From positions 1 to 64,000 of the forward strand of contig USDT01000006.1 in assembly GCA_900553465.1 (NCBI GenBank): a stretch of 64,000 nt of DNA, given 5' to 3'. Of this stretch, positions 1 through 64,000 are shown piece by piece. The notes beneath the pieces were generated by a model. The model did not search any database, had not been told where the DNA came from, and worked only from the letters and a program-made list of their open reading frames with translations. Made by a program: the position numbers and the translations under genes. Source of the stretch: an uncultured Prevotella sp. GTDB lineage: Bacteria > Bacteroidota > Bacteroidia > Bacteroidales > Bacteroidaceae. Each line of letters begins with the position of its first letter. Within the stretch, counting starts at the first letter, position 1.

Positions 1-428
1 TGCCGATTCTATGTTTAATTTTAATTTATCGGTAAAAATTTACCGAAGTATTGATTATATAATAATACATTTATATAAAAAGACCGCGAAAAAGCGCAGG
101 CTGGACGCAGCGACATGCACAGGCTTGATCCACAGACAAAAAAGAGGCGGAATAAGCGTTGCTGGAGCGCAATGCGCAACGTTAACGTCTTTAAAACCAG
201 TATGATATGGCGGAAAAGGCGAAAAACTTTCATTAATTTGCAGAAAAGACCGTGAAAGGCATGAATCCATGGTACTTGGGATGTCAAAATGCAAGCTCGA
301 AGTATCAAAATGTCACAATATCAAAGCACAGCGGCAAATTTTCGCCACACATTGAACGCTGTGTGCGCACACAGAATATTGATATATGTCAAAAAAGAAT
401 TAAAAATATCATATTATTTGTTTTATTG
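1..428. other. intergenic, no gene recognised
   Basis: No reading frame here looks like a real protein. The only local structure I see is a perfect inverted repeat, CGGTAAA-AA-TTTACCG, at about 29-45, in AT-rich surroundings. The stretch ends at the promoter of the ncRNA candidate. It may be the tail of whatever lies left of the window. Confidence 0.5.
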
Positions 429-461
429 TTTGGAGGAATCGAAAAACCGTCGTATCTTTGC
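429..461 (+). promoter_or_regulatory. Bacteroidetes-type promoter for the ncRNA candidate
   Basis: A -33 TTTG at 429-432, a 20-bp spacer and a -7 TATCTTTGC at 453-461 match the Bacteroidetes sigma-ABfr consensus in sequence and spacing. The predicted start is near 468. No protein gene follows within 1.2 kb, only a terminator at 621-660. Confidence 0.75.
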
Positions 462-467
462 ATCGTC

Positions 468-660
468 AAAAGGTTAATAGATTGTTTAGGTTAGTAGTAA
501 TAGATTTAGGTTTTTAGTTATTAGGTTTAAGGTAAATTAAAACGATTGTTTAACAGGTAACAATGCTGGGCCGTGAGGTTCGCATTTGTTTCGAAAGTTT
601 TTTTAGTTAAACATAGGAATATGCCACTGCTTGTTGAAAGTAGTGGCATTTTTCTTTTTA
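468..660 (+). ncRNA. candidate small RNA of about 190 nt, family unknown
   Basis: Bounded by a consensus promoter (429-461) and an intrinsic terminator (621-660), with no long reading frame between. The 5' half is rich in TTAGG/TTTAGG-like tracts (about 487-535). A short hairpin ATTGTT/AACAAT lies at about 545-564. A 15-codon frame (563-610, ATG CTG GGC to TAA) sits in the 3' half, so a leader peptide or micropeptide cannot be excluded. Size and isolation would suit a 6S-like or other abundant regulatory RNA, but I cannot assign it to a family by eye. Confidence 0.55.
621..660 (+). terminator. intrinsic terminator of the ncRNA candidate
   Basis: ATGCCACT (621-628) pairs with AGTGGCAT (642-649), followed by a T-rich run (649-660). 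Confidence 0.8.
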
Positions 661-980
661 ATACTTTGAAGAACAAATACGCAGATACGCCAGAGCGTGG
701 CAACACACTGCGAAAACCGTTTACATATTTTCTGAAAAACAAAACTGATATACATTGAAAAGCGGCACTTTATCCTTTTAGAAACAGCACCGCACGTTTT
801 GCAGAACCGGACTCCAGATTAACAGACCGGCATCTCACAAGACTGCGCATACGGCCGTTAGACGTCGTATAAAGCAACAATGCACAAAGAATACAGCTGC
901 GGCAGAAGGCCACGGCCCGTACGCCGCATGCCCACGGGCGGAGCACTTTGTAAAGCAGATGTAAAAAAGCCTTGCCCTGT
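661..980. other. intergenic, nothing recognised
   Basis: Short overlapping frames occur on both strands, but none has a recognisable motif or a plausible start. I see no RNA gene or repeat in this stretch. Confidence 0.5.
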
Positions 981-1428
981 TGCATAAATATACAGAAATC
1001 TGAACGGTGATGAATATTTATACATCGTCAACCTCACGAGAATTGAATATTTGCGAGCAAGTGTGCATCCGGCCGCAAATTCGCGAGTTTTGAGCACTTT
1101 GCGCAACACACTGTCACACAGCAGGTTGCGCCATTACGCGAAATAATACGCTCCACATGGTGCGGCGAAAGAGCCTTTTCGGGCATGCGAAACAGGCTAT
1201 ATCATGCCATGAAACGAACCAGATCAGGGCATGAAACAGTGCATTTCGCGGTGCAATAAAGTGCATTCCGCAAAGCAAAGGAAAATCATGTACACCGCAG
1301 TCAAGACACAGCAAACGCAAAAAAGGGCTTTTCGCGATTTGAGATACAGGAAAAACGACATCGCGCATTTCTATTTTGCGAAAATTTTTTGTCAAAATTT
1401 TTTACTTTCAGAAATGCATAAATATGCA
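981..1428 (+). repeat. composite intergenic element, copy 1 (complete)
   Basis: Order of parts: ARG-box-like sites at 981-994 and 1011-1024 (30 bp apart); a block with TCGTCAACCTCACGAG and a half-site GAATATTTGCG (about 1024-1056); a CGCAAATTCGCGAG block (about 1074); a 22-bp phased array of dyads at about 1177, 1200, 1222, 1244 and 1266; AAAATTTTTTGTCAAAA (1381-1397); and a third palindromic site TGCATAAATATGCA at 1415-1428. Offsets from array start are -166 (second site), +213 (TGTC) and +238 (third site), matching the 33.9-kb copy within 2 bp. The 240 bp up to the ispF terminator shows nothing I recognise. Confidence 0.75.
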
Positions 1429-1670
1429 TTTGCAACGCATATCACAGGAAATGCAAAGCAACAAATAGGTATAGCGACGGAGCATGAAGAAAGCACATCA
1501 GGAAGCAACAGATCTTGTTACAGGTACACTTCGGAAACGCCACCCTGCTCCATCGACGCCGCTACTGACGCATCACAGACGTGCCGGAAATGTAGAAACG
1601 GAACATAGCCACGGGCTTCTCCACGAAAGACAGACAAAAGGGAAGGAAACAGAAAGAAGCGCAGGAGGCA

Positions 1671-1704
1671 TAAAAACAACAACGGCCGACCTGTGAGGTC
1701 AGCC
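1671..1704 (-). terminator. intrinsic terminator after ispF
   Basis: On the minus strand GGCTGACCT and AGGTCGGCC form a 9-bp stem with a 3-nt loop, followed by GTTGTTGTTTTTA. The ispF stop codon lies inside the stem. Confidence 0.7.
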
Positions 1705-2175
1705 GCATATAAGAACAGTGGCGTAGGCACTGATGCCTTCCTGACGCCCTGTGAAACCGAGACGCTCGGTTGTCGTGGCCTTCACCGACACATTGTCGAC
1801 ATCGGTGCCTATCACTTCGGCAAGACAACGGCACATGTCCGGTATGTGAGGATTGAGCTTAGGGCGCTCCGCACACACCGTGGCGTCGATGTTACCCACG
1901 GTGTAACCCTTTGTGGCTATGAGCTCCACGGTCTTGCGCAGCAGTATTTTGCTGTCTATGTCGAGCGTTTCGTCCGACGTATCGGGGAAGTGATAGCCTA
2001 TGTCGCGCATGTTTGCCGCACCGAGCAGAGCATCGCATATGGCATGGATGAGCACGTCGGCGTCGCTGTGACCGAGCAGTCCGAGCTCGTGGTCGAGCTT
2101 TATTCCGCCGAGCCAGAGGTCACGGCCGGGCACCAGCTTATGTACGTCGAAACCGAATCCTACACGTATTTTCAT
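1699..2175 (-). CDS. ispF: 2-C-methyl-D-erythritol 2,4-cyclodiphosphate synthase
   Basis: 158 aa, the normal full length for IspF. The enzyme converts CDP-ME 2-phosphate to the cyclic diphosphate with release of CMP in the MEP isoprenoid pathway, as a cytosolic homotrimer. Zinc ligands are visible as D10-V-H12 and H44 in the segment H36-S-D-A-D...H44. The C-terminal signature KATTTERLGFTGR is intact. It begins 53 nt after the end of porV in the same direction and is probably the last gene of a porU-porV-ispF run, with a terminator at its stop codon. Nothing unusual is seen. Confidence 0.97.
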   Translation of the reverse strand: MKIRVGFGFDVHKLVPGRDLWLGGIKLDHELGLLGHSDADVLIHAICDALLGAANMRDIGYHFPDTSDETLDIDSKILLRKTVELIATKGYTVGNIDATVCAERPKLNPHIPDMCRCLAEVIGTDVDNVSVKATTTERLGFTGRQEGISAYATVLICG

Positions 2176-2228
2176 ATTCTAATATCTTTATTTGCTGTGT
2201 TATGTGTGTTCCGTCGCCGGCAGGGCGT

Positions 2229-3404
2229 TTATCTTCTGAAGAGTTCCTTTATACCGTCCATGTCGAAACTGAGCGTGAAGCGCAGTGTCTGGTCGAGCGG
2301 ATTGCTCTTCGCGGTGGCTATGACGTAGGCCGCATCGAGCGAGAACACGCTCATCTTGAAGCCCGCACCGACTGTGAAGTATTTGCGGTTACCTTTGTTC
2401 TCCGACTCGTGATGATATCCGGCACGCAGCGCGAACTGGTCGTGATAGACATATTCGCCACCGACACTCCAATTGATTTCCTGCAACTCTTCCTTGAAAC
2501 CGCCGGGCGCATCGCCGAAGCTCTTGAATATACCGCTTATGCTGCTCACGTCGTAATAGTCTTTCTGCACACGCTCCATGTAGTCTTCGGTAGACTCGCC
2601 TTCGTTCTGCTTGGGATAGGTAGGCACAAGCAGTTTGTTGGCATCGGCCGTGATGGTGAAGCGGTTGTACTCGTCCACGGGCACCATAAGCGAGGCACCG
2701 AGTCGCATGTTGGTAGGAATGAACTCGCTGTTGTCGTCGCCACCGAACGAAATTTTGCTACCGATGTTAGATATATTCAGACCAAGACCGAGCTGACACT
2801 CACGCTGTCCGATGGTGAAATAGTCCTGATAGTAGGCGGCGAGGTCGGCTGCAAAGGCGCTTCCTGGCGACGTATCTTCGGTGTAGTCGTAGGTCAGGTC
2901 GGAGTAGATCCATCTCACTGCAGCCGCGATAGAGAACTTTTCGCTGAGCATAAGAGAGTAAGCCACGTCGAACGACATCTCGTACGGGTTGATGGTCATG
3001 CTGTTGTCTGCAGTCTCACCCATGCTGGTATATACCTCACCGAGCGAGAAATAGCGAAGCGAAGCCGACACAGCCGAGTAGTCGCCTATGCGGTAGTATC
3101 CGGCCAGATAGGCCAGATCCATGTCGCTGACAAGCTGTCGCAACCACGGAGTATAGTTGAGTGCGACACCCGCACGCGATATGGCGAACGGATATTTTGC
3201 CGGGTTCCAGTATTGCGAAACCACGTCAGGGTCGGTCGCTACACCGGCATCACCCATACCGGCAGCACGTGCGTCGGGGGCGATGGTCTGCGATGTGACT
3301 GACGTATTGACAGGGTTGAACATGTTTTCCTTGTCCTGGGCCGAAGCCGTCAGTGCAAGACCGAAAAACAGGCACGCGGCAAATATTCTTATCTTAGTGT
3401 TCAT
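2229..3404 (-). CDS. porV: type IX secretion outer-membrane protein PorV (LptO)
   Basis: 391 aa with a signal peptide ending near ALTASAQ (about residue 23) and a mature domain of the FadL-like PorV/LptO family. It starts with PDARAAGMGDAGVATDPD and the segment SQYWNPAKYPF, both typical of PorV. PorV is an outer-membrane barrel that collects CTD-bearing cargo at the translocon and passes it to the PorU sortase. It lies 64 nt downstream of porU on the same strand, the same neighbourhood as PG0026/PG0027 of Porphyromonas gingivalis. It ends with an aromatic-containing barrel strand (LRFTLSFDMDGIKELFRR). Confidence 0.93.
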   Translation of the reverse strand: MNTKIRIFAACLFFGLALTASAQDKENMFNPVNTSVTSQTIAPDARAAGMGDAGVATDPDVVSQYWNPAKYPFAISRAGVALNYTPWLRQLVSDMDLAYLAGYYRIGDYSAVSASLRYFSLGEVYTSMGETADNSMTINPYEMSFDVAYSLMLSEKFSIAAAVRWIYSDLTYDYTEDTSPGSAFAADLAAYYQDYFTIGQRECQLGLGLNISNIGSKISFGGDDNSEFIPTNMRLGASLMVPVDEYNRFTITADANKLLVPTYPKQNEGESTEDYMERVQKDYYDVSSISGIFKSFGDAPGGFKEELQEINWSVGGEYVYHDQFALRAGYHHESENKGNRKYFTVGAGFKMSVFSLDAAYVIATAKSNPLDQTLRFTLSFDMDGIKELFRR

Positions 3405-3468
3405 TCTTATGGTGTTTGTCGTTAATATAAATCTTTATAAGGCACTGAATAAAAAACGCCGATGCGCT

Positions 3469-6400
3469 CTATTTATTGCCGATGATTACAAGTTTCTTTG
3501 CTTTTGAGGTCTGCGAGCTGCCGTCAGACGACATGCGCACACGGTAGAGATATACACCTGTGCCTAGGCGCCGGCCGCCATCGATGGTCAGATCCCATTC
3601 CACAGTGTAGGCACTGCCCGTGCTCACACCGCTCTCCTCGTGTGTCCAGAGCAGCCGTCCGCTCATGTCGAACACGTCGATGCCCACATCCACTGTGCTG
3701 CCGGCACGGTCGTGACTGATGATGAATGTCGTGGAGGTGGTGGCGGGATTGTCCGAACAGCTCACACTGAAGAGCGAAGGCGAAAGTCCTTTCACCACTC
3801 TGAAACGCAGTTGAGTGCTCGACATGTTGTTGAACACGTCCCATGCGCGGAACTGCAAGGTGTGCTCGCCTTCCTCGAGTTCGGGAATGTTGTAGTATGT
3901 CGTGCCGCGTGTGTAGCTGCCGAAGTCGTAGCTGAAGTTGTCGTTCAGATTGTATGTGCGCGTCATTTCGCCGTCGATGACAAGCTGCAGGTCGTGTCCG
4001 ATGCCGTTGCCGGAGGAGTTGATGCCGTCCTTGTCCATTATTTCGGCCACGAAGTAAGGCGTACTGTTCACCTTGCCTCCGTTGACAAACGAAGGCGAAT
4101 TGAGATAGCAGAAGATGGACGGACCCACAGAGTCGTTGTCGGCCACATCACCTCCACCCACAACAAACGACTCACTGTAGCCGTTGCCTATGAGTGTGCG
4201 GTCGTTGCTTACAGCATAAAGATTGATAAGACCCGTACCGTCGGTGTAGTTGATGTCCTTAGGCACGGCGAAGGAGAACTCAAAGCGTCCGCCGGAAATG
4301 CTGTCGTTGCCGCTGAAGAGCACCTTCGGACGGTCATAATAAGTGAACGGACTGCTCGACGCCTCATCCTCGTTGCGGTTGTTCCAGCGGCATGTCACCA
4401 GCTCGCGGCTGTCGTGAACGGTGGCAGAAAGCACTCCGCTGAACGACGGAGCGTCCTTCACATAGCCGCTCACACGCATCACACTGCCCGCTCCAACGCT
4501 CACGGTGTTGCCCGTGGTTACGTCCACTCCGTTGATGGAATCCACCACAACGGTGAGTGTAGGCAGGCAAAGCGTCATGGCAGGATCGCCAAGCAGTGAG
4601 TACTGTAGGTTGTTCACCACTTCCATGTTGCCGTTTGTCTTCACACTGTTCTTTGCCAAACGCTGTGCCTCGCCGAGTGTTGTGGGTTTCCCGTCGGTCA
4701 GTGTGAGCACGTTGCGCAGGAAGTTCATGTTCATCGTCTTGTTGTGCGAGGCATATACTGTACGTGTCGTGCCGTAGAAAGCCACGGCTCCGCCTTTTGA
4801 ATTAAGCACGGCTGTCTCGCCTATTGTCGACTTCATGCCGTCGAAAGGCATGATGTCACACGATGCCGTTATCCACAAAGGAAGGTTTGTATTGGTGAAA
4901 CCTGCAAAGTCGGAGAGTCTGAGCACCGACTCATGCGATATCTGGTCGGCACGTCCGTGTCCGGCATAATCCATGATGAGCGCGCCTGCGGCCTGCTGCT
5001 GTTTTATGGCTTTCGATGCGTCGGGATATGATTTTCCTGTGGATGATGTCTCACGTTTGTAGGCATCCCACAGCACTTTCTTTATGTTGAATCCGGGATT
5101 CAGCTCCGCCACCATGTCGGCAGCGTCGTTCACATCACGCATGTGTATATCGTAGTTGCCGTCATCACCCATGAACATCATGGTGTTCTGCCATGCTCCG
5201 GCGTTCTGGTTGGTGACGTAGTTTATCACCTTATCCACCATCACCTTGGCGTCGCTCTCCGTCGTTACGGGGAATCTTCCCACCGCAACATCGAGCTTGT
5301 CGCGCAACAGCGGGTTCTCTCCCTCACCGTCGTCGAGCATACAGAAGTAGCCGTCGTCGATGTAACAGCTCACCTCGTTGAACGAGTTCTCGCTCTCAAA
5401 GCAGAGCAGATAGTCGTCGGCATTCAGATTGCGGCACTCCGGTGTGAGCATGCGGTTGTCCCACACACAGTCTCCGAAAAGCAGCAGATATTTGGGCATA
5501 TCGGCCTCGGAAGCGGCACGGTCGTAGAGCATCTTGAGATAGTTGCGGTAGGCGCTGGCGTCGGGTGTACCGCTGGAGAACTCGTTGAACAGTTCGTCGG
5601 CAGGCACTATGCGCACCCGAAGCGCGTCGCGGGTCTCGTGGAATTCTTTCAGACGCTCGGCCTCTTTCCTGAGTTTCTGCGATGTCGGGATGATTATCAC
5701 CATGTCGGCAGGCCCGTCGGCGTGCAGATCCTGGTTGGTTATGTTATATACGTACTGCGGAACGGGGAACGACGACGTCAGGTCGGGAGCGGCAAAAGGC
5801 TTGTCCCACGCCATCGACACATAGTCGAGACGTGCCGGTCCGCCCGAAAGTACAGTCAGCTTGACAGTGTTCTGTGCCTTCAGGTTCTTTACTGTGTAAG
5901 TGCCCGAAGCCTCACTGCCCTCGTCATAGGCAATGAGATTCACACTGAGAGTGCCTATAATGGAATCGTTGAATTCTATCTGTACACGGCATGCACTGCC
6001 CGCAGACACATTGACGGACAGTTTTCCGGATGTGGCCTCCAGATTGCCGGCCAACTCGACAGAGTGTGGCGACGTTGCGGTTATCTGCCGGCTGTCGAAC
6101 AGATTGCGGCCTCCCTGATACCAGGAATAGCCGTCCACTTCGTAAAGAGAATGATAATAATCGGCTGAAGGATAAAAGGATGCGAGGAAGTCTTCCTGAC
6201 TTATGCGGGCAGGAGAGCCTTCATCGTTCTGCGTGATGAAATAATAGCCGTAGTCAGAATATGGATTACGCGTGCGACGACTGCTGTTGTTGGCTTTCCA
6301 CGACACCGGACCGAGGGCATGGAAAAGCAGGCGTCCGCCGACATCACAGAGCGGAACCTCACGCAGGTCGTCGTATTCAGTAAGGTCGTCTGCCGACAAC

Positions 6401-7014
6401 TGCTCACTCCTGAGGTTGCCGCCGTAGCCATAAACCTTGACCTTGCTTATATCAGAAAAGCCGGCCTGACGTATCAGCGACTCACTGAGCTGATACACTC
6501 CGGTGGACGGCACACGTATCTTTGCCCAACGCCCTGAAGCAAGAACAGAATGAGCGGCATAGCGCGAGGCCGGATCGGAAGCGGCGCGCAATGCAGCACG
6601 ACGGGCAGAAGAGGCAGGACGGGCTTCTTTCTTCAGCATGAAGCTGACAAGAAGCTGGTAGCGTCCGTCACGGAAAACCACCGGACAGAAACTCATCTCG
6701 AGCGAAGGTTTCTTGCGGTCGAACACAATGTGACTTTCGACCTTTGGCATTTCGGGTGGAAGTTCTGAAACAAGTTTCTTGTAAGACTCGATGTCCTGTC
6801 GGGGCATATCAATAAATTCGGGATATGCAACAGACACCGTATAAATGGAGTCGGCGTAATTATCAGGCAACGGTAGAGTGGTTGCAAAATGAGGAAGCAC
6901 GGAGTCTGTCCTCACCTGATCAGCCGTCAGATTGAAGAATGTCTGTGCTCCGGCAACCGAAGGCTGCATGAGCAGGAACATCAGAAAGAGTATATTGTAA
7001 AACAGTCTGTTCAC
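3469..7014 (-). CDS. porU: type IX secretion system sortase PorU
   Basis: 1181 aa, in the size range of PorU. It has a signal peptide, a long N-terminal region, and a C25 (gingipain-like) peptidase domain at roughly residues 430-800. The catalytic pair is visible: H686 in YAGHGRAD and C719 in ITASCDIMPF. The domain is preceded by a PorU-like segment (YLLLFGDCVWDNRML). The protein ends in a CTD-like Ig fold (about 1095-1181) finishing GVYLYRVRMSSDG...KKLVIIGNK. PorU cleaves the CTD of cargo and attaches mature proteins to A-LPS on the cell surface. The chosen start is GTG (7012-7014), because it directly precedes a good signal peptide. An ATG 11 codons downstream would shorten it. Confidence 0.94.
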   Translation of the reverse strand: MNRLFYNILFLMFLLMQPSVAGAQTFFNLTADQVRTDSVLPHFATTLPLPDNYADSIYTVSVAYPEFIDMPRQDIESYKKLVSELPPEMPKVESHIVFDRKKPSLEMSFCPVVFRDGRYQLLVSFMLKKEARPASSARRAALRAASDPASRYAAHSVLASGRWAKIRVPSTGVYQLSESLIRQAGFSDISKVKVYGYGGNLRSEQLSADDLTEYDDLREVPLCDVGGRLLFHALGPVSWKANNSSRRTRNPYSDYGYYFITQNDEGSPARISQEDFLASFYPSADYYHSLYEVDGYSWYQGGRNLFDSRQITATSPHSVELAGNLEATSGKLSVNVSAGSACRVQIEFNDSIIGTLSVNLIAYDEGSEASGTYTVKNLKAQNTVKLTVLSGGPARLDYVSMAWDKPFAAPDLTSSFPVPQYVYNITNQDLHADGPADMVIIIPTSQKLRKEAERLKEFHETRDALRVRIVPADELFNEFSSGTPDASAYRNYLKMLYDRAASEADMPKYLLLFGDCVWDNRMLTPECRNLNADDYLLCFESENSFNEVSCYIDDGYFCMLDDGEGENPLLRDKLDVAVGRFPVTTESDAKVMVDKVINYVTNQNAGAWQNTMMFMGDDGNYDIHMRDVNDAADMVAELNPGFNIKKVLWDAYKRETSSTGKSYPDASKAIKQQQAAGALIMDYAGHGRADQISHESVLRLSDFAGFTNTNLPLWITASCDIMPFDGMKSTIGETAVLNSKGGAVAFYGTTRTVYASHNKTMNMNFLRNVLTLTDGKPTTLGEAQRLAKNSVKTNGNMEVVNNLQYSLLGDPAMTLCLPTLTVVVDSINGVDVTTGNTVSVGAGSVMRVSGYVKDAPSFSGVLSATVHDSRELVTCRWNNRNEDEASSSPFTYYDRPKVLFSGNDSISGGRFEFSFAVPKDINYTDGTGLINLYAVSNDRTLIGNGYSESFVVGGGDVADNDSVGPSIFCYLNSPSFVNGGKVNSTPYFVAEIMDKDGINSSGNGIGHDLQLVIDGEMTRTYNLNDNFSYDFGSYTRGTTYYNIPELEEGEHTLQFRAWDVFNNMSSTQLRFRVVKGLSPSLFSVSCSDNPATTSTTFIISHDRAGSTVDVGIDVFDMSGRLLWTHEESGVSTGSAYTVEWDLTIDGGRRLGTGVYLYRVRMSSDGSSQTSKAKKLVIIGNK

Positions 7015-7069
7015 GCTTATCTTACGTTTTAGCTTTTTCCGGCTAACCGAGCTAGGAATGTGTCGCTGT

Positions 7070-7687
7070 CTAACGACACGAGAATTCGAGCACCTTGCGG
7101 TCGTCGAGCCAGCCCTCCAACCTGTCGCCTATCGCAACAGGACCTGTTCCGGCAGGCGTTCCGGTATAAATGAGGTCGCCGGTCTTTAGTGTGAAATATC
7201 TGCTTATATAAGCTATGAGTTCGTCAACGCCATAAAGCATATCGCTCGTACAGGCTTCCTGAACGGTCGAACCGTTGATATTGAGACGGAAATTTATGGC
7301 CTGTATGTCGCGGAATTTGTTGATCTCAACCCATTCGCCTATGGCAGCCGAACCGTCAAAGCCCTTGCACAAGTCCCACGGCATGCCTTTCTCACGGAAT
7401 CTGCGCTGCATATCGCGTGCCGTGAAATCGACACCCAATGTCACCGCATCATAGTAGCGGTGGGCGAAACGCTGCGGTATTGTCTTGCCGAGACGGCATA
7501 TCCGCACCACCAGTTCGGCCTCATAGTCTATGCGTCCCATGAAGTCGGGCACGAAAAACGGCTTGCGATCCTTGAGCAATGCGGAGTCGGCCTTGGTGAA
7601 TATCACGGGTTCCTCCGGTTTATATAACGCTCCATCCAGCTCTTTATTGTGCTGGATATAGTTCATTCCTACTGCAAATATCTTCAT
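7070..7687 (-). CDS. fumarylacetoacetate hydrolase (FAH) family protein
   Basis: 205 aa, a single FAH fold. The C-C bond hydrolase/decarboxylase signatures are visible: NYIQHNKEL near the N-terminus, DYEAELVVRI (carboxylate metal ligands, about residues 54-63), VDFTARDMQRR in the middle, and GDLIYTGTPAGTGPV near the C-terminus. Family members act on oxaloacetate, acylpyruvates or related 2-oxo acids with Mg2+ or Mn2+; the exact substrate cannot be read from sequence. It lies between porU and tsf, separated from tsf by a terminator, so it may be transcribed separately or with porU (55 nt away). Confidence 0.85.
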   Translation of the reverse strand: MKIFAVGMNYIQHNKELDGALYKPEEPVIFTKADSALLKDRKPFFVPDFMGRIDYEAELVVRICRLGKTIPQRFAHRYYDAVTLGVDFTARDMQRRFREKGMPWDLCKGFDGSAAIGEWVEINKFRDIQAINFRLNINGSTVQEACTSDMLYGVDELIAYISRYFTLKTGDLIYTGTPAGTGPVAIGDRLEGWLDDRKVLEFSCR

Positions 7688-7695
7688 TGCAAATA

Positions 7696-7747
7696 ATTAA
7701 CAAAAGACGGAGTCATAAAGAGCTTTCACTCCTCATAACTCCGTCTT
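7696..7747 (-). terminator. intrinsic terminator after tsf
   Basis: AAGACGGAGT (7704-7713) and ACTCCGTCTT (7738-7747) form a 10-bp stem. On the minus strand the stem is followed by TTTTGTTAATT. It separates the ribosomal-protein operon from the FAH gene. Confidence 0.7.
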
Positions 7748-7778
7748 CTATCTTGTGATTGTATATTCAGTTATACAC

Positions 7779-8777
7779 TTATTCGGCAACAAGGGTGAAA
7801 CGCTTGTAAGCAACAATCGCCAGATCCTTGTCCTGCTTCTTCAGATAGTCGGCAACACTTGTCTTGTCGCCGTCGCCGAACTGGAATTCCTGATTTACGA
7901 GACAGCACTCTTTGAGGAATTTAGCCAGACGTCCCTTAGCGATGTTCTGTATCATCTGCTCAGGCAGGTTGGCAGCTTTCTGCTCTGCGGCTTCCTTCTT
8001 GATAACAAGAGCCTTGTCAGCTTCCTCACGTGTGAGCCATCCCTTCTTGATGTTTGACTCGATATGGTCTTCGCTGTCAACCAGATTCGGGTTCAGGCCG
8101 GCCTTCTTGAGAGCAACCTCAACAGCTTTCTCAATCTGCTCTTCCTTTGTCTTCTGTACAGCTACCTGGAACTCGTTGTCCTTCACTTCCTGAGGAACAG
8201 ACTCCTCATCGAGTGCGATAGGCTTCATAGCAGCAACCTGCATAGCCATCTTGTGTCCAAGTTCTACGTTCTCCTTGTTGAGCTGAACCATTGTTGCGAG
8301 AGTGTGCTTGCCCATGTGGTCGTACACTTCGATGTTTTCGCCTTCGAGAACGTTGTATCCGTCGAGCTCCATCTTCTCACCTGTGATACCAGAACGCTGT
8401 GTGATAGCATCCTGTACGGCAGAACCGTCAGCGAGTGTGAGGGCCTTAACCTCGTCGAGAGTGTGGGCCTTTGCTGCGATGGCAGCATCGAGGATGTCGC
8501 TTGTCAGCTTAATGAAGTCGGCTCCGTTGGCAACGAAGTCAGTCTCACACTTCAGAGCTACGATAGCAGCGAAGTCACCTACTTTCTTAACGAGCACGCA
8601 TCCATTGGATGTCTCGCGGTCTGAACGCTTTGCAGCGATAGCCAGTCCACGCTCACGGAGCAGATCCTTTGCTTTGTCGAAATCGCCTTCAGCCTCTGTG
8701 AGAGCCTTCTTCACGTCTGCCAGACCGGCACCGGTCATTGCGCGAAGTTTCTTTATATCGTCAATTGAAACAGCCAT
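7779..8777 (-). CDS. tsf: translation elongation factor Ts
   Basis: 332 aa. EF-Ts is the guanine-nucleotide exchange factor for EF-Tu. The N-terminal UBA-like domain (DDIKKLRAMTGAGLADVKKAL, residues about 6-26) is followed by the hallmark KCETDFVA segment (about residues 76-83) that contacts EF-Tu. A longer two-subdomain core is typical of Bacteroidetes EF-Ts. It lies 50 nt downstream of rpsB, the universal rpsB-tsf order, and is followed by a terminator. Confidence 0.97.
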   Translation of the reverse strand: MAVSIDDIKKLRAMTGAGLADVKKALTEAEGDFDKAKDLLRERGLAIAAKRSDRETSNGCVLVKKVGDFAAIVALKCETDFVANGADFIKLTSDILDAAIAAKAHTLDEVKALTLADGSAVQDAITQRSGITGEKMELDGYNVLEGENIEVYDHMGKHTLATMVQLNKENVELGHKMAMQVAAMKPIALDEESVPQEVKDNEFQVAVQKTKEEQIEKAVEVALKKAGLNPNLVDSEDHIESNIKKGWLTREEADKALVIKKEAAEQKAANLPEQMIQNIAKGRLAKFLKECCLVNQEFQFGDGDKTSVADYLKKQDKDLAIVAYKRFTLVAE

Positions 8778-8827
8778 AGTTTATTGTTTTCTTTTGATTT
8801 ATAAATGAATGAATGGTTTCTAATGCA

Positions 8828-9670
8828 TTACTCTGCAGCCGGTTCTTCAGCAGCCGGAGCCTCTGCTACAGGAGCAGCCTCTTCTGCGGGAGCATCCTTG
8901 CGAGCTTTGCGTGCGCGCTTCGGTTTAGCGTCAGCAGCAGCTTCAGCCTGCTCGGCAGCAGCTTTCTCGTCAGCCTTCTCAGCCTTACGCTCCTCCAGAC
9001 CCTCAGCGATTGCGTTGCAGCAAGCTGTCAGAACTACATCGATAGAATCCTTAGCGTCGTCGTTGGCAGGGATGATGTAGTCAATGTTCTTCGGATCAGA
9101 GTTTGTATCAACCATTGCGAAAACAGGAATACCCAGACGGTTTGCCTCTCTAACTGCGATGTTCTCCTTCATTACGTCGATAACGAAGAGAGCGCTCGGC
9201 AGACGAGTCAGGTCAGAAATTGAACCGAGGTTCTTCTCCAGCTTTGCGCGCTGACGTGTAATCTGCAGCAGCTCACGCTTAGACAGCTTGGCATAAGTAC
9301 CGTCGTTCATCAGTTTGTCGATATTGGCCATTTTCTTCACAGCCTTGCGGATTGTCGGGAAGTTGGTAAGCATACCGCCCGGCCAACGCTCGATAACGTA
9401 AGGCATATTTACGCTTGTTGCCTTTTCAGCAACAATTTCCTTTGCTTGTTTTTTAGTAGCGACAAACAGGATTTTCTTTCCTGCCTTGGCAATCTGCTTG
9501 AGAGCTTCAGCAGCCTCGTCAACCTTAGCTACGGTTTTGTGCAGATCGATGATATGAATGCCGTTGCGCTCCATGAAGATATAAGGAGCCATTGCGGGAT
9601 TCCATTTACGACGCAGGTGACCGAAGTGGCATCCTGCTTCCAATAATTGGTCAAAGTTTGTTCTTGACAT
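8828..9670 (-). CDS. rpsB: 30S ribosomal protein S2
   Basis: 280 aa. The N-terminus FDQLLEAGCHFGHLRRKWNP and the segment IIDLHKTV are S2 signatures, as is VIDVMKENIAVREANRLGIP. The last 50 residues or so are an Ala/Glu/Lys-rich low-complexity tail (EERKAEKADEKAAAEQ... to the end), common in Bacteroidetes S2. It is third in the rplM-rpsI-rpsB-tsf series. The 190-nt gap upstream (9671-9860) is longer than the other spacings and could carry its own promoter or an S2 leader; I see no certain hairpin there. Confidence 0.97.
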   Translation of the reverse strand: MSRTNFDQLLEAGCHFGHLRRKWNPAMAPYIFMERNGIHIIDLHKTVAKVDEAAEALKQIAKAGKKILFVATKKQAKEIVAEKATSVNMPYVIERWPGGMLTNFPTIRKAVKKMANIDKLMNDGTYAKLSKRELLQITRQRAKLEKNLGSISDLTRLPSALFVIDVMKENIAVREANRLGIPVFAMVDTNSDPKNIDYIIPANDDAKDSIDVVLTACCNAIAEGLEERKAEKADEKAAAEQAEAAADAKPKRARKARKDAPAEEAAPVAEAPAAEEPAAE

Positions 9671-9860
9671 TGTTGTTTTGTTTGTTTAAATTGTTTACTT
9701 TCCTTTTAGTTTTCTCGAACCAGCCCATGGGTAATCCGTTATACTTGTGTCGAAGTCTCACAGGCTTGGATACTAAACTTATGCTGCCATGACGTCAGAT
9801 ATCACGCTGCCACGCATTGCCGTACAACCGGCAGGACAGCACATCCGACATCGGATGACA

Positions 9861-10247
9861 TTAACGCTTGCTGAACTGGAAGCGACGACGAGCCTTCGGA
9901 CGTCCCGGCTTTTTACGCTCAACAGCACGAGAATCGCGTGTGAGGAAGCCTTTGTCTTTGAGAGCTTTCTTGTCTTCTGCGTTGATCTTAACCAGTGCAC
10001 GTGCGATTGCAAGACGAAGAGCCTGGCTCTGTCCGGTATAACCGCCACCGTCAAGATTTACCTTAATATCATATTTGCCTTCCACACCCAGGAGCTGCAG
10101 AGGCTGCTTCACAACATACTGCAGAATAGCTGACGGAAAGTATTTCTCCAGTTCTACCTTATTTATAGTGATCTTGCCGGTACCCTCAGTGAGATAAACA
10201 CGGGCTACAGAAGTCTTGCGGCGACCAATTGCATTTATCATTTCCAT
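9861..10247 (-). CDS. rpsI: 30S ribosomal protein S9
   Basis: 128 aa with the S9 start AIGRRKTSVARVYL and the invariant basic C-terminus ending RRRFQFSKR, whose last arginine reaches the ribosomal P site. It starts 8 nt after rplM, the conserved L13-S9 pair. Two starts are possible (ATG at 10247 or 10241); the first is kept because Bacteroidetes S9 commonly begins ME-INAIGRRK. Confidence 0.97.
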   Translation of the reverse strand: MEMINAIGRRKTSVARVYLTEGTGKITINKVELEKYFPSAILQYVVKQPLQLLGVEGKYDIKVNLDGGGYTGQSQALRLAIARALVKINAEDKKALKDKGFLTRDSRAVERKKPGRPKARRRFQFSKR

Positions 10248-10255
10248 CTTACTGT

Positions 10256-10717
10256 TTATTTATACTGGTTAATATCAATTGCCTTCGGTTTCTGAGCATC
10301 CTTGTCATGCTCTGCGCCTTCAAATACATAAAGATTATTCAACAGCTTGCGGCCGAGCGGACCTTTCGGGAGCATGCCCTTAACAGCGTGACGAATGATC
10401 TTGTCTACACCATTAGGACGCTTGCGCAGGTCTTCCGGTGTATTGAAACGCTGTCCGCCTGGATAACCAGTATAACGGGTGTAAACCTTGTCGGTTTCCT
10501 TCTTTCCGGTGAATACCACCTTAGAAGCGTTGATGATGATTACGTTGTCTCCACAATCTACATGAGGAGTGAAGTTTGGTTTGTACTTTCCGCGGATAAG
10601 TTTTGCTACTTTAGAGCAGAGGCGACCTACCACCTGATCTGTTGCGTCAACAACAACCCACTCTTTCTTCGCAGTTTCCTTGTTTGCGGAAACAGTCTTG
10701 TAACTTAAAGTGTTCAT
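10256..10717 (-). CDS. rplM: 50S ribosomal protein L13
   Basis: 153 aa. The L13 features seen are WVVVDATDQVVGRLCSKVAK near residue 25, the segment GDNVIIINASKV and the motif HAVKGMLPKGPLGR. It is the first gene of the rplM-rpsI-rpsB-tsf transcription unit, behind a consensus promoter and a structured 130-nt leader. L13 is an early assembly protein of the large subunit. Confidence 0.97.
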   Translation of the reverse strand: MNTLSYKTVSANKETAKKEWVVVDATDQVVGRLCSKVAKLIRGKYKPNFTPHVDCGDNVIIINASKVVFTGKKETDKVYTRYTGYPGGQRFNTPEDLRKRPNGVDKIIRHAVKGMLPKGPLGRKLLNNLYVFEGAEHDKDAQKPKAIDINQYK

Positions 10718-10850
10718 TGTTTAATTTAAATATTACTACTAAAAAACATTATACCTTTGCGCGAGCGATTCACTAACCGCGTGGTCCGGCCAAAGACCAA
10801 CACTATTAACACTCTCACGCTGGGGACTCTAAGTGTATCCCCGAAATAAT
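10718..10850 (-). promoter_or_regulatory. rplM 5' leader, possible autoregulatory structure
   Basis: About 130 nt between the predicted start (near 10850) and the rplM ATG. On the minus strand it contains GGGGATACACTTAGAGTCCCC (a stem-loop with a 4-bp GC stem), then TGGTC-N8-GACCA, then a CGCG/CGCG pairing. A structured leader before L13 is consistent with ribosomal-protein autoregulation, but I cannot match it to a named family. Confidence 0.4.
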
Positions 10851-10856
10851 CGGACT

Positions 10857-10889
10857 GCAAAATTACATATTTTATTCAGCGGAAGCAAA
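10857..10889 (-). promoter_or_regulatory. promoter of the rplM operon
   Basis: On the minus strand TTTG (10889-10886), a 20-bp spacer, then TAATTTTGC (10865-10857): an exact Bacteroidetes housekeeping promoter. Confidence 0.8.
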
Positions 10890-11393
10890 CAGGAAAGCGA
10901 CAGTAAATATATTATTAATAAACTTTAACTATTTTAGATATTATTAGCAATGTTATCAACACACCATCACAACTTTATGACTCGTCCGTTGATACCGGAT
11001 ACGGAGCACAGTGCATACTGCAAACCAGACATAACGCACAATATCCCAAACACATAAATCCGGAACCAAAAAGAGAGATTCCGGCCATAAGAAGACAACA
11101 GAACCGCCACGACAGAACCACAGGAACAACGACGGCCTCACGCCACGGCTTTATAAAAAACAGACGACGATAAAGGAAGCATACGCGCAGCAACATTACG
11201 TCACAGATACTTCCACCCGGGCTGCGCCCGTTTCTCCAAATTTCCGTTAACTTATATTCACATTCAGCGATCCGAATTTAACATTCTGTTTTCTCTGTTC
11301 CAGCTTTCCGCAGCACCGTTTCCGGCTTCCGTAAAGCTTTTTCCCAACACATCGTATCACCATTGCCGGATGACTCTGTTGCAAAACAGCCTG
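10890..11393. other. intergenic between rplM promoter and repeat copy 2
   Basis: AT-rich start, then mixed composition. No coding frame has recognisable features. Weak resemblance to the left arm of the composite element is possible (TTATATTCACATTCA near 11251), but it is too degenerate to call. Confidence 0.4.
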
Positions 11394-11643
11394 TTTTATG
11401 CCGCGAAACCCACCATTTCAGCGTGCGATATGAACTATTTCACCATGCGATATGGGCATTATCAGGAGGCAAAACGGGCCGTTTCGCGAAGCGCATAAAA
11501 ACAGACCGCAATACAGCTATGCGTAAACGACTGTTTTACAACGTATTACCGATTTTGTCAAAATTCACGTTTTTCGGTCCAAACAACCCGTCGGTGCGCT
11601 CCGACGCGTTTTTTCCGCATTTTTCACGACGAATATTTAACAC
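11394..11643 (+). repeat. composite intergenic element, copy 2 (array and right end)
   Basis: Five 15-bp dyads start at 11394, 11416, 11438, 11460 and 11482, at exact 22-bp intervals (for example TTTCACCATGCGATA at 11438). A TTTTGTCAAAATT block is present at 11553, earlier than in other copies. A degenerate ARG-like site, CGAATATTTAACAC, starts at 11630, +236 from array start as in the complete copies. The left arm is not recognisable. It lies upstream of the rplM promoter and downstream of the 3' end of hipT. Confidence 0.65.
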
Positions 11644-11775
11644 TCGCGACCGGATTTTCTGTTTTTTTATACATCCGCCATTCCACCGCCCGCAAAGTCA
11701 TGCGGACAACATGGCTGACGGTACACCGTGGCATGACACATACGGCGCGGCCCGCCCACAACGCACCGCTCCCTC

Positions 11776-12732
11776 TCATTTCAGCATGACTATGCGCCGC
11801 AGTATAAGGTTCTTGTATTGCTTCTTCATGTCGTCGGGTATAAACGAACGGTCTATTATCTCAAACCATTTTGTAATGGCGCGGCTGAATCTCTTTGCCA
11901 TGTTGTCTATCACTTTCTCGTCGATGCCCGACGCCGTTATCGACTTTATGAAATCAGAGCGGCGCAGCTTGCGCTTCTTACCGTTGAGCGTGAGGGCCAG
12001 TTCCTCGGGGTCGTCGAGCATGATGAGCGCCGTAGCCACCATGTCGTAGGCAGGAGTGAGCGTATAGCCCGTGCCCATGTTGTTGTATAGCGAGAAGTTC
12101 TTGAGGTGCATGTCGGCGTTTCCGGTTATCCACGAGAACACCACCACCTCCCAGAAGTTCACGAGGTCGAGCTTCGGAGCCGACGAATACTTCTTTATCG
12201 CCTTGGCTATCTGCTCGTACGAACCTTTATATTTATATTCCGTCAGACGTTCCGTGAGCTGGCACATGTCCTCCATCGGTACCTTCGCGCCCGTCTCCGT
12301 GCGGTCGACACGCCTCGTGATGTAGCACAGTTCGCCGTCGCTGAAGCGTATCAGACTGTGTGGCACCACGTTTATCTTCACCGCCTCGGCCAGGTGCATG
12401 GTGAGGTCCTCCAGCTCGGGCAGCGCCCTGTACGTTCCCGTCTGCGGCTTGAGGATGAACCGTCCCCACAGCCCCACAATGGTGAAACGGTCGGGCTGGT
12501 TGCGCCCACCCTTGTCTATGTCGAGCGAGAGCTTGGCCTGCACACCCGTCAGAGTGCTCTGACTGCGCACCACCTGCCGCGCCAGGTCGCCCAACTGCGA
12601 GCGGACGTAAGGCAGCGACGGTGCCTCGCGCGTACCGAAAAACTTGCGTGCGCACGCCGGATGATAGTCAGTCTGCCCGTCCTTCAGCGGTTTGTAGCAA
12701 TGCAGGCATATTCTTTTAGAGTCGCAGTCCAT
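11776..12732 (-). CDS. hipT: HipT-like HipA-fold Ser/Thr kinase toxin
   Basis: 318 aa, the HipA kinase core without the usual N-terminal subdomain, which is encoded separately as HipS. Visible features: a CxxC...HxxC putative zinc site (C9, C12, H24, C27) at the N-terminus; the Gly-rich loop T60-L-T62-G-V-Q, where HipT proteins carry the regulatory autophosphorylation motif S-I-S; ATP-binding Lys K95 in FILKP; catalytic D207 in GNADMHLKNFSL; and metal-binding D230 in AYDMVAT. E. coli HipT phosphorylates TrpS, but the target here is unknown. It is third in the hipB-hipS-hipT operon, 66 nt after hipS. It could equally be named a HipA C-terminal domain protein. Confidence 0.85.
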   Translation of the reverse strand: MDCDSKRICLHCYKPLKDGQTDYHPACARKFFGTREAPSLPYVRSQLGDLARQVVRSQSTLTGVQAKLSLDIDKGGRNQPDRFTIVGLWGRFILKPQTGTYRALPELEDLTMHLAEAVKINVVPHSLIRFSDGELCYITRRVDRTETGAKVPMEDMCQLTERLTEYKYKGSYEQIAKAIKKYSSAPKLDLVNFWEVVVFSWITGNADMHLKNFSLYNNMGTGYTLTPAYDMVATALIMLDDPEELALTLNGKKRKLRRSDFIKSITASGIDEKVIDNMAKRFSRAITKWFEIIDRSFIPDDMKKQYKNLILRRIVMLK

Positions 12733-12798
12733 GATTGTTGCTTTTTATAAAATACGTTTCCGGTCCGTCGCATGGTCAGAAGCGATGCGCCGACGGAG

Positions 12799-13125
12799 TC
12801 ACTCCTCATCCTTTTCAGGTATCACACTCACTGCTCCTATGCAGTCCTTGCAGCACACCATGAGCAGCGACATGCGGTCGCGCTGGTTTATCTTCCAGCT
12901 CCTCTCGGCTATCCCGAGCAGCCAGCCCTCGGGTATCAGTCCGTCGAAGAAGGGAAACAGCACCGTGTCGTGATACGGTTCGTCGGTCAGCGGAAGCGTA
13001 AGGCTCACGGCCTCAGCATCGTCCGAAGCAAGAAACTCACGGTCGTAACAGAACGTGAAACCGTTTTCATCCTCCGTCAACCGCCCTGCAAGGCGGTCGT
13101 AAAGATATACAAGCGCTGTCTTCAT
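12799..13125 (-). CDS. hipS: HipS-like protein (HipA N-terminal subdomain)
   Basis: 108 aa from the ATG at 13125; an upstream TTG would add two residues. It corresponds to the N-terminal subdomain 1 of HipA (Couple_hipA), with the typical LVYLYDRLAGRLTEDENGFTF opening and FFDGLIPEGWLL and RMSLLMVC motifs. In the E. coli HipBST system this piece is a separate protein that neutralises HipT. It lies 36 nt after hipB and 66 nt before hipT, so the three form one operon. Confidence 0.85.
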   Translation of the reverse strand: MKTALVYLYDRLAGRLTEDENGFTFCYDREFLASDDAEAVSLTLPLTDEPYHDTVLFPFFDGLIPEGWLLGIAERSWKINQRDRMSLLMVCCKDCIGAVSVIPEKDEE

Positions 13126-13161
13126 ACTCAATGATGTGTCTTAATATTCATGTTCCGGCAG

Positions 13162-13389
13162 TCATTCCCCGCGCGTCCTGCCCTCGCCTCCTATCTCCAC
13201 GGCACCCACCTGCCGGCCGAAAAGGCTCAGCACCTGGTTTATCTTGTCCATGCGCAAGGTCTGTTTGCCCTGTTCCAACTCACGTACGAAGCGTAGTCCC
13301 ACGCCCGACTTGTCGGCCAGGTCCACCTGCGTGAGGTTGAACTTCTTTCTCATCTCTTTCACAAAAGCGGCTATTTCCCTGTCTTCCAT
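13162..13389 (-). CDS. hipB: HipB-like XRE-family antitoxin/repressor
   Basis: 75 aa from the ATG at 13389. A TTG-initiated form from 13410 is unlikely because those seven codons are the operator palindrome itself. It is an XRE helix-turn-helix: RKKFNLTQVDLADKSGVGLRFVRELEQGKQTL, shown here as RKKFNLTQVDLADKSGVG and LRFVRELEQGKQTL, about residues 13-45. It is predicted to bind the three TATACCC/GGGTATA operators upstream and repress the operon alone or with HipS/HipT. This is shorter than many HipB proteins, with a short C-terminus (EIGGEGRTRGE). Confidence 0.85.
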   Translation of the reverse strand: MEDREIAAFVKEMRKKFNLTQVDLADKSGVGLRFVRELEQGKQTLRMDKINQVLSLFGRQVGAVEIGGEGRTRGE

Positions 13390-13391
13390 TT

Positions 13392-13492
13392 TATACCCGT
13401 TTGGGTACAAATATACAAATTATACACATTCATTATACCTTTTAGGGTATAATTTTATTAATATTTTTAATTATTATACCCTATCGGGTGTA
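13392..13492 (-). promoter_or_regulatory. hip operon promoter with three phased operators
   Basis: Three 18-bp palindromes of the form TATACC(C)-N-(G)GGTATA lie at 13392-13409, 13434-13451 and 13475-13492. Their starts are 42 and 41 bp apart, about four helical turns. The first overlaps a minus-strand -7 element TATATTTG (13415-13408) 12-20 bp ahead of the hipB start, so occupancy should block transcription. Confidence 0.8.
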
Positions 13493-13687
13493 TTATTTAT
13501 AAACAAACCTTATTGCGGAAGCCGCTTTTCCTCATAGCCGACACATAAAAGTCATGACATCACCATGCCTTCAGGACATAATCACCGGTATTATGAAATA
13601 ATAATATAAAGAATACGATTATGTGGCCGAAAAGACTTAAATTTGCATCAACCACTATACAATCATTACTACTTTTCCGTAAAACTC

Positions 13688-15631
13688 ATGAACAAAAACA
13701 TCACCATTATCAACAGAGCCGTGCTCGCTCTCGTTCTGTCGGGGCTGTTGCAGACGCCCGCAACAATGGTCTCCGCAGCCGAAACATGCGCAGCCAGTCA
13801 GACAACTGTCAGCAATAACGTGGAACCTTCGGACATCTTCGCCGACAAACTCATGACCCGTCTGAAAAAGAAAGTCACCCGTTCGCAGATAGACCGACTG
13901 CAGAACGCAGCGCTGCGCAACCTTGCCCAAAGCATTCTGGCAGGAACATACGACACCGGCTACCGCGTTGCCGAATACGAATGTTATCTGTCCTACGAAA
14001 CCCTCGCACGCCAATGGAATGCCCCCGGCAAGCACTACGACCAAATTGCAGGCGTCACCGGAATAAACATCCCCGCCATGTCGAGCCAGACAATCGTCGT
14101 AGACGGACTTCCGAAGGACATGAAAGTGGAGCTCAAGACAGTGGCATGGTATGTCGGGAAAGTAGGACAGAACTTCGACGGAGGCTTTCCTGAAATAAAA
14201 ACATACGAACTGAAGAACGGCATCAACACCATCGACTATGACGGCGAATGGAATGCTCTGGCATACATCTGCTATTACGCCGACGAGAAACCGGAGAAAC
14301 GCCCGGCCCTGAAAGTGCATTTCGTCAACGGACAGGTGAACGGTTATCTCTCACCGGACAAGACAAACGAGGAGATGATGGCCCTCTGCAACAAGGCACC
14401 TAACAGATGTATGGACGTGCTCAGCCATAAAGTGCACTCCATTTGGACGTCAAAGGGACTTGCCCAACACTGCAAGTCGCGCGACGGAAAACCCGGTTTC
14501 CGCCAGTACATGAACGTGGTCGACTCGCTCGTAGCGTGGGAACACCGCCAGTTGGGAATAGAGAAGTACGGCCGGATACCCAAGAACCGCACCATGGCTT
14601 ACGTCAACTACACTTATTATATGTATCAGGACGGACTGGGCGTATCCTTCCATGCTGACCAGGAACCGCGCGTCCTGGACTGCCGCAACATCGTGGAAAC
14701 CGACGACGATGCCATCTGGGGCCTCAGCCACGAGTGGGGACACCTGCACCAGATGACTCCTTACTTCAACTGGGCAGGCATGGGCGAGGTGTCCAACAAC
14801 CTACAGGCATACTACAACATAATGAAGATGGGCTACCGCACTTCCGACAAACTCAAGCTGTGGGCGCCTCTACGGGCGCAGTATCTCGAGGACAAAGGCT
14901 TCAGCTCCGGCACTGTTGTTAGCCGGCAGCGCAAGGATGCCTACGCCGACCGCGACAAATTCGCATACAACGCCAAGCTCCATGCCGCATGCCAGGCCAT
15001 GAGCGACTCGCTCATAGCACCCGGCTCGAGCAATCCTCTGCGCGCCCTGGCCTACTCGGAGGTTCACGACGGCGCACTCTGTCCGCTCATCATGATGTTC
15101 AATTACTTCACGGAGAACGGCGTGCCCGACTTTGCTCCCGACTGGTATGAGGCCCTACGGCAGAACGACGACAGGAAAGGCTCGCAAATAGAGAAGAAAG
15201 GCAAGGCCGACAAATACGAGCTCATAGCCAGCGCACAGAACAACAACGCCAGCGGAAAGCTGGCCGAACTGCGCCGCCGTTTCCCAGAATCGTGCTGGGT
15301 GAAGGACAACTACATAACCGAAGATCACTGCGACCCGTGGGAGAACTCCGTACCGTTCATCATGAACTTCATACGCAAGACAAGCCGTGTGGCAGGCTAC
15401 AACCTCATGCCTTACTTCGAAAGATGGGGCTATCTGCGGCAGATAGCGCTCCGGATAGATGATTACGGAACGAAATATTACATCATGACGCCCGACATGT
15501 ACAACGAGTTCAAGGCCGACATGGACGCGCTCGTCGCATCCGGCGAACTCAAACAGATGCCCGAAGGCATGGTGGAGAAGATATCAAACAGTCCTGACTG
15601 GTTCCAGCCGCAGCCCTATTTCCCCAACTGA
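13688..15631 (+). CDS. secreted M60-like (enhancin-type) metallopeptidase
   Basis: 647 aa from the ATG at 13688, which directly precedes a signal peptide (about residues 1-30); in-frame codons upstream lack such a signal. The gluzincin motif H348-E349-W-G-H352 is followed by E367 in GMGEVSNN, giving the HExxH-x14-E pattern of M60-like peptidases. Family members include secreted or surface mucin/glycoprotein proteases of Bacteroidetes such as BT4244. The GH20 hexosaminidase follows 97 nt downstream in the same direction, which supports a host-glycoprotein or mucin role. A TAAATTTGC -7 element is at about 13636-13645. Confidence 0.85.
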   Translation: MNKNITIINRAVLALVLSGLLQTPATMVSAAETCAASQTTVSNNVEPSDIFADKLMTRLKKKVTRSQIDRLQNAALRNLAQSILAGTYDTGYRVAEYECYLSYETLARQWNAPGKHYDQIAGVTGINIPAMSSQTIVVDGLPKDMKVELKTVAWYVGKVGQNFDGGFPEIKTYELKNGINTIDYDGEWNALAYICYYADEKPEKRPALKVHFVNGQVNGYLSPDKTNEEMMALCNKAPNRCMDVLSHKVHSIWTSKGLAQHCKSRDGKPGFRQYMNVVDSLVAWEHRQLGIEKYGRIPKNRTMAYVNYTYYMYQDGLGVSFHADQEPRVLDCRNIVETDDDAIWGLSHEWGHLHQMTPYFNWAGMGEVSNNLQAYYNIMKMGYRTSDKLKLWAPLRAQYLEDKGFSSGTVVSRQRKDAYADRDKFAYNAKLHAACQAMSDSLIAPGSSNPLRALAYSEVHDGALCPLIMMFNYFTENGVPDFAPDWYEALRQNDDRKGSQIEKKGKADKYELIASAQNNNASGKLAELRRRFPESCWVKDNYITEDHCDPWENSVPFIMNFIRKTSRVAGYNLMPYFERWGYLRQIALRIDDYGTKYYIMTPDMYNEFKADMDALVASGELKQMPEGMVEKISNSPDWFQPQPYFPN

Positions 15632-15728
15632 ACGACACGCCGGACAATCCCGACACAATACCGGCAGTCCGTACAAACACGTATGCGGACTGCCTCAAAC
15701 CACTTATAAATCCTAAACATCAACCTAT

Positions 15729-17756
15729 ATGAGAACATTCAGAAACGCCGGCAAGTACCTGTTCTGTATTCTGCTTGCCATGTGGACGGCGGCATCAAGC
15801 GCAGAGCCTAACCGCAAACCATTCGTCATACCCGAGCTAAAGTCGTGGACCGGAGCCGAAGGCATGTTCACACCTTCGGGCCGCATAGCCGTGAAGGGCG
15901 ACAAAGAGATGACACGCATAGCCGACGCCTTCGCTCAGGACTACCATGCCCTCACCGGCAAAACCCTCAAAGTGGTAAAAGGAAGCGGCAAGGCCGGCGA
16001 CTTTGTTTTAGTAAAAAAGAACGACAAGACGCTGGGTGAGGAAGGCTACAGAATGGACATCGGCGAGAAGGCCGTCATCACCGCGGCCACAGCCAAAGGC
16101 GTATACTGGGGCACACGCACCCTGCTGCAACTCTCGGAACAGCATGCGTCGCAGGCCATACCCAAAGGCCGGGCTGTCGATGTGCCCGAATACAGTCTGC
16201 GCGGATTCATGATCGACTGCGGCCGTAAGTACATACCCATCAGTTACATACGCAATCTGGTGAAGATAATGTCCTATTACAAGATGAACACCCTGCAGCT
16301 ACATCTCAACGACAACAGCTTCCTGCAGTTCTATTCCGACTGGTCCAAGGTGCAGGCGGCCTTCAGATTGCAGTCCGACACATATCCCGGACTCACAGCA
16401 AAAGACGGTTCGTACACCAAGCAGGAGTTCATCGACATGCAGATACTTGCCGAACACAACTACGTAGAAGTGATTCCCGAGATAGACGTACCCGCCCACT
16501 CGCTCGCCTTCACCCACTACAAGCCCGAGATAGGATCGAAGGAATACGGCATGGACCACCTCGACCTCTTCAATCCGGAGACATACAAATTCCTTGACGG
16601 ACTGTTCGCCGAATATCTCGGCGGAAGCAATCCCGTGTTCCGAGGCAAGCGTGTGCACATAGGCACAGACGAATATTCCAACGCCAAAAAGGAGGTAGTG
16701 GAGAAGTTCCGCGAGTTCACCGACCGCTACATACGCCTTGTTGAAGGCTACGGCAAGCAGGCCGTGTGCTGGGGAGCACTGACTCATGCAGCCGGAGATA
16801 CGCCCGTCAAGTCGGACAACGTAATCATGAGCTGCTGGTACAACGGCTATGCCGATCCGGTGGAAATGAAGAAACAGGGCTACAAACTCATAAGCATTCC
16901 CGACGGACTGGTATATATCGTGCCTGCCGCAGGCTATTATTACGATTATCTCAACTGCCAGTATCTCTACGAAAACTGGACTCCGGCAACCATCGGCAAC
17001 CGCACATTCGACGAACAGGACCCGGCCATCCTCGGCGGTATGTTCGCCGTATGGAACGACCACTCCGGCAACGGCATATCCGTGAAAGACATTCATCACC
17101 GCGCCTACCCAGCCATACAGACGCTTGCCGTCAAATGTTGGAGCGGCCGCAACACCACTGTGCCATACGAAGAATTCAACACCCGGCGCCTGCTTCTCAG
17201 CGAAGCGCCCGGCGTGAACGAACTGGACACCTACGGACCAGACAAGAAAGAGGTGCTGGCATGTGCCGAGGTGAGCCCCGGAATGGACATGCCATGCAAG
17301 GAGATAGGCTACAACTACAGCGTCAGCTTCACCATTGATGCGAAAAACGAGGCCAAGGGCACCGAACTGTTCCGCTCGTCCAACGCCGTGTTCTACCTCT
17401 CCGACCCGCGCAACGGACAACTCGGTTTCGCACGCGACGGCTATCTCAACACCTTCAACTATCGTCTGCCGGAAGGCAGGAAAGTCACAATCACCATACA
17501 GGGCGACAACCGTAAGACCGAGCTTTTTGTAGATGGAAAGAAGATACAAAGCCTCGAGCCCCTCACACTCTATGCCGTGCACGAAAGCGACAAGGTGGAT
17601 TTCTTCTACGGAGTGGAACATCCGCAGAAGCCGGAACTGTATAACCCCAGAGCAAGAATGAACTACCAGCGCACACTCGTCTTCCCGTTAGAGAAAGCCG
17701 GAGACTTCAAGAGCACCGTCACCGACCTGAAAGTGTACAACTACTTCAAACTGTAA
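15729..17756 (+). CDS. GH20 beta-N-acetylhexosaminidase
   Basis: 675 aa with a signal peptide (about residues 1-25). Domains in order: GH20b-like N-domain (about 35-150), GH20 TIM barrel beginning RGFMIDCGRKYIPI (about 155-480), and a C-terminal concanavalin-like/LamG-type domain (about 510-675). The catalytic Asp-Glu pair is D314-E315 in HIGTDEYSN. Retaining GH20 enzymes cleave terminal GlcNAc or GalNAc by substrate-assisted catalysis; some are lacto-N-biosidases. Its position after the M60-like peptidase suggests joint attack on mucin-type glycoproteins in the periplasm or at the surface. A strong terminator follows. Confidence 0.9.
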   Translation: MRTFRNAGKYLFCILLAMWTAASSAEPNRKPFVIPELKSWTGAEGMFTPSGRIAVKGDKEMTRIADAFAQDYHALTGKTLKVVKGSGKAGDFVLVKKNDKTLGEEGYRMDIGEKAVITAATAKGVYWGTRTLLQLSEQHASQAIPKGRAVDVPEYSLRGFMIDCGRKYIPISYIRNLVKIMSYYKMNTLQLHLNDNSFLQFYSDWSKVQAAFRLQSDTYPGLTAKDGSYTKQEFIDMQILAEHNYVEVIPEIDVPAHSLAFTHYKPEIGSKEYGMDHLDLFNPETYKFLDGLFAEYLGGSNPVFRGKRVHIGTDEYSNAKKEVVEKFREFTDRYIRLVEGYGKQAVCWGALTHAAGDTPVKSDNVIMSCWYNGYADPVEMKKQGYKLISIPDGLVYIVPAAGYYYDYLNCQYLYENWTPATIGNRTFDEQDPAILGGMFAVWNDHSGNGISVKDIHHRAYPAIQTLAVKCWSGRNTTVPYEEFNTRRLLLSEAPGVNELDTYGPDKKEVLACAEVSPGMDMPCKEIGYNYSVSFTIDAKNEAKGTELFRSSNAVFYLSDPRNGQLGFARDGYLNTFNYRLPEGRKVTITIQGDNRKTELFVDGKKIQSLEPLTLYAVHESDKVDFFYGVEHPQKPELYNPRARMNYQRTLVFPLEKAGDFKSTVTDLKVYNYFKL

Positions 17757-17811
17757 GCCGGCAATAAAGAAACAGTAAGAAGACCATCTAAGACAAACCC
17801 ATAAAAACCAA

Positions 17812-17857
17812 AAGGCCTGCCGGAAGATATTTATTGTATTTCCGGCAGGCCCTTTTT
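17812..17857 (+). terminator. intrinsic terminator after the GH20 gene
   Basis: GGCCTGCCGGAAA and TTTCCGGCAGGCC form a stem of about 12 bp, followed by CTTTTTATA. Confidence 0.85.
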
Positions 17858-17863
17858 ATATAA

Positions 17864-18031
17864 AGAATTACACGAGAGCGCCTTCATACTGTTGAAGACA
17901 AAGAATTTTACAATAAAGGAACATGTGAATCATGGATTCCTCTATTCTCAAACGCAGCGGTTCTTGACGAAGACTACAGACTGAAGAATGAGCCAAGACT
18001 GCTGTATCTGAATAAAAAACAACAGTCATGA
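17864..18031 (+). pseudogene. possible coding remnant of 55 codons, no start
   Basis: An open stretch with no ATG, between an in-frame TAA (17861) and TGA (18029). Its translation (including WIPLFSNAAVLDEDYR and KNEPRLLYLNKKQQ) looks protein-like in composition rather than random AT-rich spacer. It begins just after the GH20 terminator and lacks a start or promoter, so if real it is a decayed 3' end. I cannot name a family. Confidence 0.2.
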
Positions 18032-18133
18032 TATGCCTGCCGCATCATACGCACACACATATTCCATCGCTCGGCTCCATCCTTTCCGCCTTTATCAACG
18101 CACGCCCCACAATGCCCGTTCCGCCGCCATAAA

Positions 18134-18562
18134 TGAATAAATATACACACCCGAAAGTAAAAAATTTTGACAAATATTTTTCACAAAAGAGAAGTTAACA
18201 AATCTTAAATCCGAAAATTATGAGGCGTTTTTGATGCACCTGCGGAACACTTGTGAAGAGATCGCTGTGCGATACAGGCCGTTTTAAGGTCTGATTACGA
18301 CCATTTCAGGGCATGAAATGCACTGTATCATGGCATGATAGAGGCTTAATCGCAGTCCGATATAGACTTTATTGCGAGACAGCGGAAGGCATACGGAGAC
18401 ACTGATCCGCATAATCTGCATGATTATCAGCGCATTGCGCAAACCTCTCAAAACTCGCGTATTTGCGTCCAAACGTGCTGTCGCTCGCAAATATTCAATT
18501 CTCACGAAGTTGAGGTCCGTCGGTTCCGCATAATTATACATTCACAACCGTATATTTATGCA
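18134..18562 (-). repeat. composite intergenic element, copy 3 (inverted)
   Basis: The element is in reverse orientation. Parts: ARG-like TGAATAAATATACA (18134-18147); AAAATTTTGACAAA (18162-18175); five dyads starting at 18282, 18304, 18326, 18348 and 18370, exactly 22 bp apart (for example TATCATGGCATGATA at 18326); CGCGTATTTGCG (18456-18467); CTCGCAAATATTC then CTCACGAAGTTGA; and ARG-like sites near 18527-18540 and 18549-18562. Measured from the reversed array start (18384), TGTC is at +212 and the outer site at +237, the same as in the forward copies. It lies between two convergent genes. Confidence 0.75.
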
Positions 18563-18604
18563 GAACTGCCGGGCGCACAATAATGCCCAGTCTGCACGCA
18601 CGTG

Positions 18605-20248
18605 TCAGCGCAGACCTGGAGCAGCGGTGTCCGGCAGACGCCACATTTTATCGCCAAGATAGAAGTAAAGTGTGCCGTATGAATAGCGGCCTGTCTGCGC
18701 GCCGCGGTCGAAAGTTATCCACAGATAGCGTTCATAGTTGCCGTAAGGCACGGGCACTATGGTCGGCCAGCCTCTGAATCCGCCGTTGGCGAACTGCTGG
18801 TTGAACGTGCCGAGACAGCGCAGCGACGGATAGTCGTAGATGTAGAACGTGGTGCCCGTTCCGCCGCTCAGCACGTGGCGACGTCCGCCCACGGTGGTAA
18901 TGCGTATTCCGGTGTTGTTGTTGCGGTCGGACTCTGCCACCTGTCGGTACGGTCCGTTCCACTCGTCGCTCTCGCAAAGATAGGTGACGTAGGAGCCGTC
19001 CTTCAGCGCGCAGTAGGCAAGACGCCACCGTCCTGCCTCGCTGTCGAAGAAAAAGTCAGGATCCTCGGTATTGAACCCGTGGCCGTTGCTATAGCTGTGG
19101 GGGAACGGCAGTTCGGTGCACTCCAGATAGTGCATGCCGTGCAGCAGGTCGGCCGAGGACGAGCTGTAGGCCAGAGTGTGGGTGTCCTCGTGCGTGGTTG
19201 TCATCACCAGGAAACGGCCGGCGTCCTCGTCATACACCATCTTCGTGGCATGGAAACCGTACATCAGTCCGTCGCCCTTGCCGAAGAACAGCGCACCCTC
19301 GAGCCGAAGCTCATAGGAGTCGAGGTCGATGGAATAAACACCCTGCCACGAGTCGCATATACGTTCGAATCCGCGTGTGGTCATGCAGACGTAAAGCCTG
19401 CCGTCGCGTATGAGCGGTGAGCCGTCTTTGAGCTGCACAACCTGCGGGTCGGCCTGTCCGGTGCCGCACGTCAGCAGGCTGCGCGCGTCTTCCACTGTCA
19501 CTTCTCCGCCTGCCGGCAGCTCCGCACGCACACCGAACGAGTAACGGGTGCAGGTATCGACGCGGCGCATGTCGCACTCGGCACTGTAAAGAAGATCGGC
19601 CTGACCGTCGTCGCCGAGCAGGAATACATGGAAGCGTACACCGGTGTACTGCACACGCAGAGACACACGTTCGCGCCGTCCCACTTCCTTCGAGGCAAGC
19701 TGCTTCGTATGTCCGTTCTCTATGATTTCCGACACAACGCGTCCTCCGTGATACATGGTGCGTATGGTTCTTTCCTTTCCTTCGTTGTCCGTGAAGTCTA
19801 TGCCGACCCTCTCGTCGCCTTCTATGCCGCTGAAGCGCGCCTCATAGCACAGATAGGGATGGAACGCTCCAACACGCAGCGTGGAGGCCGACCTGTCGTC
19901 AGCCGTGCTCCCAAGCACAAGCGTGCGGCCCTCCTGCCTCATAGACACGGCCCGCGCGCTGTCACCATCCATCACCACTATGTTGGCGGCATCGGGCAGA
20001 AAGAGGCGCGTACCGTCCATGTTGATGCGGCTCATCACCTTCGACGAGTTGTAGAAATTGCGCACAAACGACTGACGTACGAACGTCATCGACGTCAGAC
20101 TGACACTGTCCGCAGGCTGCTGGGCCACCGCCACAGACGGCAGAACCGCCAAAAACAATCCTGCCGCAAGGGTGCGCACCTTTGCGGCAGGAACTGTAAA
20201 CGAATTATATATCATATTGTTCATCATACTGGTCTTGTTATACAGCAT
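18605..20248 (-). CDS. secreted beta-propeller-like protein of unknown function
   Basis: 547 aa. The first ATG is at 20248, but ATGs at 20227, 20224 or 20215 would place the hydrophobic signal segment (VRTLAAGLFLAVLPSVAVA) closer to the N-terminus. The N-terminal half (about 60-240) resembles a concanavalin-like sandwich. The C-terminal half (about 260-540) has repeated blade-like strands such as EDPDFFFDSEAGRWRLAYC and STVTYLCESDEW-type strands, reminiscent of GH43/GH32 five-bladed propellers. I do not see a full set of catalytic acids. It starts 43 nt after the glycosyltransferase gene and may share its transcript. Function unknown. Confidence 0.7.
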   Translation of the reverse strand: MLYNKTSMMNNMIYNSFTVPAAKVRTLAAGLFLAVLPSVAVAQQPADSVSLTSMTFVRQSFVRNFYNSSKVMSRINMDGTRLFLPDAANIVVMDGDSARAVSMRQEGRTLVLGSTADDRSASTLRVGAFHPYLCYEARFSGIEGDERVGIDFTDNEGKERTIRTMYHGGRVVSEIIENGHTKQLASKEVGRRERVSLRVQYTGVRFHVFLLGDDGQADLLYSAECDMRRVDTCTRYSFGVRAELPAGGEVTVEDARSLLTCGTGQADPQVVQLKDGSPLIRDGRLYVCMTTRGFERICDSWQGVYSIDLDSYELRLEGALFFGKGDGLMYGFHATKMVYDEDAGRFLVMTTTHEDTHTLAYSSSSADLLHGMHYLECTELPFPHSYSNGHGFNTEDPDFFFDSEAGRWRLAYCALKDGSYVTYLCESDEWNGPYRQVAESDRNNNTGIRITTVGGRRHVLSGGTGTTFYIYDYPSLRCLGTFNQQFANGGFRGWPTIVPVPYGNYERYLWITFDRGAQTGRYSYGTLYFYLGDKMWRLPDTAAPGLR

Positions 20249-20291
20249 TATTCAAATGCCTGTTTTCACGGAATATAATAATCAGCAGGCA

Positions 20292-21356
20292 TCACCGCCG
20301 GTTCTCCTCCACCGCCTCGCGCAGCACTCCCGCCACCTCGCGCGCGCACCGTTCGTCATTGAACAGGCGCTCGGCAAGCCGGCGTCCACGGCGTCCCATC
20401 TCACGTGCTTCGTCGGGATGATCCATTATGTAGCGCACCGCCTTCTCCCATCCGTCCACATCGTAGTAGGACACAGTGATACCGCAGCCCTCTGAATCAA
20501 AGTCGACGGGTATCTGAGGATTGCGGCTGCATATAACGGGCAGACCGAGAGCCAGAGCCTCAACAACGGTTGTAAGGCCCACGGTGTATCTCGTCTCCTT
20601 GCAGCATATCACCACGCAGGCGGCGCGGTCCACCTTCAGGCTGAGTTCATAGGGACACAGTCCGTGGACATAATGCACCGTAATGTTCTCCGCCGGAGGA
20701 TTGGCTGCAAACACTTCCTCATAGTTCACCCCGCCCGTATTGCGTCCGGTGTATATGTCGAGCCGCGCTCCCGCACGGTTGAAGGCATTGACGAGCGTCG
20801 GCATGTCGCGCAGTTCCTTGCCCGTGGATATGAATCCCGTGCGCTCATGAGTACCGGCCGCCATCACACGGTCGTAGAATCTGAGGTCGGCACCCCAGTG
20901 TCCGAGTACCAGACGTTCGGGACGTGCCTTGGGCGAACGCAGCGAGTCGTCGATGAGTTTCTGCGAGAAGAATATCATGCGGTCGAACCCTCGGTAGAAC
21001 AGCCGACCGAAACGCTCGCGAAGAAAACCGGACGAGGTGATGACAGGCTGATGATGCCATATCACGACAGGACGGCGGAACAGACGCAGGGCATGCAACA
21101 GGACAATGAGTTCTAGTCCGCGATAATGCGTGGCATACACGGCGTCGAAACGCTCGCGAGAGGTGAGTATGAGCCAAGCGTTGCGCAACATCATGCGCCA
21201 GCGCGGCAGTCCGGGACGAGAACGGTGCCATACCACCTCGATGCCGCTGGCAGGCAGTCCTGTCGCTCCGTAAAGGAAATGGGCCGGAAACTCTCCCGCC
21301 TCCATCCGTTTGCGGATGTGTGCGATGTCCTGTGTGTGATAGAAATATACTTTCAT
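20292..21356 (-). CDS. glycosyltransferase, family 4-like
   Basis: 354 aa, GT-B fold. The C-terminal Rossmann half shows the nucleotide-sugar loop RYTVGLTTVVEALALGLPVICSRNPQIP (about residues 255-285), where E264 in VEAL is the usual GT4 donor-binding glutamate. The N-terminal half has AVYATHYRGLELIVLLHAL and IWHHQPV. The sugar and acceptor are unknown. It is not within a polysaccharide cluster here. A 66-bp tandem repeat module lies about 70 nt upstream, pointing toward it. Confidence 0.8.
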   Translation of the reverse strand: MKVYFYHTQDIAHIRKRMEAGEFPAHFLYGATGLPASGIEVVWHRSRPGLPRWRMMLRNAWLILTSRERFDAVYATHYRGLELIVLLHALRLFRRPVVIWHHQPVITSSGFLRERFGRLFYRGFDRMIFFSQKLIDDSLRSPKARPERLVLGHWGADLRFYDRVMAAGTHERTGFISTGKELRDMPTLVNAFNRAGARLDIYTGRNTGGVNYEEVFAANPPAENITVHYVHGLCPYELSLKVDRAACVVICCKETRYTVGLTTVVEALALGLPVICSRNPQIPVDFDSEGCGITVSYYDVDGWEKAVRYIMDHPDEAREMGRRGRRLAERLFNDERCAREVAGVLREAVEENRR

Positions 21357-21424
21357 GCCTTTTGTGTGTATGCCGGGTGAGTCTTCTTTTTAAATAATAA
21401 GGTGCGTACGGGCTTTTATAAACC

Positions 21425-21615
21425 TTGCTATCAAATTGCCGAGCGCAGCCTATCTTATGCAAAAACAATGCAAACGAGAGGAAAGAAAGCTCGCTTTCAA
21501 TTTCCCGAGTGCAGCTTGTTTTATGCAAAGATAGTGCAAGTGAGCGCAATGAGAGCTTGATATCAAATTGCCGAACGTAGCCTATCTTATGCAAAGATAG
21601 TGCAAACGCACTGAC
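21425..21615 (-). repeat. 66-bp tandem modules upstream of the glycosyltransferase
   Basis: Three units share the core TTATGCAAA at 21455, 21521 and 21587 (exact 66-bp period). In the minus direction they read TTTGCATAAGATAGGCTGC...CTCGG. Each unit has an inner palindrome of different sequence: GAAAGC-GA-GCTTTC in the middle one and TTGATATCAA in the last. The same period and layout recur at 53.2 and 57.3 kb. Apparent reading frames through it are repeat translation. The rest of the gap (21616-21975) holds GCCGATAGGGAAATGCC / GGCATTTCCCTA (inverted repeat, about 21691-21731) and no gene. Confidence 0.75.
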
Positions 21616-21975
21616 TGACAAAACAAAAGCCTCTGTTTTTGGACACTCCGCGCCCCTGTATCATTGCATACACAGCACATTCATCAGCCCGCCGATAGGG
21701 AAATGCCTGCAAGGTTTAGGCATTTCCCTACGACAAATTAGGGATATCATTTTGCAAATGCGGCATTTTATCCTCATCTTTGCACCAGATAAACAACACG
21801 AGGAACACAAAAGGCAGACATGCTTTTCTCCCGTTTGTTTTATCTGTCCAAGGTCACAGACCAAGGAACGGCGAAATGTCATAAACGGTTACAGAATGTT
21901 ATCAAAGAATAATGACATTAAACCAAATGAGAGTAATAACATCAAATGAGTAACAACCGCAAAAAACTAACGATT

Positions 21976-22389
21976 ATGAAAAAGATTATGATTTGCATGA
22001 TGGCAGCATTGATGAGTCTCGCTTACGCAGAAGCTGATGCACAGCCACGCAAGCCGAAAAAAGTAAAGGTTGTAAAGAAAGTGGAAGTAGTTGCACCAAG
22101 CCACAGAACATTCGGAAGCAGAACAATAAGCGCAATACCGTCGAAGAGTATATATGTGAATTTCAACGGACTGCAGTTCATATACGACGAAGGTGGCAGA
22201 TATTATAGCAAACTCGCACCGTCAAGATTTGAGATAGTACGCCCGCCGATAGGACTTCTCGTTGAGAAGATATACAAACCGAAGACCATCAAGCGTAACA
22301 AAGAGAAGCTTTATCTGGTTGACGGAGTTCTCTACAAGAAGGTGAAGACACCACACGGAAAGATGTACAAGGTTGTGGGATTCATGTAA
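21976..22389 (+). CDS. small secreted protein, DUF6515-like
   Basis: 137 aa from the ATG at 21976, chosen because the codons before it lack a signal while this one opens a clear signal peptide (MKKIMICMMAALMSLAYA). The mature part is basic at first (RKPKKVKVVKKVEVV). It then has a compact domain with FIYDEGGRYYSKL and IVRPPIGLLVEKI, resembling the G-x-YY...V-PP-G pattern of DUF6515 proteins. Probably periplasmic; role unknown. The Spy-like gene follows 87 nt downstream in the same direction. Confidence 0.7.
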   Translation: MKKIMICMMAALMSLAYAEADAQPRKPKKVKVVKKVEVVAPSHRTFGSRTISAIPSKSIYVNFNGLQFIYDEGGRYYSKLAPSRFEIVRPPIGLLVEKIYKPKTIKRNKEKLYLVDGVLYKKVKTPHGKMYKVVGFM

Positions 22390-22476
22390 GACGGCATTTT
22401 CAAACACACGGACATACTGACTGATTGAGTTTTTAACATAGAATTGATTAACGGATTATTAAAAAAAGGAGACATT

Positions 22477-23004
22477 ATGAGAGGTATCAAAGTATTGGCA
22501 ATGGTGATGATGCTCGCCGCCGGGATGCAGGCGTTCGCGCAGAACAACACAAAACGCTCCGACAAGGCCGACAGACCGACGAAAGAGGAAATTATGAAGA
22601 AAAGATGGCAGGCACTGGCCGGACGCATGATGCTCACCGACAAGCAGACCGAACAGCTGGAAGACACATACTGTGACTATATAAAGGATCTTGCGCAACT
22701 GAAGGCTGAGAAGCGCAGCGACAGAAAAGAGGCAAAGAAAGACATGGCCGAAAAAAAGGAGAAAGGCAAATGGCAGCCAACCGACGAGCAGGTGGCAGAA
22801 ATGACCATGAGCGGCTTCGACATGCAGCGCAAACGCATAGACATAAAGGAGAAATACTTCAAGGAGTTCAGCAAGGTGCTGTCTGCACGCCAGGCAAACT
22901 ATCTGCTGAAACACGACAATATAAAGCCGGGACACAAAAAAGGCATGAAGAGAATGGCCAAAAAGGGCATGATGCCACGCAAACGCTTCGCACCGCAGGC
23001 ATAA
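22477..23004 (+). CDS. Spy/CpxP-like periplasmic protein (LTxxQ motifs)
   Basis: 175 aa from the ATG at 22477, which has AAAAAAAGGA just upstream; a TTG 11 codons earlier is unlikely. Signal peptide to about residue 22 (AGMQAFAQ). The mature protein is helical, highly charged (Lys/Glu/Arg-rich) and Met-rich, with an LTDKQTEQL motif (about 55) and an LSARQANYL motif (about 133). These are typical of the Spy/CpxP/Zra family of periplasmic chaperone-like or metal-stress proteins. The tail is very basic (KKGMKRMAKKGMMPRKR). A terminator follows. Confidence 0.75.
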   Translation: MRGIKVLAMVMMLAAGMQAFAQNNTKRSDKADRPTKEEIMKKRWQALAGRMMLTDKQTEQLEDTYCDYIKDLAQLKAEKRSDRKEAKKDMAEKKEKGKWQPTDEQVAEMTMSGFDMQRKRIDIKEKYFKEFSKVLSARQANYLLKHDNIKPGHKKGMKRMAKKGMMPRKRFAPQA

Positions 23005-23061
23005 ACGGAACGCAAAGCGGCAGTGGCGGAGAGAAATCAAAGACGTCATAAAGAAACGTAA

Positions 23062-23102
23062 AGGCGCGGAACAGCATTTCACTGTTCCGCGCCTGCGTTT
23101 TT
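23062..23102 (+). terminator. intrinsic terminator after the Spy-like gene
   Basis: AGGCGCGGAACAG pairs with CTGTTCCGCGCCT (13-bp stem, 7-nt loop), followed by GCGTTTTT. Confidence 0.85.
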
Positions 23103-23150
23103 CATGCTCTGCGCCGGAGCCTCAGCGGGAGGGCGGCTGCGGACTATCGG

Positions 23151-25492
23151 TCAGTTGGTTATCTTCACACCGATGAAGAATGTGCGCGGCTGCACCGGGC
23201 CGTAGAAGTAGCCAGAATCGCGGTATGCGCCTTTGTCGAGATCCTTTTGGAACGCGTTGAGCATGTTCTGCACGCCTCCGTTGAGTTGCAGCTTCACATG
23301 ATCGCTGAGCACGAAGGTATAGTTCAGCTTGAGGTTCAGCTCAAAGAAGTCGGGCGTATGCACAAGTTCATCCTTCGTAATGTAACTATACTCATATCCG
23401 GCAGGTATCTCCGAGGCGTCGGGAGCTATGTGTGGCACACGCATACGGCCAGTATAGACACCTGAAAGCGAGAAGTCAAAGTTGCGGAACGGTGCGCTCG
23501 TGAGTGTGAAGTATCCGTAACAGCCGGGCGTGCGGGGCATGTATTTGGTCGGAGCAACGTCGGGATCCTCGCTCCAGCTTTCTTTTTCGGCGTAACGGCT
23601 GCGCTGAACAGTGAAGCCGGCCTGCAGCGAAAGGTCGGAGCCATGAGCCAGTTTTCCGTCGAAGTTAAGGCCATATACACGCGCACCATTGCCGTTGCGG
23701 CGTTCTTTTATTATGTTGCCGGCATCGTCTGTGCTTGTCATCTCGAGCACAAACACATCATCAAGACGTGTATAGAAGGCTTCCACAAGCAGATTGGCCT
23801 GCCAGTGACCGAAGCTGAACGTGCGGTCTATCGATCCGCTGAAGCTGTTGGAGCGTTCAGGTTTCAGTCCGTCGGCCAGCTTTATGAGCACTCCCTCGCC
23901 TCCGACAGCCGTCACATGGAGGTCTTCGTCGTAGGCCTGTGGAGCACGGAAACCTGTTGACCATGTGAGGCGCGCCTGCAGTTTGTCCGACGGTTTGTAC
24001 ATAAGGTTGACGCGCGGACTGAATATCGGATTCAGTCAATAAGATTGTGCTTGTCAACACGGAAGCCAGCAAGCAGCGTGAAACGGTTGATCTTCCACTC
24101 GTTCTGGACAAATCCACCGCCTATGCGTACGTCCTGCTTCATGTCGCGGTTGTAGCCGAGCATGACGTCGTGGAGCGAATTGCTCTGATACTCAATGCCC
24201 GAAGTGAAGACGGCAGGAGCAAAGAGCAGGCGTTCGAAATTGCCAGTGTACATTGCTCCGGCAACCCATGTCAGGTCGTTGGTCTTGCCGTATGCGTCGG
24301 TATTCTGCTGTGCGCCGTAGTAGCTGTTGCGGTCGGTGTGCTGTATGGACGAGTAGAACGACAGCTTATGCTTGTATGAATTGAAGAACACATCGTAGGT
24401 CAGACCACCGCTGTTTATCACATGTTTGGTCTGCTCGGTGATGTCTGTCTCGAACGGTTCGAGGTCGAACTTGTTGCCGCCACGGCGGAACTCATTGGTA
24501 ACATGATACTCCAGGCCCAGCCTACTGAACTGCGACGGACGGTAATATCCGCGAAGTCCGAAGCTGTTCATGTTGAGTTTGCCGAGCTCCGAGAATCCGT
24601 CGCCGTCGGCATCATACGGATTCCGGTTACGATATGACTGATACAGAGCTATACCGTAAGTGTTCTTGTCGGACACGAGCGACGCGTTGGCACCGAAATA
24701 TTGTTCCCACGACTTGCCGTTCATATTCGACAGCGACGAGGAAACCTGGAAAGAGTTGTTCACAGGGTCCTTTGTTATGACATTGATAGTGCCTCCCACG
24801 GCGTTGGCTCCGAACAGAGCGGAACCTCCTCCGCGCACAACCTCTACACGGTCTATCATGTTCACCGGTATCTGCTCAAGTCCGTAAACGCCCGAAAGAG
24901 CGCTCACCACCGGTCGGCTGTTGATGAGTATCTGAGAGTAAGGTCCTTCCAGACCGTTGATACGCACCTGCGGGAAACCGCAGTTCTGGCAGTTGTTCTC
25001 CACACGCAGGCCCGACTGATAGTTCAACGACTTGGCAAGGTCGGACGAGTTTACGGCCTCGAAGAGCTTACTGTTAAGAACATTCACCACGACGGGCGCG
25101 TCGCGTCGGCTCGTCTCGTTGCGGTTGGCTGACACCACGACTTCGTCTGTGACGGTGACATCGGGCGTCATGACAAAATGAACGTCGGCCGCGAAGTCAC
25201 GACTCACGCTGACCTTCTTCTCCTGAGTGGTGTAACCGAGCAGCCGCACACTCAGTGTGTAAGTTCCGGCAGGAATGTTGCGGAACATGCAATGGCCGTC
25301 AGCACCGGTCACGGCAGCCTGTCCTGTCTCCTCAATCTTTATCACAGCACCCGGCAGATTCTCCTCGCTGTCTTTCTCTATCACGTGTACGGTCACCGCG
25401 TTTCCCTCGGTCACCGGTTTGTTTTCGTCGGCACGCACGGCCTCGGATGCGCCGAAAATCATCAGCGCAAGCATTAAGATATATTGTCTCAT
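23151..25492 (-). pseudogene. TonB-dependent outer-membrane receptor, frameshifted
   Basis: Two adjacent frames form one receptor. Residues 1-486 (25492-24032) carry a signal peptide, a CarboxypepD_reg-like domain (about 30-110), and a plug with LINSRPVVSALSGVYGLEQIP and VEVVRGGGSALFGANAVGG. The frame breaks at about 24033-24040 after DKHNLID, where the minus strand reads GACTGAATCCG. One missing base (or two extra) would restore NPIFSPRVNLMYKPSDKLQ and the C-terminal barrel (24002-23151), ending in TFFIGVKITN. Total length (2342 nt) is one short of a multiple of three. Either a pseudogene, a phase-like switch or a sequencing error. The CQNCGFPQVRINGLEG segment suggests a metal or metal-chelate receptor. 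Upstream lies a His-rich membrane protein. Confidence 0.85.
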
Positions 25493-25601
25493 TGTGTATT
25501 AATATGTATGATATGTGTATTGTCTGCCGGCAGCTATGCGCTTCCGACAGAATGAAATGAATGATGCTGCTGGACATTATCCGGCATACTGAAAGAACAT
25601 A

Positions 25602-25940
25602 TTAATACAATGAAGGTGGGGCACGGGGATTGATGTTCAGCGCGCAGCCTGACATTGGTCTACTCTCAGTGTTGTCCTGCAGAAGGACGTAGAGAAGATG
25701 AAGACACACCTGCAACGGCATGGCACCGCCGGGTGCCGTCATCTGCTGGGCTGAAGCGAAAGCAATGGAGTGGATCTGAGAAGAAGAATGGCTGTGATTG
25801 TTGCCCGAATAAGGATGCGAATGGACAATCTTCACACCGTCAATGGTGTGAACGTGCACAAACATCGTTGTTCCTGCCTTGAACACAACGAAGAGTACAA
25901 GCAGGAACAATGATATCGATATGCGTAATCTTTTGCTCAA
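25602..25940 (-). CDS. His-rich membrane-anchored small protein
   Basis: 112 aa. One N-terminal hydrophobic segment (ISLFLLVLFVVFKAGTTMF) is followed by a histidine cluster: HVHTIDGVKIVHSHPY and NNHSHSSSQIHS. The start is TTG (25938-25940): no ATG gives the membrane segment and an in-frame stop lies three codons upstream. It precedes the TonB-dependent receptor by 109 nt on the same strand. A metal-binding or metal-sensing partner of that receptor is a reasonable inference, but no family is recognised. Confidence 0.6.
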   Translation of the reverse strand: MSKRLRISISLFLLVLFVVFKAGTTMFVHVHTIDGVKIVHSHPYSGNNHSHSSSQIHSIAFASAQQMTAPGGAMPLQVCLHLLYVLLQDNTESRPMSGCALNINPRAPPSLY

Positions 25941-26035
25941 ATCCGGTTACGTTACGTTGAAATGAATGTGGTATAATAGCCTTTACGCCTCACCACTACA
26001 ATATAATACCTTGACGGCTGTATATTTACGAGTGT

Positions 26036-26044
26036 GCAAATATA
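26036..26044 (-). promoter_or_regulatory. -7 promoter element before the His-rich gene
   Basis: On the minus strand TATATTTGC. No exact TTTG -33 lies at the right distance. Transcription from here would give a leader of about 90 nt before the TTG start at 25940. Confidence 0.4.
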
Positions 26045-26068
26045 CGAAAAATATTTCTAAATACACAC

Positions 26069-26104
26069 TGCCACCGCATGAGACCGGAAACCCATGCGGT
26101 GGCA
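26069..26104 (-). terminator. possible terminator after the outer-membrane barrel gene
   Basis: TGCCACCGCATG (26069-26080) pairs perfectly with CATGCGGTGGCA (26093-26104). On the minus strand the following sequence is only moderately T-rich (GTGTGTATTTAG), so termination strength is uncertain. Confidence 0.5.
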
Positions 26105-26116
26105 GTATGCTTCATT

Positions 26117-28633
26117 CTATTGTTGACCGTTGTTTCCTCCGCCCTTCACATCGTCGTTGCTGATGGTACGGGCAGCCTTCTTCACGCTCGCCGTAAGTTT
26201 ACCGATGCGGAAACTTACACTCACTCCGTAACGCATCGGAGAATACTCCGACCAACTGCTCGAGGTGAAGTTGATGCTCTCGAGTGTCGATGATGACCTC
26301 TTCTTGGAGTTGAAGAAATCGTTTGCGAACAGCGATATCGTGAGTCGTTTGTCAATGAACGACTTGTAGATATTCATTCCGTAATTGAAATAACTGCTGC
26401 CTTTGCCCTGGAGAGAGATGTAAGGCGTCTGGCCTGAAACATTTATTCCGATGCGCCAGTCATACGGGAACGTCTGCTGAATACCTGCATAATAGAACAT
26501 CATCCAGCCGTGATTGCTCAGTCCGTTGCCGTCAGACAGATAGTTATAACCGCCGTTCAGGTTGCTGTAAAGGCGCGTATTTGTAGTGATGTTCCAGTTA
26601 ATGTACGCACTGAAGTCGAGGCTTCTGGTCTTTCCAATGTTCTTGTATGTCTGGTACATCACGTCCTTTCCGGTCGGGTTCTGCAGTCCCGGTATCTCAG
26701 TATCGTTAATATATTGCGTCAGACTTTGTATGCTGTTGTTGGTGAACGCATACCGTGTGGAGAAGCTCAGACTCACATTCTGCGTGAAGTTGTTGTACGA
26801 AAGGCTGAACGCATGACTCTTCTCGCTATCCAGGTTAGGGTTTCCCTGACTGATACTTGTCGGATTACTGTCGTCAATGTAAGGATTGAGCGACCATATA
26901 CCCGGACGGTATATGCGCATGTTATAGCCGAGACGGAGATTCGACATATCCGTAATCTTATAACCGACACTAACAGAAGGGATAACGTCGTCGAAGTCTT
27001 TGCGGAAGTCATCTCCGCGTCCAAGCAGGTATTCCACGTCCTGAATGGTATGCTCGTAGCGCAATCCCAGACGGCCGGAAAATCTTTTCAGCTTGATGCC
27101 ATAGCCCACATAGGCAGCCAGAATATCGTTGCGATGTCTGAAATGTGAACTGTAATCGTCCGAGAACACATATTCGTCATCGCTTCCGGCCTGCCTCTGA
27201 TAGCGGTCATCGTTCGATTTATTGTTGCGCAGAATGTATTTCAGACCGGCCTCAACAGTGTGTATTGTGTCGATTGGCGTTGTAAAATCCACCTGGAAAG
27301 TGTTCTCTATCGTATTCTGCTCACCCTTGTTGCGCTGTTCATTCATGCGGTGCAGGAAGTCGAGCCAGCTGTCTTCAGCCGTCATATCGGTATAATAGAA
27401 ACTGCCGTCAGAGCTGTTCGGATTGGAGTTTATTCTGTAAGAGAAAGTCAGCATGCGGTCCTTAACATGGAAAAGACGCTGATAATCCAAACCTCCGTTT
27501 ATGGAAGACCAGCTGCTGTTCGATCTGTTCTGCGAAGTATAACTATATATAGGGTTGCCCGAAAGAGGCGAAGTGGCATTGGTAGTGCTGGTAAAACGGC
27601 TCTTGTTTCCACCTCCATACATACCGAAAGACATGCTTACCAGACGCAGCGTATCTATCTCGTAGCTGGCTTCTATCGAACCGTACTGGAAGTCGTAGTT
27701 GCCCTTTTGCGAGCTGGACGTCTCGACATCGGATGAGTTTTCGTCTATTTCGCCGATACTCTCACGCTTGCTCCAGCTCTTGGTACGCGGCGAACGATTG
27801 GTGTTGCTGTAGTTGTAGTTTGCACTGACAGTGAGTTTTCCGCTCTTCACTGTTCCGAAAAGTCCGCCACCCTGACCGCGGTTATTCACGTTGGCCGACA
27901 TCGTTGCAGTATATCCTACAAGCCCGCTGCCCTCGGTAATGATATTGAGTATTCCGCCCACTCCCTCAGCGTCGTATTTCGGTCCGGGATTTGTTATCAC
28001 CTCCACGCGCTTCACACTGTTTGCCGGAAGACTTTTCAGCACTTCCTTCGGGTTGTTGCTCATCATGTTGTTAGGGCGCCCGTTGACATATACTTTGAAC
28101 GAACTGCTGCCGTTCACCTTTATGTTCTCATCACCGTCAACCGTCACGAGCGGCACCTTACGCAACATTTCAAGCATTGTGTTCGATTTGGAGTCAGGGT
28201 CGTCGGCAATGTTATACTCTATCTTATCAATGTCCGATTTCACCAAAGGCTTCTGCACCACCACCTCAACGCCTTTCAGTTCGTTGGCGGCATCGTGCAC
28301 ATACATTGTTCCGAGGTCCACAGTTTTGCCGTCAGCCGGTGCCTTGAACTCCCTTACAACAGGCTGTCGGCCCATCGATGTGAGCGTAGCTACAAAGTCA
28401 CCGGAGCCTTTGAGACTTATCACAAAGCGTCCGTTCTTATCTGTCACCTGTTTTGCCACTGCTTCGGAAGGAGTCTGTTTGTTTGCCACAGAAACCGTGG
28501 CATACGCTTCTCCATCTTTGGTCAGAGAGTCGAGCAATTCACCTTTCAATTTGAAGGATACGGCACCTGTCTGTGCTGCAATAGTAGAGCTGATGAAAAA
28601 AATCATCATCAGAATACTCAATCTGGTTTTCAT
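26117..28633 (-). CDS. TonB-dependent-receptor-like outer-membrane beta-barrel protein
   Basis: 838 aa. Signal peptide (about 1-20), then a CarboxypepD_reg-like fold (about 28-118, with GRFVISLKGSGDFVATLTSMG), then a plug domain (about 130-230, with SSFKVYVNGRPNNMMSNNP and VEVITNPGPKYDAEGVGGILNI). The rest is a long barrel of the outer-membrane beta-barrel family (OMP_b-brl_3 type). Unlike SusC proteins it lacks a SusD partner here. The substrate is unknown. The C-terminus (DDVKGGGNNGQQ) extends past the last predicted strand. Confidence 0.85.
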   Translation of the reverse strand: MKTRLSILMMIFFISSTIAAQTGAVSFKLKGELLDSLTKDGEAYATVSVANKQTPSEAVAKQVTDKNGRFVISLKGSGDFVATLTSMGRQPVVREFKAPADGKTVDLGTMYVHDAANELKGVEVVVQKPLVKSDIDKIEYNIADDPDSKSNTMLEMLRKVPLVTVDGDENIKVNGSSSFKVYVNGRPNNMMSNNPKEVLKSLPANSVKRVEVITNPGPKYDAEGVGGILNIITEGSGLVGYTATMSANVNNRGQGGGLFGTVKSGKLTVSANYNYSNTNRSPRTKSWSKRESIGEIDENSSDVETSSSQKGNYDFQYGSIEASYEIDTLRLVSMSFGMYGGGNKSRFTSTTNATSPLSGNPIYSYTSQNRSNSSWSSINGGLDYQRLFHVKDRMLTFSYRINSNPNSSDGSFYYTDMTAEDSWLDFLHRMNEQRNKGEQNTIENTFQVDFTTPIDTIHTVEAGLKYILRNNKSNDDRYQRQAGSDDEYVFSDDYSSHFRHRNDILAAYVGYGIKLKRFSGRLGLRYEHTIQDVEYLLGRGDDFRKDFDDVIPSVSVGYKITDMSNLRLGYNMRIYRPGIWSLNPYIDDSNPTSISQGNPNLDSEKSHAFSLSYNNFTQNVSLSFSTRYAFTNNSIQSLTQYINDTEIPGLQNPTGKDVMYQTYKNIGKTRSLDFSAYINWNITTNTRLYSNLNGGYNYLSDGNGLSNHGWMMFYYAGIQQTFPYDWRIGINVSGQTPYISLQGKGSSYFNYGMNIYKSFIDKRLTISLFANDFFNSKKRSSSTLESINFTSSSWSEYSPMRYGVSVSFRIGKLTASVKKAARTISNDDVKGGGNNGQQ

Positions 28634-29056
28634 CTTCTCAATTATTATTGAATATTAAGTTCAGGATATTATTATTTCGCCTTTTGAAAATATATACGCA
28701 CGAAGCAACCGATTATATACTGCGTAATGAATATTTTATTATTTTTTAACAAAAAGGCCGTTATAATCCGGTATGTGCATCATTAATGAAAAACCACATG
28801 CTGCTGTTTGATAAAAAACCGTCGCATAAGACCTTTTCATACAAGGATTGTGTACTCATAACTATCATTTAATAACAAAAACACAATATTTTAATTACAA
28901 TTCACACAAATAATAAACAAAATACAAACAAATCATAACTCCGATATCATAAAGACAATTATTTTGCGCACCAATCCGAAGCTTTTATCACAATTTGTCG
29001 TATTTTTGCATTTGTCTTTAATAAAAAGGTATATAAACAAGCACAAAACAGACAAA
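28634..29056. other. divergent intergenic region
   Basis: AT-rich spacer between the outer-membrane barrel gene (minus) and dapF (plus). A -7 element TATTTTTGC at 29001-29009 probably serves dapF, although no clear TTTG lies at -33. I see no RNA gene, and none of the repeat families of this window. Confidence 0.5.
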
Positions 29057-29899
29057 ATGAAAAAAGCTGTCAGATTCACAAAGATGCAAGGTGCAGGCAA
29101 CGACTACATATACGTTGACAATTCGCTGTACGCAATAGCGAATCCTGAAGAGGCCGCAATAAAACTCAGCGACCGCCACACGGGCATCGGAGGCGACGGC
29201 CTAGTGCTCATCGGAAGGCCATCCGACACCGACGGCGCAGACTTCACCATGCGTATTTTCAATGCCGACGGTTCGGAGGCCATGATGTGTGGCAACGCCT
29301 CGAGGTGCATAGGAAAATATGTGCACGACAAGAATCTGACACAGAAAACCGCAATACGCCTCGCCACACGGTCGGGTGTGAAGACTCTGAAACTTCATCT
29401 TGACGCCGAAGGTAATACCAAAAGCGTGACAGTGGACATGCTTGAGCCTGCACTGTCGTGCCCGGAGCAGTATGACGAGACGTCGTGCGGACACCTGACA
29501 GCGGCACTCCACACATTCTGTGGTACATTCGTGTCGATGGGCAACCCGCATTTCGTGATATTCACCGACGACATCGAGCACACCGACCTCGCAAAATACG
29601 GAAGCCTGCTGGAGCATAACCCCGCATTTCCACAGCGCTGTAACATCGAGTTTGCCCAGGTAATAGAGAAAGACAAAATCAGAACAAGAGTATGGGAGAG
29701 AGGAAGCGGCATCACAATGGCCTGCGGTACAGGAGCCTGTGCCACAGCCGTGGCTGCCGCTGTCACAGGCCGGGCCGGACGCCACAGCACAATAGTGATG
29801 GACGGCGGTGAGCTCGACATCTTGTGGGAGGAAGCCGACAACCACGTATATCTCACCGGTGGAGCCGAATTTGTGTTCGACGGCGAGGTGTACCTTTAA
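29057..29899 (+). CDS. dapF: diaminopimelate epimerase
   Basis: 280 aa from the ATG at 29057; an upstream ATG would add a non-homologous 31-residue extension. It interconverts LL- and meso-diaminopimelate for lysine and peptidoglycan. The two-base cysteine pair is present: C78 in MMCGNASRC and C223 in MACGTGACA. The N-terminal [13 protein letters not shown] signature is intact. The next gene, dapL, makes its substrate LL-DAP; the two are 31 nt apart and surely form one operon. Confidence 0.96.
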
Positions 29900-29930
29900 T
29901 CATTCCGACAAACAAAAACATTATACGTAT

Positions 29931-31166
29931 ATGGCATTAGTAAACGAACATTATCTGAAACTGTCCGACAACTATCTCTTTGAAGACATAGCCAAGAAAG
30001 TGAACGCCTTCAAGCTGTCACATCCCAAGACAAGAGTGATAAGCCTGGGCATAGGCGACGTGACACAGCCGCTGTGCCCTGCAGTGATAGAAGCCATGCA
30101 TAAGGCCGTTGACGAAATGGCATCCACCGCCACATTCAGAGGCTACGGTCCCGAACGCGGATACGACTTTCTGCGCGAGGCAATCGTGAAGAACGACTTT
30201 CTTCCGCGCGGAGTGCGTCTCGACACCGATGAGATTTTCGTGAACGACGGTGCCAAGAGCGACACCGGAAACATAGGTGAGATTGTGAGATGGGACAACA
30301 GCATAGGCGTGACCGACCCGATCTATCCCGTATACATCGACTCCAACGTGATGTGCGGACGCGCCGGAACACTCTCCGACGGCCGTTGGAGCAACGTTAA
30401 CTACATGCCATGCACAGCCGAGAACAACTTCATCCCGCAGATACCAGACCATCGTGTCGACATGATATATCTCTGTTATCCAAACAATCCCACGGGCACG
30501 GTGCTCTCCAAGGACGAACTGCGCCGCTGGGTGGACTACGCACTGGAGAACGACACGCTACTGCTCTTCGACGCTGCATATGAAGCCTACATACAGGACG
30601 ACGACATTCCGCACTCCATCTACGAGATAAAGGGAGCACGCAAGGTGGCCATAGAGTTCCGCAGCTACTCAAAGACAGCCGGATTCACCGGCGTGCGCTG
30701 CGGCTACACCGTCATCCCGAAGGAGCTCACAGCAGCCACACTCGACAACAAAGAGCGCATAGAACTCAACCATCTGTGGAACCGACGCCAGAGCACCAAG
30801 TTCAACGGAACGAGCTACATCAGCCAGAGAGCGGCCGAAGCCATATACACCGCCGAAGGCAAGAAGCAGATAAGACAGACCATAGCCTACTATATGGACA
30901 ACGCGTCCTACATGCTCAACGCACTCAAGAACGCCGGAATGGAGGTCTACGGAGGCCGCAACGCTCCATACATATGGATGAAGACTCCCAACAACACGCC
31001 TAGCCGCAAGTTCTTCGAGCAGATGCTCTACGCCACAGGAGTGGTGTGCACGCCGGGTGCAGGCTTCGGACCGAGCGGCGAGGGATACGTCAGACTCACC
31101 GCCTTCGGCCGCAGCGAGGACTGCCACGAGGCCATGGAGCGCATCACCGCATGGGCCGGCCGCTGA
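29931..31166 (+). CDS. dapL: LL-diaminopimelate aminotransferase
   Basis: 411 aa from the ATG at 29931, full length for DapL. This PLP enzyme (fold type I) converts tetrahydrodipicolinate directly to LL-DAP, bypassing the succinylase route. The family start [20 protein letters not shown], the YPNNPTGT motif and the PLP lysine K248 in [15 protein letters not shown] are all present. It pairs with dapF immediately upstream. Confidence 0.96.
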
Positions 31167-31383
31167 CCGCATCACCCTTTCACACGGCCCGCACATCCTG
31201 TGCCGCGGGCCTCAACACACGTGCCGCACAATCTTTTTGCCTATAAGAGTGGACAAAGTATGACGGTTTTTTGATAAAAAAAACTTAACTTTGCACCGCA
31301 ATACATGCAAAGGCATATAATGCCTGACGCAGGACATGCAGAGCAAAAGCAACAACAAACCCAAAAATAACACTCTTAAAACA

Positions 31384-33573
31384 ATGGCAAACTTAAGATT
31401 TGAGGTTGTGGCCGAGGCTTTCAAGAAGAAACCACAGGAAGTCGTCACACCGGCCGAACGTCCGTCGGAGTATTTCGGAAAATACGTGTTCAACCGCGCC
31501 AAGATGTACAAATACCTGCCGCGCGACGTTTATGAACAGCTCGTTGATGTAATGGACAACGGCACACGACTCGACCGTTCCATTGCCGACGCCGTGGCCA
31601 AAGGCATGAAACAATGGGCCGTGGAAAACGGAGTGACACACTACACACACTGGTTCCAGCCGCTCACGGAAGGCACAGCCGAGAAACACGACGCCTTCAT
31701 CGAGCACGACGGCAAAGGCGGAATGATAGAAGAATTCTCCGGCAAGCTGCTCATGCAGCAGGAACCTGACGCCAGTTCTTTCCCGAGCGGAGGAATACGC
31801 AACACCTTCGAAGCGCGAGGCTATTCGGCATGGGACCCGACCTCGCCCGTATTCATCATCGACGACACGCTCTGCATTCCCACAATCTTCATCTCATACA
31901 CAGGCGAGGCCCTCGACTACAAGGCTCCGCTGCTGCGCGCACTCCATGCCGTAGGCACGGCAGCACTGTCTGTCAGCCAGTATTTCTATCCCGACGTGCG
32001 CAAGGTGTCGTGCAATCTGGGATGGGAGCAGGAGTATTTCCTCGTTGACGAAGGACTCTACTCCACACGCCCCGACCTGCTGCTCACAGGCCGCACACTC
32101 ATGGGCCACGACTCTGCAAAGAACCAGCAGATGGACGACCACTACTTCGGAACAATTCCGGAACGCGTGCAGGCCTTCATGAAAGATCTCGAAATACAAG
32201 CCCTCGAACTCGGCATACCGTGCAAGACACGCCACAACGAGGTGGCGCCAAACCAGTTTGAGCTGGCCCCGATATACGAGGAGTGCAATCTGGCAGTGGA
32301 CCACAACATGCTGCTCATGTCGCTTATGAAGAAGGTGGCACGCCGTCACAGCTTCAGAGTGCTGCTCCACGAGAAGCCGTACGCAGGCATCAACGGTTCG
32401 GGCAAGCACAACAACTGGAGCCTCACCACGGACACGGGCATACTGCTCCACGCACCCGGCAAGACACCTGAGGACAACCTGCGCTTCGTGGTGTTCATCG
32501 TCGAGACGCTCATGGCCGTATACAAGCACAACGGACTGCTCAAGGCCAGCATCATGAGCGCCACCAATGCCCACCGTCTGGGCGCCAACGAGGCTCCGCC
32601 AGCCATCATATCATCCTTCCTCGGCCACCAGCTCAGCCATCTGCTCGAGCACATAGAGCACGCCGACAAGGAGACTCTCTTCAACGTGGCAGGCAAACAG
32701 GGACTGAAACTCGACATACCTGAGATTCCGGAACTGCTCATCGACAACACCGACCGCAACCGTACATCACCGTTCGCATTCACCGGCAACCGCTTCGAAT
32801 TCCGCGCCGTAGGCTCTGAGGCCAACTGTGCAAGCGCCATGATTGTGCTCAACTCGGCAGTGGCCGAAGCGCTCAACAACTTCAAGCAGCGCGTGGACGA
32901 GCTCATAGCCAAGGGTGAGGACAAGATGAGTGCCATCATCGACGTGGTGAGAGCCGACGTGAAGACATGCAAACCTATCATATTCGAAGGCAACGGCTAC
33001 TCCGACGAGTGGAAAGAAGAAGCCGCACAGCGCGGACTCGACTGCGAGACTTCGTGTCCGGTTGTATTCGACCGCTACCTCGACGAGGACAGCATCAGCA
33101 TGTTCGAGAATCTCAACGTGATGAAGCGCAAGGAGCTTGAGGCACGCAACGAAGTGAAATGGGAGACCTACACCAAGCGCATACAGATTGAGGCGAGAGT
33201 GATGGGCGACCTCACCATGAACCATATCATACCTGTGTGCACGCACTATCAGAGCCAGCTGGCAAAGAACGTGCAGAGCATGTACGACATATTCCCTGCC
33301 AACAAGGCCGACGAACTGACATCGCGCAACAAGAAGATAATAGAGGAAATAGCACAGCGCACACAGATAATAGAGACCGGCGTGGAAGAACTCGTAGAGG
33401 CACGCAAGGTGGCAAACAGGATAGAGAGCTGCCGCGAGAAGGCCATTGCCTATCACGACACCGTGGCTCCGAAACTCGAATCAATACGCCACCACATCGA
33501 CAAGCTCGAGCTCATCGTATCTGACGAACTGTGGACTCTGCCGAAATATCGCGAGCTGCTGTTCATCAAATAA
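31384..33573 (+). CDS. glnN: glutamine synthetase type III
   Basis: 729 aa from the ATG at 31384; the earlier ATG at 31336 adds 16 residues of polar leader. It is the large GSIII form typical of Bacteroidetes, which makes glutamine from glutamate, ammonia and ATP. Visible signatures are the GSIII-specific FNRAKM and HWFQPLTEGTAEKHDAFIE, the catalytic-domain segment NEVAPNQFELAPIYEE, and LLHEKPYAGINGSGKHNNWS. A -7 element TAACTTTGC lies at 31286-31294, and a strong terminator follows. No PII gene is adjacent. Confidence 0.96.
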   Translation: MANLRFEVVAEAFKKKPQEVVTPAERPSEYFGKYVFNRAKMYKYLPRDVYEQLVDVMDNGTRLDRSIADAVAKGMKQWAVENGVTHYTHWFQPLTEGTAEKHDAFIEHDGKGGMIEEFSGKLLMQQEPDASSFPSGGIRNTFEARGYSAWDPTSPVFIIDDTLCIPTIFISYTGEALDYKAPLLRALHAVGTAALSVSQYFYPDVRKVSCNLGWEQEYFLVDEGLYSTRPDLLLTGRTLMGHDSAKNQQMDDHYFGTIPERVQAFMKDLEIQALELGIPCKTRHNEVAPNQFELAPIYEECNLAVDHNMLLMSLMKKVARRHSFRVLLHEKPYAGINGSGKHNNWSLTTDTGILLHAPGKTPEDNLRFVVFIVETLMAVYKHNGLLKASIMSATNAHRLGANEAPPAIISSFLGHQLSHLLEHIEHADKETLFNVAGKQGLKLDIPEIPELLIDNTDRNRTSPFAFTGNRFEFRAVGSEANCASAMIVLNSAVAEALNNFKQRVDELIAKGEDKMSAIIDVVRADVKTCKPIIFEGNGYSDEWKEEAAQRGLDCETSCPVVFDRYLDEDSISMFENLNVMKRKELEARNEVKWETYTKRIQIEARVMGDLTMNHIIPVCTHYQSQLAKNVQSMYDIFPANKADELTSRNKKIIEEIAQRTQIIETGVEELVEARKVANRIESCREKAIAYHDTVAPKLESIRHHIDKLELIVSDELWTLPKYRELLFIK

Positions 33574-33603
33574 TCTCTGACTGAATAAGAATATCATACA
33601 CCC

Positions 33604-33646
33604 GACGCTTTCCGCGGCCGTAAAAAGCCGTGGAGAGCGTCTTTTT
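33604..33646 (+). terminator. intrinsic terminator after glnN
   Basis: GACGCTTTCCGCGGC pairs with GCCGTGGAGAGCGTC (about 14 bp with G-T pairs), followed by TTTTT. Confidence 0.85.
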
Positions 33647-33733
33647 CATGTCCGCATGCCACACTGCGGGAAGCATGGAATACGCATCTTCACGAACCGT
33701 CGCACCACCGTCAGGAAGGCTTTACCGTAAGAA

Positions 33734-34179
33734 TGAATATTTATGCAAAACCCCGAGGCTGATGAATATTTATGCAACGTCAACTTCACGAGAATCTAAT
33801 ATTTGCGGGCAACAGCTCCTTCGGTCGCGTACAGCCAATTCTCAGAGACTTTACGTAACTCTTTATCAATCAGAGCTATACGTCTTTTCGTCATTCAATT
33901 AAGATTTTCCGGCTGTGCGAAAGAGTCTGTTTCGGCACTCAATAGAGCCCGTATCAGGGCCTGATATCGCATATATCGGCATGCAAATAGAACTGTTTCA
34001 TAAGCTGATAAAGCCTTTATTGCAAACCGACGTTCAAAAATAGGGATCGCAGACCAGAATTTCCCGACCCATGAAAATGCGGAAGAGCCTTTCCGGTTCG
34101 CGTATTAACATTTATTCACTTCTATTTTACGAAAAATTTTTGTCAAAAAAAAGTCAAGCCGGAATTGTATATTTATGCA
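33734..34179 (+). repeat. composite intergenic element, copy 4 (complete)
   Basis: ARG-like TGAATATTTATGCA occurs twice, at 33734-33747 and 33763-33776 (29 bp apart). It is followed by CGTCAACTTCACGAG, a half-site TAATATTTGCGGGC and a CGCG block at 33826. Five dyads start at 33930, 33952, 33974, 33996 and 34018, exactly 22 bp apart (for example TATCAGGGCCTGATA at 33952). Then GAAAAATTTTTGTCAAAA (TGTC at 34141, +211) and a third site TGTATATTTATGCA at 34166 (+236). This is the clearest copy. Confidence 0.8.
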
Positions 34180-34235
34180 GTTCAAGACAATTTTACGCCA
34201 CTTTGGCACACGCCCGATAAAAACTCAGGCGACAA

Positions 34236-34268
34236 TTTGCCGTTGTTCCGACGAATTTATATATTTGC
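34236..34268 (+). promoter_or_regulatory. promoter of the HAD phosphatase gene
   Basis: TTTG (34236-34239), 20-bp spacer, TATATTTGC (34260-34268). Predicted start about 34275, leaving a leader of about 54 nt. Confidence 0.75.
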
Positions 34269-34328
34269 ATAATCATAACCACATGGTTATCAGTTATTCA
34301 TAGAAACACAATCCACAACCATACACAC

Positions 34329-34952
34329 ATGGCACAGATAAAGAACATCGTATTCGACTTCGGAGGCGTGCTTGTCGACTGGAACAGCCGCTACTACTAC
34401 CGCAGCTACTTCAACGACGACGAGCGCATGGAGTATTTCCTCGCCAACATATGCACCGACGCATGGAACCTTGAGAACGACCGCGGACGCACCTACGCCG
34501 AGGGCGTGGCACAGCTTGCGGCACTCCACCCCGAGTTTCGCGAGGCCATAGAGATGTTTCCCGTGCACTGGGGCGAGATGCTCCGTTGCGAAAAGCCCGA
34601 GAGCGTGGCCCTGCTGCGCAGTCTGAAGGACGAGGGCTACCATCTGTACGGACTCACCAACTGGTCGGCGGAGAACATACACGTGGCCTTTGAGCGCTTC
34701 GACTTCCTCTCGCTTCTCGAAGGCACTGTGGTATCGGGCATTGAGAAAGAAGTGAAACCCGAACCGCAGATATACCGCATACTGCTCGACCGCTACTCGC
34801 TGAAGCCGGAAGAGTCGGTGTTCATCGACGACAAGGAGGCCAACGTGGCAACGGCCCGCGAGCTGGGAATGCACGGCATAGTGTTCACAAGTGCCGACGA
34901 CACACGCCGGCAGCTCGACGTTCTCACTGGCACCGCATCATCAGACCGCTGA
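34329..34952 (+). CDS. HAD-superfamily phosphatase (YihX-like)
   Basis: 207 aa, HAD subfamily IA. Motif I is D10-F-G-G-V-L-V-D, with the second Asp replaced by Gly as in YihX-like sugar phosphatases. Motif II is the LTNWS serine/threonine region, motif III is a lysine near VSGIEKEVKPEPQIY, and motif IV is FIDDKEANVATA. The helical cap is small. It likely dephosphorylates a small sugar phosphate, but the substrate is not deducible. It is followed after 204 nt by the phosphoethanolamine-transferase-like gene, which has its own -7 element. Confidence 0.85.
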   Translation: MAQIKNIVFDFGGVLVDWNSRYYYRSYFNDDERMEYFLANICTDAWNLENDRGRTYAEGVAQLAALHPEFREAIEMFPVHWGEMLRCEKPESVALLRSLKDEGYHLYGLTNWSAENIHVAFERFDFLSLLEGTVVSGIEKEVKPEPQIYRILLDRYSLKPEESVFIDDKEANVATARELGMHGIVFTSADDTRRQLDVLTGTASSDR

Positions 34953-35156
34953 CAGCAGCCCCACTCCACACGCCGCAACCGCCACAACGGCTGCGGCACA
35001 TCCCATGACACACATGCCGCACCGACCTGCGCAAAGCCCGCACCGGGACACACCGCCGGCGGCATACAGACCACTCACCGGCAAAAAGGATAATCGCAGA
35101 AACCTTTATTTCCGTATTTCGCAATTTTGATGTAACTTTGCCAAAAATTCTATAAC

Positions 35157-37001
35157 ATGCAGAAAGTTGTGAAAGCACTGTGCGACGCGCTGTCACTGGC
35201 TGTCAGACCGATAAGCGCCAACGCGTCATTCTTCTTTTTCATGTATGCACTCGGATGCGTAAGCTCATGGGCAGTGCTGCCCGACAGCCGCGGTGCGAAG
35301 GTTTACGACAATCTTTATCTCGAACTGTTGCTCGACACCTATGTGGTGTGCATCGTGCTCGCGTTGCTGCCGCTTGTCGTCAGACGATGGGCCAGAGGCA
35401 TACTCTATGCGGTGCTTTATACCACGTCGCTCGTCGACGTCTACTGCTTCGTGAAGTTCCAGTCCACGCTCACGCCCTCCATGCTCATGCTCGTAGGCGA
35501 GACCGATCCGCGCGAGGCAGGCGAGTTTCTGCGCTCATGCGTCTCGCCGGGAGTCATCACAAGCAGCGTGGGATGGGTGCTCATGCTCATCATCGTGCAC
35601 GTGCTCACGGCTCTGCGGCTGAAGTTTCCGCACATCATACCCCACCGTCTGGAGCAACGTCTCTGCAATGCTGGCCGGGCTGTGGCTGCGTTCGCATCCC
35701 GAACAGCGACAAAGGCTGTGGCCGGACTGGTCATTATAATAATGGTGATATGGGCAGCCGACGTGTCGGCCGACAACAAGCAGGCCACATGGAAACTCAT
35801 GAGCGGCACCAACATTGGCGAGGTGGAGCACACGCTCACCGAGAAAGACCACGCCCAGCTCTATCTGCCGGCCTACCGTCTGATGTTCAGCGTGTATGCA
35901 AACTCGCTTGCTGCAAAGCAGATAGACAAGCTCATAGCTGGAATAGATGACGTGAAGGTGGACAGCTGCTCATACAGCAGTCCGACCATTGTGCTCATCA
36001 TAGGCGAGAGCTACAGCCGCCACCACTCCGCAATGTACGGCTACACCATGCCCACAACACCGCGGCAGCAGAAGCTCGAACGCCAGGGGCGGCTCGTGAA
36101 ATTCACCGATGTGGTGTCGCCCCACAACCTTACGAGCTTCGTGTTCAAGAGCATTTTCTCCACACGCGTTGAGGGACAGAAGGGCGAATGGTGCGACTAT
36201 CCGTTGTTCACCGAGGTGTTCCGCAAGGCTGGTTACCACGTGACGTTCCTCACCAATCAGTTCCTGCCCAAGGCACGCGAGGCCGTTTATGACTTCAGCG
36301 GCGGATTCTTCCTCAACAACCCGACACTCAGCGCCGCACAGTTCGACACGCGCAACGACAGGTTGCACACCTACGACGAAGGCCTGCTCGAGGATTATGA
36401 CGAGCTGAAAGGACAGGGAGGAGACAACAATCTCATTATATTCCATCTCATAGGACAGCACGTGAGCTACCGCCAGCGCAGTCCGAAGGACCGCAAACAC
36501 TTCAAGGGCGACGACTACACCGAGCTGAAACCCAACCTCAACGCAAGGGAACGGCGCATCCTGGCCGACTATGACAACGCCGTATTATACAACGATTCGG
36601 TGGTTGACAGGATTGTGGACAGATTCGCACACGAGGATGCCATCGTCATCTACATGCCTGATCACGGCGAGGAATGTTACGAAGGCGACATGCACTTCTT
36701 CTGCCGCATGCACTCGGCGGAGATAGATGCGCGTCTGGCCCACGCCGAATTTGACATACCGTTCTGGATATGGTGCTCGCCCAAATACGCACGCCGCCGG
36801 CCGGAGGTGCTCAAGGCGATGGTGGAGGCACGCAGACGCCGCTTCATGACCGACGCCGTGCCGCATCTGCTCATGGGGCTGGCGGGCATTTCGGCTCCGT
36901 GCTACGAACCGAAGTACGACCTTCTTTCGCCCGACTATGACGAGACAAGGCCGCGACTGCTCAAGGGCACTACCGACTACGACAAGCTCGAAGGAATATG
37001 A
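35157..37001 (+). CDS. phosphoethanolamine transferase-like (EptA/sulfatase fold)
   Basis: 614 aa. About five N-terminal membrane segments (residues about 25-215) are followed by a periplasmic alkaline-phosphatase-fold domain (about 275-600). Hallmarks: VLIIGESYSRHHSAMYGYTMP (metal-binding Glu plus the YGY motif, about 277-297), nucleophile T326 in SPHNLTSFVFKS, and the metal site YMPDHGEECYE with a later His-rich FFCRMHS. Such enzymes move phosphoethanolamine from phosphatidylethanolamine to lipid A or glycans. A -7 TAACTTTGC lies at 35133-35141. Two acyltransferases follow, consistent with envelope glycolipid modification. Confidence 0.85.
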   Translation: MQKVVKALCDALSLAVRPISANASFFFFMYALGCVSSWAVLPDSRGAKVYDNLYLELLLDTYVVCIVLALLPLVVRRWARGILYAVLYTTSLVDVYCFVKFQSTLTPSMLMLVGETDPREAGEFLRSCVSPGVITSSVGWVLMLIIVHVLTALRLKFPHIIPHRLEQRLCNAGRAVAAFASRTATKAVAGLVIIIMVIWAADVSADNKQATWKLMSGTNIGEVEHTLTEKDHAQLYLPAYRLMFSVYANSLAAKQIDKLIAGIDDVKVDSCSYSSPTIVLIIGESYSRHHSAMYGYTMPTTPRQQKLERQGRLVKFTDVVSPHNLTSFVFKSIFSTRVEGQKGEWCDYPLFTEVFRKAGYHVTFLTNQFLPKAREAVYDFSGGFFLNNPTLSAAQFDTRNDRLHTYDEGLLEDYDELKGQGGDNNLIIFHLIGQHVSYRQRSPKDRKHFKGDDYTELKPNLNARERRILADYDNAVLYNDSVVDRIVDRFAHEDAIVIYMPDHGEECYEGDMHFFCRMHSAEIDARLAHAEFDIPFWIWCSPKYARRRPEVLKAMVEARRRRFMTDAVPHLLMGLAGISAPCYEPKYDLLSPDYDETRPRLLKGTTDYDKLEGI

Positions 37002-37071
37002 AAAGACCGCTGTGGCGTGCCGCCGATGACAACGCGACACACTAACACGCACATATAACAACACACCGAAT

Positions 37072-38124
37072 ATGCTGAAAATAAACAACGACCAACTGCT
37101 TTCGCGCGCCGAATGCTCGGCCCTCAGGGCCATAGCCATAGCGGGCATAGTGCTCCACAACTACTGCCACTGGCTGGGATTTGCCGTGAAGGAGAATGAA
37201 TACACATTTGACAAAGGACGCAGCATGGGCCTTATGCAGGCGCTGCTCGAGCCCGACCTTAATCTGCCGGTGCACCTTCTGTCGTTCTTCGGACACTACG
37301 GCGTGCCGGTGTTCCTGTTTCTCAGTGCCTACGGACTTGTGGCAAAATATGAGCATACACCGCATGTGCCTGTGCCGGACAGGGTTTCGTTCATGCGCAC
37401 ACACTTCCGCAAACTGTTCGACATGATGATTGTGGGCTTCGCAATATTCATCATGGTGGATGCCATAACGCCGGGTGCCCACCGCTATGCCGTGCCCGAC
37501 ATCATCGGCCAGATGCTCCTGCTCAACAACCTCATGCCCAATCCTGACAAAGTGATATGGCCTGGTCCCTACTGGTTTTTCGGTCTGATGCTACAGATTT
37601 ATGCGGTCTACATACTGCTGCTAAGGCGCAAGGGCTGGCAGACGGCAGTGGCAGTAGTGGCTGTATGCTGGGCGTTGCAGGTGGGATGCGACCCTCAGGG
37701 CGAAACGCTCAACCGTCTGCGCTACAACTTCATAGGCAGTATGCTGCCATTCTGCGCCGGACTGCTCTACGCAAGATACGGCCGGCCGATGTCGCACGCG
37801 TTCTGGGCCGGCACGACAATCATATCATACATAGCCGTGATACTGTTCGGTCTGAACTTCCACACATGGCTGTGGGCACCGCTGTTCGTATGCTCCGCCG
37901 CTGTGGGAACAGTGAAGCTGCTGCCCGTATATGCCAACATCAAACTCTCGCATCTGGGCAAACTCTCGGCAGCAATGTTCGTCATACATCCCGTTGCACG
38001 CAAGATATTCATCGGCATAAGCCGCCGTGGCGATGTGTACACGGGTCTGCTGCTCTACATCATAGCCTGCGTGGCACTGGCATGGGCCACAAGGATTATA
38101 ATAAACAAGGTGAAAACACGCTGA
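37072..38124 (+). CDS. acyltransferase 3 family membrane protein
   Basis: 350 aa with about ten membrane segments. Acyltransferase-3 (OafA/NolL-type) features include an early RAIAIAGIVLHNYCHW helix with a histidine, FFGHYGVPVFLFLSAYGL (the G-V-P-V-F-F/L-L-S motif), and a late MFVIHPVARKI helix. These proteins O-acylate surface glycans or lipids using cytoplasmic acyl-CoA. A second, divergent member follows 40 nt downstream. The acyl group and acceptor are unknown. Confidence 0.8.
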   Translation: MLKINNDQLLSRAECSALRAIAIAGIVLHNYCHWLGFAVKENEYTFDKGRSMGLMQALLEPDLNLPVHLLSFFGHYGVPVFLFLSAYGLVAKYEHTPHVPVPDRVSFMRTHFRKLFDMMIVGFAIFIMVDAITPGAHRYAVPDIIGQMLLLNNLMPNPDKVIWPGPYWFFGLMLQIYAVYILLLRRKGWQTAVAVVAVCWALQVGCDPQGETLNRLRYNFIGSMLPFCAGLLYARYGRPMSHAFWAGTTIISYIAVILFGLNFHTWLWAPLFVCSAAVGTVKLLPVYANIKLSHLGKLSAAMFVIHPVARKIFIGISRRGDVYTGLLLYIIACVALAWATRIIINKVKTR

Positions 38125-38164
38125 CGGAGCATCGTTGCAACGCAGCGTAAAACATATTCTGAAG

Positions 38165-39217
38165 ATGAATTCAAACGCTAACAGTAGTGAAAAGACCACC
38201 GGAACGGACGACGGACGCCTGTGTCTGGCCGACATAAGCCGCTTCAGAGGCGAACTGATGGGACTGGCGATGCTTTTCATCATACTGTTCCACGTGTGGG
38301 TGAGACGCGACGATCCTTTCTACGGACTGCACCGTTGCGGCAACGTCGGAGTCGACATGTTTCTCTTCCTAAGCGGAGTGGGACTGTGGTTTGCATGGAC
38401 ACGCAATCCGGACACACGCAAGTTCTACGCCAGAAGGTTCGCACGCATATTCCCGGCATGGTTCATCATGGCCTGCCTTTTCTACGTGCCCGACTTCCTC
38501 GGACGAGGACGCTACAGCAGCAGTGTGGGCGACCTGATAGGCGACGTCACCATAAATCTGGACTTCTGGATGCACGACGAACTGACGTTCTGGTACATAC
38601 CGGCAATCATGGTGCTATACATCGCAGCTCCGCCTTACATGAAACTCATCAGCCGGAGACCCGTTTACCGATGGCTGCCGGTGCTTATGGTGGTGTGGTG
38701 TGTCATGGTGCAGTGGGTTACACCCATACATTCGGCAGTAGGCCACATCGAGATATTCTGGAGCCGGGTGCCAATCTTCTTCATCGGCATCAATGCCGGA
38801 CAGCTTGTTATGGAGCGCCGCTGTCTGCAACGCGGCTCAATGCCGTTGCTGCTCGTGGCTTTTGCCATGACGTTCGGCACATCGCTGTATCTCGAACAGG
38901 AACTGCACGGCAAGTTCCCGCTGTTTGTCGAGCGCATGATATACATTCCGCTGACCTTCACCGCCGTGGTGCTGCTCGCACGACTGCTGGCTCACGCGCC
39001 GTCATGGACCAACGCCATGCTACGCACGGTAGGCGCACTGAGTCTGGAATGTTATCTCATACACAGCAACTTCGTACTGGTGTACATCCACCAGATGCAC
39101 ATAGGCTACTGGCCGACGTTTCTTCTCACCACGGCCATAACACTCCCGGCGGCATGGCTTCTGCAACGCATAGCCGCACCAGTGGTGCGCATGCTGCTGC
39201 CGGCAAAAGGCAGATAA
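38165..39217 (+). CDS. acyltransferase 3 family membrane protein
   Basis: 350 aa from the ATG at 38165; a TTG at 38135 is less likely. About ten membrane segments. Key motifs are ISRFRGELMGLAMLFIILFHVWVRRDD, given here as FRGELMGLAMLFIILFH plus following Arg residues; GNVGVDMFLFLSGVGLWFAW; and RRFARIFPAWFIM. These match the acyltransferase-3 R/K-x10-H and GVDxFFxLSG patterns well. It is the second of two tandem OafA-like genes and is followed 34 nt later by the UbiA-family gene. Confidence 0.85.
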   Translation: MNSNANSSEKTTGTDDGRLCLADISRFRGELMGLAMLFIILFHVWVRRDDPFYGLHRCGNVGVDMFLFLSGVGLWFAWTRNPDTRKFYARRFARIFPAWFIMACLFYVPDFLGRGRYSSSVGDLIGDVTINLDFWMHDELTFWYIPAIMVLYIAAPPYMKLISRRPVYRWLPVLMVVWCVMVQWVTPIHSAVGHIEIFWSRVPIFFIGINAGQLVMERRCLQRGSMPLLLVAFAMTFGTSLYLEQELHGKFPLFVERMIYIPLTFTAVVLLARLLAHAPSWTNAMLRTVGALSLECYLIHSNFVLVYIHQMHIGYWPTFLLTTAITLPAAWLLQRIAAPVVRMLLPAKGR

Positions 39218-39251
39218 CACAACCAAAACAAAGATAATACATACATAATAT

Positions 39252-40130
39252 ATGAAAGACATATTGAAACTCATCCGTCCGCAGCAATGGATAAAGAACC
39301 TGTTTGTCTTTATCCCTATGTTCTTCAGCAGCGAACTGTTCGACACCGAGGTGCTCATGAACAGCCTTATAATGTTCATAGCATTCTGTTTCACAGCATC
39401 GTCGATATACTGCTACAACGACATAGTGGACGCCGACGATGACCGCAACCACCCGGAGAAGTGCCACAGACCGATAGCCGCAGGCAAGGTGTCGGTGGGA
39501 GCGGCATACAGGATAATGGGCGTCACGTTCATACTGAGCATCGGCACTGCGCTCACACTGCCAGCTCCGGTGATGCCATCGGCCGTGGCTGTGCTGCTGT
39601 TCTATTATGTACTCAACCTCGCCTATTGCTCACGGCTCAAGCAGTATGCCATAATCGACGTGTGCATCGTGGCATTCGGATTCGTGCTGCGTATACTCGC
39701 AGGCGGCATTGTGGGCGAGATAATGCTGAGCAAATGGATTGTGCTGATGACGTTCCTGCTCACTCTGTTCCTATCTTTCGCAAAAAGACGCGACGACGTG
39801 ATACGCATGAACGAGACGGGAGAGGCTCCGCGGAAGAACACCACGCGCTATAATCTCACTTTCATCAACCAGGCCATCACCATAACGGCATCCGTAACGC
39901 TTGTGTGCTACATCATGTACACCGTGTCGCCGGAAGTGGCCAGACAGTTCGGAACGGAAAATCTGTATCTCACATCGGTGTTCGTGCTGCTGGGACTGCT
40001 GCGCTACATACAGATAACAGTGGTGGACAAGAGAAGCGGCGACCCGACAAAGGTGATACTGCACGACCGTTTCTCGCAGTTTGTACTTATTGCGTGGGGG
40101 CTTACTTTCCTCATAATGATTTATCTGTAA
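39252..40130 (+). CDS. UbiA-family prenyltransferase, DPPR synthase-like
   Basis: 292 aa, about nine membrane helices. The start RPQQWIKNLFVFIPMFFS, the first Asp motif NDIVDADDDRNHPEKCHRP and the second region YCSRLKQYAIIDVCIVAFG are characteristic of decaprenyl-phosphate phosphoribosyltransferase (5-phosphoribosyl-1-diphosphate onto polyprenyl phosphate). That enzyme starts polyprenyl-phosphoryl-ribose/arabinose synthesis in actinobacteria. The adjacent HAD phosphatase, 7 nt downstream, could remove the 5-phosphate. DprE1/DprE2-type epimerases are not in this window. Confidence 0.85.
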   Translation: MKDILKLIRPQQWIKNLFVFIPMFFSSELFDTEVLMNSLIMFIAFCFTASSIYCYNDIVDADDDRNHPEKCHRPIAAGKVSVGAAYRIMGVTFILSIGTALTLPAPVMPSAVAVLLFYYVLNLAYCSRLKQYAIIDVCIVAFGFVLRILAGGIVGEIMLSKWIVLMTFLLTLFLSFAKRRDDVIRMNETGEAPRKNTTRYNLTFINQAITITASVTLVCYIMYTVSPEVARQFGTENLYLTSVFVLLGLLRYIQITVVDKRSGDPTKVILHDRFSQFVLIAWGLTFLIMIYL

Positions 40131-40137
40131 GCACTGA

Positions 40138-40773
40138 ATGACATCTGAAAACATTAATCTGAAGGAAACGAAAACGAGAATACACGTATTCGACTTCGAC
40201 GGAACGATAACGTGCGCCGACTCGCTCATCGCCTTCATAAGGCATGCACGGGGCAACAGTGCGCTCATCGCCGGACTGCTGCTCTACAGTCCACTGCTCG
40301 TAATGATGAAACTGCGGCTCATCGACGGAGGCTCCGTGAAGGAGCGACTCTTCGCCCATCTGTTCAAGGGAATGACTGTAGAGGATTTTGAAAAAGCCGG
40401 CGCTGACTTCGCAGCCGACCGTACCGATACACTCAGACCGGCCGCAATGAAGCACATCGCCGACGTTCTGGCAAAGGGCGAAAAGGTTTATGTAGTGACG
40501 GCAAGCATAAGTCAGTGGGTGGAACCGTTCTTCACCAACCGCTTCGGAGCCGGCCGTGTGATAGTGATATCCACGCAGGCTGAGGTGAAAGGAGGACTCA
40601 TCACCGGACGATTCGCCACTCCCAACTGCTACGGCAAGGAGAAAGTGTGCCGCCTGAAAGCCGTACTGACCGACCGCGACAGCCTTCACATCACGGCCTA
40701 CGGCGACAGCCGGGGCGACAAAGAACTCTTTGATTATGCAGACGAACGATTCTACAAACCATTCGAACAGTAA
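40138..40773 (+). CDS. HAD-IB family phosphatase
   Basis: 211 aa. Motif I is D19-F-D21-G-T-I-T; motif II is VVTASIS; motif IV is YGDSRGDKELFDYAD. A hydrophobic stretch in the cap (LIAGLLLYSPLLVMM, about 43-57) suggests membrane association. It fits subfamily IB (SerB/PGP-like). Located 7 nt after the DPPR-synthase-like gene and overlapping the gtrA-type gene by 38 nt, it is a good candidate for dephosphorylating a polyprenyl-phosphoribose phosphate. This is inference from context. Confidence 0.8.
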   Translation: MTSENINLKETKTRIHVFDFDGTITCADSLIAFIRHARGNSALIAGLLLYSPLLVMMKLRLIDGGSVKERLFAHLFKGMTVEDFEKAGADFAADRTDTLRPAAMKHIADVLAKGEKVYVVTASISQWVEPFFTNRFGAGRVIVISTQAEVKGGLITGRFATPNCYGKEKVCRLKAVLTDRDSLHITAYGDSRGDKELFDYADERFYKPFEQ

Positions 40774-41140
40774 CCGCCGCGAGCGTCTGAACGAGATACT
40801 GCGGTTCGGCATCGTGGGCGTTACGGCCACGGCAATACAATACGGCGTCTATGCACTGCTGCTCATGCTCATCAGTCCTACGCCCGCCATGACCATAGGC
40901 TACATCGTCAGCTTCGCGTTCAACTTCATAGCGACCACCCGTTTCACCTTCCGTGTGAAGGCAAACGCACGCCACGGCGCCGGATTCATAGCCGCACACG
41001 CCGTAAACTACGTCTTGCAGATGGTGACGCTCAATCTTTTCATCCACCTCGGAGTGAGCAAACACTGGGCACCTATTCCCATGTTCGCCATCTGCGTGCC
41101 GGTGAATTTCCTGCTTGTAAGGTTTTTCATGAAGAAATAA
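40736..41140 (+). CDS. GtrA-family membrane protein
   Basis: 134 aa from the ATG at 40736 (a TTG two codons earlier exists). Four membrane helices and GtrA hallmarks are visible: LRFGIVGVTATAIQYGVYALL at the start, given here as FGIVGVTATAIQYGVY; YIVSFAFNFIATTRFTF; and NFLLVRFFMKK at the end. GtrA proteins are thought to move polyprenyl-phosphate-linked sugars across the inner membrane. The 38-nt overlap with the HAD gene indicates tight co-expression in the UbiA-HAD-GtrA set. Confidence 0.85.
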   Translation: MQTNDSTNHSNSNRRERLNEILRFGIVGVTATAIQYGVYALLLMLISPTPAMTIGYIVSFAFNFIATTRFTFRVKANARHGAGFIAAHAVNYVLQMVTLNLFIHLGVSKHWAPIPMFAICVPVNFLLVRFFMKK

Positions 41141-41214
41141 AACATGAACGTCGCGACACCACAATCATTCCGATGTGTATCAAGACTACCCATGTCGCAC
41201 TGCAAAAAAGGCTC

Positions 41215-41339
41215 TATCGCATCTCAATAAAGGCTTTATCAGAGGCTGATATGGGCTTTATCGCACCCTGAAAAAGCCTGTATCGCACCCTCAAAGAGGC
41301 TTTATCATAACGTCGGAAAGGCTTTGTCGCAACACGACA
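41215..41339 (+). repeat. 22-bp phased dyad array, core only (copy 5)
   Basis: Six units start at 41215, 41237, 41259, 41281, 41303 and 41325, exactly 22 bp apart. The linker is unusually uniform (AGGCTT or GGGCTT) and the core TATCGCACCCTGAAA appears at 41259. The flanking arms of the other copies are missing because genes lie too close on both sides, though TCGTCAACACAATTC at 41354 recalls the left-arm block. This shows the array can exist without the arms. Confidence 0.8.
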
Positions 41340-41386
41340 ACAATTCTGATACATCGTCAACACAATTCTGAAGCAACATCAAAAAG

Positions 41387-42898
41387 ATGAAACTGAAAGA
41401 CAACAGACTCATAAAGGCTGCCTCACGCATATTCGGACTGCGCCGCGAAGAACGCCTGTTCGCAGCTGTAATGCTGCTTATGCTCACAGCACTCAACTCA
41501 CTTGTCATCATAAGATACTTCGACAAGTTCACTCCCATGGTCAAATACTACTGGCCATTGTTCATCCGCAACTTCCAGATATCGGGTTTCGATCCCATCA
41601 CTTATTCAGTGGTGAGCGACTGGACGGCCGGTTACAACGTCTACCGGCATCCGCTTCTGGCGTTCTACATGTACGTACCGTATCTCATAAACCAGCTACT
41701 GATGAAACTGACAGGCGTCAACTGCGCCATATTCATCGTAGCGGCGATACAGATTTTCTTCGGTTTCTACGCCATGATATTCCTCCGTCGCATACTGCGC
41801 GACATCGTCGGACTGGGCGAAAACATGGCTTCGCTCATGTCATTGTTCTGTTTCTCGTTCGCGTTTGTAATGCTTTCGTCCATGGTTCCCGACCATTTCA
41901 TCATCTCGATGATGCTCATTCTGCTCACACTTCACCTGTCGGGGCAGTGGATGAAAAACGGCCGCCGCATGAGCGCATGGCACACCATAGTGCTCTTTCT
42001 GCTCACTGCCGGCACGTCACTCAATAATGGTCTGAAGACATTCATGGCCGCACTGTTTGTCAACGGCCGCCGTTTCTTCCGGCCCGGATACATACTTGCG
42101 GCCGTCATACTGCCCTCGGCGCTGCTCTGGACTTGCAGCCGGCTGGAGTACGACAAGATAGTATGGCCGCGCGACATGGCACGTAACGAGGCGAAGGCAA
42201 AACTGAAAGCCAAGAAAGAAGCGGAACAACGGCAGAAGGAACTGCAACTACAGAAGGAGCAGAAAGCAATGGCCCAGGCAACAGTGAAGACCGCATCGGC
42301 CGGCAACACTGCCGCCGCGAGCCGTGATACAGCCTCCGCACACAGCGACACAACTGCTTCCGCCACAACAAAACCGGCACCGAAGAAAACCACAAAGCCC
42401 AAAACCGCAAAACAGGGCAAGCCCATCAGCAACGGCGAATTCATGAGATGGACCGACATTTCCACATCGCGCACCATGTCGGCTGTAGAAAACCTCTTCG
42501 GCGAATCCATCCAGCTGCACAAAGACTACCTGCTGAAGGACGAGTTCCGCAAGCGTCCTATGATTGTGCACTACTCGTCACCGGTCAATTATATCATCGA
42601 AGCCGTCATACTGTTGCTCTTTGCCGCAGGCGTGTGGTGCGGCCGCCGGTCGCGCTTTCTGTGGCTCGTCATGTCATACTTCCTGCTCGACATGGTTCTG
42701 CACATGGGCTTGGGCTTCGGCATCAACGAGGTTTACATCATGTCAGCCCATTGGATATACGCCATACCGATAGCCACGGCATACATCATTGCCACCTCCG
42801 GCAAACGTGTGAGACGCGCAGTCGGCGCAACGGTATTCCTGCTCACATGTTTCCTTCTGGGCTATAACATCACACTCATAGCGTCATATCTGTTATAA
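41387..42898 (+). CDS. polytopic membrane protein, DUF6080-like (paralogue 1)
   Basis: 503 aa. About ten membrane segments are interrupted by a long polar insertion (about residues 265-355). That insertion starts as a Lys/Glu/Gln coiled-coil-like stretch (KAKLKAKKEAEQRQKEL) and continues Thr/Ala/Ser/Lys-rich. Motifs shared with the next gene include MVPDHF-IS, VENLFGESIQLH and GFGINEVYIMSAHW. The architecture suggests a GT-C-like integral membrane transferase that could use a polyprenyl-phosphate sugar made by the preceding UbiA-HAD-GtrA set, but this is inference only. Its start lies 47 bp after the repeat array. Confidence 0.7.
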   Translation: MKLKDNRLIKAASRIFGLRREERLFAAVMLLMLTALNSLVIIRYFDKFTPMVKYYWPLFIRNFQISGFDPITYSVVSDWTAGYNVYRHPLLAFYMYVPYLINQLLMKLTGVNCAIFIVAAIQIFFGFYAMIFLRRILRDIVGLGENMASLMSLFCFSFAFVMLSSMVPDHFIISMMLILLTLHLSGQWMKNGRRMSAWHTIVLFLLTAGTSLNNGLKTFMAALFVNGRRFFRPGYILAAVILPSALLWTCSRLEYDKIVWPRDMARNEAKAKLKAKKEAEQRQKELQLQKEQKAMAQATVKTASAGNTAAASRDTASAHSDTTASATTKPAPKKTTKPKTAKQGKPISNGEFMRWTDISTSRTMSAVENLFGESIQLHKDYLLKDEFRKRPMIVHYSSPVNYIIEAVILLLFAAGVWCGRRSRFLWLVMSYFLLDMVLHMGLGFGINEVYIMSAHWIYAIPIATAYIIATSGKRVRRAVGATVFLLTCFLLGYNITLIASYLL

Positions 42899-42926
42899 AA
42901 GAAACACTTATAACACAATCAAAAAG

Positions 42927-44264
42927 ATGAAAACAATATTCAAGATAAGAAAAGAAGAACGGCTGTTCGCACTCATTTCAATGATCGTATTCATCCTGTT
43001 CAACGGTCTTCTGATATACAGCAAGTTCGACAGATTCACCATCGGCGCCCACGGAGGCTTCTGGACGATATTCTACAATCACCTCAACATGTCGGGCTAC
43101 GACGTGTTCTCATGCATCGCGGTATCGTGTCTGCGCATCCACTACTCCACCCTGCGCCATCCGCTCTACATCGCCCTGCTTCTGCCTCTGTACTGGTTGA
43201 ACAGCTGGCTGATGGAAGTGACAGGCTTCAACTTCGCAGTTTTCTTCATCGCGGCAATCAATGTGTTCTGCGCAACCTACGCATCCGTGTTCATGCTGCG
43301 CATACTCCACGAACTGGCAGGCGTATCACGGCGCGACGCCATGCTGCTCACCGCCATGCTCTACGGCTTCGCCCACGTGCTCATAGCAACCATGGTGCCC
43401 GACCACTTCGGCATTTCCATGTTCCTGCTTGTGGCAACCATCTACATCGCCGGCACCAAGATGAAGGAGCGCAAGCCCATGTCGCCTCTGCTCGCCGGCA
43501 CGCTTTTCTTCCTGTCGGCAGGCATGACGCTGTCCAACGGAGTGAAAACCGGTCTGGCCCTCCTGTTCACCAACGGACGCAAAGCCTTCTCGTGGCGTTA
43601 CGTCGCAGCCTTCGCCGTTCCGCTGTTGCTCTTCGCCGGCATCATCTACTGGCAGCAGCAGGCAATCATTCTGCCGCAGTCTGAAAACATAAAGAAGATA
43701 GAAGACAACCTGAAAAAGAAGAATCCGAACTTCGGCGACAAGTTCAAGGCTCACGACGAATGGGTGAAGAAGCAGAACGGAAAGGCAATGACGAAGGACG
43801 TTCCGCTGCTTGAGTGGAGCGATATGACCACTCCGCGCCTGCAGTCGGTCACAGAAAACCTCTTCGGAGAGTCGCTCCAGCTCCACCGCAGCCATCTTCT
43901 TGAAGACGTACAGCAGACACGTCCAGTGTTCGTGAGCTACCGATGGACTGCAAGCTACGTTGTCGAGGCACTCATAGTTCTGCTTTTCGCCGCCGGAATA
44001 TGGTACGGCCGCCACTCGCGCCTGCTCCATCTTGTCCTGTCGTGGTTTGCCTTCGACATGACCATGCACATCATCTTCGGCTTCGGTCTCAACGAGGTTT
44101 ACATCATGGCTGCCCACTGGGCGTTCGTCATACCTATAGCCGCAGCATTCCTCTTTAAGAATTCCGGCGCACGGCTCAGCCGCTATACACGCATACTTAC
44201 GCTTCTGCTCACTCTCTGGCTGTGGGCTTACAACGGATGGCTCATAGCCGATTATCTTGTATAA
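42927..44264 (+). CDS. polytopic membrane protein, DUF6080-like (paralogue 2)
   Basis: 445 aa, a tandem paralogue of the preceding gene 28 nt upstream. It has the same order of membrane segments and the same motifs (MVPDHFGIS, TENLFGESLQLH, GFGLNEVYIMAAHW). The polar loop is short (about residues 250-295, KKIEDNLKKKNPNFGDKFKAHD) and lacks the low-complexity insertion of paralogue 1. The pair looks like a duplication with divergence in the loop. Function unknown; a lipid-linked-sugar transferase is possible. Confidence 0.7.
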   Translation: MKTIFKIRKEERLFALISMIVFILFNGLLIYSKFDRFTIGAHGGFWTIFYNHLNMSGYDVFSCIAVSCLRIHYSTLRHPLYIALLLPLYWLNSWLMEVTGFNFAVFFIAAINVFCATYASVFMLRILHELAGVSRRDAMLLTAMLYGFAHVLIATMVPDHFGISMFLLVATIYIAGTKMKERKPMSPLLAGTLFFLSAGMTLSNGVKTGLALLFTNGRKAFSWRYVAAFAVPLLLFAGIIYWQQQAIILPQSENIKKIEDNLKKKNPNFGDKFKAHDEWVKKQNGKAMTKDVPLLEWSDMTTPRLQSVTENLFGESLQLHRSHLLEDVQQTRPVFVSYRWTASYVVEALIVLLFAAGIWYGRHSRLLHLVLSWFAFDMTMHIIFGFGLNEVYIMAAHWAFVIPIAAAFLFKNSGARLSRYTRILTLLLTLWLWAYNGWLIADYLV

Positions 44265-44300
44265 TGAAGCAAACGAAACAACGGTAAAAAGCACAACGCT

Positions 44301-45428
44301 ATGACAAACGCAGGAAAACAAGACAAAGAGAAGCGCCCCGTGCGCATCTTCCACATCGTAACCCACTTCGACATGGGCGGTGCCGAGAAGGTGGCGGCAA
44401 ACATAGCAGCCTCACAGACACCCGGAACCGAATATCACATGGTGGAAGTGATGCGTGCCTCGACGCCTTTCACACGCGAGTTTATGGACGGTCTGAGCCG
44501 TGCCGGCATACGCTTCCACCGTGCCCACATGCCCGACATACGTTTCCACTTCCTTTTCGAACGTATCGCCGCACTGTGCTTTCCGCTGTGGTTTCTACCC
44601 GTTTATCTGCGCTGGCGCCCCGACGTCATACACGTACACACCGAGACTCCGGACATGAGTCTGCGCACTTTCTTCCTACTGTTTCCCTGGCTTCGCCGCT
44701 GCCGCATAGTGCGGACGGTGCACAACACACGCCTCTGGACAGGTCAGAACAAGCTGGGCCGCCACATGGAACGCTTCTACCAGCGCGCCGCAAACAACGT
44801 GGCCATATCGCCGTCGGTGCAGTCGTGCTACGCCAAAGCCTACGGCCTCAGCCTGCCTATTATATATAATGGTGTGCAACCGGTGGATCAGAAGCCATAC
44901 GCCGGCATAAAGAAAGGGTGCATCAACGTGCTCTTTGCCGGACGCTTCGAGCAGCAGAAGGGAATCGTACACCTCGTCAGACTGCTCCACAGCATGGCCG
45001 GCGACCGACGCTACCACTTCCACATCATGGGCGACGGCTCCCTGCGGCCCGACGTAGAGCGTGCCGTGGCACAGTGCGACAACGCCACTCTCACCCCGCC
45101 CATGTTCGGACTGTCCTCTGTTCTGGCGTCGTTCGACTGCCTGTTCATGCCCTCCGAGTTCGAGGGCCTCAGTATAATGTCCATCGAGGCGAGCATGGCG
45201 AGCCTGCCCGTCGTGGCAAACGACTGTCCCGGACTGGGCGACACACTGCCTCCATCGTGGCCGCTGAAGGTGAGCGGAAACGACGACGAAGCCTTCCTCC
45301 GCCTGTTCAGCGAAGTCATACCACACTCCGACCTCCGCTCACTCGGAGCAGAAGCCAAGGCATACGCCCTGTCGCGGTTCGGCATAAGGCTTATGCAGAC
45401 AGAATACGAAAAGATTTATCTGGACTGA
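44301..45428 (+). CDS. glycosyltransferase family 4
   Basis: 375 aa, GT-B fold. The N-terminal loop FDMGGAEKVAANIA (about residues 23-36) is the classic GT4 acceptor-side glycine motif. The Rossmann half starts NVLFAGRFEQQKGIVHLVRL. The donor loop is PSEFEGLSIMSIEASMASLPVVA, where the E-x7-E pattern is visible (E in EFEGLSIMSIEA). Last gene of the plus-strand envelope run from 34.3 kb; it ends 10 bp from the convergent next gene. Sugar specificity unknown. Confidence 0.88.
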   Translation: MTNAGKQDKEKRPVRIFHIVTHFDMGGAEKVAANIAASQTPGTEYHMVEVMRASTPFTREFMDGLSRAGIRFHRAHMPDIRFHFLFERIAALCFPLWFLPVYLRWRPDVIHVHTETPDMSLRTFFLLFPWLRRCRIVRTVHNTRLWTGQNKLGRHMERFYQRAANNVAISPSVQSCYAKAYGLSLPIIYNGVQPVDQKPYAGIKKGCINVLFAGRFEQQKGIVHLVRLLHSMAGDRRYHFHIMGDGSLRPDVERAVAQCDNATLTPPMFGLSSVLASFDCLFMPSEFEGLSIMSIEASMASLPVVANDCPGLGDTLPPSWPLKVSGNDDEAFLRLFSEVIPHSDLRSLGAEAKAYALSRFGIRLMQTEYEKIYLD

Positions 45429-45438
45429 GAAGCGTCCG

Positions 45439-46461
45439 TTATTTGTGGCCGTCGCGCCCCGTCCATTTGTTCAGGCGGCGCTTCACGGCCCGCGCTATGA
45501 TGCCGAAGTTGCCGTAGCGCAGGTTGAGCAACAGTTCCTCAACCGACCTTCCAATCTTTATCCACGGGTGTCCGTAGCCGTAGGTGCGGTATGTGCGCTC
45601 CTTGAATTCCACATTCTCAATGACATAACGCGGATGCTTCAGCGGGAAATCCACCTCAAAGCGTTTCATGGTGAACAGTCGGCGCAGACGTCGCGGCATG
45701 GTCTCCAGGCTTCCTGCAAAATGGGTTGAGCCTTCAGTAGCGCCGCGGTTGTTTATCATGTTGCGTGTCGGCATGATGGCGAGCCCGCTGTTCATCACCA
45801 TTGCCGACCAGAAAATGGTCTCATAATACTCCTTGCCCGACGCGCGGTGGTCGTAGCATGCACGCAGAGTGTCGGCGCAATAGCGGCGCTGACGCATCAC
45901 TCCGTTGAGCTGACGCATGGCAAACTCGTCGTCAAGGAAGGCATAAGAGGTGTCCCAAGTGTCGATGACACGACGCCACGATGCCCATCCCCAGATGGAG
46001 AACACCGACGTGAAGAAGTAGTCGCACGGCACTCCCGGCGTCACCTCGTCGCTGTTGAAACCGGCTATCATCGTGATGCGCTCGTCGTGTTCGTAGCGGT
46101 CGAGCATCTCCTTGCAGAAAGGAAAGAACGACTGCGACGGCACATCGTCGTCCTCGAGTACAATACATTTGTCGACAATGGAGAACGCCCACTTCTGCGA
46201 TATGTACTCCGACGGGTCGCAACCATAGTTGCGCTGCTGATACATGCGGTGCACCTCACACTCCCAGTCGATGTCCTCCACCACGCGGCGGCATCCCTCT
46301 ATGCCCGCCATGTCGGCCTCGCCGCGCGGACCGTCCTGATAGAGAAAGAGGCGCGAGGGCCGTGCCTTTCTCACCTCGTCGAACACTTCCTTGAGCCTTT
46401 CGGGGCGGTTGAAGAAAAGTATCAGCACCGCCACATCCACCTTTGCCGGTTTCTTATCCAT
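45439..46461 (-). CDS. glycosyltransferase family 2-like (HlpA-type)
   Basis: 340 aa. GT-A fold with VAVLILFFNRPERLKEVF at the N-terminus (about residues 9-26) and a DxD-type motif VLEDDDVPSQSFFPFC (about 99-114). The middle has SIWGWASWRRVIDTWD, a segment typical of the family often annotated as hemolysin-activation (HlpA-like) glycosyltransferases. It is convergent with the GT4 gene. Probable role in surface glycan assembly; acceptor unknown. Confidence 0.75.
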   Translation of the reverse strand: MDKKPAKVDVAVLILFFNRPERLKEVFDEVRKARPSRLFLYQDGPRGEADMAGIEGCRRVVEDIDWECEVHRMYQQRNYGCDPSEYISQKWAFSIVDKCIVLEDDDVPSQSFFPFCKEMLDRYEHDERITMIAGFNSDEVTPGVPCDYFFTSVFSIWGWASWRRVIDTWDTSYAFLDDEFAMRQLNGVMRQRRYCADTLRACYDHRASGKEYYETIFWSAMVMNSGLAIMPTRNMINNRGATEGSTHFAGSLETMPRRLRRLFTMKRFEVDFPLKHPRYVIENVEFKERTYRTYGYGHPWIKIGRSVEELLLNLRYGNFGIIARAVKRRLNKWTGRDGHK

Positions 46462-46514
46462 AATATCTTGCTTTACTTAATGTCTGTTTTCAGTCGTGCG
46501 CCGTACCGCCACGC

Positions 46515-46982
46515 TCATAGCAGCTGCTCCATGCACACCTTCTGCGGCTTCAGTCCGCAACGCTCGTAGAACCTCATGGCCTCCGGATTGCAGCTCCACA
46601 CATTGAGTGTCACGTTATGACAGCCGCATCCGCGCGCAAACTCTATCACATGCCGGTAGAGCTCAGTACCGATATGCCGGCCTCGCAACTTGCTATCCAC
46701 ACACAGGTCGTCGATGTAGAGCGTGGTGACAGGCTCGAGTATGTGGCTGTCGGCATGATGCTGAAACACGCAGAAGGCGTAGCCCACGGCCACGTCGCTG
46801 TCGTCCACCGCCACAAACACGGGGCGGCTGGCGTCTGCCAGTATGTCCGTGAGTTCCTCGTCTGTATATTTCCGCCCGAGCCGGAACAGGTCCGGACGTC
46901 CTTCGTGGTGCACGGCGTTCACCTGACTGAGCAGGTTGTTTATCTGTGGTATGTCCTTACCGGACGCTCTGCGTATGTTCAT
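46515..46982 (-). CDS. GNAT-family N-acetyltransferase
   Basis: 155 aa, complete GNAT fold. The acetyl-CoA pyrophosphate loop is visible in LCVDSKLRGRHIGTELYRHV (RGRHIGT). Strand 6/7 is LNVWSCNPEAMRFYERCGL, which is diagnostic of small-molecule or protein N-acetyltransferases. It sits 53 nt upstream of the GT2-like gene on the same strand. Substrate unknown. Confidence 0.85.
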   Translation of the reverse strand: MNIRRASGKDIPQINNLLSQVNAVHHEGRPDLFRLGRKYTDEELTDILADASRPVFVAVDDSDVAVGYAFCVFQHHADSHILEPVTTLYIDDLCVDSKLRGRHIGTELYRHVIEFARGCGCHNVTLNVWSCNPEAMRFYERCGLKPQKVCMEQLL

Positions 46983-47175
46983 GCCTTCATTATTTTATGT
47001 TTACAGGATGCTGCCTGTCTTGTGGCAAAGATACGATAAAAAAACGACAAATGCCTCCGCACACCCTTCTATTATGCCATCCCACACCGGACGCCCGTCA
47101 AAAAAAGAGGCCGGCGGACAGCGTGTATGGCAAAATTGTACTAAATTTGTGTGCGGATAATAAAACATCACCGTT

Positions 47176-48147
47176 ATGGATGTCATCAGATTCATAAAAG
47201 ACTGGACACTCGCCGTGTCCATTGCCGCCGGAGCAGCGCTCTATCTCACGTTCGCTTTCACACCCGCACTGAGCGGTGCCTCCGACTTCTTCGCGCCACT
47301 TCTCGACGCCATGCTGCCCCTGTTCATGTTTCTCGTGCTCTTCGTCACCTTCTGCAAGGTGGACTTCAAGAAGCTACGCATAGTGCCGTGGCATCTTTGG
47401 GTGAGCGCGTTTCAGGTACTCACCGTGGCGCTCATCACCTCTCTGGTGCTGGGATTCGGCATGACCGGCGACAGCCTTGTGCTCATGGAGGCCATGCTGA
47501 TATGCGTCATCGGCCCGTGTGCGTCGGCCGCCGCCGTGGTGGTGAAGAAGATAGGCGGCGACATAGAACAGATGACGGCCTACACGTTTCTGTCCAACTT
47601 CATCACGGCACTGCTCATTCCCGTGTGTCTGCCGCTCATAGAGAAGGGCGCCCACCTGTCGTTCTGGGAGGCGTTCAGCATCATTCTCTACAAGGTGTGC
47701 ACGGTGCTCGTGGCGCCGATGCTGCTGGCCTACGTGGTGAAACACTGGATGAAGCGTCTCCACAGCGCCATACTCTCCGTGAAGGATCTGGCATACTACA
47801 TGTGGTGCGGCTCTCTGATGATTGTCACCGGCACCACCGTCAAGAACATAGTACACGCCGACACCACCTGGACTTTCCTCGTCACGATAGCCATTGTGGT
47901 GTTCATTCTCTGCCTGATGCAGTTTGCCGTCGGCCGGTTCATTGGCCATTACTTCGACAGCACCGTGAACGCCGGACAGGCACTCGGACAGAAGAACACG
48001 GCCTTCGCCATCTGGATAGCCTACACTTACCTCAATCCGCTGTCGTCCGTCGGACCGGGCTGCTACATATTGTGGCAGAACATAATAAACAGCATTGAGA
48101 TATGGGCACACGAACACAGACAGAACCGGACAGACAATAAAAAATAA
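47176..48147 (+). CDS. BASS-family transporter (bile acid:sodium symporter-like)
   Basis: 323 aa with about nine to ten membrane helices. It resembles BASS proteins in the LPLFMFLVLFVTFCKVDF helix, the segment MLICVIGPCASAAAVVVKKIGG, and the second repeat with NAGQALGQKNTAFAIWIAY. Transported solute unknown; BASS members carry organic anions with Na+. A -7-like TAAATTTGT lies at 47142-47150. It converges on trpS across a shared hairpin. Confidence 0.75.
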   Translation: MDVIRFIKDWTLAVSIAAGAALYLTFAFTPALSGASDFFAPLLDAMLPLFMFLVLFVTFCKVDFKKLRIVPWHLWVSAFQVLTVALITSLVLGFGMTGDSLVLMEAMLICVIGPCASAAAVVVKKIGGDIEQMTAYTFLSNFITALLIPVCLPLIEKGAHLSFWEAFSIILYKVCTVLVAPMLLAYVVKHWMKRLHSAILSVKDLAYYMWCGSLMIVTGTTVKNIVHADTTWTFLVTIAIVVFILCLMQFAVGRFIGHYFDSTVNAGQALGQKNTAFAIWIAYTYLNPLSSVGPGCYILWQNIINSIEIWAHEHRQNRTDNKK

Positions 48148-48148
48148 C

Positions 48149-48187
48149 AGCAACGCCGTAAGCACCCGATGCTTACGGCGTTGCCGC
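48149..48187 (-). terminator. hairpin terminator between the BASS gene and trpS
   Basis: GCAACGCCGTAAGCA and TGCTTACGGCGTTGC form a 15-bp stem with a short loop. On the minus strand it is followed by TGTTATTTTTTATTG, so it terminates trpS; the plus side is A-rich before and not T-rich after. Confidence 0.8.
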
Positions 48188-48236
48188 TATATGTCGATAA
48201 AAGGATGGGCGGACACTGCGCCCGTATCCTCATTTC

Positions 48237-49328
48237 TTATTTTCCTGCAGCGAAACGTTCGGCCTGCTGACGTATGAGTTCGGCGTCGTCGAAATAGTCG
48301 ATGCGCATGGCGTGGCGCACCTCGCTCATGGTCTGGGCAGCCACTTCGCGTGCCTGCTCTGTGCCGCGACGCAGTATGTTGTATATCTCCGGTATGTCCT
48401 TCTCAAACTCACGACGGCGCTGACGCATCGGTTCCAACATGTTGTTGATGATGGTGTTGAGGAACTTCTTGCACTTCATGTCGCCCAGTCCGCCGCGACA
48501 GTAGTGACACTTCAGCTCGTCCAGACAGCTGTACTCAGGCCAGAACTCTGCGAAGTCGGCGTCTGTGGAGAAGGCGTCGAGATAAGTAAAGACGGCGTTG
48601 CCCTCCACCTTGCCCGGATCTTCCACACGAAGGTGGTCGGGATCGGTGAACATGGAGCGCACCTTCTGCCATACCTCTTCAGGCGAATCGCTCAGATAGA
48701 TGCAGTTGCCGAGGCTCTTGCTCATCTTCTCCTTACCGTCCGTACCGGGCAGACGGCGTGCGGTGGCGTTCTCGGGCAGCAGGATGTTCGGCTCCACGAG
48801 CACGTCGTCGTATATCTGATTGAAGCGGCGCACCAGTTCGCGGGTCACCTCTATCATCGGCTCCTGGTCTTCGCCGGCAGGCACTGTGGTGGCCTTGAAC
48901 AGTGTGATGTCGGCAGCCTGGCTCACCGGATAGCAGAAGAAGCCCAGCGGAATGTTGGCCTCGAAGTTGCGCATCTTTATCTCCGTCTTCACCGTCGGGT
49001 TGCGCTGCACGCGCGAAACGGTGATGAGGTTCATCAGATATGTGGTGAGCTCGGCAAGCTCGGGTATCTGGCTCTGGATGAAGAGCGTGCACTTCTCCGG
49101 ATCGAGTCCGGCGGCCAGATAGTCGAGAGCCACCTCTATGATGTTCTGACGTATCTTTTCAGGATTCTCGGCATTGTCGGTGAGGGCCTGCACATCGGCC
49201 ATAAACACAAACATGCGGTCGTAGTCGCCCTCGTTCTGCAGCTGCACTCTGCGGCGCAGCGAACCTATATAGTGGCCCAGATGAAGTTTTCCGGTTGGGC
49301 GGTCACCGGTAAGAATTACTTTTCCCAT
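48237..49328 (-). CDS. trpS: tryptophanyl-tRNA synthetase
   Basis: 363 aa from the ATG at 49328; the 22 residues upstream in frame are basic and non-homologous. Class Ic synthetase charging tRNA-Trp. The HIGH-type motif is [14 protein letters not shown] (about residues 11-24) and the KMSKS loop is [11 protein letters not shown]. It is slightly long, with a [16 protein letters not shown] insertion near the C-terminus that contains a CxxC pair. In E. coli, TrpS is the target of the HipT kinase, and a HipT-like gene occurs elsewhere in this window. Confidence 0.96.
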
Positions 49329-49865
49329 TTGTCTTTCTGTTGTTTTGTTAGTGGCTCCTCTGTGGCGGGAGCGGCCGGTGCGCCTCGGCACCATGTGTGG
49401 CTACAAAGTTACAAACAATTTCCGACATACGGCAAACAACTGACACGTAACACGAAAATAAAACCGTGTGCCGGGCCGTAGCCGACATTTCGATGTAAGG
49501 AAAACCGGTAGCTGAAAAATGAAAACGGGAAGGAAAACGGACAAATATACATTTCTGAAGGAAAAAACTATAGACAGAAGGAATTTTCATAACAGAATAT
49601 CAGAAGATGGGGAAAACATTATTCCGCAGCGGAAAGGATAATAAGGAATAGCAGCGGATTTGCCGATGCTTCACGAAACGGCGAACGGCCGTAATTAAAC
49701 GGATGCTGATTGTAATAAAAAAAAGAGGTTTCGATACCGGACAGACCGTTTTCGGTGACGGATATATGTTGTGTCCTTACGCTGAAAAGAAACCGATATG
49801 GGCAACTTTCAATTTATAACCGAATTTTGAATTTTCCCTCTGAGTTTCCTGTTCTACCCCGAAAA
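49329..49865. other. intergenic upstream of trpS
   Basis: AT-rich toward the middle, with short frames only. I see no RNA gene. A degenerate ARG-like sequence near 49820-49835 (CGAATTTTGAATTTTC) falls at -167 to -173 from the array start of repeat copy 6, where other copies have their second site. Confidence 0.4.
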
Positions 49866-50220
49866 ATAAGCGAGAATTTGCGGACTGAGTCGTCCTCGGG
49901 CGCAAATACGCGAATTATGAGAGGTTTACATAAGTCGTTGGATAGCAATAGCTTATATTTAAGAGATATTTTATCGTCTTGCAAAAAGCACCATTTCAGC
50001 ACGCGATTAAGCCCATATCAGGGGCTGAAATGCACCAGATCAGGGCCTGATACAGACTCAATCGGACCATGAAACGGGCATTATCAGAAACTGAAGTGAA
50101 TTCTTCCGGACTGCATTACCGGATATATGGCAGTGCGGTAAATGCTGAAACGGACTATATAGCAGCTGATTTAACATTCCTTTACACCTCTTTCGCGAAA
50201 AAATTTTGTCAAAAAAAAGT
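49866..50220 (+). repeat. composite intergenic element, copy 6
   Basis: Left-arm blocks CGAGAATTTGCGGAC (about 49871) and CGCAAATACGCGAATTATGAG (shown as CGCAAATACGCGAATT, 49901). Five dyads start at 49994, 50016, 50038, 50060 and 50082, exactly 22 bp apart (for example GATCAGGGCCTGATA at 50038). Then GAAAAAATTTTGTCAAAAA with TGTC at 50207 (+213), and AAGTCAAG. The outer ARG-like sites are decayed. The region lies between divergent trpS and the flippase gene. The following 50221-50581 shows nothing I recognise. Confidence 0.75.
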
Positions 50221-50581
50221 CAAGAAAAATCGTAAGTCCCTCGCACGGGTTTCCTTTGAAAACACCGATATCAGGCGCGGGAAAAGCCACGGAGATATTC
50301 TATCGGACGAGCCGGAAGCATGCATCGCAGCGGTGACGGCGGTTTACCAGTCAAGATAATGTGAGTTTATCATTACATGAGTCCCGTTCCGTCACTGTCT
50401 ATATCGCCCAGCGTTGTCTGCGCGTTTTGCGGCTTTCCATGGTTCTTTATGAAAGGAACGATATTCCACTGAATTTCTACTGAACCGCATGCTGCCGTAA
50501 TGTATATTCGTGCCCGGCCTTAAAGGCACATTCCGAGTGCCCGCGGGGCGGCGGCGAAAGGAAAATATTTCGGTGTTTTTC

Positions 50582-50613
50582 TTTGATTATTAGCCGATAA
50601 GCAGTACTTTTGC
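50582..50613 (+). promoter_or_regulatory. promoter of the polysaccharide cluster
   Basis: TTTG (50582-50585), 19-bp spacer, TACTTTTGC (50605-50613). Predicted start about 50620, 49 nt before the flippase gene. Confidence 0.75.
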
Positions 50614-50668
50614 GTTGGTTTCGGACATCTGTTATATGGCGAAACCGGCATAATCCTGAACTGACAGT

Positions 50669-52117
50669 ATGGAATCACTGAAAGAAAAAACGGCAAAGGG
50701 ACTGTTCTGGGGAAGCATGAACAACGGCGTGCAACAGATTGTAGGCGTGGTGTTCGGCATCATTCTCGGACGTCTGCTCTCGCAGTCAGACTACGGCATG
50801 ATGGCCATGATAAGCGTGTTTTCGCTCGTGGCCACGGCACTGCAGGACAGCGGTTTCCGCACGGCCCTCACCAATCTGCACGACCCTAAGGACAGCGACT
50901 ACAACTCGGTGTTCTGGTTCAACATCATAGTGGGCACTACCATGTATCTCGTGCTCTTCTTCTGTGCGCCGCTCATAGGACGCTACTACAACTCGCCCGA
51001 CGTGGTGCCGCTCTGCCGCTACGCCTTTCTGAGCATAGTCATAGCGTCGCTGGGCACGGCTCAGTCGGCCTATCTCTTCAAGCGGCTGCAGGCCAAACAG
51101 CAGGCAAAGGCGGCCATGACGGCCGTGCTGGCGTCGAGCATTGTGGGCTCGGTGATGGCGTGGCAGGGCATGGCCTACTGGTCGCTGGCCACTCAGGGAC
51201 TAGTCTATGTATCAATAAACACCTTCATGCAGTGGCACTACTCGCCGTGGCGGCCGTCGCTGCGCGGCATCAGCTTCGCTCCGGTGAGGCGCATGTTCCG
51301 CTTCTCGTTCAAGATTCTGGCCACTACTATCATGACTCACGTCAACAACAACGTGCTCAACATTCTGCTGGGCCACTACTTCACGCCGCGCGACACGGGC
51401 GTATATAACCAGGCTTACCAGTGGAACACCAAGTGCTACTCGCTCGTTCAGAGCATGGTGGCGCAGGTGGCGCAGCCGGTGCTTGTGGATCTTGACAACG
51501 AGCGCGAGCGTCAGATGAACGCCTTCCGTAAGATGATGCGCTTCACAGCGTTCATATCCTTCCCGCTGTTGTTGGGCTTCGGACTGGTGGCGCGCGAGTT
51601 CATCGTGCTGGCAATAACCGAGAAATGGCTGCCCAGCGTATATCTTATACAGATTCTTTGCATCAGCGGCGCGGTGGTTCCGCTATCCACTCTGCTGTCC
51701 AACATGATTATAAGCAAGGGCCGTTCGGGCACATTCTTCTGGTGCACGTTCTCGCTCGGCGTGGCGCTCATTGTGCTCATGCTGCTCATCTGGCCGTTGG
51801 GCATACGTGCAATGGTCATAGGCTATGTGTGCCTCAACGTGGCGTGGCTGTTCGTGTGGCTCTTCTTCGTGCGCCGGCTTTCGGGCTACGGCGTACTGAT
51901 GTTCCTGCGCGACACCGTGCCTTTCGCGCTTGCGGCGGGCGGAGTGATGACGCTGGTCTATGTGGTTACGTCGCCCATAAGCAGTCTGTGGCTGCTGCTC
52001 GTGGTGCGCATAGTGCTGGCCGTGGCGATATACTACGCCGTGATGAAGATTGCGAGAGTGAAGATATTGGACGAATGTATGTCGTTCGTACTGTCAAGAA
52101 TAAGGAAAAAACACTGA
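50669..52117 (+). CDS. polysaccharide/LPS flippase (Wzx/MOP family)
   Basis: 482 aa, about 14 membrane helices. The start KEKTAKGLFWGSMNNGVQQIVGVVFGIILGR (parts: TAKGLFWGSMNNGVQQ, then GIILGRLLSQSDYGMMAM) is typical of MOP-family oligosaccharide flippases of the WzxC/polysaccharide-export type. So is YLFKRLQAKQQAKAAM in the fourth loop. It would move undecaprenyl- or polyprenyl-linked repeat units across the inner membrane. First gene of the 50.7-53.1 kb unit; the glycosyltransferase starts 5 nt after its stop. Confidence 0.88.
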   Translation: MESLKEKTAKGLFWGSMNNGVQQIVGVVFGIILGRLLSQSDYGMMAMISVFSLVATALQDSGFRTALTNLHDPKDSDYNSVFWFNIIVGTTMYLVLFFCAPLIGRYYNSPDVVPLCRYAFLSIVIASLGTAQSAYLFKRLQAKQQAKAAMTAVLASSIVGSVMAWQGMAYWSLATQGLVYVSINTFMQWHYSPWRPSLRGISFAPVRRMFRFSFKILATTIMTHVNNNVLNILLGHYFTPRDTGVYNQAYQWNTKCYSLVQSMVAQVAQPVLVDLDNERERQMNAFRKMMRFTAFISFPLLLGFGLVAREFIVLAITEKWLPSVYLIQILCISGAVVPLSTLLSNMIISKGRSGTFFWCTFSLGVALIVLMLLIWPLGIRAMVIGYVCLNVAWLFVWLFFVRRLSGYGVLMFLRDTVPFALAAGGVMTLVYVVTSPISSLWLLLVVRIVLAVAIYYAVMKIARVKILDECMSFVLSRIRKKH

Positions 52118-52122
52118 ACAAC

Positions 52123-53085
52123 ATGACTGAAGGCAAGACGGTGGCGGTGGTGATGTGCACCTATAACGGCGAGAAGTTCCTGCGCGAACAGCTCGACTCC
52201 ATACTGCGACAGACCTACCCGATAAGCGAGATAATAGTGCAGGACGACTGCTCGACGGACAGCACCGTGGCGATACTCCGCTCTTACGCTGCCCGCGACG
52301 GCCGTGTGAGGGTGATTGTGAACGAACATAACCTGGGGTTCAACCGCAACTTCAGGAGCGCGGTGATGAAGGCGACGGCCGATTTCGTGGCTATATCCGA
52401 CCAGGACGACGTGTGGATGCCGGACAAGATAGAGCGTCAGGTGGAGGCGATAGGCCCATACAACATCTGCTACTCCGACCATCTGCGCGGCACTACGCTT
52501 GAGGGTGCGCACACAGTGAGCCCGCGCTGCTCGCTCGAGGCTCTGATGTTCGGTGGTTTCGCGGGCCACACCATGCTTCTGCGACGCGACTTCGTGCAGC
52601 GCGACGATGTGTGGATGGACGGCATTTACTACGACTGGAGCCTGGGATTGAACGCTTATTTTCACGGCGAAAAGGCAATAACGCACATCGGCAAACCGCT
52701 CAACTGGCACCGTTCGCATCCGCAGGAGGCGGCGCTGTTGCAGAGTCTGAGCGTGAACCCTGCACCGAAGAGCCGGCCTACGTGGCAGCCTTACGTGCTC
52801 GGATATGCTCATTTCCGCCGTCTGCAGCGCAAACCGGCGTGGCAACGGCTCTACTCGCACATTCTCGAAAACACGCGCGACCCTCGCTTCCTACTCCATC
52901 ACACCATGGCAAGACTCATGCTCAGCCGCAGTCCTCTGGCCATGCTGCGCCTCTGCACGATATGTATGAAGCACCGCCGCGACATATATCCCAACGCGGC
53001 AAAGACCAACGGAATAATGGGAATGGTGCGCGGCTTCTGCTGGCCAATGATATTTGCTTACCGATGCTCGCAGTTCGACCTGTGA
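52123..53085 (+). CDS. glycosyltransferase family 2
   Basis: 320 aa from the ATG at 52123, 5 nt after the flippase stop. A GT-A fold is evident: VAVVMCTYNGEKFLREQLDSI at the start (here as VMCTYNGEKFLREQL), VQDDCSTDST, and the DxD motif ISDQDDVWMPDKIERQ (about residues 88-103). This resembles rhamnosyltransferase-like GT2 enzymes. It probably adds a sugar to the repeat unit exported by the flippase. Confidence 0.88.
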   Translation: MTEGKTVAVVMCTYNGEKFLREQLDSILRQTYPISEIIVQDDCSTDSTVAILRSYAARDGRVRVIVNEHNLGFNRNFRSAVMKATADFVAISDQDDVWMPDKIERQVEAIGPYNICYSDHLRGTTLEGAHTVSPRCSLEALMFGGFAGHTMLLRRDFVQRDDVWMDGIYYDWSLGLNAYFHGEKAITHIGKPLNWHRSHPQEAALLQSLSVNPAPKSRPTWQPYVLGYAHFRRLQRKPAWQRLYSHILENTRDPRFLLHHTMARLMLSRSPLAMLRLCTICMKHRRDIYPNAAKTNGIMGMVRGFCWPMIFAYRCSQFDL

Positions 53086-53199
53086 GGTTCGGGGCACGCC
53101 GTGTGGCGACAACACTGTCCACGGCAGACATTATTGTTTCGTATTACCTTCGCAGTCACCACTTTTTCAGCATGGCGGGGCGTAAACTCGAAGTTTTTG

Positions 53200-53290
53200 T
53201 CTATATTTGCATAATATAATCTGCACTCGGAAAATTAAGAACAAGTTCTTTTTCCACTCGTTGGATATATATTTGCATAATACAATAATT
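53200..53290 (+). repeat. 66-bp modules upstream of the AT-rich gene
   Basis: TATATTTGCATAA occurs at 53202 and 53268, exactly 66 bp apart. Between them are CTGCACTCGG and AGAACAAGTTCT (palindrome AGAAC-AA-GTTCT), the same layout as the 57.3-kb modules. Both TATATTTGC copies fit the -7 consensus; the second is 21 bp before the start codon of the next gene. Confidence 0.7.
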
Positions 53291-53296
53291 ACGACT

Positions 53297-53974
53297 ATGG
53301 CACACAAAATATTATTAACACTGTTACTGCAACTAACCGTTGCTTTTTCTGCATTTGCACAAACAGACAACGTAGGAGAATATCTCGCACAAAATTCTAA
53401 AAGATTCCTGACCGTAAAAGGATTGGAGCTAAAACCCGGCTTGCGTATGGATGACGCACTGAAAGCGTTTGAAGCCAAAGGATGGGAACGTTCTAAATTA
53501 TTTGATATTGTGAAAGAACTAAATGGCGTATATGCTTTGAAGGGTACCTTTTATAATCGCAGTGATTGCAATATTATGATAATGCCAACAGAAAACAACC
53601 AAAAAATCGTTGGCACAATCGGTATAAATTTACCTAATCGCGATTCTTTTAAAGATCTGAAAGAAGAGTATGACGATCTTAAATCAGCTCTTAGCGATAA
53701 ATATCACATGGTTTCCTCCACAGAATCATTTGATGATAAATATTTAGAAGAAAGTACATCTGATTTGCTAAAACTTACAGCTCTCTCACGTGATGAAGCA
53801 AAATTCATGACAGAGTTTCATTTGTCAGAAAACAAGCAGGATGACTTATTAGGCTATATTAGATTGACCATAAGTCATCTTAAAACGGATAGTCAAGAAT
53901 CTTTTTATGTTTCCATTATATATTGTACCTATGATAATTTAATGGAACAAGTAAAAGCAAAAGATGATTTGTAA
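53297..53974 (+). CDS. secreted protein of unknown function, AT-rich
   Basis: 225 aa from the ATG at 53297. A signal peptide ends near FSAFAQ (about residue 22). The mature protein is alpha/beta-looking and Lys/Asp-rich with no motif I recognise (VGTIGINLPNRDSFKDLKEEYDDL in the middle, here as TIGINLPNRDSFKDL). Codon use is markedly more AT-rich than in the neighbouring glycosyltransferase and CDP-ribitol genes (many AAA, GAT, TTA and AAT codons). That suggests recent acquisition. Its promoter appears to be the 66-bp repeat module. Confidence 0.7.
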   Translation: MAHKILLTLLLQLTVAFSAFAQTDNVGEYLAQNSKRFLTVKGLELKPGLRMDDALKAFEAKGWERSKLFDIVKELNGVYALKGTFYNRSDCNIMIMPTENNQKIVGTIGINLPNRDSFKDLKEEYDDLKSALSDKYHMVSSTESFDDKYLEESTSDLLKLTALSRDEAKFMTEFHLSENKQDDLLGYIRLTISHLKTDSQESFYVSIIYCTYDNLMEQVKAKDDL

Positions 53975-54056
53975 TTCTTCGCAAAAAAGACATGGTTATA
54001 ACTGATAATCAAACCGTATCTTCAATATATTCATACATAATGATAAAGACAACATA

Positions 54057-55433
54057 ATGAAACAAAATATCGCCGTAATACTGGCCGGAGGCGTTGGCAC
54101 ACGACTCGGCATCTCGACACCGAAACAATTTTACAAGGTGGCAGGAAAAATGGTGGTGGAACACACCATCGACGTTTTTGAACGCAATCCGAGGATTGAC
54201 GAGATTGCCATTGTGTCGAACCCGATGCTCATTTCCGACTTCGAGAATATCGTGCTGCGCAACAAATGGCGCAAGGTGAAGAAGATTCTCAAGGGCGGAA
54301 AGGAACGCTACGACTCGAGCCTCTCGGCAATCAGGGCTTACGAGAAGCTGGAGGTGAACCTCATATTCCACGACGCGGTGCGCCCGTTGCTCAGCCAGAG
54401 AGTGCTCGACGACGTGATTGATGCGCTCGGAAAGTATGAGGCGATAGACGTGGCTGTGCCGTCTGCCGACACAATAATAGAAGTGGAAGGCGACTTCATA
54501 AGCAACATACCCGACCGCTCAAGACTCCGCCGCGGACAGACTCCGCAGGCTTTCGACATCAACGTGATAAGAAAGGCGTATGAACTGGCACTGAAAGACC
54601 CGGCGTTCCGCACAACGGACGACTGCGGAGTGGTGCGCCACTACCTGCCGGACACACCTGTATATGTGGTGCGCGGCGAGGAAAGCAACATGAAACTGAC
54701 CTACAAGGAGGACACATACATGCTGGACAAGCTGTTCCAACTGAAGAACACGGAAGTGGGAACGGCAATGCCCGACGCCTGTCACTTTGAAGGTAAGGTG
54801 GCCGTGGTGTTCGGCGGAAGCTACGGAATAGGTGCCGACGTGGTGCGGATGCTTGAAGAACGCGGCGCAAAAGTGTTCGCCTTCTCGCGCAGCATGGGCG
54901 GAGTGAACATAGGCGACAGGCAGTGCGTGAGCGACACTCTGGCGCGCGTGGCGGCAGAGGCGGGCAAGATAGACTTCGTGATAAGCACAGCCGGCATACT
55001 GAACAAGGAACCGCTGGCAGCGATGGACTACTCCGTGATAGAATCGGCCGTGCAGACCAACTACATGGGAACGGTGAACGTAGCCATCGAATCATATCCT
55101 TATCTGAAACAGACGGGCGGACGTCTCATATTCTTCACGTCGAGCTCGTACACCCGCGGACGCGCTTTCTACAGCATATATTCGTCAACCAAGGCTGCGA
55201 TAGTGAACTTCGTGCAGGCCGTTGCGCAGGAATGGGAAGGCGACGGAATAAAGATTAACTGCATAAACCCGGAACGTACGAAGACACCTATGCGTGTGGC
55301 GAACTTCGGAACAGAGCCCGACGACACACTGCTGAAGCCGGAGAAGGTGGCGGAAGCCACACTGCGCACACTCGCATCTGACTATACGGGACAGGTGGTT
55401 GACGTGAGACGCGCCACGGCGGAAAACAAATGA
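54057..55433 (+). CDS. bifunctional CDP-ribitol synthase-like (cytidylyltransferase-SDR fusion)
   Basis: 458 aa. The N-terminal IspD/TarI-like cytidylyltransferase (about 1-235) has LAGGVGTRLGISTPKQFYKV and HDAVRPLLSQRV. The C-terminal SDR (about 245-458) has GGSYGIGADVVRML for NAD(P) binding and the catalytic Y375-x3-K379 in YSSTKAA. The fusion matches the Bcs1/Acs1 type, which reduces ribulose 5-phosphate and activates ribitol 5-phosphate with CTP to CDP-ribitol. A LicD-family transferase follows 26 nt downstream, a natural user of CDP-ribitol. It is not the isoprenoid IspD, given the fused SDR. Confidence 0.88.
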   Translation: MKQNIAVILAGGVGTRLGISTPKQFYKVAGKMVVEHTIDVFERNPRIDEIAIVSNPMLISDFENIVLRNKWRKVKKILKGGKERYDSSLSAIRAYEKLEVNLIFHDAVRPLLSQRVLDDVIDALGKYEAIDVAVPSADTIIEVEGDFISNIPDRSRLRRGQTPQAFDINVIRKAYELALKDPAFRTTDDCGVVRHYLPDTPVYVVRGEESNMKLTYKEDTYMLDKLFQLKNTEVGTAMPDACHFEGKVAVVFGGSYGIGADVVRMLEERGAKVFAFSRSMGGVNIGDRQCVSDTLARVAAEAGKIDFVISTAGILNKEPLAAMDYSVIESAVQTNYMGTVNVAIESYPYLKQTGGRLIFFTSSSYTRGRAFYSIYSSTKAAIVNFVQAVAQEWEGDGIKINCINPERTKTPMRVANFGTEPDDTLLKPEKVAEATLRTLASDYTGQVVDVRRATAENK

Positions 55434-55459
55434 CAAACGGAAAAGACACATAAGCCACA

Positions 55460-56266
55460 ATGAAAAATACTTTTCTCGAGGAATACAAACGCAGAACACT
55501 GAGACAATGTCAGCTGAAACAGCTCGGCATACTGGAAGAAATAGACCGAATATGCCGCAAGCACGACATATCTTACTGGCTCGACGGCGGCTCACTGCTT
55601 GGTGCAGTGCGCCACGGAGGATTCATTCCGTGGGACGACGACATTGACATTGCCATGAGCCTTGCCGACCTTGAACGGTTCAAAAGCGTCGCTCCGAAGG
55701 AGTTGCCTGCCTCTCTGACGTTGCAGACACCGCAGAGCGAGGACACGAAAGAGCCAATAGTGAAGGTGCGCGACCTCAATTCGTTCTTCGTGGAACCGGG
55801 CGACGACTTCAGCGCCAACTACGAGAAAGGACTCTATGTGGACATTTTCCCATTCATAGACTATCCGGACGTTTCAAAGAAATTTGTGAAACGATACGGC
55901 CGCGGCATATCAAAGTGCTACTCCATACTGCACAGTCCGCACAGATATTCGCTGCGCTCGGCGGCAGAACTGCCGTGGTTCGGCATGCAATACGCGCTTT
56001 ACAGCCTTGCGTGGAAGCTGGCTTTCATGTTCAGAAAGAAGGGAACGTATATGTCGAACACGCTCGTGAACAACGGCTACGGCATCATGCACCTGAAGGA
56101 AAGCATCTTTCCGCTCGGCACGATAACATTCGAAGGCCGCACATTCAGCGCGCCGTGCAATCCCGACGCTTACCTGTGCGACCTCTATAACAACTACATG
56201 CAGATACCGCCGAAAGAAAAACAGAAGATTCACTCGGTCTTTATCATGCCTGAACTGATAAAATAA
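55460..56266 (+). CDS. LicD-family phosphotransferase
   Basis: 268 aa. The nucleotidyltransferase-fold signature is W40-L-D42-G-G-S45-L-L-G-A-V-R followed by W58-D-D60-D-I-D63, the LicD/fukutin pattern. Family enzymes transfer phosphocholine or, in fukutin-like cases, ribitol phosphate from CDP-activated donors onto glycans. With the CDP-ribitol synthase-like gene just upstream, ribitol-phosphate transfer is the best inference. Its last 23 nt overlap the 3' end of the convergent fucosyltransferase-like gene. Confidence 0.88.
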   Translation: MKNTFLEEYKRRTLRQCQLKQLGILEEIDRICRKHDISYWLDGGSLLGAVRHGGFIPWDDDIDIAMSLADLERFKSVAPKELPASLTLQTPQSEDTKEPIVKVRDLNSFFVEPGDDFSANYEKGLYVDIFPFIDYPDVSKKFVKRYGRGISKCYSILHSPHRYSLRSAAELPWFGMQYALYSLAWKLAFMFRKKGTYMSNTLVNNGYGIMHLKESIFPLGTITFEGRTFSAPCNPDAYLCDLYNNYMQIPPKEKQKIHSVFIMPELIK

Positions 56267-57083
56267 CGAGCTCGTTGCCACCTATGGTCGAGGCCATGGT
56301 TGAGAAACTGCTGCCTGCCGAACCATAGATGCGGCGTGTGAGCGAAAGCGTCCACATATCGACAAGTCCGCCGCGTATGCCGGACGTATTGCCGCGTTCG
56401 GCGGCGTCGGAAGGTGTGATGATGCGGTCGCCGAAGACTCCACGCATCTGCTGTTTCACCTCTTCGCTGTCGGTAGCGAGGAATATGCGCAGGTCTGGAT
56501 GTTCTTTCAGCTCTCGCTGTCCTGCCTCGATGAACAATGCGGTAGGGCTTTTCTCTATCGACTCGGCGTTGTCTGTACGACGTATGTGCATACCTATCGT
56601 GTAATCGGAAAAACCTTCACGGAACGTCTCAACGCGCTCCATAACCTCGTCAACGGGGCGGAATATCTTCTTATAAAGTATGGTTTCCCACGTACCGAAC
56701 TCCTGATAACAGCTCATGTAGCACCGTTTGCCGCGCAGCCATGCCTCAAAATCAAAGTTTTTCTGCTTCAAAGGAGTGACAAACTGCTCGTATATGCGGT
56801 CGTCGAAAACAACGCTCTGAAACGCCTTTGGTATCCAGAAGTTGCGCCGGCGCGGCCTGTCATTGACGAGAAAATCCAGTCCGCGTGCCTCACGCAGGGC
56901 AAAGAGAGAACTGTCAACGGGTTTGAAGATGTCGCGGAACGGAGCATTCAACGCCCAGTCGCGAAACCAAACGACCTGCATTCTGCCGTCAACAGCACGG
57001 CACAAATTATATGCCGACACAACGGCACGCATTCTATTGGCCAGTCCTCCGGCCGGTACCAACATCAAACTGGTTTTGTTCAT
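56244..57083 (-). CDS. fucosyltransferase-like protein (NodZ/GT-B type)
   Basis: 279 aa from the ATG at 57083; the track of in-frame codons upstream (to 57191) is non-homologous in character. Features are the N-terminal VPAGGLANRMRAVVSAYNL and the C-terminal donor-site motif MHIRRTDN (about residue 187), as in alpha-1,6-fucosyltransferase/NodZ-like enzymes. It also has IFLATDSEEVKQQM and GGLVDMWTLS. Likely transfers fucose from GDP-Fuc to a surface glycan. Convergent with licD, with 23-bp 3' overlap. Confidence 0.72.
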   Translation of the reverse strand: MNKTSLMLVPAGGLANRMRAVVSAYNLCRAVDGRMQVVWFRDWALNAPFRDIFKPVDSSLFALREARGLDFLVNDRPRRRNFWIPKAFQSVVFDDRIYEQFVTPLKQKNFDFEAWLRGKRCYMSCYQEFGTWETILYKKIFRPVDEVMERVETFREGFSDYTIGMHIRRTDNAESIEKSPTALFIEAGQRELKEHPDLRIFLATDSEEVKQQMRGVFGDRIITPSDAAERGNTSGIRGGLVDMWTLSLTRRIYGSAGSSFSTMASTIGGNELVILSVQA

Positions 57084-57249
57084 AACGGTGACTTGAGTTA
57101 AACCGGAAGGCGGAACGCGTCTTATCGCAAGCCTTCCGCAACTCTCCGAATGATTGATTATGAATGCAAAGATATGCAAAATAGCCCTCAATCGGAGATT
57201 ATGCGGCCGATTATTTTGAAATGAATAAAACTTTTAGAGCAATAATAAT

Positions 57250-57410
57250 TATCTTTGCATAAGATATACTGCACTCTGGAAACTGAGAACAAGTTCTCTT
57301 TCCGCTCATTTGCACAATCTTTGCATAAGATATACTGCACTCGGGAAACTGAGAACAAGTTCTCTTTCCGCTCGTTTGCACAATCTTTGCATAAGATATG
57401 CTGCACCAGG
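57250..57410 (+). repeat. 66-bp tandem modules upstream of the methyltransferase
   Basis: TTTGCATAAGATAT recurs at 57254, 57320 and 57386, exactly 66 bp apart. Each full unit contains CTGCACTC, the palindrome GAGAAC-AA-GTTCTC, TTTCCGCTC and CAATCTTTGCATAA. The first two units are nearly identical. The rest of the 57084-57565 gap shows no gene. A frame reading through it on the minus strand is repeat translation. Confidence 0.8.
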
Positions 57411-57565
57411 AAGAAACAAAGCAAACTATATTTCCACATGCAGCAAATGTCTCTGCACATTATATTACTGCACCGGCACTACCGGCAGAAGCCGCCCTGC
57501 GACACACCATACAGACGCAGACACGGGGCGACGGGCCGGATCCTGACTTTCGTTTGACAAGAAGA

Positions 57566-58465
57566 ATGAACAAAGAACAGAACATTACTACAAAATGGAT
57601 GAACGGCATCGCCTACGAGGTGGCCTTCTGGAACAACGTGTACAGATGGAAATGGACCTTCAACGGCATGATGAACTGGTCGAAACACGGTGGCGTTATA
57701 ACGCTTGAAGGATTCGACGCCAACGCCTTCCTCGCCAAAACGGACAAGCCGAAGGTGCTCGACGTGGGATGCGGAATGAGCTACGCGACGGGCAACCACA
57801 TCATGCGCGACGGACAGTTGACACCGCTCGACATTCATTACGTTGACCCGTTGGCCGGCTACTTCAACAGAATACTGGCGCGTCACCGCCGCAAACTGCC
57901 GAGAATAGAATTCGGAATGGCCGAATATCTGTCGGCGTTCTATCCGGCACACGATGTATCGCTCGTGATAATACAGAACGCACTCGACCACTCCGCCCAC
58001 CCCATGAAAAGCATATACGAAAGCATCGACGTGCTGAAAAAAGGCGGATGCCTCTATCTCAACCACCACATAAACGAGGCGGAAACCGAACACTACAAAG
58101 GATTCCACCAGTATAACATATGCCGCGAGAACGGAAAACTGATAATATGGAACAAGAACGAGCGTCACGACGTGGCTGAGCTGACAGCCGGATTTGCCGA
58201 GCTGACCGTGGGACTGACCGAAAACGGACACGTGGCGGCTGTGATAAGGAAGACCGGAGACGTGCCGCAGAGCCTCATAGACGATAAGGGTGACAAGCGC
58301 GCACTGTGCTCAATACTCATGGACTATGCCCGCACTGCCGGAAGTCCGTGGTACGGAGTGAAAAAGAGTGCGGCCTACTGGAAATACAACATACTGCAGT
58401 TCTTCATACAGGGACTGCCCTGGACACTGAAGATGAAACTGAAAAAACTCATCAAACAGGCCTGA
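57566..58465 (+). CDS. class I SAM-dependent methyltransferase
   Basis: 299 aa from the ATG at 57566. Rossmann methyltransferase core: motif I VLDVGCGMSYATGNHIM (about residues 66-82), then an acidic strand end YVDP and motif IV SLVIIQNALDHSAHP. The C-terminal region is long and basic (KMKLKKLIKQA). In a surface-polysaccharide cluster it probably methylates a sugar or a glycan chain end. The next glycosyltransferase starts 8 nt downstream. Confidence 0.82.
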   Translation: MNKEQNITTKWMNGIAYEVAFWNNVYRWKWTFNGMMNWSKHGGVITLEGFDANAFLAKTDKPKVLDVGCGMSYATGNHIMRDGQLTPLDIHYVDPLAGYFNRILARHRRKLPRIEFGMAEYLSAFYPAHDVSLVIIQNALDHSAHPMKSIYESIDVLKKGGCLYLNHHINEAETEHYKGFHQYNICRENGKLIIWNKNERHDVAELTAGFAELTVGLTENGHVAAVIRKTGDVPQSLIDDKGDKRALCSILMDYARTAGSPWYGVKKSAAYWKYNILQFFIQGLPWTLKMKLKKLIKQA

Positions 58466-58473
58466 ACCGCAGA

Positions 58474-59400
58474 ATGATAAGCATCATAATACCCGTTTAC
58501 AAGACGGCGGCGACGCTCGACAGATGCGTGGAAAGCATAGCCGCACAGGAGGACGCCGACTTCGAGATAATACTCGTCGACGACGGTTCGCCGGACGATT
58601 GTCCTGCGATGTGCGACAGATGGGCCGAAAAAGACAAGCGCACGAGGGTGATACACAAGCCTAACGGCGGACTGAGCAGCGCACGCAACGCAGGCATTGA
58701 GGCGTCGAGGGGCGACCTGCTGATGTTCATTGATTCCGACGACTACATAGCCCTCGGCACGCTGCACGACCTGAACGGTCTGGCCGAAAAGCATCCCGAA
58801 TATGACATTATAGAGTTTCCCATCAGCCGCGAGAGAGCAGACGGCACTGAGGAAACGCTGACCTTCGGAAACTGCGAATACCGCGACATGGACGAATACT
58901 GGCTCTCGTGCCGTGCCTATACCCACGCTTACGCCTGCAACAAGATATACCGACGCAGGATGTTCGACGAAGTGAGATATCCCGAAAAGATGATTTTCGA
59001 AGACCTGCACACCCTGCCCATGCTTCTGGAGAAAGCCGGTGTGACGGCCACAACGTGCACGGGAACTTACTATTACTGCTGGAACAGTGGAGGAATATCC
59101 AACAACGCCGACGGCAACGCCTGGCGACAGCTGCTCGCTACGCACCTGAGGATGCTGGAAAAGACGCGCCGCCACACGCCAGAATGGGTCGACTACTACA
59201 TGCATGTGCTCAACATCCAGATATACACCACTGAACTCACGGGCGACCGTCCGCTGCTGACAACCATCAGACAGAACTTCATGAGCGTAGATAAGAGTTT
59301 CCGCCTGAAAGCCATTCTGCTCGACATAATGGGCGTGAACGCCCTCTGCCGTGCCAACAGACTGCTGCGCATCATGTCCGGACGCGGCCGTCGGAAGTAA
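58474..59400 (+). CDS. glycosyltransferase family 2
   Basis: 308 aa from the ATG at 58474. GT-A fold signatures: ISIIIPVYKTAATLDRCVESI at the start (here as IIIPVYKTAATLDRCV), VDDGSPDDCPAMCD, GGLSSARNAGIEASRGDL and the DxD-type FIDSDDYI (about residues 84-91). A typical WcaA/EpsJ-like enzyme for exopolysaccharide assembly. Co-transcribed with the methyltransferase 8 nt upstream. The substrate sugar is not deducible. Confidence 0.88.
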   Translation: MISIIIPVYKTAATLDRCVESIAAQEDADFEIILVDDGSPDDCPAMCDRWAEKDKRTRVIHKPNGGLSSARNAGIEASRGDLLMFIDSDDYIALGTLHDLNGLAEKHPEYDIIEFPISRERADGTEETLTFGNCEYRDMDEYWLSCRAYTHAYACNKIYRRRMFDEVRYPEKMIFEDLHTLPMLLEKAGVTATTCTGTYYYCWNSGGISNNADGNAWRQLLATHLRMLEKTRRHTPEWVDYYMHVLNIQIYTTELTGDRPLLTTIRQNFMSVDKSFRLKAILLDIMGVNALCRANRLLRIMSGRGRRK

Positions 59401-59447
59401 AAATTATTACACTACGGCCGCACAGTGTAATATTGTGTAACGAATCG

Positions 59448-59481
59448 TTTGGTTCGTTTTGTTTTTTCATCCTATATTTGC
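59448..59481 (+). promoter_or_regulatory. promoter of the TonB-domain/TPR operon
   Basis: TTTG (59448-59451), 21-bp spacer, TATATTTGC (59473-59481). Predicted start about 59488, leader about 44 nt. Confidence 0.7.
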
Positions 59482-59531
59482 AGCGTCCGGACAAACGACT
59501 AACATGTCTAACGCAAAAAACCAAATGTATT

Positions 59532-59930
59532 ATGAAAAGAATCCTTATGATGGCGCTTGCCGCGATGATAATGGTATCGACGGCGGCTGCACAGACCACA
59601 AAAGAGAATAAAGAAAAAGTGTATGAAAAGTGCGAGGTGCTGCCGGAATATCCGGGCGGCATTCAGGCCATGATGAAGTTTATTGGCGAAAACCAGAAAT
59701 ATCCGGCGGAAGCAGTAAAGCGCGGCGAACAGGGACGGGTGGTTGTGAGCTTCGTAGTTGAGAAAGACGGTTCGCTGACCGACATAGAGGTGACCAAGCA
59801 TGCCACTCCTACGCTCGACGCAGCAGCCGTGGAGACAGTAAAGAAAATGCCGAAGTGGAAACCCGGAACCCATAAAGGAAAGAAAGTCAGAGTGCAATTC
59901 GCCCTTCCTATCAGTTATAAAATAAACTAA
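59532..59930 (+). CDS. TonB C-terminal-domain protein with signal peptide
   Basis: 132 aa from the ATG at 59532. Signal peptide (about 1-20, ending STAAAQ), then one TonB C-terminal domain (about 38-132) with YPGGIQAMMKFIGENQKYP, GRVVVSFVVEKDGS and VKKMPKWKPGTHKGK. It lacks the usual membrane anchor plus proline-rich linker, so it is a free or cleaved periplasmic TonB-like domain. It ends 2 nt before the TPR regulator gene, so the two are translationally linked. Confidence 0.85.
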   Translation: MKRILMMALAAMIMVSTAAAQTTKENKEKVYEKCEVLPEYPGGIQAMMKFIGENQKYPAEAVKRGEQGRVVVSFVVEKDGSLTDIEVTKHATPTLDAAAVETVKKMPKWKPGTHKGKKVRVQFALPISYKIN

Positions 59931-59932
59931 GA

Positions 59933-61636
59933 ATGAACCGCACCGGCACTATACTGATTATTCTCGTCACGGCCATACTCATGACAGCATGCGGACAAAG
60001 GGAGACGTACGACAGCACAATCGCGCGCACCGAGAGCATGACCGACACCGATCCGCACGGCGCACTGATGCTGCTCCACGGCCACAAGGACAGTCTGTGC
60101 GCCGGCCCGGCAGACAGCGCGCTCTACGAACTGGTCTATACCGAATCAGTGCACGACCTCGGGGTGAAGCTGACCAACAGCGAATATATAATCAGCAGTG
60201 TGGCATGGTTCGACCGATGCGGCGACAAACGCCGCAGGGCAAGAGCGCTGGTGCAGCTCGCACTGTGCCTCCACGACAACAGACAGCTGCACGACGCAGT
60301 GCTCAACCTGAAGATAGCGGAGGAAGCGGCAGCCGGTACAGACGACAGTTTTCTCAACTTCAGGCTGGCCGCAGCATTGGCGCAGATGAACATTATGACG
60401 GGACATCACGACCTGATTATGAAATACCGCCGCATGGAACTCGACGCAGCGCAACGCACCGGAAGCACAGACCACGTGGCACGGGCATGGAACGACATGG
60501 CGACGGAGTATCTGCGGATAAACCGCACCGACAGTTTCATGGCGTGCATGAACCGTTGCCGGCCGTTACTTCCTAAGGCAGGACCGGAGGTGCAGTCGCT
60601 CATACGCACCAATCTGGGCTGTTACTACATGAACCGCGGCGACACCGCGCGTGCACTCCGGCTGCTGACGATGGCTTATGTGGGATGTCCCGACCGCATG
60701 GCATCGCTCCGTCTGGGTGACATATACGCCGCTGAAAACGACATGCAGAGGGCCGAGAGCATGTGGTACGACGCTGCCGACTCCGACGTGCCGGCCATAA
60801 GCAAGAGCGCACTGAAGAAACTCATAACCCTCGCACGCACAAGAGGCGACGGGAAGTCGCAACTGTTTCTGAGCGAAAGGCTCAACAACGTGTACGACCA
60901 CGACGTATCCACCGAAACGGCAAGCTCGCTCGTAGAACTGCAGAAAAACTATGACAGCCGGCGAAGCGAACGCCTCTCGCATGCAAGGATGATGCGGCTG
61001 GGTGGTGCGACGGCCATGCTGATAATAGTAATGGTGGGATTCATGGCGTATCACCGGCGCAGAATGAGCCACTACGGACGTGTGATAAACAAGCAGAAAA
61101 TGACGCTCAAGGAACTGAACGCCGGCTACACGCGCGACCTTGAGAGCTACCGCACCCTGCGCCGGAGGCTCGACGAGCTGCAGCAGGCAAGGGAGAAGGA
61201 CGTCAGACTGATTGAGGAGAAGACACGCGAGATGGAGAAGATGCAGGCGCAGCTGGCCGAATACCAGAACGACCGGCGCAATCCGGAGCAGTGGAACATG
61301 GAAGACCGGCTGATAAACGCCGACTGTGTGTATGCCCTGCACCGCCTGGCTTCAGTAGGACGGACGGCCGAAAAACAGGACTGGGACGCACTCCACCAAC
61401 TGACAAACAGCTACGACGGCAGACTGAACGCGCTGTTCGCCGGGCACACCAACCTCTCGCCCAACGAGATAAACGTCACGATACTGACGCGCCTGCGGTT
61501 CATACCGACGGAGATTGCGGTGCTTACAGGCATGTCGTCGCAGTCGGTCACCAACATGAGGGCACGCCTGCTGCAGAAGATATTCGGCATGAAAGGCGGC
61601 GCAAAGGAGTTCGACGACCGTATAAGAAACCTCTGA
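59933..61636 (+). CDS. membrane-spanning TPR protein with C-terminal HTH
   Basis: 567 aa. An N-terminal lipobox-like LMTAC (Cys20) follows a hydrophobic stretch. Then come helical TPR-like repeats (about 40-340), one membrane segment (about 357-377, MLIIVMVGFMAYHRRR), a coiled coil (about 385-450, RLDELQQAREKDVRLIEEKT) and a C-terminal LuxR-like/sigma-region-4-like HTH (about 509-560, LSPNEINVTILTRLRFIPTE then SSQSVTNMRARLLQKIF). This matches a common Bacteroidetes layout: extracytoplasmic TPR sensor, single helix, cytoplasmic DNA-binding tail. Immediately downstream of the TonB-domain gene (2-nt gap). Its regulon is unknown. Confidence 0.8.
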   Translation: MNRTGTILIILVTAILMTACGQRETYDSTIARTESMTDTDPHGALMLLHGHKDSLCAGPADSALYELVYTESVHDLGVKLTNSEYIISSVAWFDRCGDKRRRARALVQLALCLHDNRQLHDAVLNLKIAEEAAAGTDDSFLNFRLAAALAQMNIMTGHHDLIMKYRRMELDAAQRTGSTDHVARAWNDMATEYLRINRTDSFMACMNRCRPLLPKAGPEVQSLIRTNLGCYYMNRGDTARALRLLTMAYVGCPDRMASLRLGDIYAAENDMQRAESMWYDAADSDVPAISKSALKKLITLARTRGDGKSQLFLSERLNNVYDHDVSTETASSLVELQKNYDSRRSERLSHARMMRLGGATAMLIIVMVGFMAYHRRRMSHYGRVINKQKMTLKELNAGYTRDLESYRTLRRRLDELQQAREKDVRLIEEKTREMEKMQAQLAEYQNDRRNPEQWNMEDRLINADCVYALHRLASVGRTAEKQDWDALHQLTNSYDGRLNALFAGHTNLSPNEINVTILTRLRFIPTEIAVLTGMSSQSVTNMRARLLQKIFGMKGGAKEFDDRIRNL

Positions 61637-61745
61637 CCGACAGGCACAGAACGCGGCAACGACCACGCAAGGAGCGCTCTACTGTATGAAAAGACTCACG
61701 GACAATAATAGTCTAAAGGGAATATTTCAGACAGAAAAGCAAAAG

Positions 61746-62067
61746 CGTATATTTATGCAAAGACACTTCTGCAATCGTATAAATATGCAATCACGATGTC
61801 GAAAAAACTCCGTCAGAATCTTCGGACGACCGATCGGACGCAAATTTCCGACTTCCTGAATTTTCATTTAAATCTCTGATATACAGCCGCTTGCGCACAA
61901 CAGCACTGCGACAGCGACTTATCTCTCTTGCGAAAGAGTCCGTTTTAAGGTGCAAAAGAGCCCGTTTCACACGCTAAAACAGGCTATATCACACCCTGAA
62001 ACGGGCTTAATCGCACCCTTAAACAGTCTTTATCGTAAGCCGAAAAGCACTCTTTCGCAAATCACAA
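61746..62067 (+). repeat. composite intergenic element, copy 7 (left arm and array)
   Basis: ARG-like CGTATATTTATGCA at 61746 and CGTATAAATATGCA at 61776 (30 bp apart), then a CGCAAAT block at 61839 (104 bp before the array, as in copy 4). Six dyads start at 61943, 61965, 61987, 62009, 62031 and 62053, exactly 22 bp apart (for example TATCACACCCTGAAA at 61987). The TGTCAAAA block expected near 62155 is missing. It lies between convergent genes. Confidence 0.78.
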
Positions 62068-62582
62068 TGCCGGATTACACATAAATAGCGGCACTTTCAC
62101 ACAGAATTACGCGATCCTTTTCATGCCGTCGCGCTCTGTTTTTCAGCAGACATTCCGATGCCGGAAATCACCCTGAAAAGTCCTTTTTCGCTGCGAATAT
62201 ATGCTTTTAATCAATTTATATATATAATTCGCACAAATTCACTCCAATCACATCATGTTCCGCTATAGTTCCAGAAACGGACAAAACATAAAGAAACACA
62301 GTTGCGAAACGGCTTGTTCTGCTGTTTCTTTTTCCAGATTCAGATTTTAGGATGAAGTTTTTTCGAACGTCTTTTCTGCATAATTATGCAAAACACAGAA
62401 GTCAAACGGTGTTCCATATTTCCTGTAAACGACAGATATTTCCTGCTCATTTACATCCTTGCAGAAACGCTGCCTGCCGTCAGACACCATATACGGACAG
62501 ACTGCGTGTAATGCTTCGGCGACGGCATACAGCGCTAACGGCGCATCATCCTGCGGACACACCGTTAACCGTACATCCTCCG
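62068..62582. other. intergenic, nothing recognised
   Basis: AT-rich in the first half, then mixed. A TGCGAATATATGCT sequence near 62192 recalls the ARG-like sites but is off the expected spacing. The short frames on both strands have no recognisable features. Confidence 0.4.
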
Positions 62583-63272
62583 TCAGAGCAGGCCGGGCAA
62601 TTCAGAGATGCTTGATATCTGCTCGAGGCGGCCGTGAGGAAATTCGTCTGTGTGTTCGTATTTCCACGTAACATGGAACGGCACGTACACCGCCGAGGCA
62701 CCGACCGACAACATCGGCGCTATGTCGCTCTTGAAAGAGTTGCCCACCATGAGCAGATGGCGCGGTTCGACACGCAGTGTGCGGCAGAGCGAAAGGCAGG
62801 CCGACTTGTTCTTGTCGTTCACTACCTCAACGTGAGAGAAATACTGCGACAGGCCCGAACGCTCGAGTTTGGCGTACTGGTCGAGCAGTTCGCCTTTGGT
62901 GAAGACAACGAGGCGATGGCCGCTGAGGGCCTCGAGAGCTTCGCGTACGCCCGGCAGCGGAGTGGCGGGAAGACGCAGCAGCGACTTGCCCAGATCCACA
63001 ATGCGTGCCACATCGGCCGCCGCAATGCGGTAGCCGCTGAGCCGCAGGGCGTTCTCTACAAGCGAAATGGTGAACGCCTTGCCGCCATAGCCAAGCAGGG
63101 ACATGTTGGCTGTCTCAACAGAAAACAATTCGTCGGACACCGTCGTCGCGTCGGCGTATGGCGAAAGTATGTCGCAATAGCGGCGCTCCACATCGGCAAA
63201 GTGCGACTGGCAGTCCCAAAGCGTGTCGTCGGCATCGAATGCTATGACGTCTATATCATTGAATTTTCTCAT
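62583..63272 (-). CDS. HAD-family hydrolase
   Basis: 229 aa. Motif I is FD13-A-D15-D-T-L-W-D, motif II VVFTKGEL, motif III lysine in VVNDKNKSACLSL, and motif IV MVGNSFKSDIAPM. The mixed helical cap fits subfamily I. The substrate is unknown. Its start codon overlaps the stop of the upstream GNAT gene (TAATG at 63270-63274), so translation is coupled. Confidence 0.85.
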   Translation of the reverse strand: MRKFNDIDVIAFDADDTLWDCQSHFADVERRYCDILSPYADATTVSDELFSVETANMSLLGYGGKAFTISLVENALRLSGYRIAAADVARIVDLGKSLLRLPATPLPGVREALEALSGHRLVVFTKGELLDQYAKLERSGLSQYFSHVEVVNDKNKSACLSLCRTLRVEPRHLLMVGNSFKSDIAPMLSVGASAVYVPFHVTWKYEHTDEFPHGRLEQISSISELPGLL

Positions 63273-63835
63273 TATGCTTCTGTGTCTTGCTTTACATTAT
63301 TGGCGTCGGCAGCCGACCGCATCACCACACGGCGGAGGTCATCGGCAAAGACGGCGTAAGCGGCGGAGTCTATGGCGCGCGGCCATGTCATCAGCGTAAG
63401 ACTGTGGGCGGCGTATCCGCGACGGTAAGGAGGATGGACATGTGCGTGGGAGTTAAGGCAGAACCCGCAGCGGATGTAGAAATTCATGCGTCGTGTGGTC
63501 AGCTCGTCACACACCGGATCAATCTCGAGTATCACGTTGCGTGCCGCTTTCTGCTGGAACATCTTCATTATGCGGCTGCCTGTTCCCCGCCCTCTCTCGT
63601 TCTTCACGACAGCAAAATGCTCCACGTACACATAGTCACCGAACAGCCAGCATGATATGAAGCCAACGAAACGGCCGTCCTCCATGAAAGCATACAGACG
63701 GTAGCGGTCGTCAGAGAATGCCTCCTGCTGCTGGTCTTCGGTGCGCTGTTCATGCAGAGGAAAGCTGTCGGCGTATAGCAGGGCGAATGTTTCGTAAAGA
63801 CTGTGTGAGGAAGAATCGATGCGTAGGATGTCCAT
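63272..63835 (-). CDS. GNAT-family N-acetyltransferase
   Basis: 187 aa. The acetyl-CoA loop is VVKNERGRGTGSRIMKMF (about residues 76-93), preceded by a VYVEHFAV strand; the later YIRCGF segment is the usual strand 6 region. It starts 164 nt from the right edge of the window and overlaps the HAD gene start by one base. Substrate unknown. Confidence 0.85.
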   Translation of the reverse strand: MDILRIDSSSHSLYETFALLYADSFPLHEQRTEDQQQEAFSDDRYRLYAFMEDGRFVGFISCWLFGDYVYVEHFAVVKNERGRGTGSRIMKMFQQKAARNVILEIDPVCDELTTRRMNFYIRCGFCLNSHAHVHPPYRRGYAAHSLTLMTWPRAIDSAAYAVFADDLRRVVMRSAADANNVKQDTEA

Positions 63836-63945
63836 AACGTGTGAAGAATAAGAATGTATGGGTTGACGTGAGACGCCGTATCACAGGCACGTATGCAGCT
63901 TCACGGCAGATGTTTCTGCGTATGTGACATGAGAAACGGCAGCGT

Positions 63946-64000
63946 TCAGTGGAGTCGCCGCTCCGCCCAGTCGCCGCGGTCGAGATTGCGGTATGATATG
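63946..64000 (-). CDS. 3' end of a gene entering from the right (partial)
   Basis: On the minus strand an open frame runs in from the window edge and ends at TGA (63948-63946), reading ISYRNLDRGDWAERRLH. The composition is protein-like and there is no in-frame stop, but 17 residues are too few to name a family. The gene would be co-directional with the GNAT-HAD pair. Confidence 0.4.
   Translation of the reverse strand, partial: ISYRNLDRGDWAERRLH

Follow-up and report, generated by a model that had tools for sequence, protein, structure and literature searches.

Scattered palindromic sites on bacterial chromosomes are known for Noc and SlmA, where the sites are single rather than in phased arrays and the reader is known; we know of no concerted change of such sites between close species. 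The ends of Tn7 and Mu carry several transposase sites of about 22 bp, and these elements show target immunity. According to the accessible parts of the sources, REP/BIME elements are extragenic palindromes of 20-40 bp that occur in many copies, mostly with a GTAG or CGTC tag (PMC3733652), and DNA uptake sequences form species dialects, again in many copies, with a distribution that flags mobile DNA (PMC7371117, PMC7811141). The available part of the description of BrickBuilt, a MITE/minisatellite of Porphyromonas gingivalis, reports 19 copies in ATCC 33277, each with intergenic tandem units of 23 nt that show 0-11% mismatches within an element and are flanked by leader and tail modules (PMC4596501). 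The portions of two further papers to which we had access describe no arrays like those reported below (PMC5771137, PMC3878776).

The window analysed here, a 64-kb stretch of DNA taken as a whole, contains seven arrays in which degenerate 15-bp dyads recur every 22 bp exactly. Array 1 (1178-1287, five units), array 2 (11394-11503, five units, upstream of rplM), array 4 (33908-34039, six units), array 5 (41193-41346, seven units), array 6 (49972-50103, six units) and array 7 (61943-62074, six units) are on the plus strand, and array 3 (18260-18369, five units) is on the minus strand. An earlier sequence-only reading had proposed seven arrays at these places, and all were found there; it had taken array 1 to start at 1177 and to be an exception to the 22-bp phase, but this array starts at 1178 and is also in phase. 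Each unit has two centres of dyad symmetry, one in the 5-bp spacer and the other in the 7-bp linker, at a distance of 11 bp. Of the seven arrays, six occupy gaps between genes called with a custom codon-usage caller, and array 1 lies to the left of the first called gene.

Some arrays belong to a larger composite. Composite element 1 (981-1428, plus strand), as read from the sequence and the motif offsets, comprises ARG-like palindromes at 981-994, 1011-1024 and 1415-1428, with CACGAGA at 1035-1041, then array 1, then TGTCAAAA at 1390-1397. Composite element 4 (33734-34179, plus strand) holds array 4 between a left pair of ARG-like sites (33734-33747 and 33763-33776) and TGTCAAAA at 34141-34148, with a further ARG-like site at 34166-34179. 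The 1.2- and 33.9-kb copies have ARG-like sites, CACGAGA and TGTCAAAA. Around array 3 the composite (about 18133-18562) is inverted, with TTTTGACA at 18165-18172. The sequence-only reading had listed the copies at 1.2, 18.3 (inverted) and 33.9 kb as complete; the 18.3-kb copy has the ARG-like sites and inverted TGTCAAAA and carries a variant of CACGAGA. TGTCAAAA is the sole flanking motif of the 11.4- and 50.0-kb copies, lying downstream of array 6 in the latter; the 61.9-kb copy has the ARG-like motif alone, and array 5, at 41.2 kb, has none of the three. In the related genome G064, 20 of 30 copies are in register over about 400 bp, these 20 having been picked for a right-hand module that the other 10, which were excluded, do not have.

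The 22-bp period is supported by several tests. With the consensus of the sequence-only reading, the best four-unit segments of the window scored 36-38 of 40 at period 22, whereas periods 19-21, 23-25 and 33 reached at most 29 of 40 and the harmonic 44 reached 35. A position weight matrix (PWM) of the unit gave seven peaks of 58-76 bits and at most 14 bits everywhere else in the window, compared with a maximum of 6.9 bits in 40 Markov resamplings and a best score of 12.9 bits among the other periods from 18 to 26. This matrix was trained on the window arrays, and the PWM-free tests therefore weigh more. Lag self-matching of 80 rpsB loci (1.38 Mb) yielded 32 windows with z>6 at lag 22, against 0, 8, 9, 1 and 3 at lags 19, 20, 23, 25 and 26 and 13, 3, 1, 4 and 2 at lags 28, 29, 31, 32 and 34. 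In 340 kb of G064, lag 22 gave 23 such windows, including one GC-rich minisatellite, and nine other lags gave none; the G064 matrix was seeded with 14 of these 23 hits, the minisatellite and others being excluded. The step from unit to unit is exactly 22 bp in 178 of 185 cases in G146, 56 of 56 in G235 and 99 of 106 in G064. None of these three genomes has an array at a neighbouring period, and no score falls in the intermediate range of 12-24 bits. The sequence-only reading had held that the pattern would be chance if the spacing were absent elsewhere or equalled in shuffled sequence; the spacing recurs in other genomes and shuffled sequence did not equal it.

Arrays are present throughout the sampled stretches of the three relatives, with 42 in 540 kb (G146), 19 in 400 kb (G235) and 30 in 340 kb (G064), densities that are not typical because these genomes were selected for a good match. 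No array lies inside their called genes. G235 has at least 98 sites on 2.66 Mb (150 of 686 candidates scored; seven positions pooled from direct scans, sites within 600 bp of one another merged), and 6 Mb of B. faecis, where 150 of 1034 candidates were scored and two array families occur, has at least 31. Upstream of rplM, lag-22 windows with z>5.5 occur at 9 of 88 loci, the window included. Some Prevotella-type gut and rumen bacteria carry such arrays between genes at intervals of roughly 10 kb; in a scan with 14 candidates scored per genome the count was at least 64 of 299. Samples of 20 kb from each of twenty genomes spread over the phylum showed no lag-22 excess, and 48 of the 80 rpsB loci (7-21 kb) had no lag-22 window above z 5.

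The three relatives each have one main dialect of their own: the arrays read TWTCR in the window, TTCCG in G146, CGTTTYG in G235 and GTAATTTGA in G064. G146 is the closest relative among the matches listed, and GC content is equal, at 52%, in it and the window, yet the half-sites differ: at their third base 96% of window units have T, and 67% (nine arrays) or 62% (all 42) of G146 units have C. Positions of several copies are inherited. Six window arrays lead to five array-bearing gaps in G146, including those corresponding to arrays 1, 2, 4 and 7, while the counterpart gap of array 5 is much shorter and has no array. The flanks of window arrays rank first or second of 42 in G146 for four of six copies, arrays 4 and 7 ranking first. 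Each array nonetheless fits its own genome's dialect better, and arrays in matching gaps of the window and G146 resemble each other no more than non-matching pairs do, so that replacement in place is indistinguishable from adaptation of the sites. The uniformity of a dialect could also come from spread from one ancestor per lineage, since copies in G235 and in B. faecis are visibly related.

Arrays stay at least 3-6 kb apart. Gaps of <5 kb number 0 in G146 against 11-13 expected (0 of 4000 permutations as low), 0 in G235 against 2-3, and 1 in G064 against 7-9 (P<=5e-4); genes adjoining this single close pair include no obvious regulator, as judged by first residues. On the 2.66 Mb of G235 the minimum distance is 5.95 kb, where 16 closer pairs are expected under uniform placement. 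Overall regularity of spacing is significant in G146 only (G235: CV 0.78, P 0.28-0.48; G064 with its prophage unsubtracted: CV 0.71, P 0.04-0.23). After subtraction of a prophage of about 32 kb and an insertion of 16 kb, with sizes read by eye and a 26.9-kb G064 gap kept in together with its island, the CV was 0.45 in G064, 0.40 in G146 and 0.30 in the window. Three long voids examined in G064, together with the longest one in G146, hold two Mu-like prophages, an integrase/VapE/type I restriction island and an integrase/relaxase element, and arrays are absent from these four mobile segments. The contents were read from 4 proteins in the G146 insertion, 6 in the first G064 void and 10 in each of the other two; the G146 survey covers its longest void, and four other gaps there measure 20-24 kb. 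One G235 void is mixed, with a transposase and a restriction subunit next to the housekeeping gene metG.

Neither the plasmid nor the phage collection contains a match to the window composite. For the B. faecis element, 72,556 plasmid records gave 5 matches, all from B. finegoldii; of two that were opened, one carries chromosomal-type genes and the second contains part of a conjugative transposon adjoining a polysaccharide locus. One B. finegoldii array directly adjoins conjugative-transposon genes. Four matches to the B. faecis element, all unannotated, were found among 50,697 phage records, and a 17-base B. faecis string matched 14 viral contigs, of which 9 were scanned and none had a lag-22 window with z>6.

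The reading we prefer, with a probability of roughly 0.5, takes the arrays as platforms on which a sequence-specific DNA-binding protein docks to mark or organise the native chromosome. We infer that in each genome a single, probably dimeric protein would dock on four to six dyads, sometimes more, its copies binding cooperatively along the same side of the helix at two-turn intervals. Such platforms would stand between genes at intervals of about 10 kb along the native chromosome, and with a reach of several kb any further platform closer than about 5 kb would be redundant or excluded. Their role would be chromosome-wide, either organising the chromosome or marking resident DNA, and drift of reader specificity between species, with the sites following, would produce the dialects. 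Against this reading stand the few sites seen in B. faecis, the rpsB loci that show no lag-22 window above z 5, the mixed G235 void, the B. finegoldii array next to conjugative-transposon genes and the restriction of significant overall regularity to G146; the candidate families considered yielded no binding protein. Among the options raised from the window alone, protein binding in helical phase at a site that organises the chromosome appears to fit best, given exact steps over degenerate sequence, presence throughout the sampled stretches of three genomes and the avoidance of called genes; a regulatory relay is not supported, since arrays occur alike in co-directional, convergent and divergent gaps. 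More tentatively, the arrays may constitute a chromosome-wide address grid, evenly spaced on resident DNA, which they would mark, and missing from new DNA, with a fast-evolving reader and species dialects. PRDM9 and centromere proteins, which form rapidly evolving reader/site pairs, offer an analogy; sites that organise bacterial chromosomes are, as a rule, conserved and less numerous.

ParB/Noc is probably not the reader, to judge from recognition helices that are near-identical across dialects and from the search for a ParB paralog confined to array-rich genomes, which found none among 36 genomes (33 with a match). The recognition stretch GKSRTAITNYLRLL is identical in G146 and G064, though their dialects differ; it differs by a few residues in G235 and by more in B. 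faecis, and is different in G026 and G029 as well. Lrp/AsnC proteins are an attractive candidate because they form octamers and bind 15-bp dyads, and their 5-5-5 dyad geometry fits the arrays. They too seem an improbable reader, as their recognition helix-turn-helix is conserved across dialects, being near-identical in G146, G235 and G064 for both common paralogs (one G273 paralog was left out). Two Lrp/AsnC paralogs occur in 9 of 12 genomes and three or four in the others.

The arrays might instead be mobile elements, non-autonomous and about 130-700 bp long, in which the 22-bp units are transposase sites as at the ends of Tn7 and Mu, target immunity sets the minimum distance and selection clears genes. 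We consider this the main rival, somewhat less likely than the docking reading. The distance keeping of 3-6 kb and the absence of arrays from called genes suit it, as does the kinship of copies: three in B. faecis are 87-93% identical over about 500 bp (other pairs 73-83%), those of G235 have end modules and unit-specific spacers in common, and the 20 selected G064 copies keep their register. Against it, half-decayed copies are missing, the 12-24 bit range being empty in three genomes, and positions are partly inherited between species, yet arrays fit their own genome's dialect better. Neither an autonomous copy nor a partner gene such as a transposase was noticed; a search for Mu-transpos_C (PF09299) gave 0 matches in any genome, control genomes included, and so weighs neither way.

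The remaining explanations seem to us considerably weaker. One is a signal for DNA uptake or self-recognition that would serve natural transformation or DNA repair in the manner of DUS or Chi and would spread by biased uptake, with species dialects; the dialects, the chromosome-wide spread and the absence from mobile DNA do resemble uptake sequences as far as the accessible text describes them (PMC7371117). It is nevertheless improbable, as no array lies in called genes and units standing alone outside arrays show no enrichment in G064, and none in G235 below 14 bits; above 14 bits G235 has 10.3 versus 2.5 per Mb, and in G146 single units of 10-14 bits are two- to four-fold enriched. Ordinary minisatellites arising by slippage, without function, are already disfavoured and very improbable: one G146 array does have a tandem duplication of a two-unit block, but every dense genome has a single period with little drift to 21 or 23 despite the degeneracy, and slippage fits neither a common dialect per genome nor distance keeping. 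A dispersed family of non-coding RNA genes, to which the roughly 400-bp G064 composite with its conserved spacing might point, is likewise very unlikely. The right-hand module of the 20 G064 copies showed 0 conserved pairs, by a method of little power that found nothing for shuffled controls either, and Rfam identified only the L13 leader in the window. The FopS/RbpB small RNAs of Bacteroides are, from the available part of their description, a different thing.

If the docking platforms do form a grid, its hundreds of phased arrays would make the coevolution of site and reader measurable in bacteria, would point to an undescribed DNA-binding protein and would provide a marker by which native DNA can be told from acquired DNA in Bacteroidales of gut and rumen. 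The 22-bp geometry, the spacing and several positions stay while the sequence changes between close species. The open PMC subset, subscription papers being outside its scope, yielded no description of such a grid.

Compared with known systems, the arrays resemble BrickBuilt in being dispersed, intergenic and flanked by modules in Bacteroidales, but they have 22-bp steps and degenerate units, and the accessible part of the BrickBuilt description contains neither 22-bp dyad arrays nor species dialects nor a grid (PMC4596501). Unlike REP/BIME elements, as far as these are described in the part available, the units stand in phased arrays, and by inspection their consensuses in the window, G146, G235 and G064 have no GTAG or CGTC tag. 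Unlike CRISPR, the repeats are degenerate and have no spacers, and no cas family was found among 30 window proteins scanned. Uptake sequences are, in the text at hand, short single words, whereas the repeated entity here is a whole array, and isolated units mostly show no enrichment. Like the ends of Tn7 and Mu, the arrays repeat sites of about 22 bp, and their distance keeping resembles target immunity; like Noc and SlmA sites, they are palindromic sites spread over a bacterial chromosome.

The window has the gene content of an ordinary chromosome of a Prevotella-like bacterium, including ribosomal protein S2, EF-Ts, TyrRS and the type IX secretion protein PorV; a tRNA search of it returned none. 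Type IX secretion genes lie at 2229-7014, where PorV adjoins a 1181-residue C25 peptidase that is PorU-like. The sequence-only reading had described seven intergenic arrays of degenerate dyad units at 22-bp steps in this stretch. These were recovered, with five to seven units each, as seven PWM peaks of 58-76 bits, isolated from everything else in the window, and the chance origin that reading had allowed for is not borne out by 40 Markov resamplings of the window, in which the PWM maximum was 6.9 bits. The unit comprises TWTCR, five bases, YGAWA and a seven-base linker close to NRGSCYN, so that at a 22-bp step dyad centres in spacer and linker alternate every 11 bp. Arrays are on average 10.1 kb apart (range 6.9-15.7), and flanking parts recur in several copies at similar offsets. 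The single ribosomal leader in the window, L13-Bacteroidia (RF03127; 10767-10842, minus strand), lies upstream of rplM, ~0.5 kb from the second array.

We also used a motif-free test, in which sequence is matched to itself at a given offset, on 80 rpsB loci from Bacteroidales-type genomes (1.38 Mb). Lag 22 gave 32 sequence windows versus 0-13 at ten other lags not multiples of three, multiples of three being inflated, as coding sequence would lead one to expect. Array presence appears patchy, since 48 of the 80 loci had no lag-22 window above z 5. Unit sequence varied among genomes, and arrays within one locus looked alike where two or three were seen. Within one genus group, 299 genomes were searched with a profile of the seven window arrays, and at least 64 matched (E<=0.001). 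The 22-bp spacing recurs in relatives, as the sequence-only reading required. Upstream of rplM, 88 loci included 9 with lag-22 windows (z>5.5; two less clear), which differ in unit sequence. Other lags gave 0-2 where not multiples of three, and lag 21 gave 8. Twenty more genomes spread over the phylum (20 kb from each; rpsB 49-69% identical) showed no excess at lag 22 over other lags, the sole lag-22 window being AT-rich.

Three related genomes, chosen for good matches and hence not typical in density, were sampled at length: G146 (42 arrays in 540 kb), G235 (19 in 400 kb) and G064 (30 in 340 kb). Extrapolated at these densities, the whole G146 and G064 genomes would hold roughly 300 arrays each. 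The step between successive units was exactly 22 bp in 178/185, 56/56 and 99/106 cases, respectively, and no array lay inside a called gene, so that the predicted constancy of step under sequence drift and absence from coding sequence both held in these stretches. They contained neither arrays at neighbouring periods nor half-decayed copies (hits scoring 12 to 24 bits), and in G064 the lag test alone found 23 windows at lag 22, with nine other lags yielding none. With detection requiring at least four units, 18 of the 19 G235 arrays had exactly four; G146 arrays had four to ten, most commonly five. Arrays in co-directional/convergent/divergent gaps numbered 24/10/8 (G146), 8/8/3 (G235) and 21/6/3 (G064) against 60/15/24, 30/13/15 and 38/9/9 for all long gaps, raw counts that suggest some under-use of divergent gaps.

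Arrays also keep their distance. Gaps in G146 averaged 12.5 kb (minimum 5.1 kb), with a CV of 0.465 against 0.84-0.91 for randomly drawn intergenic gaps (0 of 4000 draws as low) and none below 5 kb against 11-13 expected. In G064 one such gap was observed against 7-9 expected (P<=5e-4), the CV of 0.71 being weakly low (P 0.04-0.23). This sole close pair within 340 kb lies at 192.3 and 195.6 kb of contig C1; in the 195.6-kb array the units are atypical in sequence and the right-hand module is missing. The 400 kb of G235 had no gap below 5 kb against 2-3 expected (P 0.01-0.07), and its CV was not low (P 0.28-0.48). Its 2.66-Mb contig holds at least 98 sites, with a minimum gap of 5.95 kb among the sites listed, whereas 5000 uniform draws of 98 sites predicted 16.3 pairs below 5 kb and never fewer than 6.

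We read the contents of three long array-free voids in G064, the longest in G146 and one in G235. Two G064 voids (C1, 0-33 and 117-160 kb) each contain a Mu-like prophage with rve transposase, DUF3164 and S24 repressor (loci L306, L312 and L313 cover both), and the first alone also matched Mu portal and the MuB C-terminal domain. The third (70-97 kb, after dnaK) contains an integrase/VapE/type I restriction island. In the 34-kb G146 void lies an insertion of 16 kb relative to the window that carries an integrase, a relaxase and a restriction gene; the G235 void is mixed, with a transposase and restriction subunit but metG as well. With one prophage removed from the G064 map and the insertion from that of G146, CVs came to 0.45 and 0.40, respectively.

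G146 is the nearest relative of the window among 20 genomes compared by rpsB (89% identical in DNA), and GC is equal (window 52.2%, G146 52.1%). At the third half-site position 96% of window units have T, and 67% of the units in nine G146 arrays have C (62% over all 42). Window arrays score 58-76 bits with their own matrix versus no more than 57 with the G146 matrix, and G146 arrays 67-88 versus 15-50 with the window matrix. Window arrays 1178, 11394, 33930 and 61943 have an array in the corresponding G146 gap, 18282 and 49994 share a single G146 counterpart, which sits at an inversion junction, and 41215 has none in its much shorter counterpart gap. The segment at ~18.6-49.4 kb is inverted in G146 contig C16, with the 18.3-kb and 50.0-kb arrays at the rearranged junctions. 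Arrays at matching positions are no more alike than non-matching pairs, and arrays thus turn over much faster than neighbouring genes; flanks of window copies ranked first or second among 42 in four of six cases, and 26th and 27th in two. Intergenic DNA near C16 arrays (for example, 54378) also carries a separate dispersed hairpin repeat, GAGACGCAAAATCTTGCGTCTC.

In G064 the array and its flanking modules form a composite element. Relative to the array, 20 of 30 copies stay in register between about -130 and +265; these were selected for the right-hand module that the other ten lack. Conservation in the 20 is 0.3-0.9 bits per position inside versus about 0.1-0.2 outside. Part of the element resembles, by eye, the window left module in reverse; RNA folding of the G064 right-hand module gave no conserved pairs, by a method powerless on controls. 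In B. faecis the array lies within a dispersed element of ~500 bp or more, present at 31 or more sites in 6 Mb. Alongside it in the same element is a second family of 22-bp arrays, ATCARNTATTAAYANNTGACAC-like (L086, L092, L095, L096 and L097 in B. faecis; also L128-L130), indicating that two families can coexist in one genome. Such related dispersed copies show past spread, at least in some lineages. The main rival explanation is a mobile repeat with target immunity, which would also account for relatedness of copies and distance keeping. It fits less well with the inherited positions and uniform dialects, that is, the unit sequence proper to each genome.

We argue instead that these are maintained docking arrays of a putative sequence-specific protein that would act over several kb of chromosome, because exact phase is kept over degenerate units, genomes have dialects, arrays keep their distance, and they are absent from called genes and examined mobile segments, with no half-decayed copies. 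They may serve to organise or to mark the chromosome, or have some other task. Two known kinds of DNA-binding protein were considered as readers of the arrays. Most of 36 genomes have a single ParB copy, and G146 and G064 share an identical ParB recognition stretch despite strongly different dialects. Two Lrp/AsnC paralogs are common to the 12 genomes searched, and the HTH of both is near-identical in G146, G235 and G064. As judged from these protein sequences, the dialects are explained by neither ParB nor Lrp/AsnC.
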